From contig CAKKNE010000001.1 of assembly GCA_918797485.1 (NCBI GenBank), forward strand, positions 5,332,001-5,396,000: a stretch of DNA of 64,000 nt, written 5' to 3'. The notes under the pieces were generated by a model. That model was not told the origin of the DNA. It made no database searches and saw nothing but the letters and a program-made list of their open reading frames with translations. The position numbers and the translations under genes are program-made. Source of the stretch: Pelagomonas calceolata (Eukaryota; Sar; Pelagophyceae; Pelagomonadales; Pelagomonadaceae). This document shows positions 1 through 64,000 of this stretch, in pieces (positions within the stretch are counted from its first letter, which is position 1; each line of letters opens with the position of its first letter).

Positions 1-396
1 GGCTGCGTCGACGCGCGGCGCTTATTCTGCATCACGTGCGGCCAGGGGTCCCTCGCGAAGAACGCGACGTTCGGCGCCTCAGAAAAATCGCAGGACTCCT
101 GGCCCGGCCGCGTCGTGCACCCGCCTCTCAAATACTGGCGGAAGGGCGCGCGGGCGTGTAGTAGGGCCGAGAAAATGGCAATCGCGGCCTTCTGGGTCGC
201 GTACCACTACGCGGTCCAGGCCGGGCACGCTCTATTGCATTATGGTAGAGAGGGCCTCGGCTGGGCGCGCGACTACTTCCGAGATGATGGAGGGCGCTGG
301 CGGCGGGTCCCCTCCAACGCCTTCCCGGCGGCGTTCTCGCCCGAGCGCCCGCCGCGCCACGACCCCGGCCTCGAGGGCGTCGTCGAACTTGTGTAA
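1..396 (+). CDS. 3' part of an unidentified protein, cut by the left edge
   Basis: The frame is open from base 1 and ends at a TAA at 394-396, giving about 131 residues with no start in the window. The first residues hold a C-x2-C pair (FCITCGQG). The rest is rich in aromatic and basic residues (HPPLKYW, AFWVAYHYAVQAGHALLHYG). I do not recognise the family. The stop codon overlaps a perfect donor-like GTAAGT at 393-398, so this may be an internal exon rather than the true C-terminus; no clear acceptor follows soon after. The frame is supported by its length and by GC-rich third positions, not by homology. Confidence 0.5.
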   Translation, partial: GCVDARRLFCITCGQGSLAKNATFGASEKSQDSWPGRVVHPPLKYWRKGARACSRAEKMAIAAFWVAYHYAVQAGHALLHYGREGLGWARDYFRDDGGRWRRVPSNAFPAAFSPERPPRHDPGLEGVVELV

Positions 397-967
397 GTAT
401 CTTAACTTTTTTTGTCCTTCTCCCCTGGTCCCGGTGAGCGTGTGAGCCAAATGTCCAACCGCGCCGGGAGCGTGCGCGTGAGTCTGAAGTGTGTTCAGGC
501 CGGTGCCCGACTTTGTCTCGGCACCGCGACGGCAGCCCAAGCGCGCTATGCGTGGACCGGCGGAACGACTCAAAACAACCCGCGTGAAAAACCTGTGTGC
601 CGCTCGCGCGTGCCCTACAAGCTCGTACGGCCGAGTTTTTATGTTTGCTAGTGTGTTACTGGCTGCTAGCTCGATTATTTTTTCAGCTGCCGCGTGCCTG
701 GAGGATAACGCGGCTACCACTAACCCATCGCTGGGACGACGGCCAATAAGCACTCGCCGCAGCCAACAGGTGGTCCGGCAGAGTGAGCCTGACAACAAGC
801 AGGCAGTGAGCCAACAAGCAGGCCGCTGACTGCTGCGCCGCCGCGCACACAACTGCGCGCGCAAGCTGCCGCCCGCGCCCCGCGCAATCCACCGCGCCCC
901 CCGGCGCAAATCAGCGTTCAACATTGAGTCGACGGCCGCCGACCGCGCGCGGCCGCTGCTCGGCGCG
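397..967. other. intergenic stretch upstream of the CDF gene
   Basis: I see no convincing gene here; an antisense frame across it looks like a shadow. It holds one good copy of the promoter palindrome at 647-670 and a GC-rich leader before the ATG at 968. Confidence 0.5.
647..670 (+). promoter_or_regulatory. promoter palindrome copy 1
   Basis: GCTAG, then TGTGTTACTG, GCT, then GCTAGC. It lies about 300 bp upstream of the CDF gene start. It is one of about 17 copies of the same nested inverted repeat in the window. Confidence 0.7.
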
Positions 968-1750
968 ATGGCCGACCCACCACCGCCACAACCGGACCCG
1001 TCCCTGAAGCTGACCAAGCGCGAGGAGTACACGTTGGGGTTCACGACCATCGCCTTCATGGCCTTTTCGGTGATTGAGATGATCTACGCGTTTTCCAGTA
1101 ATTCGATGGCCTTGTTGGGCGACGCCGTCGCGATGATGGTCGACGCCTGCACCTACATGTTCAACGGCTGTGCCATAAGAAGAGCACGGCAGCAGGGCAA
1201 GGAGGACAAGTGGGCCGTGCTAGGACCGGTCATTTCGACGTCCGTACTCATAGGGGCTATGATCTACATTTTCTACGACGCCGTCTCCACACTAGCCTCG
1301 GGGGCGTCGGGCGACGGCGTGAACCTGGTCGTGGTCCTGGCCTTCGGCCTCGCGAACCTCGTGATTGACATCGCGTCCGGCGTGCTCTTCTGCGCCTACC
1401 CGGACGCCTACAAGGCGGTCCTCGTCTTCGCCGAGCCCGAGTCCTTGGAAGCCGACGGCGGCATGAACATCCGGTCCGCACTCACGCACGTCGTCGCCGA
1501 TACTTATAGAACGATCGCTGTGCTTGTAACGGCGAGCGCCGCGATGGCCGACGACGCCATCTCCTCGACGGCCGCGGACGCCTGGGGCGCCATCGCCGTC
1601 GAGATCCCGGTCCTGGTCATGGCCTTCGGCCTCGGGCGGGCGGCGTGGAACCGGTACGTCGCGCGGCGGTCCGGCCCGCCGGCGCCGGCGCCGCGGCCGT
1701 CGCAGCCGCCGCCTGCGACCCCGGAGGCGCGGGACAGCGGGCTCGTCTAA
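968..1750 (+). CDS. cation diffusion facilitator-like transporter
   Basis: A 260-residue membrane protein with about six hydrophobic helices, resembling CDF metal/proton antiporters. The helix-2 signature is seen at residues 46-59 (SMALLGDAVAMMVD). The helix-5 signature is at 167-178 (NIRSALTHVVAD), with metal-binding H174 and D178. In helix 2 the usual HxxxD is AxxxD: D59 is kept but the His position is Ala55. The cytosolic C-terminal metal-sensing domain of typical CDFs is missing and is replaced by a short Pro/Ala-rich tail. Metal specificity cannot be read from the sequence. The start is the first ATG after the promoter palindrome at 647. CDF family membership is fairly sure; active transport is less so. 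Confidence 0.75.
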   Translation: MADPPPPQPDPSLKLTKREEYTLGFTTIAFMAFSVIEMIYAFSSNSMALLGDAVAMMVDACTYMFNGCAIRRARQQGKEDKWAVLGPVISTSVLIGAMIYIFYDAVSTLASGASGDGVNLVVVLAFGLANLVIDIASGVLFCAYPDAYKAVLVFAEPESLEADGGMNIRSALTHVVADTYRTIAVLVTASAAMADDAISSTAADAWGAIAVEIPVLVMAFGLGRAAWNRYVARRSGPPAPAPRPSQPPPATPEARDSGLV

Positions 1751-2133
1751 GTTTTCTTAGGAATCGTCGGGAGCTCCCCTCGCATCTGCCCGCGCGGGGT
1801 GCAACTCGCGCTGCTGCTCCGGACTTGTGCTGCTCTCTTATTGCTCCGTACGCTTAAGAATTGCCGATCTCTCCGCGCGTCGCGGCCTCCAGCTGGCTGC
1901 ATGTTGCCCTCCCTCAGCTGCAGTCCTTTTGCGAGGCTGTACATACGCGTCTGCTGCAGCTCAGACGATCGCCAGGCCTTGTGTGGCTCTTTAGACAGCC
2001 AAACAACTCGCCTCTCGCTTGACGCTGCCGCCGCGGCGCTGCAACCCAGGCGTTTTGCCGCTGTGCTCTCGCTCGCCATAGCACAGCCCTGCGCGGCGGC
2101 GGACGAACCACCGCAACAAACACCGCCGCAGCC
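1751..2133. other. intergenic stretch between two co-directional genes
   Basis: No gene, repeat or promoter palindrome is seen. It presumably carries the 3' end of the CDF gene and the promoter of the next gene. Confidence 0.4.
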
Positions 2134-3165
2134 ATGCCGACGGCGTGGCGGCCACCGCTGCTCGCGCGGCTGGCCCTGTGCTACGCCGCGGCCGCGGGCG
2201 CCGCCGGTCGCAAGCGCGGCCACGACGCCTTCTGGATCATGGACCCGTCCGACCAGTTATGTCTGACGACGCACGGCACGCTGGGCCCCTGCGACGGCGA
2301 CGCCATGTGGGTCTACGTCCCGCGCAAGGGCAAGGACAAGTGGTCTCTAGCTTCTGTACTTGAGCCTGTTACCAGACAAATGTGCTTGACCAGAGTCAAA
2401 GCTTCGGCGCGGGGCGGCGCCTGCGGCGGCAAGGCGGCCCAGCGCTGGGAGGTCGTCCGCGACGGCCAGCAGTTCGCGGTCACGGAGGATCGGCAAAAGC
2501 ACTGTGTGGTGAGAGACGCGCACCTGTGGAGCCATCGGGCCCAGCTCCAGCAGGCCGTCAAGGCGGGCAAGTCCATCCAAAGGGGGCACGACGCGGCTAC
2601 TTTAGTGAAGAAAGTGCCTACTCATGTAGCACATAACACCGTCAGTTTGCACAAGTGCGCGAAGGGCCACACGTCCTTCGAGCTGCACACCTCGAACGTC
2701 CACGAGCACGGCTTCATGTTGGCTTCCGCCGACACGCACTGCTTCGACGGCGTGCAGTTCCGGCCTTGCTCGGATGAGGATGCTCATCTGCGCTGGGGCT
2801 TTGGCGTGTCCTTCGACTGGTTAAGTGGGGCGCCCAAAAGTCAACTGTACAAGTTCTACAACTCTACTGCCTGCTTAGTTGCTGGTTCGGATGGCGGGGC
2901 GACCTTAGGTGCCTGCGACAGCCCGAAGGCGTCGGGCTGGGGTTTGCGCGCCGGCCGTCTCTCAAGGGGCGGCGACGGCCACAAGTCCGGTAGCTGTTTA
3001 GTGCGCACGTTGGACGGCACGGGCGCGCTGGCCAAGTGCAAAGATGGGATGTTCGAGCACCTCACATTAACTCTGGACTCGGACGGCTCGGATATATTAC
3101 AAGCGGCCATGGACAAGGTCGCCGAGATCGACAAGAAGAAGGCTGCCCAAGCGGCGCGGGCGTGA
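2134..3165 (+). CDS. secreted Cys-rich protein with ricin-B-like repeats, function unknown
   Basis: A 343-residue protein that begins with a signal-peptide-like stretch (LLARLALCYAAAAGAAG, residues 9-25). The rest is soluble with regularly spaced Cys and Trp. Segments such as CLVAGSDGGATLGAC and SCLVRTLDGTGALAKC, about 40 residues apart, look like beta-trefoil (ricin-B lectin) repeats, as do CLTTHGTLGPC and CLTRVKASARGGAC nearer the N-terminus. This suggests a secreted or lumenal carbohydrate-binding protein, but no QxW triplet is clear, so the fold is inference. The C-terminus is Lys/Ala rich. The start is the first ATG in frame. Confidence 0.6.
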   Translation: MPTAWRPPLLARLALCYAAAAGAAGRKRGHDAFWIMDPSDQLCLTTHGTLGPCDGDAMWVYVPRKGKDKWSLASVLEPVTRQMCLTRVKASARGGACGGKAAQRWEVVRDGQQFAVTEDRQKHCVVRDAHLWSHRAQLQQAVKAGKSIQRGHDAATLVKKVPTHVAHNTVSLHKCAKGHTSFELHTSNVHEHGFMLASADTHCFDGVQFRPCSDEDAHLRWGFGVSFDWLSGAPKSQLYKFYNSTACLVAGSDGGATLGACDSPKASGWGLRAGRLSRGGDGHKSGSCLVRTLDGTGALAKCKDGMFEHLTLTLDSDGSDILQAAMDKVAEIDKKKAAQAARA

Positions 3166-3543
3166 TGTGGTGGGGGCCTAAGCGTGGAAAGTAGTCTCTG
3201 TGCACTGCGTCGAGTCGATGTTACGGTGCTAGGACTAGTGGGCGGCGCCCCGGGGGAGACACCGCGCGTCGCCGATTCATCGGCGGCGGGCGCGTCGGCT
3301 CCAGACACTATCCCGCGAAAGATCGAGAGAGAGTCGCTTATTGAACCCACCCCCAGGTAGTACGGGCCCGAACGCTGATCGAATCTAGCGTTGTAACACA
3401 CTAGAGGCGAAAACTTTGGAGGCCTCAAACGCGCGTAGCTTTGCGTGCAGCGTGGACAGCTTGGTTTGGTCTGGCAAAGCCGCTGCGTCTCGCCACAGCC
3501 ATCACGCTTGCTGCGCCGCCGGATACGCGGCGAAGCGGGCACC
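3166..3543. other. intergenic stretch with a promoter palindrome
   Basis: No gene is seen. A palindrome copy lies at 3385-3404, about 140 bp before the next ATG. Confidence 0.45.
3385..3404 (-). promoter_or_regulatory. promoter palindrome copy 2
   Basis: CTAGCGTTGTAACACACTAG on the plus strand, a slightly shortened inverse copy of the motif. It lies about 140 bp upstream of the gene that starts at 3544. Confidence 0.65.
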
Positions 3544-4968
3544 ATGCGCGCCACAGCATGGCTCATAGTCGCTTTGTGTGCCCTCGGCGCGCTTGCCGAC
3601 GAGCCCAAGAAGAAGAAGAATGCTAAACCGAAGAAGGAAAAGAAAGACGCCAAGAAGGAGCAAAAACAAAAGGACTGCCCGGCGTGCCCCGCGGACCTCT
3701 CGGATGAATTAGCAGCAGCCACGGCACGCGCCGAGAAGGCCGAGGCGAAGACCTGCCCCGAGGATTTGAGTGAGGCGCTCGCCGCCGCCGAGACGCGCGC
3801 CTCCATAGCCGAGGAGAAGGCCGTGGAATTGCAGAAGAACGTCGACGACGAGATCGCCAAGGTCGTCGAGGCGAAAAAAGACGCCAAGCACTGGAAGGCC
3901 CAGGTCGACGGCCTCGAGGAGGCCCTCCAATCGACGAAGGCGGCCCTCGCCACGTCCCATGCCGAGCCCGTCGTGCCTGGGGTATCTATCTCAAATGATG
4001 GTACCGTGGCGTTCAACGCCACGGATGGACTCATAGCGGCCCAGAACGGCGCCGGGGCCGCGCTGGCCATGGCCGGCGAGGCCGCGAAGACGGGCTACCA
4101 GGCGCTCGTCGACGCCATTCCGACAGAGGAGGCCAAGAAGCTCGGCGAGGATGCGGTGGATGCGATGTACGGTGCCGTCGACAAGGGCAAGGCCAAGACG
4201 GCGGAAGCGTATGGTAATGCCTGGGGCTACGCCGTGGCCAATGAATATGTTGCGCCGGCGACGCAGTCTCAGGTCGAAGAGAAAGTATCCGTCGCGTACA
4301 GCAAGGCCGCCTCGATCACTTCGGATGTGTGCTACGACAAGATTCCTTCATTATATGAAAAGCACGCGAAAAAATACGTCGACGCCGCTTTGATTGAAAT
4401 CGGCGAGCGGAAGGCGCTGGCCACGGTCGAATTAAGGGAGCTCTTTGCCCACGCCCAGCAGGCCTTGCATGATCGCGTCCAGCAGCTGAAGGAGAAGCTG
4501 CCGACGTCGGCGGATCTGAAGAGTAGGGCGGACTCGGCGCGGGAAGTGGTGGCCCTCCGCTTCCACGCCTTGTTAGTGGCCGCGGGCGCCTGCGACGAGA
4601 CGAGCGATGTGCCGTGCGCGCCGGCGAAGCGCCTCGCGTCCGCGTGCGTCGCCTGCTGGGCGGTGGCCGCGTGCGTTTTACTATTAATCGCGGCCTACCA
4701 TTTGGTGGGGATGTTATTGGGTCTGGCGAAGAAATTGGTCGTCGCCGTGGGCAAGCGCGCCGTGCGCCTGCCGCTCATGCTGATTAAGCTGGCCATCGCG
4801 TTGGTGGTCCTCGCGGTGTCGCTTGCTCTCAAACTCGCGCTGCTGCCCCTCCGCATCGTGCTGCTGCCCGTGACGCTGCCGCTCGCCTTGCTCGCGCGGA
4901 AGAAGGGGCCCGCGAAGGCGTCGGCGCGGCCGCCGCGCAAGAATTCTCCTGCCCGCGGGCGGCGCTAG
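3544..4968 (+). CDS. coiled-coil membrane protein with signal peptide, unknown function
   Basis: From the ATG at 3544 the product is 474 residues; the frame opens further upstream but without a better start. It begins with a signal peptide (WLIVALCALGALA), then a Lys-rich stretch. An Ala/Glu/Lys-rich coiled coil follows, with two C-P-x-D-L-S repeats (CPADLSDEL, CPEDLSEAL). The middle region has no clear family. The last quarter carries two or three hydrophobic segments (about 375-400 and 420-460) and ends in a basic tail. The layout suggests a lumenal coiled coil anchored by C-terminal helices. I do not recognise a family. Confidence 0.65.
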   Translation: MRATAWLIVALCALGALADEPKKKKNAKPKKEKKDAKKEQKQKDCPACPADLSDELAAATARAEKAEAKTCPEDLSEALAAAETRASIAEEKAVELQKNVDDEIAKVVEAKKDAKHWKAQVDGLEEALQSTKAALATSHAEPVVPGVSISNDGTVAFNATDGLIAAQNGAGAALAMAGEAAKTGYQALVDAIPTEEAKKLGEDAVDAMYGAVDKGKAKTAEAYGNAWGYAVANEYVAPATQSQVEEKVSVAYSKAASITSDVCYDKIPSLYEKHAKKYVDAALIEIGERKALATVELRELFAHAQQALHDRVQQLKEKLPTSADLKSRADSAREVVALRFHALLVAAGACDETSDVPCAPAKRLASACVACWAVAACVLLLIAAYHLVGMLLGLAKKLVVAVGKRAVRLPLMLIKLAIALVVLAVSLALKLALLPLRIVLLPVTLPLALLARKKGPAKASARPPRKNSPARGRR

Positions 4969-5056
4969 AGATCTGCCCCCCTCCCGCACGCGCGGGAATA
5001 ACTTCACAAACTTATATAAATATGCACACGATATGTCGAACGAGCATCGAGATAAG

Positions 5057-6523
5057 CTATCCGGGCGTGCCCACGGCGATCACAAACGCGACCGTACCGA
5101 ACGCGGCGACCGCGTACTTCGGCCACGTCCTCCCACCATCGGGTGTATAACGCGTCGTATCCAACCGCCCGTCGCCGAAGGCCGCGCGACATTTTCGCTG
5201 GCCGAGCACCGACAACAGCGGGGGGAACCCGCAACAAATCAGAAACACGAGGATGCCCGCCGTGTCGATCATGGCCGTCAGATTCGCCATGCAGCCCGCG
5301 CCGATTATCGGCGGCAGCGCCACGCAGGCGCGCATGGCCCGTCGGTAGCCGACCTGTCTTTGTGCGCGGTCCGCACGATCACCGGCAAACAGCGTCACGA
5401 GCGTGTCGGCGGCGATCGAGACATTGAGAGGATAAACCGAAAACACGTCGACCGCGGGGAAGAGCACGACGAGCCACCGTATGCCATCGAGCAACACAGA
5501 ATACGGAATGCCAACGCCGAACGCGTCCCACTGGCAGTTCGCCGCCTTGGCTATGGAGCCAAACGAGTAGGCTACCGAAACTGCTAGGATCGAGTAGAGC
5601 ACAAAACTTCCTGCTAAACCGGCACACAGCGCTTTGTTCAGGTCGTCCCTGTCTCGCATCTCCCTTGCTACGAGTGGTACCTGGCCGCCCATGTTCTGCG
5701 CGAAGACAGTTGCCGGTAGCAATCTTCCTAAACCAGCGAAGCGTACGAAGGGCGCGGTGCTCGTGGCCGCGCCGGGGCCGAAGCCCGGCCCGAAGTCGAC
5801 CCCATACGCCGACAGTAATGCTGTAGAAGCCATCAGCACGACAATGACAACGCGCATCACCGACATGACCATCTGGAAGCTTATTTGTTCGCCCGGCTCC
5901 AGTATTGATAAAGGTACGGCTAATATACCAAAAATGAAGGTGCACTTCCGGTACGTAACACACGCGACGTCGTGCTTGCAGGCCTCGTGGCCGAACAATG
6001 GGGAGAACGTCGAGAGCGCTTCGGCGAAGACGAACGCGTAGGCCCAGAGCGTCGCGAGGTAGTACAACAGAAACGTCCCCGCGTAGGCCATCTCCAGCTT
6101 TTTCCCGCAGAAGATGCGGCACAATTCGCACACTTCAAAAGTGCGGTCTGACAGTGATGGTCGTCTGACTCGTGAGAGCAGCGACGGCGACGACGATTGG
6201 CCTCGTAGCGCGCGCGCCTCCAAGGCTTCGGCGCGCGCCATGGCTTCCGCCTCCCAGGCGAGCGACGTGAGCATAACCAGACAAACGACGCCCATCGTTA
6301 TTGGGCTGAGGATTAGCCCGCACCGCGCCACGGCCGCCGGCAAGGCCAGGAAGCCCGAACCCATGACGAGGTTAAAGGCGATGCAGCACGCGGCTATTAA
6401 TGAAACGCCCTCGTTGCGCCGTTTGCGGTGGTAGAGCTCGTAGCGCTGCGGCAGCGGCGTCGTGTTGATGGTGCGCCGCTCTCCCCGCGAGCCGCCGCGC
6501 CACCAGCGGAGGAATGAGTCCAT
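5057..6523 (-). CDS. amino acid/auxin permease (AAAP) family transporter
   Basis: A 488-residue integral membrane protein with about eleven hydrophobic helices. The first carries the AAAP-type pattern of residues around GSGFLALPAAVARCG, which in the family forms the unwound substrate-binding helix. Later landmarks are FAQNMGGQVPLVAREMRDRDD and a C-terminal helix pair around GILVFLICCGFPPLLS. The cytosolic N-terminus is basic. The likely role is proton-coupled amino acid transport across the plasma or vacuolar membrane; the substrate is not evident. The ATG at 6523 was chosen because the 21 codons before it have only a TTG start. It is convergent with the 3544 gene, 88 bp away. Confidence 0.8.
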   Translation of the reverse strand: MDSFLRWWRGGSRGERRTINTTPLPQRYELYHRKRRNEGVSLIAACCIAFNLVMGSGFLALPAAVARCGLILSPITMGVVCLVMLTSLAWEAEAMARAEALEARALRGQSSSPSLLSRVRRPSLSDRTFEVCELCRIFCGKKLEMAYAGTFLLYYLATLWAYAFVFAEALSTFSPLFGHEACKHDVACVTYRKCTFIFGILAVPLSILEPGEQISFQMVMSVMRVVIVVLMASTALLSAYGVDFGPGFGPGAATSTAPFVRFAGLGRLLPATVFAQNMGGQVPLVAREMRDRDDLNKALCAGLAGSFVLYSILAVSVAYSFGSIAKAANCQWDAFGVGIPYSVLLDGIRWLVVLFPAVDVFSVYPLNVSIAADTLVTLFAGDRADRAQRQVGYRRAMRACVALPPIIGAGCMANLTAMIDTAGILVFLICCGFPPLLSVLGQRKCRAAFGDGRLDTTRYTPDGGRTWPKYAVAAFGTVAFVIAVGTPG

Positions 6524-6900
6524 AGTTTGTACGGCTTGGTGGCGTCGCGCGACCTCGAATGGCTGCAGAGCACTGGTGGTGCACAAGCTCTGTGTGCTTG
6601 GACGCTACGCGTTGCAGCTGATACGCAGCGTGCGGTTTCAATGGCTGCTCGAATGTGTCCAAACACGTCTTAATCTTGTGTTAGCAGCGCGCCGCGTTAA
6701 ATGAAAGAGGCTGAGGAGCCCGCACGCAGGCGCTTTGCGTCGAGTGTTGAGCCAGCCTATACGAGCGTAGTAACCCTTACCGATTCCCAAACGCTGCGCC
6801 AGGGTAGCGTCAGACCCACGCCGACGCCGTCGACGCAAGCCACGCGCACCGGAGCCCGCTGCACACCAAGCTCTCCCTGTGTGCCAGAGAGAGCTACACG
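6524..6900. other. divergent promoter region
   Basis: This lies between the starts of the AAAP permease (minus) and the HisN-type phosphatase (plus). I see no good palindrome copy and no gene. Confidence 0.4.
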
Positions 6901-7803
6901 ATGGCCGAAGTCCCGGCGGACCTCTCCGCCTTCGCGGACGAGCTCGCCGACGCCGCCGGCGCGGTCATCCGCAAGTACTGGAGAACAAGGGTAGAAGTCA
7001 TCTCCAAGGACGCGCGCCTCGACGTGTTCGCCGACGAGCCCGTGACGATCGCCGACCGCGAGTCCGAGCGTGTGATGAGAGATATGATCGAGCAGCGCTA
7101 CCCGGCCCACGCTATCCTAGGCGAGGAGCACGGCGCGAAGGGCGACGGCCGAACGAGCGAGTGGGCGTGGGTGCTCGATCCTGTGGATGGCACGAAGTCG
7201 TTCATCACGGGCAAGCCGCTGTTTGGGACACTCATTGCTTTGTTGAACTACGGCAAACCGGTATTGGGGGTCATCGACCAGTGCGTGCTCAAGGAGCGCT
7301 GGAAGGGCACTAGTACCAAGACGACGTTCAACGGGCGGCCCTGTTCGACGGATGACTGTACGTCGTTACAAGAAGCGATGGTCTACGCGACGACGCCAGA
7401 GATGTTCGCGCCTGGGTTGGAGACGCGAGCATGGAACTACTTGAGCTCGCGATGCAAGCGCGCTTTATATGGGTGCGACTGCTACGCGTATGGGCTGTGT
7501 GCTTCTGGGAGTGTGCAGCTCGTGTGTGAGGCGGACCTGATGCCTTATGATTACCTGGCCGTCGTGCCCGTGGTCTTGGGCGCCGGCGGCGTGATGACTG
7601 ACTGGGAGGGCCGGCCCTTGACGCTGCCGAACCACGACCTATCGAAGGGGCGGGTCCTCTGTGCCGCTAATTCCAAGCTGCATTCTGAGGCGCTCGCGGC
7701 GCTTAGGAAGGCGCCTCCCTTCTCGCGCGCGGCGCGGGACGCGTTTCTTCTTGGTGTGGCGTGCGGCGTCGCGGCGATGGCGTTCTTGCGGGGGCGTAAG
7801 TGA
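6901..7803 (+). CDS. HisN-type histidinol-phosphate phosphatase (inositol monophosphatase family)
   Basis: A 300-residue member of the IMPase superfamily. Metal-binding motifs are seen as GEEHG (about 75-79), WVLDPVDGTKSFI (about 90-102) and MPYDYLAVVPVVLGAGG near residue 220. The sequence around GKPLFGTLIALL and ERWKG is typical of the HisN/IMPL2 branch, which removes phosphate from L-histidinol phosphate in histidine synthesis. Inositol or adenosine bisphosphate phosphatase activity is the alternative. Unusually, the protein ends in a hydrophobic segment (FLLGVACGVAAMAFLRGRK) that could be a tail anchor. There is no clear N-terminal plastid signal. The ATG at 6901 gives a normal family length. 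Confidence 0.8.
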   Translation: MAEVPADLSAFADELADAAGAVIRKYWRTRVEVISKDARLDVFADEPVTIADRESERVMRDMIEQRYPAHAILGEEHGAKGDGRTSEWAWVLDPVDGTKSFITGKPLFGTLIALLNYGKPVLGVIDQCVLKERWKGTSTKTTFNGRPCSTDDCTSLQEAMVYATTPEMFAPGLETRAWNYLSSRCKRALYGCDCYAYGLCASGSVQLVCEADLMPYDYLAVVPVVLGAGGVMTDWEGRPLTLPNHDLSKGRVLCAANSKLHSEALAALRKAPPFSRAARDAFLLGVACGVAAMAFLRGRK

Positions 7804-8083
7804 TCGTGTCGTGTTTTATATATGCACTTTACGAAACCCGAATTGATAGTGCAAAGAGTCTTCCTCCGCATCCAGTTTTGCATCGATTTGTGGACGCTGC
7901 GACCTTACCGGTGATTCGAGGCGGTGTATATAGTGCATCTGTACTCAGTCCGTCACGTCGCAGCTTGTCCTGTGCGAAAACGCGGCCGCGTCGCTGCGCT
8001 AGACGCAAAACATCTTTGCTGCTCTCACAGCGCTTGCGGGCGACAGAGAGCCCGGTCGCGACGAAACTACACTAAGCGACCTC

Positions 8084-9532
8084 ATGCGGACCCTCCTTCT
8101 CCTAGCGCTGGCGCCGGGCGCCGCGGCCGTCGGCTGGAGTCAATTCCGCGGCGGTCCGTACAGAGACGGCACCACAACCACGGTCGGCCCGAAGGCGAAC
8201 AATTTGTTGTGGCGCTTTTTGCTGCGCGGCACGTCGCAGGGCGCGCCGACGGTGCACCCCGACGAGTCCATGGTTTATGTCGGAGGCACGGACGGCTTTT
8301 ACGGCGTGAACAGCGACGGCACGTTCGGATGGTACCTTCGCATCGATAAAGGTGTGGTGAACAGCGCCGCGGCGGTGTCAACCAAGCACAACTTGGTGGT
8401 CTTCGGCGGCATGAACGGCGGCATCTACGGTGTCGACGCGAGGACCGGCCTCACGAAGTGGACTGTGTGGACGAAAGCGCAAACAAAAAGTACTTACGGT
8501 AGAAACGAACCATACATATACTCCTCGCCTGTTATTAGTAATGACGACATTGCGTTCGTGGGCGCCGCCGACGGCTTATATGCGGTGGAACTAGCCTCGG
8601 GACGGGTCAAGTGGATCTTCGACGCGAAGGGCGAGCCCGTCTGGAGCTCGCCAGCTTTGAGCGCGGACCAGAAGACGGTCTACGTGGGCGGCATCGACAA
8701 CTTCGTCCACGCCGTCGATAGTGAGACGGGCACGAGCAAGTGGGAGTGGGAGACGGGCGGCTTCCCCGACGACCCAGATGATCCTGATGTTGATTCATCG
8801 CCAGCTGTCAGTCGGAGGGACGGGACCGTGTATGTAGGTTCGTTTGACAATAGGTTGCACGCCATCGACGGTTCAACAGGTCAAGTGAAGTGGTCCTACC
8901 GGACGAATGATGATGTTATTAGTAGTCCGGCCGTCGCGAGAGACGGGAAGACCGTCTACATCCCGTCGACGTCTGGCGTCGTGCACGCTGTCTCAGATAA
9001 AGGTGAGAAGCGCTGGTCCACCGATCTCGGGCACCCGGTCATGGCCGAGCCCGTGTTAGACGGTGAAGGTACCTTGTATGTTGGTAATGACGACGGCAAG
9101 GTCTACGCCTTGGACGCGAGGAAGGGCAAGATCCTCTGGTCGCACGACTTCGGGGATAAAGTGAGAGGCGAGCCCGCCGTCGCGAGCGGCCGCCTGTACG
9201 TGGCGACGATCAACGCGGACACGTTCCTCCACTGCATCGGTGGTGAAGGAAGCTCGCACCACTCGTCCTCGAAGGACGATAAGGACGAGGGCGGCTCGGC
9301 CTTTGGCACCGTCGTGACTTGGTTGGCTGTTATTATAGGCCTCGGCGTGGTCGCCTACGCCGCTCTGACCATTGGAAAGCCGTATCTGGAGGAGCACGGC
9401 TTCCGCCTGCCGGTCATGCAGCAGCGCGACGGCTTCGACCGCGCGCCGGTCGACGACGGGACGTACGCGGCGCCCTTCGTCGAGCTCCAGGAGTCCATGA
9501 TCGACGACAAGCCTACAGGGGCGGTCATCTAG
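8084..9532 (+). CDS. PQQ-like beta-propeller protein, type I membrane
   Basis: A 482-residue protein with an N-terminal signal peptide (LLLLALAPGAAAVG). At least seven propeller blades follow with the PQQ/BamB repeat pattern (for example SSPAVSRRDGTVYVGS followed by LHAIDGSTGQVKWSY). A Ser/Asp-rich linker leads to one transmembrane helix (about 410-430, VVTWLAVIIGLGVVAYAALT) and a short cytosolic tail. The propeller would face the ER lumen or outside. No catalytic domain is joined to it, so it is likely a binding or scaffold protein. It resembles lumenal propellers such as those on Ire1-like sensors, but no kinase is present. Confidence 0.75.
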   Translation: MRTLLLLALAPGAAAVGWSQFRGGPYRDGTTTTVGPKANNLLWRFLLRGTSQGAPTVHPDESMVYVGGTDGFYGVNSDGTFGWYLRIDKGVVNSAAAVSTKHNLVVFGGMNGGIYGVDARTGLTKWTVWTKAQTKSTYGRNEPYIYSSPVISNDDIAFVGAADGLYAVELASGRVKWIFDAKGEPVWSSPALSADQKTVYVGGIDNFVHAVDSETGTSKWEWETGGFPDDPDDPDVDSSPAVSRRDGTVYVGSFDNRLHAIDGSTGQVKWSYRTNDDVISSPAVARDGKTVYIPSTSGVVHAVSDKGEKRWSTDLGHPVMAEPVLDGEGTLYVGNDDGKVYALDARKGKILWSHDFGDKVRGEPAVASGRLYVATINADTFLHCIGGEGSSHHSSSKDDKDEGGSAFGTVVTWLAVIIGLGVVAYAALTIGKPYLEEHGFRLPVMQQRDGFDRAPVDDGTYAAPFVELQESMIDDKPTGAVI

Positions 9533-9556
9533 GCCCCCCAAACAATGTGCTAAGAA

Positions 9557-18879: not shown

Positions 18880-19368
18880 CTACGGGGCCACGTTCGTGTG
18901 CGGGTGCTCCGGCCCGGGGTAGATCCACAGCCGCCGGATGAAGATCGTCCTTAATTTATTCTTCGGCAGCATGCCGAGGACGGCCCGCCGCAGCACCTCG
19001 CCGGGCTTCCGCCTTTGCAGGTCCGCCGCGGTCCGCTCCTTTAGCCCGCCCATGAAGCCCGTGTGGTGCCTGTATAATTTCTGCTTCCACTTGCGCCCCG
19101 TGAAGACGAGCCGGTCGGCGTTCACGACGACCACATTATCGCCGTGCTCGTGCCGGTGCGGCTCGAACCCGGGCTTATGTTTTCCCCGGAGCACGGGCGC
19201 GATGGCCGCCGCGAGGCGCCCGACGCTGACGCCCTGCGCCGCGTCGACCAGGTGCCAGCGCTGCTTCGGTTGCGCGAGGTAGGTCCGCCTCGCCGCGGCG
19301 GCGGCTGCGGGTGCCGCGCGCTGCAGGGCGTGGCGCGGCGCCGCGCGGTGCAGGGCGTGGCGCAGCAT
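18880..19368 (-). CDS. mitochondrial ribosomal protein bL13m
   Basis: A 162-residue protein. After an Ala/Arg-rich presequence of about 35 residues (MLRHALHRAAPRHALQRAAP) the bL13 fold is clear. It shows WHLVDAAQGVSVGRLAAAIAPVLRGKHKPGF, then HGDNVVVVNADRLVFTGRKWKQKLYRHHTG, FMGGLKERTA, and RRAVLGMLPKNKLRTIFIRRLWIYPGPEHPH. The KYYRHSG-type and VxGMLPKN motifs are diagnostic. It is a large-subunit rRNA-binding protein of the mitochondrial ribosome; a plastid location is less likely. The ATG at 19368 starts directly with the presequence. Another in-frame ATG at 19524 would add 52 residues. Confidence 0.88.
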   Translation of the reverse strand: MLRHALHRAAPRHALQRAAPAAAAAARRTYLAQPKQRWHLVDAAQGVSVGRLAAAIAPVLRGKHKPGFEPHRHEHGDNVVVVNADRLVFTGRKWKQKLYRHHTGFMGGLKERTAADLQRRKPGEVLRRAVLGMLPKNKLRTIFIRRLWIYPGPEHPHTNVAP

Positions 19369-19820
19369 GGCTGGTGCAGCTTTTTGTGCAGCTTTTTTGT
19401 GCGTGATCGATCTGAAAGTGATCGATGCGGCTGTAGGCGAGCTCTTTGGTTTGGGAGGTGCAGTATCGGGGCAAGCGCGCTGGCCGCTGAAGTTGCGCAA
19501 TAATCGTCCTAGCGCATCATACATACTAGCCAACGTCGACGGCAATTCACGCTACCGGCCGCTATCCAACTTTGGCTGCGACCGCCTCGCTCGGGAAGCA
19601 ACTCGTCGCCTCTCGCGCCGAGACGCACCGGCCGGTTCGACGCGCCGCGCCGCTCTCGGTCAAAAACCAGCTCCTGGTCGCTTAGCGCGCGACGAGCCAC
19701 CGGTCAGCCTCGTCGTCGCGCCCGCGCCGACGAGCCACCACCGCAGCCCCAGCCCCAGACTCGTCGCCGCCGCCGCGGCGCCGAGCCCGCGGCCGCGGCC
19801 CGTTCGCAACCCTGGCGGCC
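19369..19820. other. divergent promoter region
   Basis: This lies between bL13m (minus) and UBC13 (plus). No good copy of the palindrome is seen, and no other gene. Confidence 0.4.
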
Positions 19821-20276
19821 ATGTCGCTCCCGCGGCGAATAGTGAAGGAGACGCAGCGGCTCACGCAGGAGCCCGTGCCCGGCATCACGGCCATTCCCTT
19901 CGAGGACAACATGCGCTATTTCAACGTGATCATTTCCGGGCCCGACGACTCGCCCTACGAGGCGGGCGTGTTTAGATTGGAGTTATTTCTACCCGCGGAC
20001 TACCCGATGGCGCCGCCGAAGGTCCGGTTTCTCACGAAGATCTACCACCCGAACGTCGATAAATTGGGGCGCATCTGCCTCGACATCCTGAAGGACAAGT
20101 GGTCGCCGGCGTTACAAATAAGGACGGTCCTATTGTCGATCCAGGCGCTGCTGAGCGCGCCGAACCCCGACGACCCATTAGATAACGGCGTCGCGGACGC
20201 GTGGAACCGGGACGAGGCCGCGGCGCAGCGGACGGCGGCGGAGTGGACGCGGATGTACGCGTCCGGCGCGAAGTGA
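19821..20276 (+). CDS. UBC13: ubiquitin-conjugating enzyme E2 N (UBC13)
   Basis: A 151-residue E2 with the full UBC fold and no extensions. The HPN motif is at 76-78 and the active-site Cys is C86 in GRICLDIL. The N-terminus [12 protein letters not shown], the stretch [20 protein letters not shown] and the C-terminal [12 protein letters not shown] are those of UBC13/UBE2N. UBC13 pairs with an Mms2/Uev partner to build Lys63-linked ubiquitin chains in DNA damage tolerance and signalling. The length matches the family exactly. The start is the only sensible ATG. Confidence 0.93.
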
Positions 20277-20445
20277 GTCGCCCGCGTGTTTTAATTTGTG
20301 CCCTCCCCCGAATCCCGCCCACCACGTCGCTTATCCCTGCGTTCCGCGTGCGAGTAATCTGTACCCGGAACTTGGCAGTCCCCAGCGCCTCGCGGGCGCG
20401 GAGTATTGCCCGCTATCCCTGCGTTGCGTACGAGTGAATTGGACT

Positions 20446-21273
20446 TTAGGCGGTCCCCGGCGACGGCGTCTCGCTTGAAACGCCGCGCGCCGCCTTCTTG
20501 GCAGCTTTCCTCGCGTCGCGCGCTAGGAGCTGCTCGGCGCGCGCGCGATCGTCGGCCGAAAGCGAGGACGGGTCCTCCTTGTACGCCGCGCGCAGCTCCG
20601 CGTTATGGCGGGCACGGAGCGCCGCTCGCATGTTTTGCAAATTGTCCTCAATATCTTCTGTGATTGGGTGCGCACCACCGAGCACGTGCCGCGCGGTCCG
20701 TCCTATCTCTTCGAGCGTCGTCACGGCCTCGCGCAGATCGTCGAGCGTGGCGCCGTCGTCCGCGTAGAGCGCCATCGCGTAAATCTTCTTCATCCTGAGC
20801 GTGAGATCATCATTCTCTCCGAGAACGCGTCGCGCCACGGGCATCACTTTGCACAGCAGCGACTTGGCTTCTTCGAAGCGATCTAGTTGGACAAGGGACG
20901 ACGCGTAGTTGTTGGCTGCTTTGATGGTTTCCGGATGTTCTTCGCCATGTAACTTTAAACGTCCGGAGTAAACGCCTTGCTCCATGCTTCGGGCCTTCTC
21001 AAGGTTTCCAAGATCTCCATACGAGATCGCAAGATTTGTCTGCGCGGTGAGGAAGTCCTTGGCTGGTGCGCCAAGGCGCTGCAGCATAGACAACTCGGCC
21101 TGGAACGCGTTCACCAGAATGTAGCGGGCGCCCTTGGCGTCGCCGGCTTTAATTTTGGCCGTCTCGCGCGCATGTATTGAGGGGTAGCTTTGCAGTTTTT
21201 CGTCGAGGGCGGGCCAGGCGCCGACTGTTGTGGCGATTAGAGCGAGGACGGCGGCGCGGGTCGCACGCGTCAT
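20446..21273 (-). CDS. secreted TPR protein, kinesin light chain-like repeats
   Basis: A 275-residue protein with a signal peptide (AAVLALIATTVGAWP) and three or four TPR-12-type repeats at about 60-200 (FLTAQTNLAISYGDLGNLEKARSM; HPETIKAANNYASSLVQLDRFEEAKSL; VLGENDDLTLRMKKIYAMAL). The spacing of 42 residues and the phrase GEEHPETIKA are typical of kinesin light chain-like TPRs, common in stramenopile multigene families. The C-terminus is charged and disordered. Lumenal or secreted location is inferred from the leader. The partner is unknown. Confidence 0.7.
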   Translation of the reverse strand: MTRATRAAVLALIATTVGAWPALDEKLQSYPSIHARETAKIKAGDAKGARYILVNAFQAELSMLQRLGAPAKDFLTAQTNLAISYGDLGNLEKARSMEQGVYSGRLKLHGEEHPETIKAANNYASSLVQLDRFEEAKSLLCKVMPVARRVLGENDDLTLRMKKIYAMALYADDGATLDDLREAVTTLEEIGRTARHVLGGAHPITEDIEDNLQNMRAALRARHNAELRAAYKEDPSSLSADDRARAEQLLARDARKAAKKAARGVSSETPSPGTA

Positions 21274-21289
21274 TTGGCGGTTTCGCGCT

Positions 21290-21511
21290 TTAGAGGCCCA
21301 GAGCCATCTTCGTGACCAGGAAGAGCGCTAGAAGGAAGCCGCCGAGCACTAATAGGAGCTTTTTGACGTCCGCTGGGGAGTTGTCCTGCAGAGGCGCTTT
21401 TTTATCTCTCTTCTTCTTCAGCGATCGCCGCAAGTCTCGGGCGTTTTTGCGCAGGCCACAATAATTGAGTCCGGCGCCCTCCCTCGTTGTGTCTAGTCCA
21501 TAGTCCGCCAT
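21290..21511 (-). CDS. small tail-anchored basic protein
   Basis: A 73-residue protein. Its N-terminal half is basic (RKNARDLRRSLKKKRDKK) and its C-terminal half is one hydrophobic helix (KKLLLVLGGFLLALFLVTKMALGL) that ends at the stop. The topology suggests a tail-anchored protein of the ER or outer mitochondrial membrane. There is some likeness to short TRIQK-type proteins, but I do not claim the family. The ATG at 21511 lies 24 bp downstream of the palindrome at 21535, which supports it as a real gene. The stop lies 17 bp from the start of the next minus-strand gene. Confidence 0.6.
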   Translation of the reverse strand: MADYGLDTTREGAGLNYCGLRKNARDLRRSLKKKRDKKAPLQDNSPADVKKLLLVLGGFLLALFLVTKMALGL

Positions 21512-21534
21512 AGGACTAAAGCCGCAAAACTTCA

Positions 21535-21558
21535 GCTAGCGGTTTGTAAGACACTAGC
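21535..21558 (-). promoter_or_regulatory. promoter palindrome copy 5
   Basis: The inverse form (GCTAGCGGT, TTGTAAGACACTAGC) in the divergent region between 21511 (minus) and purK at 21799 (plus), only 24 bp from the minus-strand ATG. Confidence 0.75.
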
Positions 21559-21798
21559 AACAGCGGCAAGGCGGCAAAAGCGACGCGCGCTTTGCTCCTA
21601 CAGCAGCATTCGTGCATTTCCATTAAGTGATTTCGGTACAAAATAACCGATCGCTGCACGCGCACCTACCGGAGCGCTCCGCACAGCTCTAAATTCAAAT
21701 AAGCTCCGCCTGCACGCCGTCGGTCGCGCGCGTGATACTCAGCTAAGTACGCTCGCCTGCACGCCGTCGCCGCGCGCCACAAACAAACTCACAGCAGC

Positions 21799-23007
21799 AT
21801 GAGCGGCATCCTCTCCACCCTCGCCAACTGCCTGCCGAGCCGCGAGAAGCCCTACTGCGGCGGGCCCTCAGTCCGCATCGGTGTCTTAGGAGGCGGCCAA
21901 TTGGGCCGGATGATGATCCAGGACGCAATCGACCTCGACGCGCGCGTGGAAGTCATGGATCCGTCAGCGGACGCGCCCTGCGCCCACCTGACGCAGCGCT
22001 TCGTCCAGGGCAACTTGCTCGACGCGAAGGCCGTGGAGGCTTTTGGTACTGGTTTAGATTGTATCACGATCGAGATCGAAGGCGTGAGCGTCCCGGGCCT
22101 GGAAGCTCTGGAAAGGAAGGGTGTGAGAGTGGTGCCAAAACCAGCACACATCGCCCTCATCCAGGACAAGGGCTTGCAAAAGCAGTTCTTCCAGAAGCAC
22201 AACATCGCTACTGCTCCGTTCGCCCTCCAGATGGCAAATGGTGATCGAAGCGCATTAGGCTACCCCGTCGTCCAGAAATTAAGAAGGGGCGGCTACGACG
22301 GCAAGGGCGTCGCGGTCCTCAAAGACGCGTCTTCTTCCCACTTCGAAGGCAAAGACGCGCATTGCGTCCTCGAGAAGAAGATTGACATCGAGAAGGAGTT
22401 ATCGGTAGTAGTATGTCGAAGATCTGCGTACGACACGAAGTGCTACGAGCCGACGGAGTGCGTGTTCGATCCTCGCGGGAACGTGGTTCAGCTCATCGTG
22501 AGTCCGGCGTCGATAACTCCCGAACAAAAAGCTACCTGCAACGCCCTCGCGAAGCAAGTAGTGGATGCGATGGACTACATTGGCATTCTGGCCGTGGAGA
22601 TGTTCTTGGAGAAGGGCACTGGTAAAATTATGGTCAACGAATTAGCCCCTCGGGCACACAACTCGGGCCACCACACGATCGAGCAGTGCGCGACGTCCCA
22701 ATTTGGGCAGTTGCTGCGGGTTGTCTTGGATTTGCCGCTCGGTGACGTCTCCCCAACACGGGCGAAGGCTGCCGCGATGGTCAATATCCTCGGGTCGCCC
22801 AGTGTCGCCAAGGGCTCCAAACCGCTATACCGAGGCTTGCGGGAAGCCCTGGGCAAGCCCGGCGTCTACCCCCACCTCTACGGCAAGTCGACGGTCTCGC
22901 CCTTCCGGAAGATGGGTCACATTACGATGGTCGGGGACGATCGGGATGAAGTTGTGGAATTGGCGAAGGAGGTGCTGGCTTCCGTGGCCTGCGAGGCGGC
23001 GCCCTAG
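21799..23007 (+). CDS. purK: N5-carboxyaminoimidazole ribonucleotide synthase (PurK)
   Basis: A 402-residue ATP-grasp enzyme of purine synthesis that carboxylates AIR with ATP and bicarbonate. It shows the PurK N-terminus (RIGVLGGGQLGRMMIQDA), the A-loop (YPVVQKLRRGGYDGKGVAVL), the metal- and ATP-binding stretch (IGILAVEMFLEKGTGKIMVNELAPRAHNSGHHTIEQC) and the C-terminal GKPGVYPHLYGK. In yeast and plants PurK is fused to PurE; here the frame stops right after PurK, so PurE must be encoded elsewhere. There is no clear organelle signal. An orphan introner core lies 40 bp after the stop. Confidence 0.9.
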   Translation: MSGILSTLANCLPSREKPYCGGPSVRIGVLGGGQLGRMMIQDAIDLDARVEVMDPSADAPCAHLTQRFVQGNLLDAKAVEAFGTGLDCITIEIEGVSVPGLEALERKGVRVVPKPAHIALIQDKGLQKQFFQKHNIATAPFALQMANGDRSALGYPVVQKLRRGGYDGKGVAVLKDASSSHFEGKDAHCVLEKKIDIEKELSVVVCRRSAYDTKCYEPTECVFDPRGNVVQLIVSPASITPEQKATCNALAKQVVDAMDYIGILAVEMFLEKGTGKIMVNELAPRAHNSGHHTIEQCATSQFGQLLRVVLDLPLGDVSPTRAKAAAMVNILGSPSVAKGSKPLYRGLREALGKPGVYPHLYGKSTVSPFRKMGHITMVGDDRDEVVELAKEVLASVACEAAP

Positions 23008-23350
23008 GTGATGCGCGTTAACTTCTCTTACTTTTCTCGAGGGACTCGCGTCGATGGCGTCCCGGGAGACGAATCGTTTTTGCTAGTGTGTTACAGACCG
23101 CTAGCTGCGCCTTGGCTTGCCCAAGCTAAATCGGCCTGCATTTGCCGCGCGACGCCTGCCGGGAGCAGGCGACCGGCTAATCGCTGCGCGCCAACCGTGT
23201 AAGCCGCCGCGCATCGCCACGCGTGCGCCCTGAGGCGGCGGGACCCTCCACAAAGCAGGGAGAGCAGGCAGCAGCAATCGCAGCGCGCCGACCGCTGACG
23301 CAGCCGCGCAGAGCACGCGTGCGCCCCGCGGCAGCACACCAAGCAGCACC
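23008..23350. other. intergenic stretch with orphan core and palindrome
   Basis: It holds the core GCGTCGATGGCGT at 23048-23060 just after the purK stop and the promoter palindrome at 23082-23105. No gene is seen. Confidence 0.5.
23082..23105 (+). promoter_or_regulatory. promoter palindrome copy 6
   Basis: GCTAG, TGTGTTACAG, ACC, GCTAGC; about 245 bp upstream of the zinc-finger gene ATG. Confidence 0.75.
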
Positions 23351-24064
23351 ATGGCCGACTGGAGAGCCACGAGTGACTGGACGGCACGCATGAGAGAAAC
23401 GCCGAACCTCGCGCGGAACACGGTCTTCGTCGAGGAGGCCGCACCGAAGCCCCAAACACAACAACCTTACCGGGGCGGGCGGCCCGGCGCGCCGCCCTCG
23501 GGCATAAGAGACGGCGACTGGCAGTGCCCCGAGTGCCCGAACGTGAATTTCGCGCGGCGCATGGAGTGCCACCGTTGTGGGGCAGCGAGACCCTATGAAC
23601 CCAGAAAACCGCGCGCGCGGCAGCTTCGGGACGACGAGGAGCCGAGATATCGGCGGCCGCGGCCGCGCGACCGGAGCGAGGAGCGCGACCGTCATCGTCG
23701 AAGAAGCCGCAGCCGCAGCAGGGATGGCGGCCGCAAGTTCGAACGCGGAAGACACAAAGGCGAACCCCCGAAAGAAGACAACTGGCGGTGCGGCCACTGC
23801 CAGAACGACAACTGGGGCTGGCGCAAGGTACGTTACAACCTTTGGTCGCTGCGTCGTGATCACCACACACAGGTCTGCAACCGCTGCCAGAAGCCGCGGC
23901 CCGAGAACCTCGCGCCGCGCGAGGGCCGCGGCAGGGGCTTCAACGAGCGCGACGACGCGTCCGATCGACGCGCGCCGCCGCCGGACGAGGACGATGGGTA
24001 CGACGACTTCGGGCGAAGGAAGAAGGCCAAGAAGAGCAAGGCCGAGCGCGAGGCGCGTCGGTAG
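23351..24064 (+). CDS. RanBP2-type double zinc-finger RNA-binding protein (2 exons)
   Basis: Exons 23351-23827 and 23873-24064 give 222 residues. The first finger is WQCPECPNVNFARRMECHRCG, with the W-x-C-x2-C-x3-N pattern of RanBP2 zinc fingers that bind single-stranded RNA. The second reads WRCGHCQNDNWGWRK then VCNRCQ once a 45-nt intron is removed; unspliced, 15 extra residues would break the finger. Between the fingers is an RS/RD-rich region and the tail is charged and basic. The layout matches splicing-associated proteins such as ZRANB2. The likely role is nuclear RNA processing. Confidence 0.82.
   Translation: MADWRATSDWTARMRETPNLARNTVFVEEAAPKPQTQQPYRGGRPGAPPSGIRDGDWQCPECPNVNFARRMECHRCGAARPYEPRKPRARQLRDDEEPRYRRPRPRDRSEERDRHRRRSRSRSRDGGRKFERGRHKGEPPKEDNWRCGHCQNDNWGWRKVRYNLWSLRRDHHTQVCNRCQKPRPENLAPREGRGRGFNERDDASDRRAPPPDEDDGYDDFGRRKKAKKSKAEREARR
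23828..23872 (+). other. 45-nt in-frame intron
   Basis: It begins GTACGT and ends CACACACAG. Removal restores C-x2-C spacing in the second RanBP2 finger. Its length is a multiple of three and it has no stop, so the gene looks intronless if only the open frame is read. Confidence 0.8.
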
Positions 24065-24378
24065 CGTCGGTGGTGGCTTCAAACTTCGTTCGGCCTTTCT
24101 TGGACCGTCCTTGTACGGTGTGGTTCCTACGCAGGCCGAGGCGCTCGCGCGGCTCCAGGGCGCGCACGGGCCGCACTGATGCGCTGTCGCTGCGACGGCG
24201 TTCTGGTGGGGTAGACGTAGCCCCGACGGCGCCGTCGACGCGAGGCCTGTAACTTGACCAATATTACTATCCATGCCCCGCGCCACGCCTAGACGCGTCG
24301 CCGCCGCAGACCGCCGCAGAGAACGGTCCGCACCGCCACGCCGTCGAGCAGGCGTCGCGTCGATGGCATCGCGAAAAG
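24065..24378. other. 3' flanks of two convergent genes
   Basis: No gene is seen. An introner-type hairpin (CCACGCCGTCGAGCAG followed by CGCGTCGATGGC) lies at 24336-24366, about 13 bp beyond the thiolase stop. Confidence 0.5.
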
Positions 24379-25767
24379 CTACAGACAGACCTCGAAGAGG
24401 CCGGCGGCGCCCATGCCCCCGCCGATGCACATCGTGACCTGTGTAAGTAAAGATAACCAACGAACAACAACAAACAAACAAAAAGCAACCGCGAAAGAAA
24501 AGCCCTCGGAAACGTCCTAGACATCTTTCGACATAGGTCGGGTCAAAAATGGGTTAATAATCCTTCCGTCAAGGGTCGGTTGCGTCATCGGGCTTTCATG
24601 ACTGAAGTAGGGACACTGAAACAATACAACGACGTGCTTCGCCTTCCGCCGCTGCCCCTCCAATAGTATATGACCGACCTGCCGCGCGCCCGTCATCCCG
24701 AAGGGGTGGCCGATGGCGATGCTCCCGCCGTTCACATTCGCTTTTTGTGGATCTATCCCTAACTCGCGCATCGCGTACAGCGGCACGCAGGCGAACGCTT
24801 CATTGATCTCCCACAAATCGATGTCGTCCACAGTCAAACCTGAACGACTCAGTAGCTTGGGCACGGCGTGGACCGGCCCAATACCCATCTCGTCGGGCGC
24901 GCAGCCGGCCACGGCGTAGCCCTTGAAGATTCCTAGAGGAGATACACCTCGTTTCGAAGCCAAATCCCCGTCCATGACCACACACGCCGCCGCGCCATCT
25001 GACAACTGCGACGCGTTGCCCGCCGTCACGGTCGCGTGTGGATCATCTTCGTGGCGGACCGGTTGCAAGCCTTGCAGCGATTCTAGGGTCGTCGAGGGCC
25101 GGTTGCACTCGTCTTTAGATACTGTATATTTGATATCCTCACTGGTACCTTTTTCTTTGTCCTTGACGGTCATAATCGTGTCCATCGGCACTATTTCATG
25201 CTCATAATAACCGGACGACTGGGCATGGGCGGTTCGTTTCTGACATTCTAAGGCATACGCGTCGCAGTCTTCTCTGGAGACATCATACCTCTTCGCGAGG
25301 ATATCCGCCGTCTCGATCATGGGCATCCATAGAGCTGGAAACGTTTTTAACAGTCGTTTCTCGGGCACGGTCGTCTTCGCGACAACCGGCTGGACCATGC
25401 TGATCGACTCGACGCCGGCGCCTATCGCAACATCGGCGAAGCCCGAGGCCACATGTCCTGCCGCGGAGGCGACGGCCTGCAAACCCGACGCGCAGAAGCG
25501 GTTGATGGTCGCGCCCGACGTGGAAGCCGGTAACCCCGCCCACAAAGCAGCATTCCGACCGATGTTCATCCCCGTCGCGCCTTCCCCGAACCCGCAGCCC
25601 GCGATCACATCATCTACTTCGCCCGGCTCGATTTTCGCTCTTTGGACCGCGTGCTCGATGGCATGCCCGAGCATCGCCGCGCCGTGCGTCTTGTTGAAGC
25701 CGCCTCGAAAGGACTTGGCCAGGCCCGTTCGTGCCGTCGAGGCGATGACGACGGTGCGGGCGGCCAT
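24379..25767 (-). CDS. acetyl-CoA C-acyltransferase / thiolase (2 exons)
   Basis: Exons 24628-25767 and 24379-24438 (minus) give 399 residues. It is a thiolase family enzyme with the acyl-accepting Cys in NRFCASGLQAVASAAGHV, the NEAFACVPLYAM motif, the GGSIAIGHPFGMTGARQ motif with catalytic His, and the terminal CIGGGMGAAGLFEV with the proton-donor Cys. The last motif is only restored by splicing from KHVV to VTMCIGGG. It cleaves 3-ketoacyl-CoA in fatty acid oxidation, or acts as acetoacetyl-CoA thiolase. The N-terminus (MAARTVVIASTARTGL) has no clear targeting signal. The ATG at 25767 gives family length. Confidence 0.9.
24439..24627 (-). other. 189-nt thiolase intron
   Basis: The donor is GTATTG and the acceptor TTACTTACACAG. 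The acceptor side carries a long pyrimidine-rich tract on the coding strand. It has no introner terminal repeats. Removing it restores the active-site Cys motif. Confidence 0.85.
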
Positions 25768-26168
25768 TTTGTGGTTCTGGCGTGATTCTGAGGCGACAGC
25801 GAAGGAGATTGAAAGATGCGGCGACCGCTCAGCTATTGCTCGCGGGCGACGGCGTTCTGGATGTGAGGCGACAGCGAGGCGACAGCGAGGGGTTGTTTGA
25901 CCGCGCACAGCACCTGGCGTGAGGGTCAGCTATATCTTTGAAGCGATGCGCGACCCGGAGCGTGTTCTGTGGCGCTTTACAGCGAGCAAGGGCACTTTTT
26001 TGTGGAGGAGGAGGCCTAGGAGGCTGGGATAACGCTAGTATGTCAATGTGGCGCTAGCTGGCGCAAGCAAGACAGCGGCTCCGTACTGCCCCTATATATC
26101 CTCATCACTCGCCCACGGTTCCATCAGGGCCCAGTCGTAGCGGCGCGGAGGCGATCTGGACCGATAAT
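25768..26168. other. divergent promoter region with degenerate palindrome
   Basis: This lies between the thiolase (minus) and bL28m (plus). It holds a divergent palindrome copy at 26034-26058 and no gene. Confidence 0.45.
26034..26058 (+). promoter_or_regulatory. promoter palindrome copy 7 (divergent)
   Basis: GCTAGTATGTCA, then ATGTGGCGCTAGC. The outer arms are kept and the centre has drifted. It lies 111 bp upstream of the bL28m ATG. Confidence 0.5.
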
Positions 26169-26549
26169 ATGCTCCGCTCGGCGCTATCACGCCTCACACT
26201 CACTGCACGGCCAGCAGCGCCCACAACGACGCGCGCCTTCGCGAGCAACCGGAGCAAGCGCGGCATCTACGCGGGCAAGGACATCCGCTTCGGCAACAAC
26301 ATCAGTTTTAGCCACCGCAAGACGCGGCGGACCTTCAAGCCGAACGCGCAGCGCAAGCGCCTCTGGTCCGAGACGCTCGGCTGCTGGCTGCGCTTCAACC
26401 TCACGACGCACGCCTTGCGGTGCATCGATAGGGCGGGCGGCATCGACGCTTATTTGCTGAAAACGCCGGACGCGAAGCTCGGGTCGATCGCGGGCGCGAA
26501 TGCGCGACGCATGATTGAGGCGGCGCGGGCTAGTCGAGACCCGTCGTAA
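26169..26549 (+). CDS. mitochondrial ribosomal protein bL28m
   Basis: A 126-residue protein. A presequence of about 25 residues (MLRSALSRLTLTARPAA) is followed by the bL28 core: RGIYAGKDIRFGNNISFSHRKTRRTFKPN, then RLWSETLGCWLRFNLTTHALRCIDRAGGIDAYLLKT. The phrase ISFSHRKTRRTFKPN and the C-terminal helix pattern are diagnostic. The presequence points to mitochondria. The ATG at 26169 starts directly at the presequence. Confidence 0.9.
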   Translation: MLRSALSRLTLTARPAAPTTTRAFASNRSKRGIYAGKDIRFGNNISFSHRKTRRTFKPNAQRKRLWSETLGCWLRFNLTTHALRCIDRAGGIDAYLLKTPDAKLGSIAGANARRMIEAARASRDPS

Positions 26550-26594
26550 GATCATGAGCTATATAGTACGATGTCTTAGAAGGCAACCGACGCC

Positions 26595-28122
26595 TCAGTC
26601 GCCCATCCACGCCGGCGCGCGCCAGTCCTTGCCCGCGTAGCGCGCTTCACTACCGAGCTCCCTTTCAATTCTCAGGAGCTGGTTGTACTTCGCCAGCCGC
26701 TCGCTTCGGCACGGCGCGCCCGTCTTGATCTGGCCCGTGCACAAACCGACCGCGATGTCCGCGATGTACGTATCCTCGGTCTCCCCTGACCGGTGCGAGG
26801 TCATGATGCCCCAGCCCGCCTTTTTGCTCATCTTGACGGCGTCAATGGACTCCGAGAGGGACCCGATCTGGTTCACTTTCAGGAGTAGCCCGTTGCAGGC
26901 TTCCTTGTCGATGGCCTCCGAAATCTTCGCGACGTTCGTCACCGTCAAATCATCCCCGACGGTCTGCACCGTGGCCTTGACTTTGGGCGAGAAGTTCGAC
27001 CAAGCAGCCCAGTCGTCCTGGTCGAAGGCGTCTTCGATGGTCACGATCGGGAACTCCCTGCAGAGGTCGGCGTAGAAATCCGCGAGTTGCGCCGCCGTCA
27101 TCTTGAGAGCCGGATCATCCCTCTCGCCCGGAGGATAGAAGGTCCCCAGGTCGTAGCAGTCCTCGCCCTCGACCTTGAACTCCGACGCGGCCACGTCCAT
27201 GCCAATTTCGCACTTCCCCTCGTAGCCCGCCGTCTTGATGGCCTCCATGACGAGTTCCACACCTTCCCGGGCATCGCACGGGGGGGCGAAGCCGCCCTCG
27301 TCGCCGATGAGCGTCGCGTCGCCGCCGAACTTGTTCTTGATGATCTTGGCCAGCGTGTGGTAGCACTCCGTGCCGATCCGCAGACCTTCGCTGAAGGACG
27401 GCGCGCCCGTCGGTATGATGAAGTACTCCTGGAAGGCGAGCTTGTTGCCCGCGTGGGAGCCTCCATTAATGACGTTGAACGCCGGGACTGGGAGGACGTT
27501 GGCATTTTTTGTGTTTCCTGCCACGTCTGCCACGTGCTGGTAGAGGGGCACGCCCTTGGCCGCGGCGCCGGCCTTGCTCACCGCCAGAGATACGCCTAGG
27601 ATGGCATTTGCACCTAATTTTTGTTTGTTAGGTGTTCCATCTAAGTCGATCATCAACTGGTCGATCTCTCGCTGTTGTGAGGAGTCCTTACCGACGACGG
27701 CCGGGCCGAGGACGTCGTTGACGTTCTTCACGGCTTGCAGGCAGCCCTTGCCCAGGTAGCGGCTCTTGTCGTTGTCGCGGAGCTCACAGGCCTCATAAAT
27801 ACCCGTCGACGCTCCCGAAGGTACACTGGCGCGGAACGTGCCCTGCTTCGTGTCGACTTCCACTTCGACCGTCGGGTTGCCCCGCGAGTCGAGGATCTCG
27901 CACCTGTGCACAAATCAACCAGTGAGACGCGTCGATGGCGTGGATGCCATGATAATAGCAGTGGCGGAGACAATTTGATTCATGCACTGTCTCGCACGCC
28001 CTGACGGCGGTGATCTCGCCGTCACCGCCGGCGCGCAGCTGTGTGGCGGCGCGCGGCTTGACAGCGGGCGCGAAGGCGGCGGCAGTGCTGAGGAGCAGCG
28101 CTAATATGAGGCGGTGCGCCAT
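26595..28122 (-). CDS. enolase, plastid-type presequence (2 exons)
   Basis: Exons 27998-28122 and 26595-27903 (minus) give 477 residues. The enzyme interconverts 2-phosphoglycerate and phosphoenolpyruvate. It shows [15 protein letters not shown], the flexible loop [27 protein letters not shown], the signature [15 protein letters not shown] and [19 protein letters not shown]. Exon 1 encodes a signal peptide and then [15 protein letters not shown] ([19 protein letters not shown]), the AxAF-P type cleavage site of heterokont plastid proteins. Splicing gives [16 protein letters not shown], the normal enolase N-terminus. The intron is an introner with a perfect 8-bp duplication. Confidence 0.92.
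27904..27997 (-). mobile_element. introner intron in enolase (94 nt)
   Basis: On the coding strand the intron starts with GTGCGAGA, which is repeated exactly after the AG; this is an 8-bp target-site duplication. The element proper begins CAGTGCATGAATCAAATTG and ends CTGGTTGATTTGTGCACAG, terminal inverted repeats. The core CCACGCCATCGACGCG lies inside. The donor GT belongs to the first duplication copy. Confidence 0.9.
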
Positions 28123-28526
28123 TGCAATATCCTCCCTGTGAAGCTGCTATGCTATCTCCTCGCTGCAGAGGCTGTTTTCGTCGTAGTTTGCGGGTGTCAC
28201 TGCGCAAGCTATGCAAGCTAGTCACTTCGCGCGGCGTGTTAACAGTAACAGCTATCTCTGCGGAACCGAGTACGTTTTTGGTCCAAGCACCTTGGCTCTG
28301 CATCGCCGCTAGAGAGATTCAGCCCTGCCTGGGGTGCGCCAATCGTCAGTCGCAGAAGACTCGTGTCCGGAGCTCTCTTCGCAGTGCTGGTCTTGGCACT
28401 CGGCGGCGGCGTGCGCGACAGCCGCGGCGCGCGGGACCGCCCAGGTTCTAGAGAGTAGTATACGTATTAGGCCCCCACCAGCCACGCCGCCGGCGCGCAG
28501 GCCTCACCAACGGCGCCGCCGCCACC
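28123..28526. other. promoter of enolase and 3' flank of Tom70
   Basis: No gene is seen and no good palindrome copy. Confidence 0.4.
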
Positions 28527-30425
28527 CTACATCTGGAACGACGTCAGCCCGACATCCCTAGCAGCAGCGAGCTGCGCGACCGCCATCGCGCGCACGGTAG
28601 ACAGCTCCACCAACTCGTCCTTGTCCCTACAATTTTGCATGGCGCCGCCCAACATATCGACCACCGCTTGCGCTTGATCGAAGGAAGCAGCTAATTGGAG
28701 CTTTAATTCCGACAGGCGCATGAGTGCGACCATGCACGTCGGGTCCACGGCCAACGCACTTTCAAAGAGCTTCTGGGCGTTGTGCGCCTCGAACTGGTTC
28801 ATCTGGATGAGCGTCAGACCCTTGTTGTACAACGGTACGGGATTGGATTCGTCGAGCCTAATTGCTTCGTCGAACTGCCTTATAGCGCCTCTGAGATCGG
28901 CCTTGGCCAGCAACACCTCGCCCTTCACTTGGTACACTTCGGACATGGTCGGGGCCAACCGTTCCGCGGCCTCGACCTGCTCTTCGACAGATTGTGCATC
29001 AGCACCTGAATGTATGAGTACGGTAGCCAACCGCAACCTAGCGAGCACATGGCCCGGAGCCACCGCAATACACGCCTCGAGGTCGTTCTTGGCGGCTTCC
29101 AGGTCCCTCCTTATCACCCTCAGTTGCGCGCGGTGCATGTGGACGTCTGAGACCGAAGCACCATCCGCATCTGCCAGAGCCGCATCTAAGGAAGCATCCG
29201 CTGACGCCATGTCCGCGTTGTCCACGTGGACGCCCGCCAACCGTACTCGCGTCTCCACCCGCTTGGCGGGATCCGATTCCAGCGCAAGAGCTCGTTCGTA
29301 GCACTCCGCCGCACCACTCAGATCGTGGACCAAGTGTTTATAGAGCCCCGCCGCCCGTTCCAGCTCCGCGACCAACGCGGGCGGGAACTGCTGGCCGTTC
29401 GCTTCCGCTTTCACTTTCTGAGCGGAGGCCAATTCAACATCTTTTCTCGCGGCCTCGTAGCGTTTCGAGTACGTCGCCGTCTCCGCCCGTTGGAGGAGCA
29501 GTCGGATCGTCTCGGCGTCGTCGCCCGAAGCTCGTGCTGCCTTGATTGATGTGGCGTAATCTGTCGAGTCCGTCGATGCCGCTTGGGCCCTTGAATCGTA
29601 AGCAGCATAGGTCATCAATAATTGCGTGATCGTGTTGGACGAGGGCATGCCGAACTTCGCTCCAGAAGCTCTACGAGCCGCCAACACTTCCTCGGCGGCG
29701 GCCGCGCCGACCGCGCGCATGACGGATTCGACGTTGTCCACCGGCGTCGGCTGGTCCGCCTGCCGGCCCGCCTGCAGCGCCTTCTTGAAGGCCTCCCTCT
29801 GGATGAGTAAATCCGCACAAATTTCGACGAGCGCTTCCTCGTTTCTGCCCAATTTATCAAAAATGCGCGCTCTCCTCCTCCTGACCTTGGCGTGCTGCGG
29901 ATCCGACGCTAACACGACAGCACAGTCCTCGAGCGACGCCTCCAGGTCGTCGCACCGCTCCCGACACGCACTTCTATTGTTATAAAGTGCTTTCCGCTGC
30001 GGCGCGAGCGTTTCGTGCGCAATGCTTAAATCGATGGCCTTCGAGAACCACTCGGCGGCTTCGGCATACCTCGGCGGACTCGCCTTGAACAGCTCGAAGG
30101 CCTTCTGCTTGCAACTGTTGAACTCGGCCTTGACTGCTTCGCCCGACGCCGCGTCCTTCGGCGCTTCCTCCGTGCGCGGCGGCGGCGGCGCGTCGGCCTC
30201 ATCGTCGAGCTCGCTGTCCTTCTTCTGCTGGCGCGCCCACCAGACGAGCGCGGCGATGCCGACGCCGGCGGCGGCCGCGACGGCGAGGGCCTGCGAGGCG
30301 CGCGCGTGAGCGGTCGCGTTGCGCGCGCGTGCGCGGCGTTGGCCGCGCGGAACGAGAGCCGCGCATAAATGTTGCGTGGGCGCGCGGACGTCGCCGCGCG
30401 GTTTTGAAAGAGTTAGTCCTGTCAT
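28527..30425 (-). CDS. TOM70: mitochondrial import receptor Tom70-like
   Basis: A 632-residue protein. After a basic N-terminus comes one transmembrane helix (ASQALAVAAAAGVGIAALVWWARQ), an acidic linker and about ten TPR units. The first TPR cluster has KAIDLSIAH, ALYNNRSACRERCDDLEASLEDCAVVL and VRRRRARIFDKLGRNEEAL. These residues form the clamp that holds the Hsp70/Hsp90 EEVD tail in Tom70. The C-terminal TPRs (ANGQQFPPALV to LRGAIRQFDEAIRL) would bind precursor proteins. The order N-terminal anchor, clamp TPRs, substrate TPRs and the length match Tom70. It acts on the outer mitochondrial membrane. Confidence 0.85.
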   Translation of the reverse strand: MTGLTLSKPRGDVRAPTQHLCAALVPRGQRRARARNATAHARASQALAVAAAAGVGIAALVWWARQQKKDSELDDEADAPPPPRTEEAPKDAASGEAVKAEFNSCKQKAFELFKASPPRYAEAAEWFSKAIDLSIAHETLAPQRKALYNNRSACRERCDDLEASLEDCAVVLASDPQHAKVRRRRARIFDKLGRNEEALVEICADLLIQREAFKKALQAGRQADQPTPVDNVESVMRAVGAAAAEEVLAARRASGAKFGMPSSNTITQLLMTYAAYDSRAQAASTDSTDYATSIKAARASGDDAETIRLLLQRAETATYSKRYEAARKDVELASAQKVKAEANGQQFPPALVAELERAAGLYKHLVHDLSGAAECYERALALESDPAKRVETRVRLAGVHVDNADMASADASLDAALADADGASVSDVHMHRAQLRVIRRDLEAAKNDLEACIAVAPGHVLARLRLATVLIHSGADAQSVEEQVEAAERLAPTMSEVYQVKGEVLLAKADLRGAIRQFDEAIRLDESNPVPLYNKGLTLIQMNQFEAHNAQKLFESALAVDPTCMVALMRLSELKLQLAASFDQAQAVVDMLGGAMQNCRDKDELVELSTVRAMAVAQLAAARDVGLTSFQM

Positions 30426-30891
30426 CTCCTACTCGGTCGGCGCACCTTTGTCGCTGGCCTGGGCATCTGGGAGCAGTGTCGTCGCAGCGATGCCCACTGA
30501 ACCGGCAAACGAGCGCGCGCGCCGGCCGCGTCGCCCGCGTCTCCTCTCCCGCGGCTGGCTTTGTGAGGACCGCGAGGCCCTCCACGGATGAGTCCAGGGA
30601 CCGCCGAGCGAATTCCCGGAGCCTCGCAGTGTTGATCACGCGTCTTTGGGCCTGTTTTCCGTGCTTGCTAGTGTCTTTACAGACCGCTAGCCGCCGAACT
30701 GCAGTTGAGAGCAGGCCTCCATTTGCGGCCGCACCCGGGCTAGAGACTGCCGTGATAGGCTTCGCGGGTCGCCATCATCATACCCGTCGCACAGCGGTAC
30801 TTTTTTTACGTGGTTTGAACGCATACGAAGAGCTCCCAAGCCGAAAACTCCCGGCTGCAGAAGAAGTCTGTGCACGGAGTAGCATTGAAAA
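30426..30891. other. divergent promoter region with palindrome
   Basis: This lies between Tom70 (minus) and the JmjC gene (plus). It holds a palindrome at 30667-30691 and no gene. Confidence 0.5.
30667..30691 (+). promoter_or_regulatory. promoter palindrome copy 8
   Basis: GCTAG, TGTCTTTACAG, ACC, GCTAGC; one extra T in the centre. It lies 200 bp upstream of the JmjC gene ATG. Confidence 0.75.
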
Positions 30892-32343
30892 ATGAGCCGC
30901 ACCAGCTGCCTCGTCCTACGACCAACCCTCGCCGAGTTCAACGACATCGAGACCCTGATGCGCCGGGCCGAAATGGAGTCCGAGGGCGCCGGGATCGTCA
31001 AAATCGTGCCTCCATCTGGATGGTGGGACGGCGCCGCCGAGGCTTCACAAGCATTCAACGGCGATACGATACCGGGGAAGACGAGCGGCGGCCGGCGCGC
31101 CAAGAATCTGCTGGATACGCTGAAGTTGAGGCCCATCCGGCAAGCGGTGAGCCGCCCACCAGGCACGCCCAAGGGCGCCTTCGAAGTTGCGATCCTGCCA
31201 CAACCACAGACAACAGCTAAACAATTCCGCAAGACGGCCCTGAAACTACAAGAAGAAGCAGAAAGGAAAGCTCGAGAAGCTAGAGAACGGTTCGAGAGGA
31301 GAGGCTGCGAAGCGCGAGGCTCTGAAGATGTGAGTGATGACGCGGGCGTCGAGGCGGCCTTCTGGAAGGCGCTGACGCCGTTAAATGAAGCGCCGCTCTA
31401 CGGCGCCGACGTCGACGCGACTTGTTTTACGGATAATGACAAGACGAGTGAGGGAGAAGTACCAGGCTGGCACCTCGACGCGATACCCTCGTGCCGCCTG
31501 AGACCCTTCCTCAAGCGCCTGAAAGCGCGAATCCCGGGCGTGACGAACGGCATGCTGTATTTTGGGGCGCCGCGGGCCTTCTTCGCGTGGCACGTGGAAG
31601 ACGCGAACCTGTACAGCGTCAACTACCTGCACTGCGGCGCGCCCAAGTCCTGGTACGCGCTGGACCCGCGGGCCGCGCCGAAGTTCGAGGAAAAATGTAG
31701 GGAGGCCTTCCCCGACTTGGCGCGAGAATGTAAAGATTTTCTAAGGCACAAGACCGTCGTCGTGAGTCCGGACTTGCTCGTGAAGTGGGATTTAGATCAA
31801 TATCTGGTCGAGTGTGTCCAAAGACCGGGCGAGATGGTCGTCACGTTTCCTGCTGGGTATCATTGCGGCTTCAACCACGGCTACAACGTCGCCGAGTCTA
31901 CGAATTTTGCCACTGATACTTGGAGTGAGATTGGTCGCCAGGCGTCGCACTGCAAGTGCCAAGCGGACACGGTGCGCATCGACGTGCCGCTGTTCGAGCG
32001 GTGGCGCGTCGAGGGCGAGAATGCTTTCGTCTGTAAGCCCGTGGTGGTCGAGGCGCCGCCACCTGCTCCGCCGCCGAAGAAGAAGGCCAAGAAAGCCTCA
32101 TCGAACAGCGCGCCGCGGAAACGGCGGTGCCGCACGTGCGCCGCGTGCAAGGCCGCGGACTGCGGCGAGTGCAAGTTCTGCAAGGACTCGCCGAAGTTCG
32201 GCGGCCCGGGCAAGATGAAGCAGTGCTGCGTCAAGCGCGTGTGTCTGCAGCCGAGACTGCCCCCTTCCGCTATGGTGAGCGGGGCGCCCTGTTCATCCGG
32301 CACGCGGCACATCGACAAGCGCATTCCCCCCATCATGACCTAA
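30892..32343 (+). CDS. KDM4-like JmjN-JmjC histone demethylase with CXXC finger
   Basis: A 483-residue intronless gene. JmjN is at about 8-45 (LRPTLAEFNDIETLM, GIVKIVPPSGW). JmjC is at about 195-350, with the Fe(II) ligands H234 and E236 in FAWHVEDANLYSVNYLHCG and the last His in AGYHCGFNHGYN. The extra KDM4 zinc site is kept: C280 and H286 in RECKDFLRHK with C354 and C356 in HCKCQ. After a Pro/Lys linker comes a CXXC zinc finger at about 409-453 (RKRRCRTCAACKAADCGECK and a final CCVKRVC), which in other proteins binds unmethylated CpG. It likely demethylates histone H3 lysines at CpG-rich promoters. Confidence 0.88.
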   Translation: MSRTSCLVLRPTLAEFNDIETLMRRAEMESEGAGIVKIVPPSGWWDGAAEASQAFNGDTIPGKTSGGRRAKNLLDTLKLRPIRQAVSRPPGTPKGAFEVAILPQPQTTAKQFRKTALKLQEEAERKAREARERFERRGCEARGSEDVSDDAGVEAAFWKALTPLNEAPLYGADVDATCFTDNDKTSEGEVPGWHLDAIPSCRLRPFLKRLKARIPGVTNGMLYFGAPRAFFAWHVEDANLYSVNYLHCGAPKSWYALDPRAAPKFEEKCREAFPDLARECKDFLRHKTVVVSPDLLVKWDLDQYLVECVQRPGEMVVTFPAGYHCGFNHGYNVAESTNFATDTWSEIGRQASHCKCQADTVRIDVPLFERWRVEGENAFVCKPVVVEAPPPAPPPKKKAKKASSNSAPRKRRCRTCAACKAADCGECKFCKDSPKFGGPGKMKQCCVKRVCLQPRLPPSAMVSGAPCSSGTRHIDKRIPPIMT

Positions 32344-32772
32344 GTTTGAAGCCTCTCAACCTGGGCGCTTCGATGGCTTCGGGGTGGAGTCGCGGCGCCG
32401 TCGACGGAAAATCACCGCAGTTTCGTCGGCGGCGGCGTCAGGGCGGGGCCGAAGCGTACAAGGGGTAATCGTACCTCTCAATTGGACCACGTAGCGTTCG
32501 ATCGCGATCGTACGGGTCATCTCCAAACTTCGGGAGAGCTGCCTGCCAAATCAGCCTGGGAGCGAGGCCAGCCACGAAAAGGGCAGCCGCAAATTGGGCA
32601 AGAACGTGTTGATCCGGCACCCAGCATTGCCCGCACACGTGATCGCAGCACAGCAGCTGTGAGCGAGAGTCAACTCCCAAATCCATACCTAGGTGGTATC
32701 AGGCTGGGAGGCTGGGAGGGCAGCCCGACGCCGTCGCCGCGACACCGACGACCGACGCAGCACACCGTAGTG
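32344..32772. other. intergenic stretch
   Basis: No promoter palindrome and no gene are seen. A weak core-like TTCGATGGC lies about 28 bp after the JmjC stop. Confidence 0.4.
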
Positions 32773-33492
32773 ATGATGGAGTGCTTCGGCATCTCCTGCT
32801 TCGAGGAGCCACAGGAGGAGGAGGAGCTCGTCGCCGCACCAAACGAACCAAAGAAGAAGTCGCCCCCTCCAAAAAAACTCAGGAAGAAGCGCTCCGTCAA
32901 GTTCGCCGCGCCGTCGGAGAAGTCCTCGAAGAAGCTCATTCCGGCCCCACCGCCCTCACCACGACCCGTGTGCTCCCTACCGGCGCCGACGGACGTGGTC
33001 TGGGGGCCCCTGGTGGACATGATGCCCCTCACGCCGGACAAGGAGCTGGCCTTTTTTGAGTTGCTGCACTCCCACCCGTCGCAAAAACTTCTAGAACCAT
33101 CATCGACGGACGGTAGCACAGTAATGATGTTCGCCGCGGAGTATCATGCGCATCTGGCCGGAAAGATGATTTTTGTCCACTGCCAGCGCTATGGGCAGCG
33201 GTACGAGTTATTGACTCTTAGGAATAATGCGGGCAAGAACGCGGCGTGCTACGTGCATGAATTGGATCCGGAATTACCAGTCATGAAGCTCTTCGAGGAG
33301 GAGATGCGGAAGAACGGTGTTGATAGAGACAGCGAGCACGCTCGAATTCTGGTGCCGAAGAAGAAGAAGAAGAGTCTAGGGGTGAAACGGGCGATGGGGC
33401 TCAAGAAGGACAAGCCCGACCCGCGCGCCGGCCGGCCGGGGCTCGTCGCGCAGCAGTCCGTGCGCTTCCAGAACATGAACGTTCGGTCATAA
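32773..33492 (+). CDS. unidentified basic protein
   Basis: From the paired ATGs at 32773 and 32776 the product is 239 residues. It starts MMECFGISCFEEP, followed by acidic and then Lys/Pro-rich stretches. A folded middle comes next (about 75-180: VVWGPLVDMMPLTPDKELAFFELL, VMMFAAEYHAHLAGKMIFV, YELLTLRNNAGKNAACYV). The tail is very basic. MECFGISCF could be lipid-modified near its N-terminal Cys residues, which is inference. No family is recognised. The frame is open 97 codons further upstream, but only from a TTG. Confidence 0.6.
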   Translation: MMECFGISCFEEPQEEEELVAAPNEPKKKSPPPKKLRKKRSVKFAAPSEKSSKKLIPAPPPSPRPVCSLPAPTDVVWGPLVDMMPLTPDKELAFFELLHSHPSQKLLEPSSTDGSTVMMFAAEYHAHLAGKMIFVHCQRYGQRYELLTLRNNAGKNAACYVHELDPELPVMKLFEEEMRKNGVDRDSEHARILVPKKKKKSLGVKRAMGLKKDKPDPRAGRPGLVAQQSVRFQNMNVRS

Positions 33493-33498
33493 CAACAA

Positions 33499-34581
33499 TT
33501 ACTCGACGTACCCCGCGCTCCGCGCGAGGTTACCACCCGACGCGCGCTCCCACCTTCTCACTCCGCGGTACGCCCGGGCCGCGGGAGTCTTCCCGCCGGC
33601 CCAGCCGTACCTCGCCGGGATGGAGCAGTTTCCTGTCTGAGACGGGTACGCACTACAAAGCGTGTCGCGGAGCCCTTGGCGTAGTTCGTCGGCGACGGCG
33701 CAGCCCCCCGCGCCCTGACCAAACAGCTTGTCGACCTTCAGGCGCTGCGCATCGAGTTTCACGACGGCCCGCGCGTACAACCGGATGTCCCGCGGCACGA
33801 GCTTCGCCAGCAGCTGGAGCTCCTCCTGATCTAAATCGTTGAGGTTCGCCGAGGGCACCTTGTGGCGCTCGTGGGTTAAGCGAGGACCTAGTTCCGTACT
33901 GCCGCAGCGACAGTACTCCAAAGGTGAATGTGTCGTGAGCATCCTTAGCAAACACGCCGACTGGGGATACGCCTCGGCCAATCCAACAAAATAGGCTTTA
34001 CCCAACGAAGCTAATGCTTTTGACAACATAGGCGGATGCTTGGGCACGGTCCAGGCCGACTGGGCCGTCGCTAAATATCTCGTTTGTATATCCCTCGAGT
34101 GATAACAAGCAAAAGCATAAGTAGCGTTCCGGTTCAAGAGTCGCTGGGCCCACAACTTTAAACCACTCTTCACGCCGGTACCTTCCCGCGGGAAGCCCTT
34201 GTCCTGAACTCGTATCGAGTACTTGCACATGAGGAATTGACTATAAGCCATTTTTATCGGATGCCGTAACATCAATACTAAACGTGTCCGCGGGTAGGAA
34301 TTTATCAAGTGTTGGGTGTACCCGTGCCACAGCGCCTTCTCGTGCGAGCCTCTGAGGATCGCGCCCCTCGGTAGGTGTCGGGGCGAGTCTTTCATAAATG
34401 AGGCGCCGGCGTTCTTCGGGATGTGGACGAAGACGTAGAGGTACTGGTTCACTATTGCTGAGCTATTTAGCGTGCCGCGCCACTTGACGCCGTCGCTCCG
34501 CGAGAGGCGGCGGCGGACGTCTAGGGGTGGCTGCCCCATTGTTGCTGCCGCGGCGGCAGCGATGGCCCAGAGTGTGCGCAT
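33499..34581 (-). CDS. Golgi-type sulfotransferase-like protein
   Basis: A 360-residue protein with a short hydrophobic N-terminus (LWAIAAAAAATMG) that may be a signal or anchor. The PAPS 5'-phosphosulfate-binding loop is VFVHIPKNAGASF, as in carbohydrate 2-O/6-O sulfotransferases. The 3'-phosphate-binding stretch is TRLVLMLRHPIKMAYSQFLM, with Arg and Ser in the usual places. It likely adds sulfate to polysaccharide in the Golgi lumen. The C-terminal third is less conserved and Cys-rich. The stop lies only 6 bp from the convergent stop of the previous gene. Confidence 0.78.
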   Translation of the reverse strand: MRTLWAIAAAAAATMGQPPLDVRRRLSRSDGVKWRGTLNSSAIVNQYLYVFVHIPKNAGASFMKDSPRHLPRGAILRGSHEKALWHGYTQHLINSYPRTRLVLMLRHPIKMAYSQFLMCKYSIRVQDKGFPREGTGVKSGLKLWAQRLLNRNATYAFACYHSRDIQTRYLATAQSAWTVPKHPPMLSKALASLGKAYFVGLAEAYPQSACLLRMLTTHSPLEYCRCGSTELGPRLTHERHKVPSANLNDLDQEELQLLAKLVPRDIRLYARAVVKLDAQRLKVDKLFGQGAGGCAVADELRQGLRDTLCSAYPSQTGNCSIPARYGWAGGKTPAARAYRGVRRWERASGGNLARSAGYVE

Positions 34582-36667
<2,086 letters not shown>

Positions 36668-36710
36668 TTCTTGTTCTTAGCCTTCGTGCTACTAGTAGGG
36701 GGTTCGGGGT

Positions 36711-37388
36711 TTAGCGCTTGCGGATGCCGAGCGGTCTTTTGGTCGAGACGGCCTTGATGCCCTGCGCGTTGGCGTAGGACTTGGTCTTCTTGCGCACCAT
36801 GAGCATCTTCGCGCGGCGGCGGTTCCGGCCGGCCGCGGCGGCGGGCGCGAGCGCCGGCGGCGGCTGAAACGCGCCGGGCGCCGGGTTCCTTAACAACGCC
36901 TGCTGGAAGGCGAGCACTAACGCGTCGGGCTTCTTGGCCTTGTGGGCGTGCTTGACGTGGCGCGGCGCGCCGTCGCCGTCGCCTCTAGCTGCGGGTCGTA
37001 ATGTCTTCACCATCTCGCCGGACAGGGCGCGGTCGATCGCCCGCGCGACCTGTGTAGTAACCACAATGACGCCTCGACGTCGTGGAGGGGCCGTGACACC
37101 GCGCGCGACGTGGACGGAGGGGCGCTTCAGGCGCATGAACTTGTGCCTGTGAGTAGTTGGTCAACGCGCGGCGCGCGCGGCGATGGCGCATCTCGTAAAG
37201 CACGGCGGTCGAAACTCCGCGAGCCGCTCCACGTAATACGAGGTGCCTTTCTCGTTGGGCACGGGGGGCGGAGGGCCCCGGACGGCGCCGCCGCGCAGCC
37301 AAAAGCACCCCTGGGCTTGTAGGTATCTGCAGCGCGCGCCAGCGTCGAGCTGTCGAACGGCCGTCGGCCAGGCGAGCACTGCTGTCAA
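36711..37388 (-). CDS. unidentified basic protein, at least 3 exons, 5' end unresolved
   Basis: Exons on the minus strand: 37204 to about 37388, 37110-37146 and 36711-37049. Spliced, the product reads NEKGTSYYVERLAEFRPP, HKFMRLKRPSVH, VARAIDRALSGEMVKTL, and ends RRRAKMLMVRKKTKSYANAQG and TKRPLGIRKR. It is strongly basic, like an organelle ribosomal or RNA-binding protein, but I do not recognise it. The intron at 37050-37109 has a perfect 8-bp duplication (GTCGCGCG); the one at 37147-37203 is a plain 57-nt GT-AG intron. No ATG is seen in frame in the first exon, so an upstream exon is probably missing. The stop lies 44 bp from the ProRS stop. Confidence 0.55.
37050..37109 (-). mobile_element. 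introner-type intron (60 nt)
   Basis: It starts GTCGCGCG and the same eight bases follow its AG. The interior has CACGACGTCGAGGCGTC, a decayed core, and ends TTACTACACAG. It is in frame. Confidence 0.75.
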
Positions 37389-37686
37389 AACGAAGCTCTG
37401 CGACGAGTATGAGACACTGACAGCGGACAGCAGCTGTGTGCTGGACGCAGAGCTACAGCAGAATCAGCAGATCAGCTCCGCTTCGCGAGCCGGACGAACG
37501 AAACAAGACTCGCCGCATACACTCACCAGTCCCACCAGGCGACGACTCTTCCCTCATCGGGCGCGGCGGTCGCCTCCGACTCGGGCTCGGCGCGTGTCCG
37601 CGGCAGGCTCGGACTCCTTCTGGATCGGACTCCTCGGGATCACAAACCAACACGCCATCGACGCGACAAAGAAACAACACAGGTAC

Positions 37687-39399
37687 TTAGAACACCTCCA
37701 CGCCGCTCTCGACGTTCGGCATCGTAACAACCTCGGAGATCTCGATGTAGCGCGGCGCTCGCAACCTTCTCCTTTTAGGAAGAAATCGCGACACGACCAT
37801 CACGCAAAGGAGAAACAGCAACACCGCAGAAACGGCCCGCACCATCTTCAGGTCCCGTCCCGGCGCCACATCGTCTACCAACAGCAAAGATGAGGAAGCG
37901 TGCGCATGTATAAGACGCGCATACCACGCGAAGGACCGCTTCGGTGTTCTCGTTAACGTATTATAGTCGACGAAGACCAGCCCGAAGCGCTTCGAGTAGC
38001 CGTCCGCCCACTCGAAATTGTCGAGCAAAGACCAAGCGTAGTAGGCCTGCACGTCGGCGCCCCGTTGTATGGCTGTAGCGACGCCGTCGATGTGGCTCCT
38101 CAAGTAGTCGATCCTCCAGACATCGTCGCGCTCGTCTTCGCCGGAAGGCTGGTCGCACCCATTCTCGGTGACGGCCATTGGTAGATGATACCGGTCTTGG
38201 AGCCACAGGAGGACATCCGTGAGACCATCAGGAGCGACGTAGAGCCAGGGCGAACCACCGACGACGCCAATTCTTGGATCGCCTTCTGATAACGATCGTG
38301 TCGTCGCGAGGTGGTACTCGCCGTTGAGCGCGGGAATGCCCGCCGCGTCTCCCACGGATGCCGCGGGGTAGACGGCGTCGGCCGCGGCGACATAGCGACT
38401 GGTGTAGTAGTTCACCCCTAACATATCCACAGAACCCTTGAGTAGTGTTTGTTCCTCGATGGTAAACTGGGGCAGTGCCGGTGCCCGAGCTTTCAATGAT
38501 GGCGGGTAATCCCCTCGCACCAACGGGTCGAGGAACCAGGCCCACTGCGCCTCCATGAAGCTCGAAGCCGCGTTCATATCATCTACCGACCCGTCCCGGA
38601 GCGGCCAGGCCATCCAGCCGCAGTTCACCATGTCTATGCTGTATCCTTTCGAAAATCGTGCCCTAAACCTAGAAGCAGCGTGCGCATGTGCTAGTAACAC
38701 ATTATGAGCCGCTAGTAGCGGTTCGGTCTCCGAGTCTCCAGCAATACATCGTGATCGATCGGAACACCGACCCGGCGCCATGACGCCCGTGCCGTAGCCG
38801 CCCCCCACGAACGTCAGGGGCTCGTTGAACGTCGTCCAGGTTTTTACGTGATGACCAAACAGCTCAAAACATTTTTCAGCATATGCAGCAAAGTCCTCCA
38901 CTATTGATGGAGAGAGCCAGCCGTTATACTCATCTTCGAGAGCTTGTGGAAGGTCCCAGTGGTACAGTGTCACTCGCGGTTCGATATTTTTTTCTACCAG
39001 TAGGTCCAGCAACGCCGAGTAGAACGCGACGCCCTCGTCATTCAAAGTCCTACCGTCCGGCATTAACCGGCTCCACGATATTGATAGACGGTAGTGTTTG
39101 ATGCCCGCCTTGGCCAGCAAATCAATATCTTCTGGGTAGCGATGGTAGTGGTCGTCGGCGACGTCGCCGCTATCGCCATCGTGGGTCTTGCCTTTTTCAT
39201 GGGAGAAGGCATCCCATATAGAAGGGCCGCGGCCTCCTTCTGAAGCGGCGCCTTCGATCTGGTAGGCCGCGGTCGCGGCGCCGAAGGCGAAACCATCGGG
39301 TAACGCTAATAAGTTGGGCGGGAGCGCGTCGACGGCGACGGTTTTGGTTGCGGTTGCTTGTGCGAGGCAGAGGAGCGCCGTCACCGCGCCCAGCGCCAT
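37687..39399 (-). CDS. GH1 beta-glucosidase, membrane-anchored
   Basis: A 570-residue protein with a signal peptide (LGAVTALLCLAQATA). The GH1 barrel runs from FAFGAATAAYQIEGAASEGG. The catalytic acid/base Glu is in WTTFNEPLTF and the nucleophile Glu in MAVTENGCDQPSGE. Sugar-binding motifs YHWDLPQALED and YYAWSLLDNFEWADGYSKRFGL are intact. After the barrel comes one transmembrane helix (AVSAVLLFLLCVMVVSRFL) and a short cytosolic tail, so the catalytic domain is lumenal or outside the cell. It would hydrolyse beta-glucosides, for example laminarin or cellulose fragments. The ATG at 39399 starts at the signal peptide. An orphan introner core lies 22 bp after the stop. Confidence 0.92.
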   Translation of the reverse strand: MALGAVTALLCLAQATATKTVAVDALPPNLLALPDGFAFGAATAAYQIEGAASEGGRGPSIWDAFSHEKGKTHDGDSGDVADDHYHRYPEDIDLLAKAGIKHYRLSISWSRLMPDGRTLNDEGVAFYSALLDLLVEKNIEPRVTLYHWDLPQALEDEYNGWLSPSIVEDFAAYAEKCFELFGHHVKTWTTFNEPLTFVGGGYGTGVMAPGRCSDRSRCIAGDSETEPLLAAHNVLLAHAHAASRFRARFSKGYSIDMVNCGWMAWPLRDGSVDDMNAASSFMEAQWAWFLDPLVRGDYPPSLKARAPALPQFTIEEQTLLKGSVDMLGVNYYTSRYVAAADAVYPAASVGDAAGIPALNGEYHLATTRSLSEGDPRIGVVGGSPWLYVAPDGLTDVLLWLQDRYHLPMAVTENGCDQPSGEDERDDVWRIDYLRSHIDGVATAIQRGADVQAYYAWSLLDNFEWADGYSKRFGLVFVDYNTLTRTPKRSFAWYARLIHAHASSSLLLVDDVAPGRDLKMVRAVSAVLLFLLCVMVVSRFLPKRRRLRAPRYIEISEVVTMPNVESGVEVF

Positions 39400-39746
39400 T
39401 GCGCGCAGCGGTTTTGGCTGCTGCAAGGGTGAGGGCCAAGGTCAAAGTGGGAGCGGCGGCGGCGTCGTGTCCACCAAGTCACTTAGCGTGGTCAGCACTA
39501 CTGTAAGTGTGCCCGCACGCCGGCCAGCGCGTGTTGCAGCTATTGCGGCGCGATTGCAGCGCTTTGCTTTTGCGCTAGTGTCCTTATGACGCTAGTAAAA
39601 CTCGGAGAGCTCGCCGCTTTTTGGCCAGCGTAGCGGCCTCTGTGGTCAAGTGCCAATTGCACGGCTCGCGTATATTAACTAACATACCTGCCGGAGCATC
39701 GCTGCGGCGGCGAAATTCGTATTTAGGCAGTAGCGAGCATCGTGAC
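39400..39746. other. divergent promoter region with palindrome
   Basis: This lies between GH1 (minus) and mEF-G1 (plus). It holds a palindrome at 39574-39596 and no gene. Confidence 0.5.
39574..39596 (+). promoter_or_regulatory. promoter palindrome copy 10
   Basis: GCTAG, TGTCCTTATG, A, CGCTAGT; slightly degenerate at the end. It lies 150 bp upstream of the mEF-G1 ATG and 175 bp upstream of GH1. Confidence 0.65.
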
Positions 39747-41948
39747 ATGGCGTGGCGTGTGCTCGCCACCGTCAGCCGCGGCTCCGCCGGCGCGAGGACG
39801 CCGCAGGGAGCACTACGCGCGTTGTCCGCGGCCCCCGCGTCCGCCGATCTAACAAGGAACATTGGTATAAGCGCACACATCGACAGCGGCAAAACCACGT
39901 TAACGGAGCGCATCCTGTACTACACCGGCCGCATCAACAACATCCATGATGTCCGAGGGAAAGATGGAGTGGGCGCAAAGATGGACTCCATGGACTTGGA
40001 GAGGGAGAAGGGCATCACCATACAGTCAGCAGCGACCCATTGCTCTTGGAACGAGAACCATATCAACATCATTGACACGCCGGGGCACGTCGACTTTACG
40101 ATTGAGGTGGAACGAGCTTTGAGGGTTTTGGACGGCGGCGTTCTCGTGTTATGTGGTGTCTCGGGCGTCCAATCGCAATCGTTAACTGTGGATCGGCAGA
40201 TGAAGCGGTATGACGTTCCGAGAGTGGCCTTCGTCAATAAGCTCGATCGAGCCGGGGCGAATCCGGACAAAGTCGTGGACCAGTTACGAGAGCAGATGGC
40301 TTTACATGCTTGTGCCGTCCAGATGCCGATTGGTCTGTCAGAAAACCATGAGGGCGTCGTGGACTTGGTTAAAAGGGTAGCGTACACCTTCAAAGGTGTG
40401 AAAGGTGAGGAGGTCGAGGAGACGGATGTACCTGCTTCATTGGTAGATGAAGTGGAAGAAAGGAGAAATACGTTGATAGAAGCGGTAGCTGATGTCGACG
40501 ATGCGCTCGCGGAGCTGTACCTCGAAGGTGACGAGATCGATGCTTCAGTGCTGACGGATGCCATCGGGCGCGCGACGAAAGCTAGAGAGTTTGTGCCGGT
40601 GTTTATGGGTTCGGCGTTCAAGAACAAGGGCGTCCAGCCCTTGCTCGATGGCGTCGTGTCGTACCTGCCGGCGCCGACGGCTCGCGAAGGGGTGTGTGCA
40701 TTGGACTTGGAGAACGATGAAGCTCCAGTACCGATCGAGTGCGATAGTGATGCACCACTCCTTGCATTAGCGTTCAAGCTGGAAGAATCTAGGTTTGGGC
40801 AATTGACGTATGTCAGGATCTACCAGGGCACGTTGAAGAAGGGCGACTACATCCAGAACGTACGAACTAGGTCAAGGACGAAAGTACCGCGCGTGGTACG
40901 GATGCACGCCGACGACATGGAGGAGATCGACGAGGCGTCGGCCGGTGATGTGGTGGCCATTTTTGGCGTGGAATGTGCTTCCATGGACTCGTTCGTTTCG
41001 GGCGAGAAGCGAGGTGAATCATCACGATTAGCTATGGCGTCGATGTACGTGCCGAGGCCTGTGATCAGTTTAGCGGTAGCGCCGAAGAAGGGCGCGCCGC
41101 CCAATGTGGTCGACGCCTTCGGCAACGCCTTGCAACGTTTTACAAGGGAGGACCCTACTCTCAGAGTACATGTCGACAATGAGTCCAAACAAACGATCAT
41201 CAGTGGCATGGGCGAGCTGCACCTAGATGTCTACGTCGAGCGGATGAAGCGCGAGTACAAGGTTGAGGTGGAGGTAGGTGAGCCCCAGGTGAATTATCGG
41301 GAGGCGATCACGCGCAAAGCTACCTTTGACTACTTACATAAAAAACAAACTGGAGGTTCGGGCCAGTATGCCAAAATCATAGGATACATCGAGCCCATTG
41401 AGGAAGAGACTTTCGAGTTTGTGAATGAGTGTGTGGGCACGAATGTACCCTCGGAATTTATACCTTCTGTCGAGAAAGGGTGTCGAGACGCGATCGCGAA
41501 GGGCGATCTCGTCGGGTTTCCCGTCGAGGGTTTGAGGGTTGTGTTGCAGGACGGGGCCGCACACGCTGTGGACAGTTCAGATCAGGCCTTCCGGGCCGCG
41601 GCGTTGTACGCCGTGAAAAGAGCCATTGGCGAGGCGGGCGCGAAAGTATTAGAACCGGTCATGGCGCTCGAAGTGAGCGCCCCGACGGAGTTCCAGGGCG
41701 ACATCATGGGCTCCATCAATCAGCGGCGGGGCATGATCACGAACAACAGTACTGATGGGGCCCAGTCGGTCATCAACGCCGACGTACCTCTGGCGCAATT
41801 ATTTGGCTATTCGACGGATATTCGTTCACAAACCCAAGGCAAGGGCGAGTTCACGATGGAGTACAAGACGCACACTTCAGTGATGCCCGACCAGCAGGCC
41901 GAGTTGGTCAAGGAGTTCCAAGCTCGACGGGCTGAGGAGAGTAAATAG
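39747..41948 (+). CDS. GFM1: mitochondrial elongation factor G1
   Basis: A 733-residue GTPase that translocates tRNA and mRNA on the mitochondrial ribosome. A presequence of about 35 residues precedes [26 protein letters not shown] (P-loop). The G2 region is [13 protein letters not shown]3 DTPGHVDF and G4 NKLDRAGA. Domain II, domain III ([19 protein letters not shown]), domain IV ([10 protein letters not shown]) and domain V ([14 protein letters not shown]) are all in place. The wording around [12 protein letters not shown] is typical of mEF-G1 rather than mEF-G2. The ATG at 39747 was preferred to the upstream TTG. Confidence 0.93.
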
Positions 41949-42180
41949 TTTCACGTTAGTGTCTTCTGGTTGCGTTTCTGGGCCGCGTCGATGGCGTGTC
42001 AACTAGGGGTCGGCGGCCGGTCTCGGAGCCGGCGCCGGGCCCGCTACGGAAGGCGCCGCCCCCCCGCGCGCGTCGCGATCGAGCACGACGCCGACGACGA
42101 GTCCGAGGCCGCGGCACGCCATCGCCGCGCCATCCACCGAAGGTCTATTGGAGGCACATGGTTTAGACGGGGGACAGGAT

Positions 42181-43290
42181 CTATAGGGGGCCGGCGAGGT
42201 AGGGCAACACAACACCCGGGGGCAGAGCGGCGACGCGCGACGCCGCCGGCGCCCGCTGCGGCGCCTGGGGGCACTCGCGCGCTTTCCGCACCCGCACCTC
42301 GTTTAGCTTCGCAAGCGCGCGGACGACGGCGCGGTTCTGAGAAGGTAATGAACGACGCATGTCCACGCACGTCTCCAGATGACGTTCCGCCTCCACGTAG
42401 TCGCCGCGGTGGCCTAAAGCAACCCCAAGGTTCTCGTGCGAGTTCGCGACGTCACTAGTAACGGCGTCGCGGCCGAAGACCGCGCGCTGCATATTTAAAG
42501 CCCGCTTGTGGTAATCGATAGCTTCGTCGTACGCTCCATTGTAATCCGAGACCACGCCCAGGTTGCCGAGAGCCTTCGCGACGTCCGCGTCATTACCAGG
42601 GTGCATCTGGGTCAAAACCGAGAGGGCCCGTTCGTACTCATGCTTCGCCTCGCGGTAGCGGCCTCTTCTACAAAGCGCGTTGCCTAAATTGAGGCGCGCG
42701 CAGGCCGCGTCCTTGGTCTCCAACATGTTCCGATGGGCATAAATCTCGAGGGCCTCGCGGAAGCGCTCCTCCTCGCCACTCGCGATGCCTAAATCATTCA
42801 AGACCGCGGCAACATTTGGGCCGTCTTCTCCATACGATCGCTTCTCCCGTAAGGCTCGCTCCAACGTCGCCGCGGCCCTCGAATCACCACAGTTCAGCAG
42901 CGCCGCTCCCAGCGCGTGGCGCGCCGCCGGAATATAATGAGACTCCTTCCGCAGGCTCCTTTCCAAAAACTCCTCGGCGAGCGCCACGGCGCCCGCTCCT
43001 CCATAAGTTGTGAGGCAGACGCCGCAGCGCCGCCACGCGTCCACGCGCGGTTCCACAGAACGCGCCCAGCGCGCTAAACAATGAACGTGGACGTGGGCCG
43101 AGTCGCCCCTACACGCGCAGGGTGTGATTAATTCACCTTCGTCACTCAAGCAGATGCGGCAGGCCGCTCCTTGTACTGTTGGGGCTTGGGGGCTGCCTTT
43201 CTTCGGCGGCGCGGCGTCGAGCGGCCGGTAGCTCGCCTGCGGCGATGTCTTGGGGCTGCCGTAGCTGCGCCGGCGGCCGAAGATGCCCAT
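42181..43290 (-). CDS. RING-CH (MARCH-type) finger plus TPR repeats
   Basis: A 369-residue intronless gene. An N-terminal RING-CH finger has the exact C4HC3 spacing: C44, C47, C58, C60, H68, C71, C89 and C92 (CRICLSDEG to WRRCGVC). RING-CH proteins are E3 ubiquitin ligases, most of them membrane-bound. Here no transmembrane helix follows. Instead there are five or six kinesin light chain-like TPRs (AAVLNDLGIASGEEERFREAL; DVAKALGNLGVVSDYNGAYDEAI; SDVANSHENLGVALGHRGDYVEA). The TPRs may select substrates of the ligase. The start at 43290 is the only ATG upstream of the finger. Confidence 0.82.
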   Translation of the reverse strand: MGIFGRRRSYGSPKTSPQASYRPLDAAPPKKGSPQAPTVQGAACRICLSDEGELITPCACRGDSAHVHVHCLARWARSVEPRVDAWRRCGVCLTTYGGAGAVALAEEFLERSLRKESHYIPAARHALGAALLNCGDSRAAATLERALREKRSYGEDGPNVAAVLNDLGIASGEEERFREALEIYAHRNMLETKDAACARLNLGNALCRRGRYREAKHEYERALSVLTQMHPGNDADVAKALGNLGVVSDYNGAYDEAIDYHKRALNMQRAVFGRDAVTSDVANSHENLGVALGHRGDYVEAERHLETCVDMRRSLPSQNRAVVRALAKLNEVRVRKARECPQAPQRAPAASRVAALPPGVVLPYLAGPL

Positions 43291-43679
43291 TTTGGTGCGC
43301 GTTTAGGGGAATTTGCGGAAGGCACAGCCCCTCTCGATTTGGCCAGGAGAGAGCGGTTCAAGGAGCCAGGTTTTGCTATAGGCGTACTCGCGTAGAGCTC
43401 TGTGACTGAGGTTTTATGCTTTGTTGGGCTTTGCTGACATCTGAGTCTAGTGTGTCTATCATCTAAGGCTGTCTCGTTTTTGGCGGTGATTTTGCGGCTG
43501 TACGTGTGGTGCTATCCACGATAGCATCGTGTGTGAGGCCCTACGCATAGCTGTGATTCGTTTTTCGATCGCTTGCCGACTCTGCTGCCCCAGAGAGCAG
43601 CATCTCACAGGGAGCTCTCCCAGTCAGCTCAGCTGCGCGCGCCCCCGGTGCGCATCGAGACTCCCAGGAAGAAGCACAG
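43291..43679. other. divergent promoter region
   Basis: This lies between the RING-CH gene (minus) and the carrier (plus). A degenerate half palindrome (TCTAGTGTGTCTATC) lies near 43446; I do not count it as a full copy. No gene is seen. Confidence 0.4.
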
Positions 43680-44654
43680 ATGGCCCAGGACCGCTGGTAC
43701 GCGCCGGCCGTGCCCTTCGTCGCCGGCGCCGTCGCGGGCGGCACCGTCAAGACCTTCACGGCACCACTCTCTCGATCTACTATTTTACTACAGACGGCGG
43801 GCCGCAACCAACTCCAAACGAACGGTTCCGGCGCCCTGGTCCAGGCGTCGCAGTATTTGAGGCACGTGTCGACGACCGAAGGGCTGCGGAGCTTCTGGAA
43901 AGGCAATGGAGTGTCGATCCTCCAAAAGATGGCGACGACGGGCTCGAACTACTTTGTGTACGAAAGGTTGAAGGAAGCGTTGCGGTTCTGCTGGTCGTCT
44001 TCTGATGATGTGGGCTTCAAGGCGCGACTCCTGTGCGGCACGCTCGCCGGCGCCATCAACGTGACCGTGGCCTACCCTCTGGATTTAATCAGAACAAATA
44101 TCGCCTCGTCCCACGAGGCGGCGGCGCGCGGCTCGGAGTGGGCGGGCATCGTGGAGACGGCTTCATTGTTATACAAAGCGCACGGCCTTTCTGGATTCGC
44201 GCGCGGCCTGCCCGCGACGCAGCTCTGCCAGGGCGTCAATATCGGCCTCCACTTCGGCATCTACGAGACGCTGAACACGAACCCATACTATAGATCCGCC
44301 TTCGAGCGTGCGATGCCGCGGTCCTGGCGCACCGTCGACGACGACGGACGACCACGGACGTCCTTCGCCTACTCCATGGTCTGCGGCCAGTGTGCGGGGT
44401 TGGTGGCGTCTACTTTAGTGCAGCCGCTGGACCTCGTGAGAAGGCGGCAGCAGCTCCTAGGCTCGGGCGAGGGCCGCGTGAGCTTCTGGCGCGTGGCGTC
44501 GGACCTGGTGAGGATAGGCGGGGTCAAGGAGCTGTACCGGGGCCTCGCGCCGGAGCTCTGCAAGGTGTGCCTCTTCCCCGCGTCGGGCCTCAACTTCTAC
44601 GTCTACGAGCTCGTGCGCCAGGAGGTCTTTGGTGATAGGAGCGGGCGGCGGTAG
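43680..44654 (+). CDS. mitochondrial carrier family protein
   Basis: A 324-residue protein with three carrier repeats of two helices each. The signature P-x-[DE]-x2-[KR] is seen as YPLDLIR in repeat 2 and QPLDLVR in repeat 3; in repeat 1 it is altered to APLSRST. The following G-rich motifs are GLRSFWKGNGVSILQKM, GLSGFARGLPATQLCQG and GVKELYRGLAPELCKV. The pattern is closest to the adenine nucleotide, CoA or Ca-dependent ATP-Mg/Pi carriers, with no EF-hands at the N-terminus. It probably sits in the inner mitochondrial membrane. An orphan introner core lies 38 bp after the stop. Confidence 0.88.
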   Translation: MAQDRWYAPAVPFVAGAVAGGTVKTFTAPLSRSTILLQTAGRNQLQTNGSGALVQASQYLRHVSTTEGLRSFWKGNGVSILQKMATTGSNYFVYERLKEALRFCWSSSDDVGFKARLLCGTLAGAINVTVAYPLDLIRTNIASSHEAAARGSEWAGIVETASLLYKAHGLSGFARGLPATQLCQGVNIGLHFGIYETLNTNPYYRSAFERAMPRSWRTVDDDGRPRTSFAYSMVCGQCAGLVASTLVQPLDLVRRRQQLLGSGEGRVSFWRVASDLVRIGGVKELYRGLAPELCKVCLFPASGLNFYVYELVRQEVFGDRSGRR

Positions 44655-45002
44655 CTTTTTTGGCTTGTTAACTGTTTTTGTTTTTGCATATAGCGTCGAC
44701 GGCGTGTGTCCGTTGTCTTCAGCGAGCGCTCGTGACGCCGCTCGCGCTGCCCGGGTGAGCCTGTGGTGCTCCCTGAGCTGCCGCCCCGGCGCGCGTTGAT
44801 GGCTCGTCGATGGTGCGGCCCCCATGCGGTCCGAGGTGCGCGAGAGCCCTCCACGCCTGTCGCCGCGACTCCTTGCCAAGAATGAGCTGCATTAACCCGC
44901 ACCAGGTGGATGGTGAAGTTATTTCCCCGTCCAAGCTCGTCGCGCTCGGGAGGCGCCGGGCTGCCTTTGACGCTGCGAGGGCTGCCTCGGAGCGCCGAAA
45001 GC
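44655..45002. other. intergenic stretch
   Basis: It holds the orphan core GCGTCGACGGCGTG at 44693-44706. No palindrome and no gene are seen. Confidence 0.4.
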
Positions 45003-45863
45003 ATGGAGTACGGTGCCATAGATGAGCTGCCGGGCGAGGACGCGCCGCGACAGGCGAAACGGTACGCGGTGGGAGTTGTCACAGCTACCGCCCTGGTCGC
45101 CCTCGGTGCGACGTCCGCCATCCGGACGACGACGTCGCTGCGCGCCACGGCGCAGAACCCGACGGGACGGAGGGTCCAGGTCCACGCGTTCGCGGACGCC
45201 TTGTGACCCGACTGCCGCCGGCACGCGATGTCGCTGCACGACGTGATGTTGAGCAACGACGACCTGCTGGCGGCGATCGACCTGACGGTGGACTTCCACG
45301 GGAACGAAGCCTCGGTCGAGGAGCACGGGATGGTGCTGCTGGACGTGAACCGGAATCACCTCTGCGTCCAGCACGAGGCGGACCTGGACCAGACGGAGTG
45401 GTGGCCCACGGCGCACTGCATGTTCGGGTTGCAGGCCTGCCTGGATAATGATGGGTCGACCACTTGTGATCAAGCGGAGAGTGGTTCGGAGGACGACCTC
45501 ACTTTGAGTGGAGGCGAGACGGACCTCGCGAATTGCGACTGCTCGCTCGACGGCGTCACGTCCTACTGCCTCTCGAAATACACTTCGGTGGAGTGGTCCT
45601 CGCTGGACAAGACCTGCGACGTGTCGCGGCTCGCGAAGAAGTCGTCGGGCCGCGCGGCCCAGGCCGACGACGGGGCCACGCTCTGGGTCACCATCGACGG
45701 CATCAAATACACTTATGCCGAGGGCGCGGCCTACGGCGGCACGAACACGGAGGAAGGGTTCGGGGCTTGGGCCGCTCGAGTGATGGGCGTCGTGTGCCAG
45801 TCTGTGCAAAACGCGGGCCAGGCCGTGCCCGAATCGTGCGCGGGCTACTTCCCCCCGCACTAG
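45003..45863 (+). CDS. type II membrane protein with Cys-rich lumenal domain, in-frame TGA
   Basis: The first part (45003-45206) reads MEYGAIDELPGEDAPRQ, then one transmembrane helix (YAVGVVTATALVALGATSAI), and stops at TGA 45204-45206. The same frame reopens at once, with an ATG at 45228, and runs to 45863 as a Cys-rich domain (HLCVQ, AHCMFGLQACLD, NCDCSLDGVTSYCLSKY, KTCDVSRLAKKS, VVCQSVQNAGQAVPESCAGYF). A possible GT-AG intron at 45203-45253 (51 nt, in frame) would remove the stop, but its acceptor has no pyrimidine tract. Otherwise these are two genes, or a broken one. No family is recognised. Confidence 0.5.
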
Positions 45864-46299
45864 ATCGCTGCGGCGTGACGTCGAGGTCCGATGCTGATGA
45901 CGGAGCGGCACCGATACTGGTGCCGCTCCCGAGATAAACCTTTCGGGCCTTGGCGGCGCGCGCGCGGTTTCCCCTCCCCTTTGCTGTTTCTAAGGAGGAT
46001 TTGTTTTCTAATTTGGCTCTCGAACTTGCTTTCGACTCGCTAGCGGCCTGTAAGACACACTAGCAAAGCGCCGAGCGCTTTTGCGAGCGCCTTTTTGCCG
46101 CGATCCCTGGACCAGTTGCAGCCGCGACTAGACCAGAGGCGCAGTCCTTGTGTATTTTCGACGCCTGCGACGTCAGCGCCATCATCGGTGCTCGACACGC
46201 CAATTGCTCACTGACCGCGTTTAGAGAAACTCGCGGGTAACTCGCCGGACACCGCGCCGTCTGCATATAGAACTTGCCGTCGCCGTGCCGCTGTACGCC
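45864..46299. other. intergenic stretch with palindrome
   Basis: It holds an inverse palindrome at 46039-46064 and no gene. Confidence 0.5.
46039..46064 (-). promoter_or_regulatory. promoter palindrome copy 11
   Basis: GCTAGCGGC, CTGTAAGACACACTAGC; two extra bases in the centre. It lies about 236 bp upstream of the ATG at 46300. Confidence 0.7.
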
Positions 46300-47160
46300 A
46301 TGCATCACCTCCTGGCAGTGCTGAGCCTCGCGACCGCGCTCGTCGCGCCGACGCGGCGCCAGACAACTCGCCTCCGCGCCGCGTCGCTCGAGAAGAAGGG
46401 CGACGATTATATTTTTGAGGACATCGCGAAGAACTTGGGAAAAGGAGACCAGGACCGCCTGTACCAGTACCAACTGGAGCTCGCCGAGCGCTACGGCGAG
46501 GACAAGATCGGTCGCGCGGCGCCGCCGCCGAAGCCCAAGAAACCGAAGCAGGGGGGCACCGTAGTCGTCGAGGCCGTGACGACGACGCCGAGGACGAAGG
46601 CCGTCGTCGCACCGCGCAACTCCAAACTCCGCTGGCGAGGCCTCGTGTGCGGCGCCGCGGTGGCGTTGTTTTTGACGCCTGGGTTTTTGGAGTACTTGAT
46701 CAGCGTCCGGACGAAGGCGCTCGCCCTCGAGAAGTCGCTCGAGGCGCTCTTATTAGCAGTGGCGGCGCCGGCGACGGACGCGCTCTCCGCTGCGTGCGGC
46801 GCCGCCGCGCCCATCTGCGCATCGGCCTACGGCTCCGTCGCCGCCACCGCGGCCGGTGCGTATGGTGCGGCCGCGCCCGCCTGCGCCAAGGCTTGTAGTA
46901 GCGTCGGCGCGGCGGCGTCGTCGGCCTGCGGCGGCATCTCGGCGGCGGCCGGATCGGCCTCCGCCTCTCTTGCACCGCTCGCGGCCAAGGTTGGCTCGGC
47001 CGTGGGTTCAGCGTACAGTAGCGTCTCCGCGACCAAGGTCGGCGCTGCGGTGACGAGCGGCGTCGCCAAGGCGAGTGCGCGGGTCGGACCGCCCCTGGCC
47101 CGCGTCTGGAGTTTCTTGGTCAATTGGAAGGGATTGATCTTCTGGCGACCTGGAAATTAA
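46300..47160 (+). CDS. Ala-rich membrane protein, possibly plastid-targeted
   Basis: A 286-residue protein from the ATG at 46300. The N-terminus is a signal peptide (HHLLAVLSLATALVA) followed by a Thr/Arg-rich stretch (PTRRQTTRLRAAS) that looks like a transit peptide, though the +1 residue is not Phe. A charged domain (DYIFEDIAKNLGKGDQDRLYQYQLELAERYGED) comes next, then one hydrophobic helix (GLVCGAAVALFLTPGFLEYLI). A long Ala/Ser/Gly/Cys-rich tail follows with repeats such as SAACGAAAPICASAYGSVAA and AAAPACAKACSSVGAAASS. No family is recognised. The repeats suggest an amphipathic or structural tail. Confidence 0.6.
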   Translation: MHHLLAVLSLATALVAPTRRQTTRLRAASLEKKGDDYIFEDIAKNLGKGDQDRLYQYQLELAERYGEDKIGRAAPPPKPKKPKQGGTVVVEAVTTTPRTKAVVAPRNSKLRWRGLVCGAAVALFLTPGFLEYLISVRTKALALEKSLEALLLAVAAPATDALSAACGAAAPICASAYGSVAATAAGAYGAAAPACAKACSSVGAAASSACGGISAAAGSASASLAPLAAKVGSAVGSAYSSVSATKVGAAVTSGVAKASARVGPPLARVWSFLVNWKGLIFWRPGN

Positions 47161-47306
47161 TGTTATTTAGTTGTATTTAATCACCAACGAGTCATGTTGC
47201 GACCCGTACCAGGAGATTGCTGTGCTTTTGGCACTCCGTTGCTATTCACAGCATTTGTAGAACAGTGAAGCACTGCCATTGCGAAAAAAGCTGCTGCGCT
47301 GTTCAC

Positions 47307-50051
47307 ATGTCCTCACACATCTTGCTGTTCCTCACGCTTGCGGCGCCAGGTGCATCACCCGCGTCACACAGCTCACAATTTGCTTTCGCAGCGCACGCGT
47401 CGTCATTCGTGGCGGGCGCGCGTCGTCGTGGCGCCGCGACATACGCTCACATACCCCACATGGCGCAATTGCGCCAACGCTCCGGGCGAGCGGAGCACGA
47501 GGTCCCGCGCCGGGACGCTCTCGACGCCGCGACGATGAAACTTCCCGAAAATCAATCATACGCCCGCGCTCGTCGGCGCTCGGTCGAAAGCACATCAACC
47601 GGATCGCGCGCAGGCGTTCAAGGCCACGGCTACATGACCGAGCCGCCCTCGCGCCAGTACGAGGCGTACAAGGCGAACGGTTGGCCGAACCAAGTGGCCG
47701 AGTACGATCCGCATGGCGTCGCTGCCGGAGGCATGTATGCCGACTGCGACGGCTGCCGGTCGCGCGACTGGTTCGGCCCGAACCCGTGGTCGGAGCCCGG
47801 TACGGCGAAGCATTTGGACTTCATTATGGGTGGGACCGGCGGCAACATCCTCGGCGTCTGCGGCGCCTCGCCGTCGCGGGACAACGACTACAACACGCCT
47901 CTGGATGGGCACTGGGGCATGAGCGCCAAGACCACCTACAAAGCCGGCGACGTGATTGACGTATCCTGGTGCGTGTCCGCAGACCACGGTGGCATCCCAC
48001 AGTTCCGCTTATGCGATGACGAAGGCCTCGTGTCAGCTGTGACGACGCCCGACAAGCCGCCGAGCCTCGCGGACCTCGAGGCGCTCGAGCAGTGCTTCCA
48101 ACGCGGTCTTCTGCGGTGCGACGACGTCCCCGGTCAGGACTGCTCCCAGGTCGAGGTCTGCGACACCTACGCTAAAGACTGGGGCGCCTGCTCCGATCCC
48201 GGCCAATTCCTGCACTGCCGGGACGAGAAATCGACCGAGGGCAAGTACTGGGCGTGCGTCAACACGCAGGAGACGTGCGACCACGGGTTCATGGCCCGCT
48301 ACAAGCTCAAGATCCCCGAGTCCTTCCCGGCCTCGCAGCACACCATTCTCTCGTACCGGTGGGACACGTACGAGAACAACGAGGTCTTCGTCGGGTGCGC
48401 CGACGTCGCGATCACGCCGGACGGCGACGCGGCGCCCGTGACGCCTAGGCCGACGCCGCGGCCCACGAAGGGCGACGTCGCCACGCCCAAGCCGACGCCG
48501 CGCCCGACGATCAAAGACGAGGTGCCCGCCACGCCCCGCCCGACCTCCAAGCCGACGGCCGCCTCCGGTGGTGAAGACGACGACGCCGACGCCTACTGCT
48601 GCCAGAACGACGGCAAGTCGTGTGACGGGTGCTCGTGGATCGCGCCGCCAGGCAACTACTGCGCCCAGAGCGAGAGCAACTGCGGTAACTGCGGCGAGCA
48701 GTTCGCCTGGTGCGGCGATGGTGCCGTGACGGACGACGAGCCCGCGCCGGCGACGCCCCGGCCGACCGTCAAGCCCACGGCCGCGGCGCCTCAGACGCCC
48801 CGGCCGACGCCCAGACCCCAAGCCAACAACGATGACGGCTCGTCTGGCGGCGAGGGCTACTGCTGCTTCTGGCCCGAGGGCCCCGGTGGCTGCGGCCAGT
48901 GCACGTCGCCGGCGGGCCCCGAGAACTGGTGCGCCAAGGGCCGCAAGGAGCAGTGTCTCGTGCATCGCGTCGATGGCGTGTATCGCGTGAACCTTATATT
49001 CCACACAGGCAAAGAGTGCGTCGAGGACTGCGGCCACACGTGGTGCGACGGCGGCTCGCCCGTGACCGACGACGGCGACACTGATGACCGTGCGACGTGC
49101 GACCTTCCCGAGGCCGGCGCGCCGGTGGACGCCAGTGGCTTCGTAGAGAAGCACGGCAAGCTCCGCCTCGACGGCGTCCAGCTCGTCGATGAAAACGGCG
49201 CCCCGGTGCAGCTCCTGGGCATGTCGAGTCACGGCCTCCACTGGTTCCCCGACTGCTACACCTTCGAGGCGGTCGAACACCTGGTCAAAACCTGGGGCAC
49301 TACTGTTTTCCGGGCGGCGATGTACGTCGGCGAGGGCGGCTACGCGTCGGACCCGTCGGTCAAGCAGAAGGTCAAGGACATCGTCGCGTGGACGAAGCAG
49401 CTCGGCATCTACTGCATCATCGACTGGCACGTCCTCACGCCGGGCGACCCCAACGCTAACACCTACTCGGGCGCCGTCGACTTCTGGACCGAGATGGCGA
49501 CGCTCTACAAGGACGAAGACCACGTTATCTACGAGATCGCGAACGAGCCGAACGGCGTGGCCTGGTCTCGCGTGAAAGAGTACCACAATCGTATTATTGG
49601 GGCGATCCGAGCCATCGACGCGGAATCGATCATCATCGCGGGCACGACGACGTGGTCCCAGGACATTCATCTCGCTGCGGACGAGCCAGTCGCCGAGTCG
49701 TACAACGTCATGTACGCGTTCCACTTCTACGCCTGTTCCCACGGCTCGCTGCTGCAGCGCGTCAAGGACTACCGAACGAAGATACCTATCTTCGTCTCAG
49801 AGTGGGGCACGTCGTCGTATAGCGGCGACGGAGGGGTGTGCGCGTGTGAGGCCAAGGAGTTCCTCGACGTGTTCTCGGACAAGGACGGCTCGGGCGGCGG
49901 CATCAAGCTGTCGATGGCGCAGTGGTCCTGGGCCGACAAGAGCGAGTCCTCCGCCGCGCTCGCGCCGGGCGCGTGCCGCAGCGACTGGGACTCGCTCTCG
50001 GAGTCGGGCGAGTTCCTTCGGGCCTACGTCCGCGACGCGACGCGTGCCTGA
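47307..50051 (+). CDS. secreted LPMO-like plus GH5 cellulase fusion (3 exons)
   Basis: Exons 47307-47349, 47614-48942 and 49009-50051 give 804 residues. Splicing makes an 18-residue signal peptide ending APGVQG, so the mature protein starts HGYMTEPPSRQ. The N-terminal His, together with the His in VSADHGGIPQFRLC and the later WDTYENNEVFVGCADVAI, matches the copper site of AA10/AA15-like lytic polysaccharide monooxygenases. Pro/Thr linkers carry two Cys-rich modules (YCCQNDG to WCGDG; YCCFWPEG to WCDGG). The C-terminal GH5 barrel (LRLDGVQLVDENGAPVQLLG) has the acid/base Glu in YEIANEPNGV and the nucleophile Glu in FVSEWGTSSY. It likely attacks cellulose or a related beta-glucan outside the cell. 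Confidence 0.85.
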   Translation: MSSHILLFLTLAAPGASPASHSSQFAFAAHASSFVAGARRRGAATYAHIPHMAQLRQRSGRAEHEVPRRDALDAATMKLPENQSYARARRRSVESTSTGSRAGVQGHGYMTEPPSRQYEAYKANGWPNQVAEYDPHGVAAGGMYADCDGCRSRDWFGPNPWSEPGTAKHLDFIMGGTGGNILGVCGASPSRDNDYNTPLDGHWGMSAKTTYKAGDVIDVSWCVSADHGGIPQFRLCDDEGLVSAVTTPDKPPSLADLEALEQCFQRGLLRCDDVPGQDCSQVEVCDTYAKDWGACSDPGQFLHCRDEKSTEGKYWACVNTQETCDHGFMARYKLKIPESFPASQHTILSYRWDTYENNEVFVGCADVAITPDGDAAPVTPRPTPRPTKGDVATPKPTPRPTIKDEVPATPRPTSKPTAASGGEDDDADAYCCQNDGKSCDGCSWIAPPGNYCAQSESNCGNCGEQFAWCGDGAVTDDEPAPATPRPTVKPTAAAPQTPRPTPRPQANNDDGSSGGEGYCCFWPEGPGGCGQCTSPAGPENWCAKGRKEQCLVHRVDGVYRVNLIFHTGKECVEDCGHTWCDGGSPVTDDGDTDDRATCDLPEAGAPVDASGFVEKHGKLRLDGVQLVDENGAPVQLLGMSSHGLHWFPDCYTFEAVEHLVKTWGTTVFRAAMYVGEGGYASDPSVKQKVKDIVAWTKQLGIYCIIDWHVLTPGDPNANTYSGAVDFWTEMATLYKDEDHVIYEIANEPNGVAWSRVKEYHNRIIGAIRAIDAESIIIAGTTTWSQDIHLAADEPVAESYNVMYAFHFYACSHGSLLQRVKDYRTKIPIFVSEWGTSSYSGDGGVCACEAKEFLDVFSDKDGSGGGIKLSMAQWSWADKSESSAALAPGACRSDWDSLSESGEFLRAYVRDATRA
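47350..47613 (+). other. 264-nt in-frame intron in the LPMO-GH5 gene
   Basis: The donor is GTGCAT and the acceptor GATCGCGCGCAG. It is 88 codons long and has no stop in the gene's frame. Removing it places the signal peptide directly before the mature HGYM start that LPMOs require. Confidence 0.75.
48943..49008 (+). mobile_element. introner intron with GC donor (66 nt)
   Basis: It starts GCAAGGAG and the bases after its AG are GCAAAGAG, a 7/8 duplication. It contains GCGTCGATGGCGTG and ends ATTCCACACAG. Removing it gives NWCAKGRKECVEDC, which has the same C-x6-C spacing as the sister module (NYCAQSESNC). The length is 22 codons. Confidence 0.8.
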
Positions 50052-50227
50052 AACGGCGCGTGACCGCTTCCTCTTCTCCCGGTCCCTCCTCTTCCCTTCC
50101 CGCGTGTTCCTCTTCCCCAAGTCATGATGTTGTGTCAGCGCTTGCGCTGTCCTGTCTATGTCTCTTCTACGTAAAAACGCTTTTCTCACGATGCGTTCGA
50201 GGAGTGAGTGAGGGGCATTATGCCAGT

Positions 50228-50241
50228 ATGTAACACACTAG
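50228..50241 (-). promoter_or_regulatory. promoter palindrome copy 12 (partial)
   Basis: Only ATGTAACACACTAG is kept; the left arm has drifted. It lies about 77 bp upstream of the CHMP2 gene ATG. Confidence 0.5.
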
Positions 50242-50317
50242 AAGCTCTCAGGACAGCAAAACTCTCCGTTTTTTTTGGCATTACTCGTACCTGCTAGCAC
50301 GAAATTGGCAGTGTACA

Positions 50318-50941
50318 ATGTCGAACTTCTCCAACCCCTTCAAGAAGCAACCAACAGCGAAAGAAGCGGCCAAGGGCGTAAAAAAAGAGGTTCGCAGCAG
50401 CCAGCGCGAGCTGGACCGAGAACTGCGAGACATTGATCGACGCGAGGCGCAGCTAATAGCTGACATCAAGAAGCAAGCAAGGGATGGGCGCGAGACCAGT
50501 GTGCGAGTCCTCGCGAGGAACTTGGTCCAGTTACGTAGCTCGCGGGAGCGGCTCCTGAAGGCGCGCGGCACAGTGGGAAGCATGTCTGCACAAGCCAGTG
50601 CGATGGCGGCGTCGATAACCGTGGCCGACTCGCTCCAAAAGACCAGCAAGGTCATGAATAAAATGAATGCGTCGGTGCAGAAGTCGGCGATGTCCGTGGC
50701 CGCCTTCCAGAAGGAAGCCGAGCGCATGAATATGACGGAGGAAGCCATGGGCGACATGCTCTCGGAGGCGTTCGACGACGACGAGGATGAGGCTGACGCC
50801 GTCGTCGACCAGGTCTTGGCCGAGGTCGGCCTGAACACGACGAAGGACCTCCACGATGCGCCGACGGCGGCGCTGCCCGAGCCCGAAGCCGCTGAGGCCG
50901 ACGACACGGACCAGTTGCTGAGACAATTGAACGCGCTGTAG
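50318..50941 (+). CDS. ESCRT-III subunit CHMP2/VPS2
   Basis: A 207-residue Snf7-family protein. The basic N-terminal helix (NPFKKQPTAKEAAKGVKKEVRSSQRELDRELRDIDRREAQLI) is followed by the hairpin partner (ARNLVQLRSSRERLLKAR). A helix with KTSKVMNKMNASV, typical of CHMP2B, comes next, then an acidic stretch (FDDDEDEADAVVDQVLAEVG). The C-terminus DQLLRQLNAL is a MIM1-type motif that binds the MIT domain of Vps4. It polymerises on membranes in endosomal sorting, cytokinesis and repair. The length and charge pattern match the family. I cannot separate CHMP2A from CHMP2B with certainty. Confidence 0.87.
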   Translation: MSNFSNPFKKQPTAKEAAKGVKKEVRSSQRELDRELRDIDRREAQLIADIKKQARDGRETSVRVLARNLVQLRSSRERLLKARGTVGSMSAQASAMAASITVADSLQKTSKVMNKMNASVQKSAMSVAAFQKEAERMNMTEEAMGDMLSEAFDDDEDEADAVVDQVLAEVGLNTTKDLHDAPTAALPEPEAAEADDTDQLLRQLNAL

Positions 50942-50997
50942 GAGATGAGAGTAAAAATTGTTGTTGTACCGGTCGAACGATTACTTCACACTAGAAA

Positions 50998-52716
50998 CTA
51001 AAGCTCATCGCCGCGAGGCAGCGTCGGCGCTTCGACCTCCGGCTTCTTCTCGCAGATCAGCGCGCCGTGGCGGTTGCCCACATGCTCGTCGTCGGCACAC
51101 GCCGACGGCTCGATGGACGCCTCCTCGACCTGGCCCCGAAAGCCCGTCTGGCACTTTTGACAGAGAAGGACCCCGCCTGGCTCCATGTCGCAGCCCTCGC
51201 AGGACCCTAAATAAGATCCGGGCGGAATCGTCGCGCCGTTCGGCCGCGCCGGCGTTTTCCGCCGCTTTTCGCGCTCGTAGTCCCGCTTGCGCTCAAAGGG
51301 ATCACCAAACGGTTCGTACTTGAAATCCTCTGGAAAGTAGCGCCGCAACACCCTTTCGGAAAAGGGCATGCCTTGCGTCGTCCCGTCCCGTTCGAACCCT
51401 CGGTCCAAGTCATCGCCGCGGTCGTACGCCTTGCGCTTCTCCGGATCGCCCAGGCAGTCGTGCGCCGCCGACACGCGCTCGAAGGCCGCCGTCGAGCCAT
51501 CATTTTTGTCGGGGTGCGCGCTCCGAGATGCGGCCCGAAAAGCCTTCCGTAATTCATCGCTCCCGAAGTCGCGAGTCACGCCCAGCACGAGGTAGTGGTT
51601 GTGCGACTCGTTGCCACCCGCGAGGCGCCTTCGTTCGACGTCGACGGCGGCGAAGACGACAGCGTCGCGCACGCCGTCGCGCGTCCGGTCGGTCCACGCT
51701 AATCTTTCAGCGTTGCGCAGCGCGTCGGAGGCGCGCCCTGAATCTAATGCAAGGGCCGCGTCGGCGACGAGCGCCGCGCCGTACGTCGGGAATAATGCAA
51801 GCGCCTCCCTCAACGAATCTCGCGCCTCGTCGAAGCGCCTTGATCTTCTACAGCACTCGCCCCGCCTTAATGAAGCCAGGGCCGACGCCCACTTGACGAC
51901 TTCCGCGTCCTCGGCGCGGTTCCAGAAGGGCTGGATCGCGTACTTGCCTGCCTTCCACGCGTCGGCACACTTGCCGTAGTCGCCGCTCGCCGCGAACCGC
52001 GCCGCCTCGCTCGCGTCGGCCTTGGCCACGAGGTCGGCCGGCGGCGCCAGGGGCTCTCGACTGTCTTGCGCAGTAGCGCCGTCGGGCGCCGCGAGGGCCT
52101 GGAGCGAGCCGAACTCGGACACGGCGTTTCCCGCGAGGGCGTTGCGGATCACCGCGTTGTGGTGCCGCCGCTGGTTGACCAAGTTCCAGACCATGTTCCG
52201 GTCGCCGATGTAGATGACCTGCCAGGGCAGCTCATCCACATTATCGTCGTCGCCCGACGCCATGTCCTCCGCGGCCGTGCGCTCGTAGGGTGAGGGTCTA
52301 TGACTATGACTCCACGAATCGCCGGCGCCCGGGATCACCGTGTCGCCCGCGTGCTCGAACCTATCTTTGCCGCTCTGATCTATAAAAACCCACTCCGTCT
52401 CCTTGCCGCTTTTGGTTTTGAGACCCACGGGCGGGCCCGCGAACGCTAAGATCCAGTCCGACTCCTCGTTGCGGTACGCGACCTTGCAGCGCCGCGTTCG
52501 ACACGCGCGCCGCAGCGTGTTCGGATCGACGAGCGCGTAGACGCCGTTCAGGTCATCTAACGTCGAGCCGGCGACGAAAAAGCCCTGGGCCCAATCCCTG
52601 ACGGTCCCGACGCGCCGCGGGCCGCCGCCGCCGCCGCCGTAGGGCACGACGCCGCCCGGTCCCACGAGCTGCGCGCCGACGCCGCTGAACAGGAGTGCCA
52701 GTGCTTGCAGTTGCAT
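50998..52716 (-). CDS. ER-lumenal DnaJ protein with TPR-like region and CVNH domain
   Basis: A 572-residue protein with a signal peptide (LQALALLFSGVGAQ) and a C-terminal RGDEL, a KDEL-like ER retrieval signal. The order is a beta-rich N-terminal domain (about 45-130), a helical TPR-like region (about 225-360) and a J domain (NHYLVLGVTRDFG to DPEKRKAYD) with the HPD that stimulates Hsp70/BiP. A short linker follows, then a C-terminal domain with the cyanovirin-N pattern (PGSYLGSCEGCDMEPGGVLLC to SACADDEHVGNRHGALIC). CVNH domains bind sugar, so it may couple glycoprotein recognition to BiP. TPR plus J in the ER recalls DNAJC3. The ATG at 52716 starts at the signal peptide. Confidence 0.82.
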   Translation of the reverse strand: MQLQALALLFSGVGAQLVGPGGVVPYGGGGGGPRRVGTVRDWAQGFFVAGSTLDDLNGVYALVDPNTLRRACRTRRCKVAYRNEESDWILAFAGPPVGLKTKSGKETEWVFIDQSGKDRFEHAGDTVIPGAGDSWSHSHRPSPYERTAAEDMASGDDDNVDELPWQVIYIGDRNMVWNLVNQRRHHNAVIRNALAGNAVSEFGSLQALAAPDGATAQDSREPLAPPADLVAKADASEAARFAASGDYGKCADAWKAGKYAIQPFWNRAEDAEVVKWASALASLRRGECCRRSRRFDEARDSLREALALFPTYGAALVADAALALDSGRASDALRNAERLAWTDRTRDGVRDAVVFAAVDVERRRLAGGNESHNHYLVLGVTRDFGSDELRKAFRAASRSAHPDKNDGSTAAFERVSAAHDCLGDPEKRKAYDRGDDLDRGFERDGTTQGMPFSERVLRRYFPEDFKYEPFGDPFERKRDYEREKRRKTPARPNGATIPPGSYLGSCEGCDMEPGGVLLCQKCQTGFRGQVEEASIEPSACADDEHVGNRHGALICEKKPEVEAPTLPRGDEL

Positions 52717-53085
52717 TGTTTAGTTCTCGGTTCCGCCGTCGGCTTGCTTGTTTATTTCGTGATTCCGCCGTCGGCTTGCGAGCTAATGCATTTCTCGCGA
52801 CTGCTGGGGGCAGGTAGGCAGCCTGCTGGTGGAGTGTAGTATTGCTTGCCGCGTGCAATTGATGTGCCTTTGGGTGCGGCAGCGCGGCAGTGTCTCAAAT
52901 CGATAATGCGACAGCTGGCTCGAACCGATACGGGCAGGAGCGCGCTAAAAAGCTGCCGACATGCGCTACTGGCTAGAGGCTGTAAGACACTAGGCAGCAG
53001 AATTATCATGCGTCTTACGTGCACAGGGCAGGCTATTGGGGGGAGGGGAAATGTGTCGATGAGTCTACCCAGAGAAGAGAGAGGC
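52717..53085. other. intergenic stretch with palindrome
   Basis: It holds an inverse palindrome at 52972-52993. No gene is seen. Confidence 0.45.
52972..52993 (-). promoter_or_regulatory. promoter palindrome copy 13
   Basis: GCTAGAGG, CTGTAAGACACTAG; about 256 bp upstream of the DnaJ gene ATG on the minus strand. Confidence 0.7.
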
Positions 53086-55209
53086 TCACGCGCCGCTCGG
53101 CCCCATCGTGCGGAGCTTGACGTCCTCGGGCGTCTTGTCGAGGATGTCGTGCGCGTACTTGAGGAGCATCTTGTCGAGCTTGGCCTCGGGGTCGAAGAAG
53201 GGATTGATCTGGCCCGGTTTCATACCAGCAGCTAAATGGTTGACGTCGCGGTGGTTCGCCTCATCGGCGCGGATCGCGAGCATCAGGTCGAGCACGGTAC
53301 CCTCCTCGCCTGCGTGAACCGGTGAGTGGCGTGAGAAAGGTCTACCATCATCGTGGACGCCGGATCCGAACCCAGGTGCCAGTAGGCCCGCCCGATGGCC
53401 GGCGCGATCTGCGTGCGCCACGCGGCCAATTCACTCCCTTCCGGCGCCGCCTCGATGCCGCCGATGATCTTCGTGTACGTGCTACAGGCCTCTTCTTCCA
53501 CGTAGCCGACCAGGCGGTGGCAGTACGTCGGGTTGATGACGTACATCGTCCCGAAGAACGTCGCGAAGACGCACTGGCCGCCGATGACCGCGAGCCGGAA
53601 CATCGTGCCCGGCTGGTACATCTTGATGAACGCTAACAAGTGCATCTTCTCGTTCTCCGCCTGTGCATAAATCAAAATTTCAAGGCGCGTTCCACGCCAT
53701 CGAGCACCCGACGCACTGGTAGATTTCCACACAGCTCTCGACCTCCTCCAACAACAAGTTCGTCCAGCCGCCGTCGCGCTCCATGGTCCTCAAAGCCTTG
53801 AAGTGGCGGAACATGGCCCCCACAAACCCGGGCACGGCAGCGATCGTCTCCAGGAAGATCGCCCTTAACATAATCTTCTTCTGCGTGAGCTCGCCGATGT
53901 TCCAGAGCGTGGCCGCGTCGAAGCCCTTGCGCAATAACCTGCGTGGAAATCAACCAGTGAGTTGGTATGTCGAACGGTGAGGAACCGGCATCGCCACGCC
54001 ATTGAGCAAAGTGTCGCGTCGATGGCGTGGAGGTCGTCGCGACGATTCAGCACGAAGGCGCCGTGAAATCTTGATTTCCACACAGGTAGTAACCAGGTCG
54101 AGTAGTAGGCCGCCTTGTCCGTCGTCGTCTTCGGTGGAGTATGCGTCAATTTCACATCTAGTTCCTCGGGCGAGTAGACGGAGTGGCCGCCGGCCTGTGT
54201 GGAAATCAACCAGTGCGTTGGGTGCGGTTCACTAAGTCATTTCTCGGCGATGACACGCCCGTGCTGGCTCCGTCGAGCGGTGAGGGACCGGCACTGCCAC
54301 GCCATCGAGCAGGCATCACGTCGATGGCGTGGAAGTCATGATTCAGCCGGTGGGCGGAAGGCGCTGGAAGTACTACGAAATTTTGATTTCCACACAGCCG
54401 CCCGCGAGGTACTCGACGCTACATTTGCCCACACCGAGCGGGTGCTTCGTGCCCGTGGTCCTACGTGGTCGACGACGTCGCGTCGATGTCGTGGGGGTCG
54501 GACGACGGCGTCGCGTCGATGGCGTGGGTTCGGACGACGGCGTCGCGTCGATGGCGTGGGGTTCGGACTCGGACGGCGCGTCGATGGCGTGGGGTTCGGA
54601 CTCGGACGGCGCGCTTGAAGTGGTTGCCCATATCCAATCCAACCTCGCCCTCGTCGCCGAGCTTGACGTCCAAGGCATGAATGAAGCGGTCGTAGGACAC
54701 GCTACCGCCGGCCTTGGCCGCGTAGAACCTGAGCGGAAATCAAACTTCGGGCGCCCCACGCCATCGACGCGACGTTGTCCCAAGGACCGCGTCGTCTACC
54801 TAACTCACTGGTTGATTTCCACACAGCGTAGAACATCTCGCCCAAATCTTCCACTTCTTTGTCGGTGAACGTGCCGCGGTGCTTCTTTAGTAAAGCTCTA
54901 AGCTCCTCGGCGTCGAGGCGGCCGTCGCCGTTCTTGTCGGCGGCCATGAGCTCGGACCTGCGCGGTGTGGCGCGTCGGCGGGCGTAACGCTGTGGAAAAG
55001 TCTGACGCGGCGGCGCGCTTGATCACGCGGACCTGCTGCTCGCCTAAAAACTTGAGAGTGTGCGGTCCATCGCTGTCCGTAACCGTCACGCGGGGCGAGG
55101 TCGACGGGTCGATGGGCTGAGCCGGCGCCGACAGGCATCTTAGAGGCGCGCGGCGCACGATTGGTTGGGTGGCCCTGGCAGTTGCACGAGCAATGTGGGC
55201 GAGACGCAT
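53086..55209 (-). CDS. AOX: mitochondrial alternative oxidase with N-terminal EF-hands (8 exons)
   Basis: Minus-strand exons: 55007-55209, 54835-54957, 54608-54728, 54406-54444, 54094-54194, 53743-53938, 53372-53660 and 53086-53309; 431 residues in one frame. A mitochondrial presequence (MRLAHIARATARATQPIVRR) comes first. A canonical EF-hand loop follows at 75-86 (DKNGDGRLDAEE), with a second, degenerate hand near 118-132. From about 150 the alternative oxidase follows, with diiron ligands in FLET (E226), NEKMHL (E265, H268), VEEEA (E317) and RADEANHRDVNH (E374, H377). The enzyme oxidises ubiquinol and reduces oxygen without proton pumping. The 54444/54608 junction is the least certain. Five introns show introner features. 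Confidence 0.85.
53310..53371 (-). other. AOX intron 7 (62 nt)
   Basis: The donor is GTTCGG and the acceptor GTTCACGCAG. It has no inverted repeats. Removal joins AYWHLG to EEGTVLDL. Confidence 0.8.
53661..53742 (-). mobile_element. AOX intron 6, degraded introner (82 nt)
   Basis: The element starts CTGTGTGGAAATCTACCAG after GTCGAGAG and ends TTTTGATTTATGCACAG before GCGGAGAA (5/8 match). Splicing restores LLEEAENEKMHL, a diagnostic AOX motif. Confidence 0.85.
53939..54093 (-). mobile_element. AOX intron 5, introner (155 nt)
   Basis: GTTACTAC precedes CTGTGTGGAAATC, and the end CTGGTTGATTTCCACGCAG is followed by GTTATTGC (6/8 match). An internal hairpin has CCACGCCATCGACGCG and a partial reverse copy. 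Splicing restores STWLLRKGFDAAT. Confidence 0.88.
54195..54405 (-). mobile_element. AOX intron 4, introner with GC donor (211 nt)
   Basis: GCGGGCGG precedes CTGTGTGGAAATC, and the end GGTTGATTTCCACACAG is followed by GCCGGCGG (7/8). A GC-AG splice gives VEYLAGGHSVYSPEEL. A GT donor six bases inside the element (TGT, then GTGGAA) would also stay in frame but would add four residues. Confidence 0.75.
54445..54607 (-). repeat. AOX intron 3 with a four-unit tandem array of the introner core
   Basis: Four units of 32-33 bp at 54477-54509, 54510-54541, 54542-54574 and 54575-54607, each with GCGTCGATGGCGTGG (one reads GTCGTGG) and a spacer GTTCGGACGACGG or GTTCGGACTCGGACGG. The array ends exactly at the proposed donor (GTCCGAG on the coding strand). 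The acceptor GGCACGAAG is tentative. Confidence 0.7.
54729..54834 (-). mobile_element. AOX intron 2, introner with perfect duplication (106 nt)
   Basis: GTTCTACG precedes CTGTGTGGAAATCAACCAG and is repeated exactly after the terminal TTTGATTTCCGCTCAG. The core GCGTCGATGGCGTGG is inside. Splicing restores GEMFYAAKAGGSVSYDRF; using the element's own GT instead would bring in a stop. Confidence 0.92.
54958..55006 (-). other. AOX intron 1 (49 nt)
   Basis: The donor is GTCAGA and the acceptor CACCGCGCAG. It joins the presequence exon (KRAAA) to the EF-hand exon (SELMAADKNGDG). No inverted repeats are seen. Confidence 0.8.
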
Positions 55210-55320
55210 GACGAGTGACTTGTTGTGGTATTCGGCGACGTAAGGAGAGGCCCCGACGTCCGGATATCAAACGATAACCGTGAGATCTCGCGTCGAGCTG
55301 GCGTCTTTTTCTATGGCCCA

Positions 55321-55339
55321 GCGGCTGTAAGACACTAGC
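55321..55339 (-). promoter_or_regulatory. promoter palindrome copy 14
   Basis: GCGGCTGTAAGACACTAGC; the left arm is shortened. It lies about 112 bp upstream of the AOX ATG on the minus strand. Confidence 0.65.
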
Positions 55340-55419
55340 CCGTGGCCGCGTCCTCTCGCAGAGACGCATCTCCGCCCCCATGCACGACTACGACACGAGG
55401 AAAAAACAACAGAGATAGA

Positions 55420-56748
55420 TTAGGCTGGCACCGGAGTCCGCGCCGGAGCGACCGGAGGCGACGCGGGCGCGGGGGGCTCCGCCAGCGACAGCCCCGCGAG
55501 CGACAACTCCTCGACGGGCACCGACGGAAAGTCGGGCAGTTCCGGAGCCGGCGGATCGAGCAGGGCCTCGAGCTCCCGCTCGAGGTCCGCGTCCTCCGGC
55601 GAGACGAAGGTCTCGTGCAGCGCGTCGTCGACGGCCGCAACTTCCGCGGTTTCTGTCTGCAGGGCCTCCGACGCCGCCGCGACGTCTTCAACAGTCACAC
55701 CGTCCAAGCGCGCCTGCTTTAAAGCGTCGGCGGCGAGCGTCATCGCCTGCACGGTCTCGCCGTCGTCCCAGAGGCCGCACAACGCGTCGTGGGGCGCCTC
55801 GAGGTGCTGGGCGTGGACGGTCCGACGCTTGCGCACGTCGTCCCTTGACAGTTTCCACCGGCGCGCGTTGAAGGCGGTCTTGGCGCCGCGGCACGCTTGC
55901 AAGGCGGACGCTTCCCGCGCCTCGGCTCGCTTCAAAGCGAGCGCCGATCGTAATAAAGCGGCTCGTAGCGCGACGGCCGCCGCGTCGGAAGGCGCCACGG
56001 CGCCGCGGATCCGGACCGTGCCCTCGCCGAGCGTCTCGAGGTCCGCGGCGTCGTCCACGCTCGCGACGCCCTTTATTACACCGCGACCCAGCAACGCGCG
56101 CCGCGTCCGCACGCAGCGCGCGCACCGCGCGAGCGCGAGCGACGCCGGCGGTTTCGTCGCTAGGGCCGCGCGCGCGCACGCCGCCGCGAGCGACGCCGGC
56201 GCGGCGTCGACGCGCAGCTCGTCGTCGACGTGGGCGCTCCGCAACGCAAAGCAGCGCTCGGCGCCCCGCAGTGACGACACATAGTCGACAAATGCGTCGA
56301 GGGCGGCGTCCAGCGCGGCGTCCGCCACGACGTACACGCCGCGGGCCGCCACCCTCCAAGCCTGGAGGTAGGACACGACGGCGGCGACGGGTCGGCCCTG
56401 GCGCCGCCGCCGCGCGGTCTCGGCCGCGCGCGTGAGTGCGGCGGCCGGCCGAAACCGCGCTTCTAAGCACCGCGCGAGCCCCGGCGGCGCGCCGTACTCG
56501 TCCGAGGCGAGCGCTTTTGCGAGTTCATCCGCGTCGAGCACGAGCCAGCCCCGGGCGGCCGCGGCCTTTGTCACAGCTCGCTGCCATTCGTCCGCGAAGT
56601 CCTCGTCTAGCGGTTCATTATCGTCCGGGATGCTGTAGAGGTACTCGACACGCTCCGCGTCGGTCGTGTCGAGGTATGGTGTTGTTGTGGCGGCGGTTGA
56701 AGCGGTCGGCTCCTCGTCGTCGACTTCCGGCGCCGCAAACTTGGTCAT
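55420..56748 (-). CDS. ESCRT-III related CHMP7-like protein
   Basis: A 442-residue protein. The N-terminal half (about 35-240) is helical with the layout of the CHMP7 winged-helix/ESCRT-II-like region. The C-terminal half holds the Snf7 core (LKRAEAREASALQACRGAKTAFN, then QHLEAPHDALCGLWDDGETVQAM and DGVTVEDVAAASEALQTETAEVAAVDDALHE). An acidic helix (DADLERELEALLDPP) comes next, then a MIM2-like LPDFPSVP motif for MIT binding. CHMP7 nucleates ESCRT-III at the nuclear envelope and in sorting. The match is structural rather than close in sequence, so the name is moderately sure. Codon use is extremely GC/Ala-rich. Confidence 0.7.
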   Translation of the reverse strand: MTKFAAPEVDDEEPTASTAATTTPYLDTTDAERVEYLYSIPDDNEPLDEDFADEWQRAVTKAAAARGWLVLDADELAKALASDEYGAPPGLARCLEARFRPAAALTRAAETARRRRQGRPVAAVVSYLQAWRVAARGVYVVADAALDAALDAFVDYVSSLRGAERCFALRSAHVDDELRVDAAPASLAAACARAALATKPPASLALARCARCVRTRRALLGRGVIKGVASVDDAADLETLGEGTVRIRGAVAPSDAAAVALRAALLRSALALKRAEAREASALQACRGAKTAFNARRWKLSRDDVRKRRTVHAQHLEAPHDALCGLWDDGETVQAMTLAADALKQARLDGVTVEDVAAASEALQTETAEVAAVDDALHETFVSPEDADLERELEALLDPPAPELPDFPSVPVEELSLAGLSLAEPPAPASPPVAPARTPVPA

Positions 56749-56899
56749 GCTTGAGCGGCCTCCACGGGCGCGGCAGCGCGTCGGCTACGTCACAGGTGTC
56801 GTCACGCGCGCGGCACGACTACTTTTGATGCTCTGCCGATTCGCGCGCGCAGTTGTAGGAGCCGTGTGGCCCAAAAAATGCAAAGCGCGGCACAGCCAA

Positions 56900-56922
56900 G
56901 CTAGCGACCTGAAAGGCACTAG
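56900..56922 (-). promoter_or_regulatory. promoter palindrome copy 15
   Basis: GCTAGCGA, CCTGAAAGGCACTAG; the centre is changed. It lies about 152 bp upstream of the CHMP7 gene ATG (minus strand). Confidence 0.6.
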
Positions 56923-57032
56923 AAAAATTGTGATCTTGACGTCTGCGCTCTCCGCGAGCGCACGACGTCACAAGGGGAATAACGTCTGCGCTCTCCGCGC
57001 ACGACGTCACAGGGGGGAAGAAGGAAGGAAGC

Positions 57033-58568
57033 TCAGCCGTGCATGGGCGCCCGCCACCGCGGCGGCCGCCGCGAGTAGGACCGCCGTGCGTGGCCACCGC
57101 CACATTCTCGCGTAGCATCGTCGCGCCGCGTCCCGGCCATCAGGCACGCCGTCAGGTCCGGCGCATTGCGGGTAGTGGCGTCGATGCGCGCCCAGCGCGC
57201 GCGCGAGACCTCGGACATGGCGCACGCGCCCTGCAAACAGTCGCGCGCGACCGCGGGCAGCAGGTTGACGCGCTTCTCGCGCCGCTCGATATCGTCGACG
57301 TCCGCGCCGGCCGCCGCACACAAGGGTGTGGGGACCTCGCCCTCGCGCGACGCCGTCGTGTTCGACAGGATATACCTCCTCCGGATCCCGTCCGCATATA
57401 ACTTGCGCACGAACAACGACTCGAAGAACATGTCGTCGACCACGCGCTTCTGGGGGATGGCTCGAGAATGCGTGGCCCAGAGCCTATGCTCTTCAGAAAC
57501 TTGATGCGGCACGTGCACCGCAAACGCTCTAGGGACGGTATAAAAGTGGAAGCCCGCCGCTCGTAATGACGTGATCCACGCGAGCTTGTTCTTGCCGTAG
57601 CCCACGTACCTCTCGTCGAAGCGCGGCGTCACGGCGCAGTTGCGCACCACCACAAAGGGCTCGTAAAAATTCCCCAGAAAGCAGGACAGCTTCTCCGGCG
57701 CCGTCGCGGCGAGCCACGCGTCGAAGCGCGTCGAGCCGTGGTGGTGGAAGGGCTCGCAGCGGATGCGCGACGGGGGCAGCTTGATGACAGTGTTGGACCG
57801 GCCCGCGTCCCAATACAAATTGCCTTTCGTTTGCCAGTCGTGCTTGAACGAGTCGTTCTTCGCCGCGAGGCACCGTAGCAGTCCGTCGCGCGTCCGCGGC
57901 ACGAGCGCACTCAAACTGTCATGATCCGTGGCCCGCAACTTCTTGCCCGCGCGCGCGCGCGCGCCGTCCTTGCCCTCCAACGCAAAAGTCGGCACGACCA
58001 GCGCCAGGTCCGCCTCCGTGAGAACATGTAAGGCGTCGGCGATCATTTTGTACGTGCCTGCTCCTGGCCAGAAGTCCGCATCCAATAAAAAGACGTGCGT
58101 CGTCCTCGCGCGCATCCAGGCCCGGTTCCGCATCTGGTTCACGGGGAACTGCGTCCCCTTCGGCACGCGCACGACGCCCACGTGAGACAGCGCTTCGTCG
58201 CAGCCGTCGATGTAGTTCGACGTCACCGCCTCGGCATCGAGGTCCGTGTCCGCGGCGACGACGGTGATGGAGACGGGGCCCCGCCAGCGCTCGCACATGC
58301 TCCGCACGTTCCACAGCCGATCCTCCGTCGCCGTCGTCACGATGGTCACGCCCTTTGTTAATCCACTAAGGTCGCAGCGCGCGTTCGGCGACGGCAACGG
58401 CGGCGGCGGCAGGCTTGCGCGTTTCTTGCGGCGGTCCCACTCGGCCTGGCTGTAGGGGTTGTCCGGGCGCTGCGGTGGTGGGCGCCTCCTTCTATAGTTG
58501 TAGATGATTCGTGGCGTTGCCAGGGGCAGCACCATGACAAGCCATGCCAGCCTGGCTTTGGTGTGCAT
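57033..58568 (-). CDS. LARGE-like glycosyltransferase (GT49 type)
   Basis: A 511-residue type II membrane protein with an N-terminal anchor (LAWLVMVLPLATPRIIY) and a Pro/Arg stem. The catalytic domain starts with GVTIVTTATEDRLWNVRSMCERWRGPVSI and has the metal-binding DxD in HVFLLDADFWP. The GT49 landmark region is also present (FYEPFVVVRNCAVTPRF, DERYVGYGKNKLAW, FAVHVPHQVS). This domain in LARGE and B4GAT1 transfers glucuronic acid or similar sugars in the Golgi. Here it stands alone, without the second GT8 domain of LARGE. The first 6 codons upstream lack an ATG, so 58568 is used. Confidence 0.82.
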   Translation of the reverse strand: MHTKARLAWLVMVLPLATPRIIYNYRRRRPPPQRPDNPYSQAEWDRRKKRASLPPPPLPSPNARCDLSGLTKGVTIVTTATEDRLWNVRSMCERWRGPVSITVVAADTDLDAEAVTSNYIDGCDEALSHVGVVRVPKGTQFPVNQMRNRAWMRARTTHVFLLDADFWPGAGTYKMIADALHVLTEADLALVVPTFALEGKDGARARAGKKLRATDHDSLSALVPRTRDGLLRCLAAKNDSFKHDWQTKGNLYWDAGRSNTVIKLPPSRIRCEPFHHHGSTRFDAWLAATAPEKLSCFLGNFYEPFVVVRNCAVTPRFDERYVGYGKNKLAWITSLRAAGFHFYTVPRAFAVHVPHQVSEEHRLWATHSRAIPQKRVVDDMFFESLFVRKLYADGIRRRYILSNTTASREGEVPTPLCAAAGADVDDIERREKRVNLLPAVARDCLQGACAMSEVSRARWARIDATTRNAPDLTACLMAGTRRDDATRECGGGHARRSYSRRPPRWRAPMHG

Positions 58569-58904
58569 CGTACCGCAGCCCTTCACCGCGTCACGCTCTC
58601 AGCCGGCTCTCTGCGGCCATTGCGAGCCTGCAGACGTGCCATGCGCGTATGTTTGCATTCCTCTGATGCTTCACCAAATATTATTCCTCTCATGTGCAAA
58701 CCATGAAGCTCAGTCTAGGCAGCCACAGCCTCGTAGCGCCGCCGAGGAATGCCGCGCGAGAGGAAGTAGTCCGGTTCGCACTACACGTGTGGCTTGCTAG
58801 TGTCTTTCATGCCGCTAGCCGGATTAACTTTTGGGCTCTGCCTCTCGCCGCGGCGCTACGACAGCCGGTCAAGACCCTCGTTTGCACACAGCACCTTACT
58901 GATC
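58569..58904. other. divergent promoter region with palindrome
   Basis: It holds a palindrome at 58796-58819 and no gene. Confidence 0.5.
58796..58819 (+). promoter_or_regulatory. promoter palindrome copy 16
   Basis: GCTAG, TGTCTTTCAT, GCC, GCTAGC; 86 bp upstream of the RNA-binding gene ATG and 228 bp upstream of the GT49 gene. Confidence 0.7.
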
Positions 58905-60019
58905 ATGGGCGATTACGGAGGCTCGTACGGTGGGGGAGGTGGCGATCGCTACGGTATACTCCCAGCGCCTGTTTCTCAATCGCTCCCAGCGCAATCCCAG
59001 CGCGGGGCGCGTCGCGCGCGTCGAGACACAGCAGCATTATAACACTCTCTTCCCTCGCAGGCGGCGGCGGCGGTGGTTATGGCGGCGGCCAGTACGGCGG
59101 CGGCGGCGGCAACTACGGAGGAGGAGGCAACTACGGCGGCGGCGGCTATGGCGGCGGCGGCGGCTACGGCGGCGGCGGGGGCGGCTACGCGGTGCCCTAC
59201 GGCGGCGGCCAGCGCTACGGCGAGGGCCAGGGCGGCGGTGGGTATGGTGGCGGCGGCTACGGCGGCGGCGGAGGCTTCGGCGGCCCGCCGCGCGGCGGCG
59301 GCGGCGGCTTCGAGATCTGCCGCGACTTCCAGCGCGGCATGTGCAACCGCGGCGACAACTGCCGCTACTCGCACGACGGGAACGCCCCGGCGGGCCCGCC
59401 GCGCGGCGGCGGCGGCTTCGGCTCGAACGCCTGCTACGAGTGCGGCGAGATCGGCCACTTTGGTCGAGAGTGCCCCGTGCGGCTCCGCAACGGCGGCGTC
59501 CGCGGGCCGACGGTCTTCGGCCCGCGCGGCGGCGGCGGCGGCGGCGGCGGCTACCAGGGCCCGGGCCCGTCCTACGGCGGCTACGGCGGCGGTGGCGGCG
59601 GCGGCCGCGACCAGAAGCGGTCGCGCTCGCGGTCCCGCTCCCGCTCGCGCAGCCGCTCCCGTTCGCGAGGGCGCCGCCGCGACCGCTCCGCATCTTCTAG
59701 ATCGTCCTCACGCTCGCGCTCGAAGTCGCGCTCGAAGTCGCGCAGCAAGTCGCGCAGCAAGTCGAAGTCTCCCGAGCCGGCGGCAGACAAGAAGGAGGAC
59801 GAGAAGCCCTACGAGCCCGAGGAGGCCGCCGCCGCCGAGCCTGAGCCGGCCGCCGCGCCGGCTGAGGCCGCGGACGAGGCCAAGAAGACCTGGACGGCCG
59901 ACGAGATCGGGAAAATGACGGTCGCGAAGCTCAAGGAGGCGCTCACCACGCTCGGCCTCGACACGAGCGGCCTCAAGGCCGCGCTCAAGGACCGCCTCAC
60001 CGACGCCATGGGCCTCTAG
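58905..60019 (+). CDS. RNA-binding protein: Gly-rich, CCCH, CCHC, RS and SAP domains (2 exons)
   Basis: Exons 58905-58953 and 59061-60019 give 335 residues. A GGY/GGN low-complexity region (about 1-105) is followed by a CCCH finger (ICRDFQRGMCNRGDNCRYSH, C-x7-C-x5-C-x3-H). A CCHC zinc knuckle (ACYECGEIGHFGRECP) comes next, then more Gly repeats, an RS/SR domain, an acidic Ala/Glu/Pro region and a C-terminal SAP motif (MTVAKLKEALTTLGLDTSGLK). The parts point to a nuclear splicing or mRNP factor that binds RNA and may phase-separate. SAP motifs usually bind DNA. The order is unusual, but each domain is clear. Confidence 0.88.
58954..59060 (+). other. 107-nt intron
   Basis: The donor is GTATAC and the acceptor CTCTTCCCTCGCAG with a good pyrimidine tract. 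It joins GGDRYG to the Gly-rich repeat. No introner features are seen. Confidence 0.88.
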
Positions 60020-60387
60020 AGGCTCGATCATCCCCCTTCCCTTCCCCGTGTGCGCGCCTGCGACAGTAACGTTGTCACACGACGCCGGCCGGCCGGCCGC
60101 CGAGCATTCTTCGGCCGGGCGCTAACTAACGAGGGGGTCGACAGAGCTATATGATAACACTATCGAGGTCAGGCGTGCGGTCTAGGCGTGCGGCAGGAGG
60201 ACTACTTGGAGGACTCGCTTCGCAAAGTTCGGGTTGCGCTGCTGTGCGGCCTGTGCTGTGCCGAGCGCACAGCGTGCTTTTGCTGCCGCTTTGCGCGTCG
60301 TCAGCCCACGGGCCGCCGCACGCATTGTCGGGCAGCCTCAAGAAGCCGCGGAGAGCAGCCATGCGACGCGTAAACCCCATCTAGACC
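60020..60387. other. intergenic stretch
   Basis: No palindrome and no gene are seen. A short GGCC-repeat run lies near 60085-60101. Confidence 0.4.
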
Positions 60388-61545
60388 ATGAAGCACTGCC
60401 TGCTCCTCGCGGCGGCGGCGTACGCCTACAACGCGTCGACGCCGCCGACGAAGATTATAAAATCGAACTGCACGCTCCAGCGCTTCCCGCCGATCTACGC
60501 GAATCGCGTGCACTTTTTTTCCTTTGTGGCGGCGGACCTGTACCACCTGCTCGGGCATGCGTTAAGGTACTACCGCCACCTCGGTCTAGATCTGAAGAAC
60601 CAGGGGCGAATATTTGTACACAACGCGAGCGGCCCGGTAGCGCTCGAGAAGACGTTGGTGTATTTGCGGCGGTACGAGATAACCTACCGTGTCTCGAACG
60701 AGTGGTCCAGTCAGACGAAGCGCGAGGCAGCCAACCAATTCCTCCTGAGCCTGCCGAACGACGCCTGGCTCGTCTACCCCGATCTGGACGAGTTCTTCGC
60801 CTTTCCCTGCGAAGTGTTGAATATTATGGACCAGGGAGGGCTCCTGAGCGGCCAGATGGTCGACCGCGTCGCATACGATTGGCACCTCAACAGTCTGAGG
60901 CCGCTTCCAAGAGCAGCAAAGATGAACAATCGCTCATCCATAGACTACCAGTTCCCGCGGTCGTGTCGACTCACTGGCGGTTTGCTCGATACGAACGTTA
61001 ATAAATACACGCTCGTGCCGGCCGTCGACGCGGCAGGAAAGAGGTTGCGGTACATCAACGCCCACTCCGTCGCCTGTGGCACGCAACGACGTAACCTACG
61101 CCACGTCCACGCGCAGCGCGCCAACGATTGTCATGGGGTTACGATCTACCGGGGACCCGCCGTCGCGCACTACGGCTTCACGAAGATCACGATCCCCGTC
61201 CTGGAACGGAAGCTCGCCACATATAAAGCTTTGGCGCGTACTTCCGGCGAACTCCGCCACCGCGACGCCGTCGAGCACTACCGGAAGCTCCGGGACTCGT
61301 TCGAGTACTGTCCTTTGACGAAGTCGTTCCAGTTCACTCGAAAAGCGCGGCGGCTCCTTCAACGAAGGCGGTACTGCGACCCGCTTCCACCCCATCTTGA
61401 GCGGGACTACGCGCCGTCTCGATTTTGTTTCGAGCCGACGAAGGCGCCCCGGCCGCGGCCGACGCCGCGGCCCTCTGTCATGCGGAAGGCGAAGGCGCCT
61501 CGAGTCTTGGGGCGTCCGGACGACGACGACCCGCCCGACGACTAA
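60388..61545 (+). CDS. GT92/GT2-like glycosyltransferase, secretory
   Basis: A 385-residue protein with a short signal-like leader (MKHCLLLAAAAYAYNAS). The region around RVHFFSFVAADLYHLLGHALRYYRHLGLD and the metal-binding WLVYPDLDEFFAFPC (DLDE) is typical of the GT-A enzymes grouped as DUF23/GT92 and related GT2 families. A Cys pair and His residues (NAHSVACGT, RANDCHGV, VAHYGFTK) lie after the active site. The C-terminus is Pro/Arg-rich. It probably acts in the Golgi or ER on a polysaccharide or glycan; donor and acceptor are unknown. The ATG at 60388 starts at the leader. Confidence 0.72.
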   Translation: MKHCLLLAAAAYAYNASTPPTKIIKSNCTLQRFPPIYANRVHFFSFVAADLYHLLGHALRYYRHLGLDLKNQGRIFVHNASGPVALEKTLVYLRRYEITYRVSNEWSSQTKREAANQFLLSLPNDAWLVYPDLDEFFAFPCEVLNIMDQGGLLSGQMVDRVAYDWHLNSLRPLPRAAKMNNRSSIDYQFPRSCRLTGGLLDTNVNKYTLVPAVDAAGKRLRYINAHSVACGTQRRNLRHVHAQRANDCHGVTIYRGPAVAHYGFTKITIPVLERKLATYKALARTSGELRHRDAVEHYRKLRDSFEYCPLTKSFQFTRKARRLLQRRRYCDPLPPHLERDYAPSRFCFEPTKAPRPRPTPRPSVMRKAKAPRVLGRPDDDDPPDD

Positions 61546-61629
61546 CGTTTTGTGTTGACTCTAGATCGTTGTTCATCTTAGTAGAGAGAGAGTCGCTTGG
61601 CGCGCCGGAGATATTGCTCCGATAATGAC

Positions 61630-61648
61630 CTAGCTGTAAGACACTAGC
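61630..61648 (-). promoter_or_regulatory. promoter palindrome copy 17
   Basis: CTAGCTGTAAGACACTAGC; the left arm is compressed. It lies 125 bp upstream of the ATG at 61774. Confidence 0.65.
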
Positions 61649-61773
61649 AAGCTCTCTGCCAAATTTGATTTTTGCAGCGCTCGTTTGAGACACGGTAAAC
61701 GTTTTTGCGCAGCGCTTTTGCATTTGCGTCGTAAGCTGCCCTGCGTGGCATAGCAATCGAAACGGTGCTAAAA

Positions 61774-62277
61774 ATGGCCGCCTGTGTAGAGAACGCGATG
61801 CAAGACCTGGCTCTGGACGCAGTTGACGCCTGTGCCGCGCCGGAGACAGCCAAAGCAGTCGTTCCGGAGCAGCCCGGCACTCCTGATGCTGCGCAGAAGG
61901 GCTCAGAAGAGCCGAATGGCACCGCCGACAAAGTCAAGAAGCAGCGCCGCCGCCGAGGCAAGAAGCCAGCCGCCGCTGCCGACAAAGTGACGGACGAGAA
62001 CGCCGCGCCGGCGGCGGACGGCATGCAATCGGCCGCGGCCGCGGAGGACGGCAAGCCGTCGGCTGCGCCCGTCGATGTGGCCGCGATACTCAAGGCGCGT
62101 GCCGCGGCCAAGAAGGGCGGCCGCAAGGGCAAGCCCGCCTCCGCGGCGGCGCAGGCAGCCCTCGCGAACGCCAAGGCGCGGCCGCAGAAGAAGAGCGGCG
62201 CCAAGGGCGGCCGGTCGGAGGGGGGCCCGCGTGCGGCGAAGACCGGCAAGAGCCAGAACGACAAGTGCCTGCCGTGA
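61774..62277 (+). CDS. Ala/Lys-rich low-complexity protein
   Basis: From the ATG at 61774 the product is 167 residues. It is almost entirely disordered: an acidic N-terminal part (MAACVENAMQDLALDAVDAC), then basic Lys/Arg/Ala-rich segments (KKQRRRRGKKPAAAADK; AILKARAAAKKGGRKGKP) with Pro/Gln. No fold or family is recognised. The charge pattern would fit a nucleic acid-associated or nucleolar protein. A promoter palindrome 125 bp upstream supports a real gene. Confidence 0.5.
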   Translation: MAACVENAMQDLALDAVDACAAPETAKAVVPEQPGTPDAAQKGSEEPNGTADKVKKQRRRRGKKPAAAADKVTDENAAPAADGMQSAAAAEDGKPSAAPVDVAAILKARAAAKKGGRKGKPASAAAQAALANAKARPQKKSGAKGGRSEGGPRAAKTGKSQNDKCLP

Positions 62278-62674
62278 GAGTCGCGCAGGAGGCTCGGAGT
62301 AATGATAGTGTGACATGACCCGGCGTAGTATCGAGCTGTTGGTTTCAAGAGATCTCGGGATCTCAGGCTCACGGCCGCCGCGACGGCGCCGTCGCACACT
62401 GGTCTCGAGATGTCACTCGACGCTTGCGAGTCGACGCCGCGGGCTGGGAGTCGCCACTTCCAAGGCTTTAGAGCTGCAAGCGGCTCGAATATGCCGAAGC
62501 TACAGGTAGTTAGCGTAGCCCTCTCTGAAGGCGCTGCACTCGACGACGGGGCTTTTGGGCGCCGGCGACGGTGGACGCGTCCCGAGCGGCTGCCCCGACG
62601 TTACTGACGTGACAGGCGACGCATCGCTCGCAGCCCTCCCGCGAAAACAGGCACGCCGGCCGTACACAAGCAAC
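62278..62674. other. intergenic stretch
   Basis: No palindrome, repeat or gene is seen. Confidence 0.4.
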
Positions 62675-64000
62675 ATGGCCCAGCAGATCTGCGAGGAGGA
62701 CGCCGTCATCCAGCAATTACGGGAGAGCCGGACGGAAGACGAGCAGTATTTTGATGTGCACTTCGGGGGCTTACCTGCGGCTCTGTACAGGGATGAGGAG
62801 GACGTGCCGCCGTACGACAGCAACCTGGACGAGCCGATCGTCTGGTTGAGGCCCGGTGAGTTATGTAGGGACCCGCAGTACTTTGTGGATGGGGCCATTG
62901 GTGTCTCTGGATGCGTGGTCGAAGGTCGCAATGGAGATGGGTGGCTGTTAGGGGCCATGGCTGCTTTATGGGGCCATCCCGAGTACTTGATCGAAAACTT
63001 GTTCGGTTCTGATCCAGACGACTTCCAGGAGTGGGGCGTCTACACGTGTCGGTTTTACAGGGAAGGCTCGTGGGTGGAGGTCTGTGCGGACACGCGGATG
63101 CCGGCGCTGTCTGGATTTACGGCAGCAGAGGGCGAGGAGCCGACGGGGCCCCAGTGCCTGTACGGGAGATGTGTGGACCCGCGGGAGCAGTGGGTTCAAT
63201 TATTAGAGAAGGCCTACGCCAAGGTTCTGGGGAGTTACGAGGCCCTGTCCAAAGGTAGTGTGACGGAAGCCCTAGTGGATCTCACGGGAGGCTCTGGAGA
63301 AGAAATTCTACTGAATGAAGACTCCGCGAAGAAAACTAGTACATTATTCGAGGAATGTCAAGATTATCTCGAGAACAAGCACGTCCTCTGCGTCACGGCC
63401 GACCCAGCAAACAACGGCCAGGGCGGCGTGCCCTCGCCGGATTTGAAACAGACGGCTTTAGGACTATTACCGGGCCACGCGTACGGTGTGATGCAGTGCA
63501 TCCAGGTGGAGGACAAGAAACTCGTGAGGTTGCGGAACCCGTGGAGCGGGAGGGGCGGCACGTGGAAGGGCCCCTGGGCCGACTCGTCGTCGCAATGGGA
63601 GGACTTCCCGGAGGTGCTCGATGAGTGCCTGAAGCAGGCAAGCGGCTGGACGCGCGAGGAGGACGGCATCGACCAGACCGATGGTTCATTCTTCATGGAG
63701 TTCTCCGACTTCTGCAGCAAGTTCGACACGCTGCATTTATGCCGCTTGTTCGACGACAAACAGTACAAGCAGTATAAAGTTTTAAGTAGTTGGGCAGGCA
63801 AGACCGCCGCGGGGCCCGACGAGGGCGTCCCCGTGAGTACTGATACGGGCTTCGCTAAGCTCATCGCGGCGAAGGCGAAGCCGCGCACGGACAAGGACGC
63901 GTGCTGGTTCAACAACCCCCAGTTTCGGGTGGAAGTGAAGCACAAGTCTACAACTCATATTTCGCTGCTCCAGGGCCCGCCGAAGTCGGGCGAGCGCTTC
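62675..64000 (+). CDS. calpain-like cysteine protease domain, active-site Cys replaced; 3' end off the window
   Basis: The frame is open from the ATG at 62675 to the right edge (442 codons seen). The calpain CysPc domain is clear: DEPIVWLRPGELCRDPQYFVDGA, then NGDGWLLGAMAALWGHPEYL. Further on come PGHAYGVMQCIQV with the catalytic His, and LVRLRNPWSGRGGTW with the catalytic Asn. Where calpains have GDCWLL, this protein has GDGWLL, so the nucleophile Cys is Gly. A beta-sandwich (C2L/domain III-like) appears to begin near the edge (CWFNNPQFRVEVKH). It is probably a calpain relative without protease activity. Confidence 0.82.
   Translation, partial: MAQQICEEDAVIQQLRESRTEDEQYFDVHFGGLPAALYRDEEDVPPYDSNLDEPIVWLRPGELCRDPQYFVDGAIGVSGCVVEGRNGDGWLLGAMAALWGHPEYLIENLFGSDPDDFQEWGVYTCRFYREGSWVEVCADTRMPALSGFTAAEGEEPTGPQCLYGRCVDPREQWVQLLEKAYAKVLGSYEALSKGSVTEALVDLTGGSGEEILLNEDSAKKTSTLFEECQDYLENKHVLCVTADPANNGQGGVPSPDLKQTALGLLPGHAYGVMQCIQVEDKKLVRLRNPWSGRGGTWKGPWADSSSQWEDFPEVLDECLKQASGWTREEDGIDQTDGSFFMEFSDFCSKFDTLHLCRLFDDKQYKQYKVLSSWAGKTAAGPDEGVPVSTDTGFAKLIAAKAKPRTDKDACWFNNPQFRVEVKHKSTTHISLLQGPPKSGERF

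Follow-up and report, generated by a model that had tools for sequence, protein, structure and literature searches.

A polar bipartite sequence element concentrated in promoters of the pelagophyte Pelagomonas calceolata

What is a short, strongly conserved sequence that recurs in front of unrelated genes, and what might it do there? The question is raised by a stretch of 64,000 nucleotides from Pelagomonas calceolata (assembly GCA_918797485.1, contig CAKKNE010000001.1, positions 5,332,001 to 5,396,000), referred to as the window, in which a preliminary description had listed 17 copies of a "nested inverted repeat", or palindrome, upstream of start codons. Scoring with a weight matrix detected the element at 17 of 17 listed positions, with scores of 13.9 to 44.1 bits, and added an eighteenth. 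The copies are not uniform, those at 50228 and 61630 being without a recognizable right part and that at 55321 having a weak one. The motif GCTAGTGTCTTACA alone, with up to two mismatches, occurs at 12 places in the window, as compared to a mean of 0.16 and a maximum of 2 in shuffled sequence.

Eight of the 17 copies lie in divergent gaps, as described before, and the weak additional site (19508..19530, - strand, 16.9 bits) is the ninth. Where the neighbours are named here, they were identified by Pfam matches: a TPP enzyme (-) and a C2-domain protein (+) flank the site at 11313..11336 (+, 41.3 bits), a glycosyltransferase lies to the right of 14518..14541 (-, 42.7 bits), a TPR protein (-) and a PurK-like protein (+) enclose 21535..21558 (-, 44.1 bits), a thiolase lies to the left of the weak site at 26034..26058 (+, 19.5 bits), where the calls are divergent, a TPR protein (-) and a JmjC/CXXC protein (+) flank 30667..30691 (+, 30.5 bits), which has one extra T, a class II tRNA synthetase lies to the right of 34669..34691 (+, 39.6 bits), the weak site at 39574..39596 (+, 18.5 bits) separates a glycosyl hydrolase family 1 protein (-) from elongation factor G (+), and that at 58796..58819 (+, 39.2 bits) a glycosyltransferase 49 family protein (-) from a SAP/CCCH protein (+). 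Gaps between genes of the same strand hold the sites at 647..670 (+, 34.2 bits), upstream of a cation efflux gene (968-1750, +; Pfam); 3384..3405 (-, 27.0 bits), upstream of the ORF 3544-4968 (+); 46039..46064 (-, 21.4 bits), with two extra bases and upstream of the ORF 46300-47160 (+); 50222..50242 (-, 13.9 bits), which consists of the left part only, the right part scoring -8.9; 52972..52994 (-, 29.5 bits), upstream of a DnaJ-domain gene (50998-52716, -; Pfam); 55317..55339 (-, 23.9 bits), with a weak right part and weakly called adjoining genes; and 56900..56923 (-, 37.3 bits), upstream of the ORF 55420-56748 (-). The site at 61625..61648 (-, 15.0 bits), upstream of the ORF 61774-62277 (+), combines a perfect left part (30.5 bits) with an unrecognizable right part, and that at 23082..23105 (+, 41.3 bits) lies 3' of the PurK-like gene, the strand of the next gene being ambiguous.

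The earlier observation that coding and convergent regions of the window are free of the element was reproduced: no site falls into called coding sequence or into a convergent gap. A start codon is indeed near the sites, at distances of 92-535 bp from the site centre instead of the 24-320 bp given before, according to our own gene calls, several starts of which are uncertain. Pfam matches for 22 of the 30 window proteins back these calls. The genes next to window sites are functionally unrelated (PurK, thiolase, elongation factor G, DnaJ, JmjC, tRNA synthetase), and no bias towards a gene class is evident, with Pfam matches for 15 of 22 tested site-adjoining proteins and for 7 of 8 without a site.

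The anatomy of the element was derived from a weight matrix built from 56 of the 62 sites that mismatch rules had picked out of a 294-kb sample, the six dropped sites having a weak right part or being located in coding sequence. The consensus TT-GCTAGTGTCTTACA-N1..4-CGCTAGC-T carries 32.6 bits over 21 specified positions. The element thus described comprises 22-24 letters and is composed of an asymmetric 14-bp part, GCTAGTGTCTTACA with its TT flank, and the 7-bp part CGCTAGC; the spacer between them is 3 bp long in 32 of the 56 sites, 2 bp in 15, 1 bp in five and 4 bp in four. Conservation of the 14-mer is uneven (0 to 16 misses per position, chi-square P 9e-10) with positions 2-6 being nearly invariant, and bases more than 2 bp outside the element are unrelated between copies.

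The term palindrome does not withstand a search for symmetric versions. The pattern with asymmetric arms, GCTAGTGTC-N4..8-GMCGCTAGC, has 1,162 matches genome-wide, whereas patterns with two T-type arms and two C-type arms are found at 2 places (3 matches) and 3 places (6 matches), respectively, the reversed control of the C-type pattern giving 1 + 1. A true palindrome or a two-fold symmetric homodimer site is therefore ruled out. The asymmetric pattern put no constraint on the middle, and by eye TTA is present there in about 93 of 100 among the matches listed. The element is a three-part polar site, the arms of which are palindrome-like yet not interchangeable and the middle of which is also conserved; asymmetric bipartite site is the more fitting term.

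The element is not confined to the window. The scanned genome comprises 32,445,274 bases in 8 contigs, two of which are organelle-sized (90.6 and 39.4 kb). Across this genome, the exact bipartite site occurs 428 + 472 = 900 times on the two strands as compared to 0 for the reversed pattern, the exact 14-mer 581 + 596 times as compared to 0, and the 15-mer GCTAGTGTCTTACAG with up to two mismatches 1671 + 1612 = 3,283 times as compared to 4 + 11 = 15. The two DNA strands are hence used about equally.

Placement relative to genes was analysed in the window plus 23 stretches of 10 kb, together 294 kb or 0.9% of the genome, with 234 coding pieces; genes were called with our own codon model, and called coding sequence makes up 69% of this sample. 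The stretches chosen for the motif (L001-L008) were left out of the sample and the organelle stretches (L011, L012) out of all nuclear counts, while L009 and L010, which border on the window, are a non-random part of the sample. At 10 bits, the matrix finds 73 sites in the 294 kb and none in reversed sequence; divergent gaps account for 41 of them, same-strand gaps for 27 and stretch ends for 4, a single site is in a convergent gap, and coding sequence has none. Simple scaling of 73 sites per 294 kb gives about 8,000 sites expected per genome. Counted by gaps, 39 of 53 divergent, 27 of 91 same-strand and 1 of 56 convergent gaps hold a matrix site. The lone convergent site is weak (17.6 bits; L025, position 4807) and lies in a 1.5-kb gap that may harbour an uncalled gene. 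Introns are among the same-strand gaps: introner ends are present in 12 of the 91, and all 12 are free of the site.

Since the training sites of the matrix all lie outside coding sequence, independent evidence is provided by the mismatch counts and by a cross-check in which a model trained on 13 window sites was applied to the other 230 kb. The 14-mer with up to two mismatches yields 49 sites (28 divergent, 19 same-strand, 2 at stretch ends, 0 coding or convergent; reversed control 0), and under the mismatch rules 0 of 59 gap sites lie in convergent gaps (P 3e-5 by gap length). With the threshold at 15, the cross-check gives 50 matches, of which 30 are divergent, 16 same-strand, 3 at stretch ends and 1 convergent, with no coding match and none in the control; at threshold 10 there are 62, of which 3 are convergent and 1 is coding, with 8 in the control. 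The loosest rule, for which L007 was left out because it overlaps L006, produces 102 matches including quasi-palindromic doubles, 7 of them coding, with 19 matches in the reversed control and 11-49 in ten permutations; coding and convergent matches at loose thresholds thus come together with control matches. The element is concentrated in promoters of many unrelated genes. Neither of the outcomes that the preliminary description had named as refuting its reading, an equal frequency in coding or convergent regions or a restriction to the window, was observed.

Within these promoters, the orientation of the site relative to the gene is random: 12 matrix sites in same-strand gaps have the direction of the gene and 15 the opposite one (10 and 15 in a smaller set). 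Usually there is one site per promoter; under the mismatch rules a single divergent gap contains two or more sites as compared to 7.2 expected (P 0.004), and 2 of 53 do by the matrix. Over 73 gene starts, the site is a median 208 bp away from the chosen start codon.

Upstream ATG triplets are selected against in mRNA leaders, which allows the 5' limit of a leader to be estimated from DNA alone. Within same-strand promoters, in the interval 20-110 bp away from the site, sense ATG occurs 4 times on the gene side as compared to 25.3 expected and 14 times on the side away from the gene as compared to 14.4 expected; CAT on the gene side occurs 26 times (32.8 expected). Divergent promoters show a weaker depletion on both sides (37 ATG as compared to 67.5 expected at 20-110 bp), which is hardly seen more than 150 bp from the start codon. 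For positions equally far from the start codon, ATG and CAT number 74 and 126 between site and gene, as compared to 97 and 58 beyond the site (Fisher 2e-6). Permutation of site positions among the same promoters supports a boundary that moves with the site (P 0.001 in same-strand promoters; 0 of 2000 permutations across all promoters), and pseudo-sites placed in site-less promoters match the observed ATG switch in 0 of 500 same-strand draws and in 1.4% of divergent ones. As the depletion begins at the gene-facing edge of the site and is absent beyond it, the site marks, to a precision of a few tens of bp, the 5' limit of mRNA leaders that we infer from these counts. T-tracts on the gene strand are enriched within 100 bp of the site (TTTTT 46 as compared to 10.2 expected; AAAAA 23 as compared to 9.4), and TATAAA is rare, with 4 upstream occurrences on the gene strand over 200 starts.

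Taken as a recognition site, the element would probably be read by one abundant, putative sequence-specific DNA-binding protein or complex that marks TATA-poor, often bidirectional Pol II promoters, a reading in which we have considerable confidence. The random orientation and the ATG boundary that tracks the site support the earlier suggestion of a bidirectional promoter or transcription-factor site. The presumptive factor may act in the following manner: It would contact the 14-bp part (GCTAGTGTCTTACA and TT flank) and the CGCTAGC part, flexibly spaced 1-4 bp apart, and would as a rule be bound once per promoter, in either orientation. The bound factor may then open the promoter, presumably by excluding nucleosomes, and set the position of the transcription start, so that leaders would begin at most a few tens of bp away from it, to one side in same-strand gene order and to both sides between divergent genes. 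At 32.6 bits, the information content is high by the standards of eukaryotic factor sites, which counts against a factor-site reading. A search for C2H2 fingers, made exon by exon and with short repeats scoring low, returned two isolated matches only, and thus there is no obvious many-fingered factor.

The best surviving alternative, and an unlikely one, is that the site belongs to a transcription factor of a particular regulon instead of being a general promoter element. It is absent from 14 of 53 divergent gaps and from many same-strand gaps, which implies at least two promoter classes; a k-mer search of site-less promoters for a substitute motif gave introner ends and a GGCAGCC heptamer, but no clear substitute. 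A regulon is difficult to reconcile with the expected number of about 8,000 sites for 16,667 annotated genes (as given for P. calceolata in PMC9481584) and with the unrelated window genes adjoining the sites.

That the element is a very short mobile repeat or remnant, inserted into open promoter chromatin and devoid of a regulatory role of its own, is improbable. High copy number and high information would fit such an origin, and introner-type elements are also present in the genome. Like the promoter site, the introners of pelagophytes are dispersed in the same genome, and they have inverted terminal sequences. Intron lengths in P. calceolata peak near 210 bp, the introner length (PMC9481584), in contrast to the promoter site of about 24 bp, which is missing from all 12 same-strand gaps with introner ends in the sample. 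The mobile repeat considered in the preliminary description finds no support: there is no target-site duplication, as flanks at nine tested boundaries match no more often than by chance once the element's own CTAG is set aside; conservation within the 14-mer is uneven, near invariance being restricted to positions 2-6; and flanking bases beyond 2 bp are unrelated. Convergent gaps, although also non-coding, are nearly free of the element (P 3e-5 for none by the mismatch rule), its spread is therefore not blind to gene ends (1 of 56 convergent as compared to 39 of 53 divergent gaps), and promoters usually hold a single site. An RNA hairpin in 5' leaders, acting in translation, stability or early termination, is most improbable: the arms can pair in one orientation with one G-U pair, five tested sites fold at z -0.42 to -2.19 and the site is near the presumptive leader 5' end, but its orientation is random instead of fixed, left position 1, in the one variable arm pair, is changed in 16 of 56 sites with the partner still pairing in 4 of these 16, which speaks against compensatory base changes, the adjoining pair on the side away from the loop (left 8) mostly cannot form (9 of 56), and arm pairs 2-7 are uninformative because they hardly vary.

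Sequences outside the genome add to the picture. Two exact matches in the genome_contigs collection, from marine sample ERR599032, are Pelagomonas-like DNA, 90-96% identical, in chimeric bacterial MAG contigs; an occurrence in bacterial genomes proper is thus rejected for this collection. In the first of these relatives all 24 bp of the site are identical, with insertions and other changes nearby on either side; in the second only the last base, a degenerate matrix position, differs, and the surroundings vary. The support from this is weak, as both loci were found through the site. A viral origin is disfavoured: viral_contigs contains no match to the bipartite pattern, and the bare 15-mer occurs there in nine stretches, probably by chance given their G+C of 35-43% and the right part in none of them. 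The algal element is unrelated to AAAAATGA, the motif of early promoters in the Aureococcus giant virus (PMC5917014). Searches of open-licence papers on pelagophyte, Pelagomonas or Aureococcus promoters gave no description of the element, and among the listed papers that contain a motif string none concerned algal promoters by title.

Among known systems, the yeast general regulatory factors Abf1, Reb1 and Rap1 recognize specific sequences in a great number of unrelated promoters, divergent promoters among them, and probably open chromatin. The algal element resembles these sites in its sequence specificity and its presence at many unrelated promoters, divergent ones included, but it differs in sequence and is located at the estimated leader boundary; the yeast sites have about half its length and information. 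The human ZNF143 site is long, present in many promoters and enriched in bidirectional ones, and its factor stimulates initiation, typically binding upstream of an initiation site (PMC11118474). The algal element is likewise long and found in many, often bidirectional promoters; unlike the ZNF143 site, it serves, as a single site, the majority of divergent gene pairs in a compact genome. The ZNF143 site also differs from it in sequence. Oomycetes, which are also stramenopiles, possess the core elements INR (YCAYTYY), FPR (MWTTTNC) and DPEP (SAASMMS) with a clear forward-orientation bias (PMC3599244). These share with the algal element the lineage-specific occurrence near transcript starts in TATA-poor promoters, whereas the latter is longer, unrelated in sequence by eye and without orientation bias (12 same, 15 opposite). 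By analogy, the element may work like a general promoter-factor site or a ZNF143-type site, and it belongs to none of the families with which it was compared.

In a bolder and rather doubtful version of the recognition-site reading, one orientation-blind 33-bit element would replace TATA/initiator-type core signals for about half of the genes, a single complex reading one copy per promoter and initiating outward on whichever side the gene lies; if this were true, promoters and leader starts could be read from the genome sequence alone. Promoters are poorly defined in most algal lineages outside plants, and so specific a site would allow marking many promoters of this alga from sequence alone. 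The element would offer a bait for purification of the putative factor and a promoter part for genetic tools, as well as a clean case of a strictly asymmetric site that serves promoters without a preferred direction.

Two marine MAG contigs from ERR599032, CAJWEZ010000013.1 (labelled Spirochaeta) and CAJWHT010000032.1 (labelled Desulfobacteraceae), each carry bacterial genes and Pelagomonas-like DNA on the same contig; they are likely chimeric assemblies among the reference genomes.

In the 294 kb sample (the window and 23 stretches of 10 kb), introner-like repeats with the inverted ends CTGTGTGGAAATCA and TGATTTCCACACAG are found, exemplified by L013:8984-9097 and L016:4445-4516 in two of the sampled stretches; further introner-like repeats lie elsewhere in the sample, where one 12-mer of these repeats has 26 matches. 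They reside chiefly within same-strand gaps between coding pieces, occurring in 12 of the 91 gaps of this type.

One bipartite promoter site in the window is adjoined by a gene (30892-32343) encoding a protein with JmjC and CXXC zinc-finger domains. Within 100 bp of the sites across the sample, T-tracts are enriched on the gene strand (TTTTT, 46 versus 10.2 expected). Promoter gaps of the same sample are enriched for the heptamer GGCAGCC/GGCTGCC (85 versus 25.6 expected, both strands counted); convergent gaps contain 2 copies. This heptamer is possibly a second promoter element.
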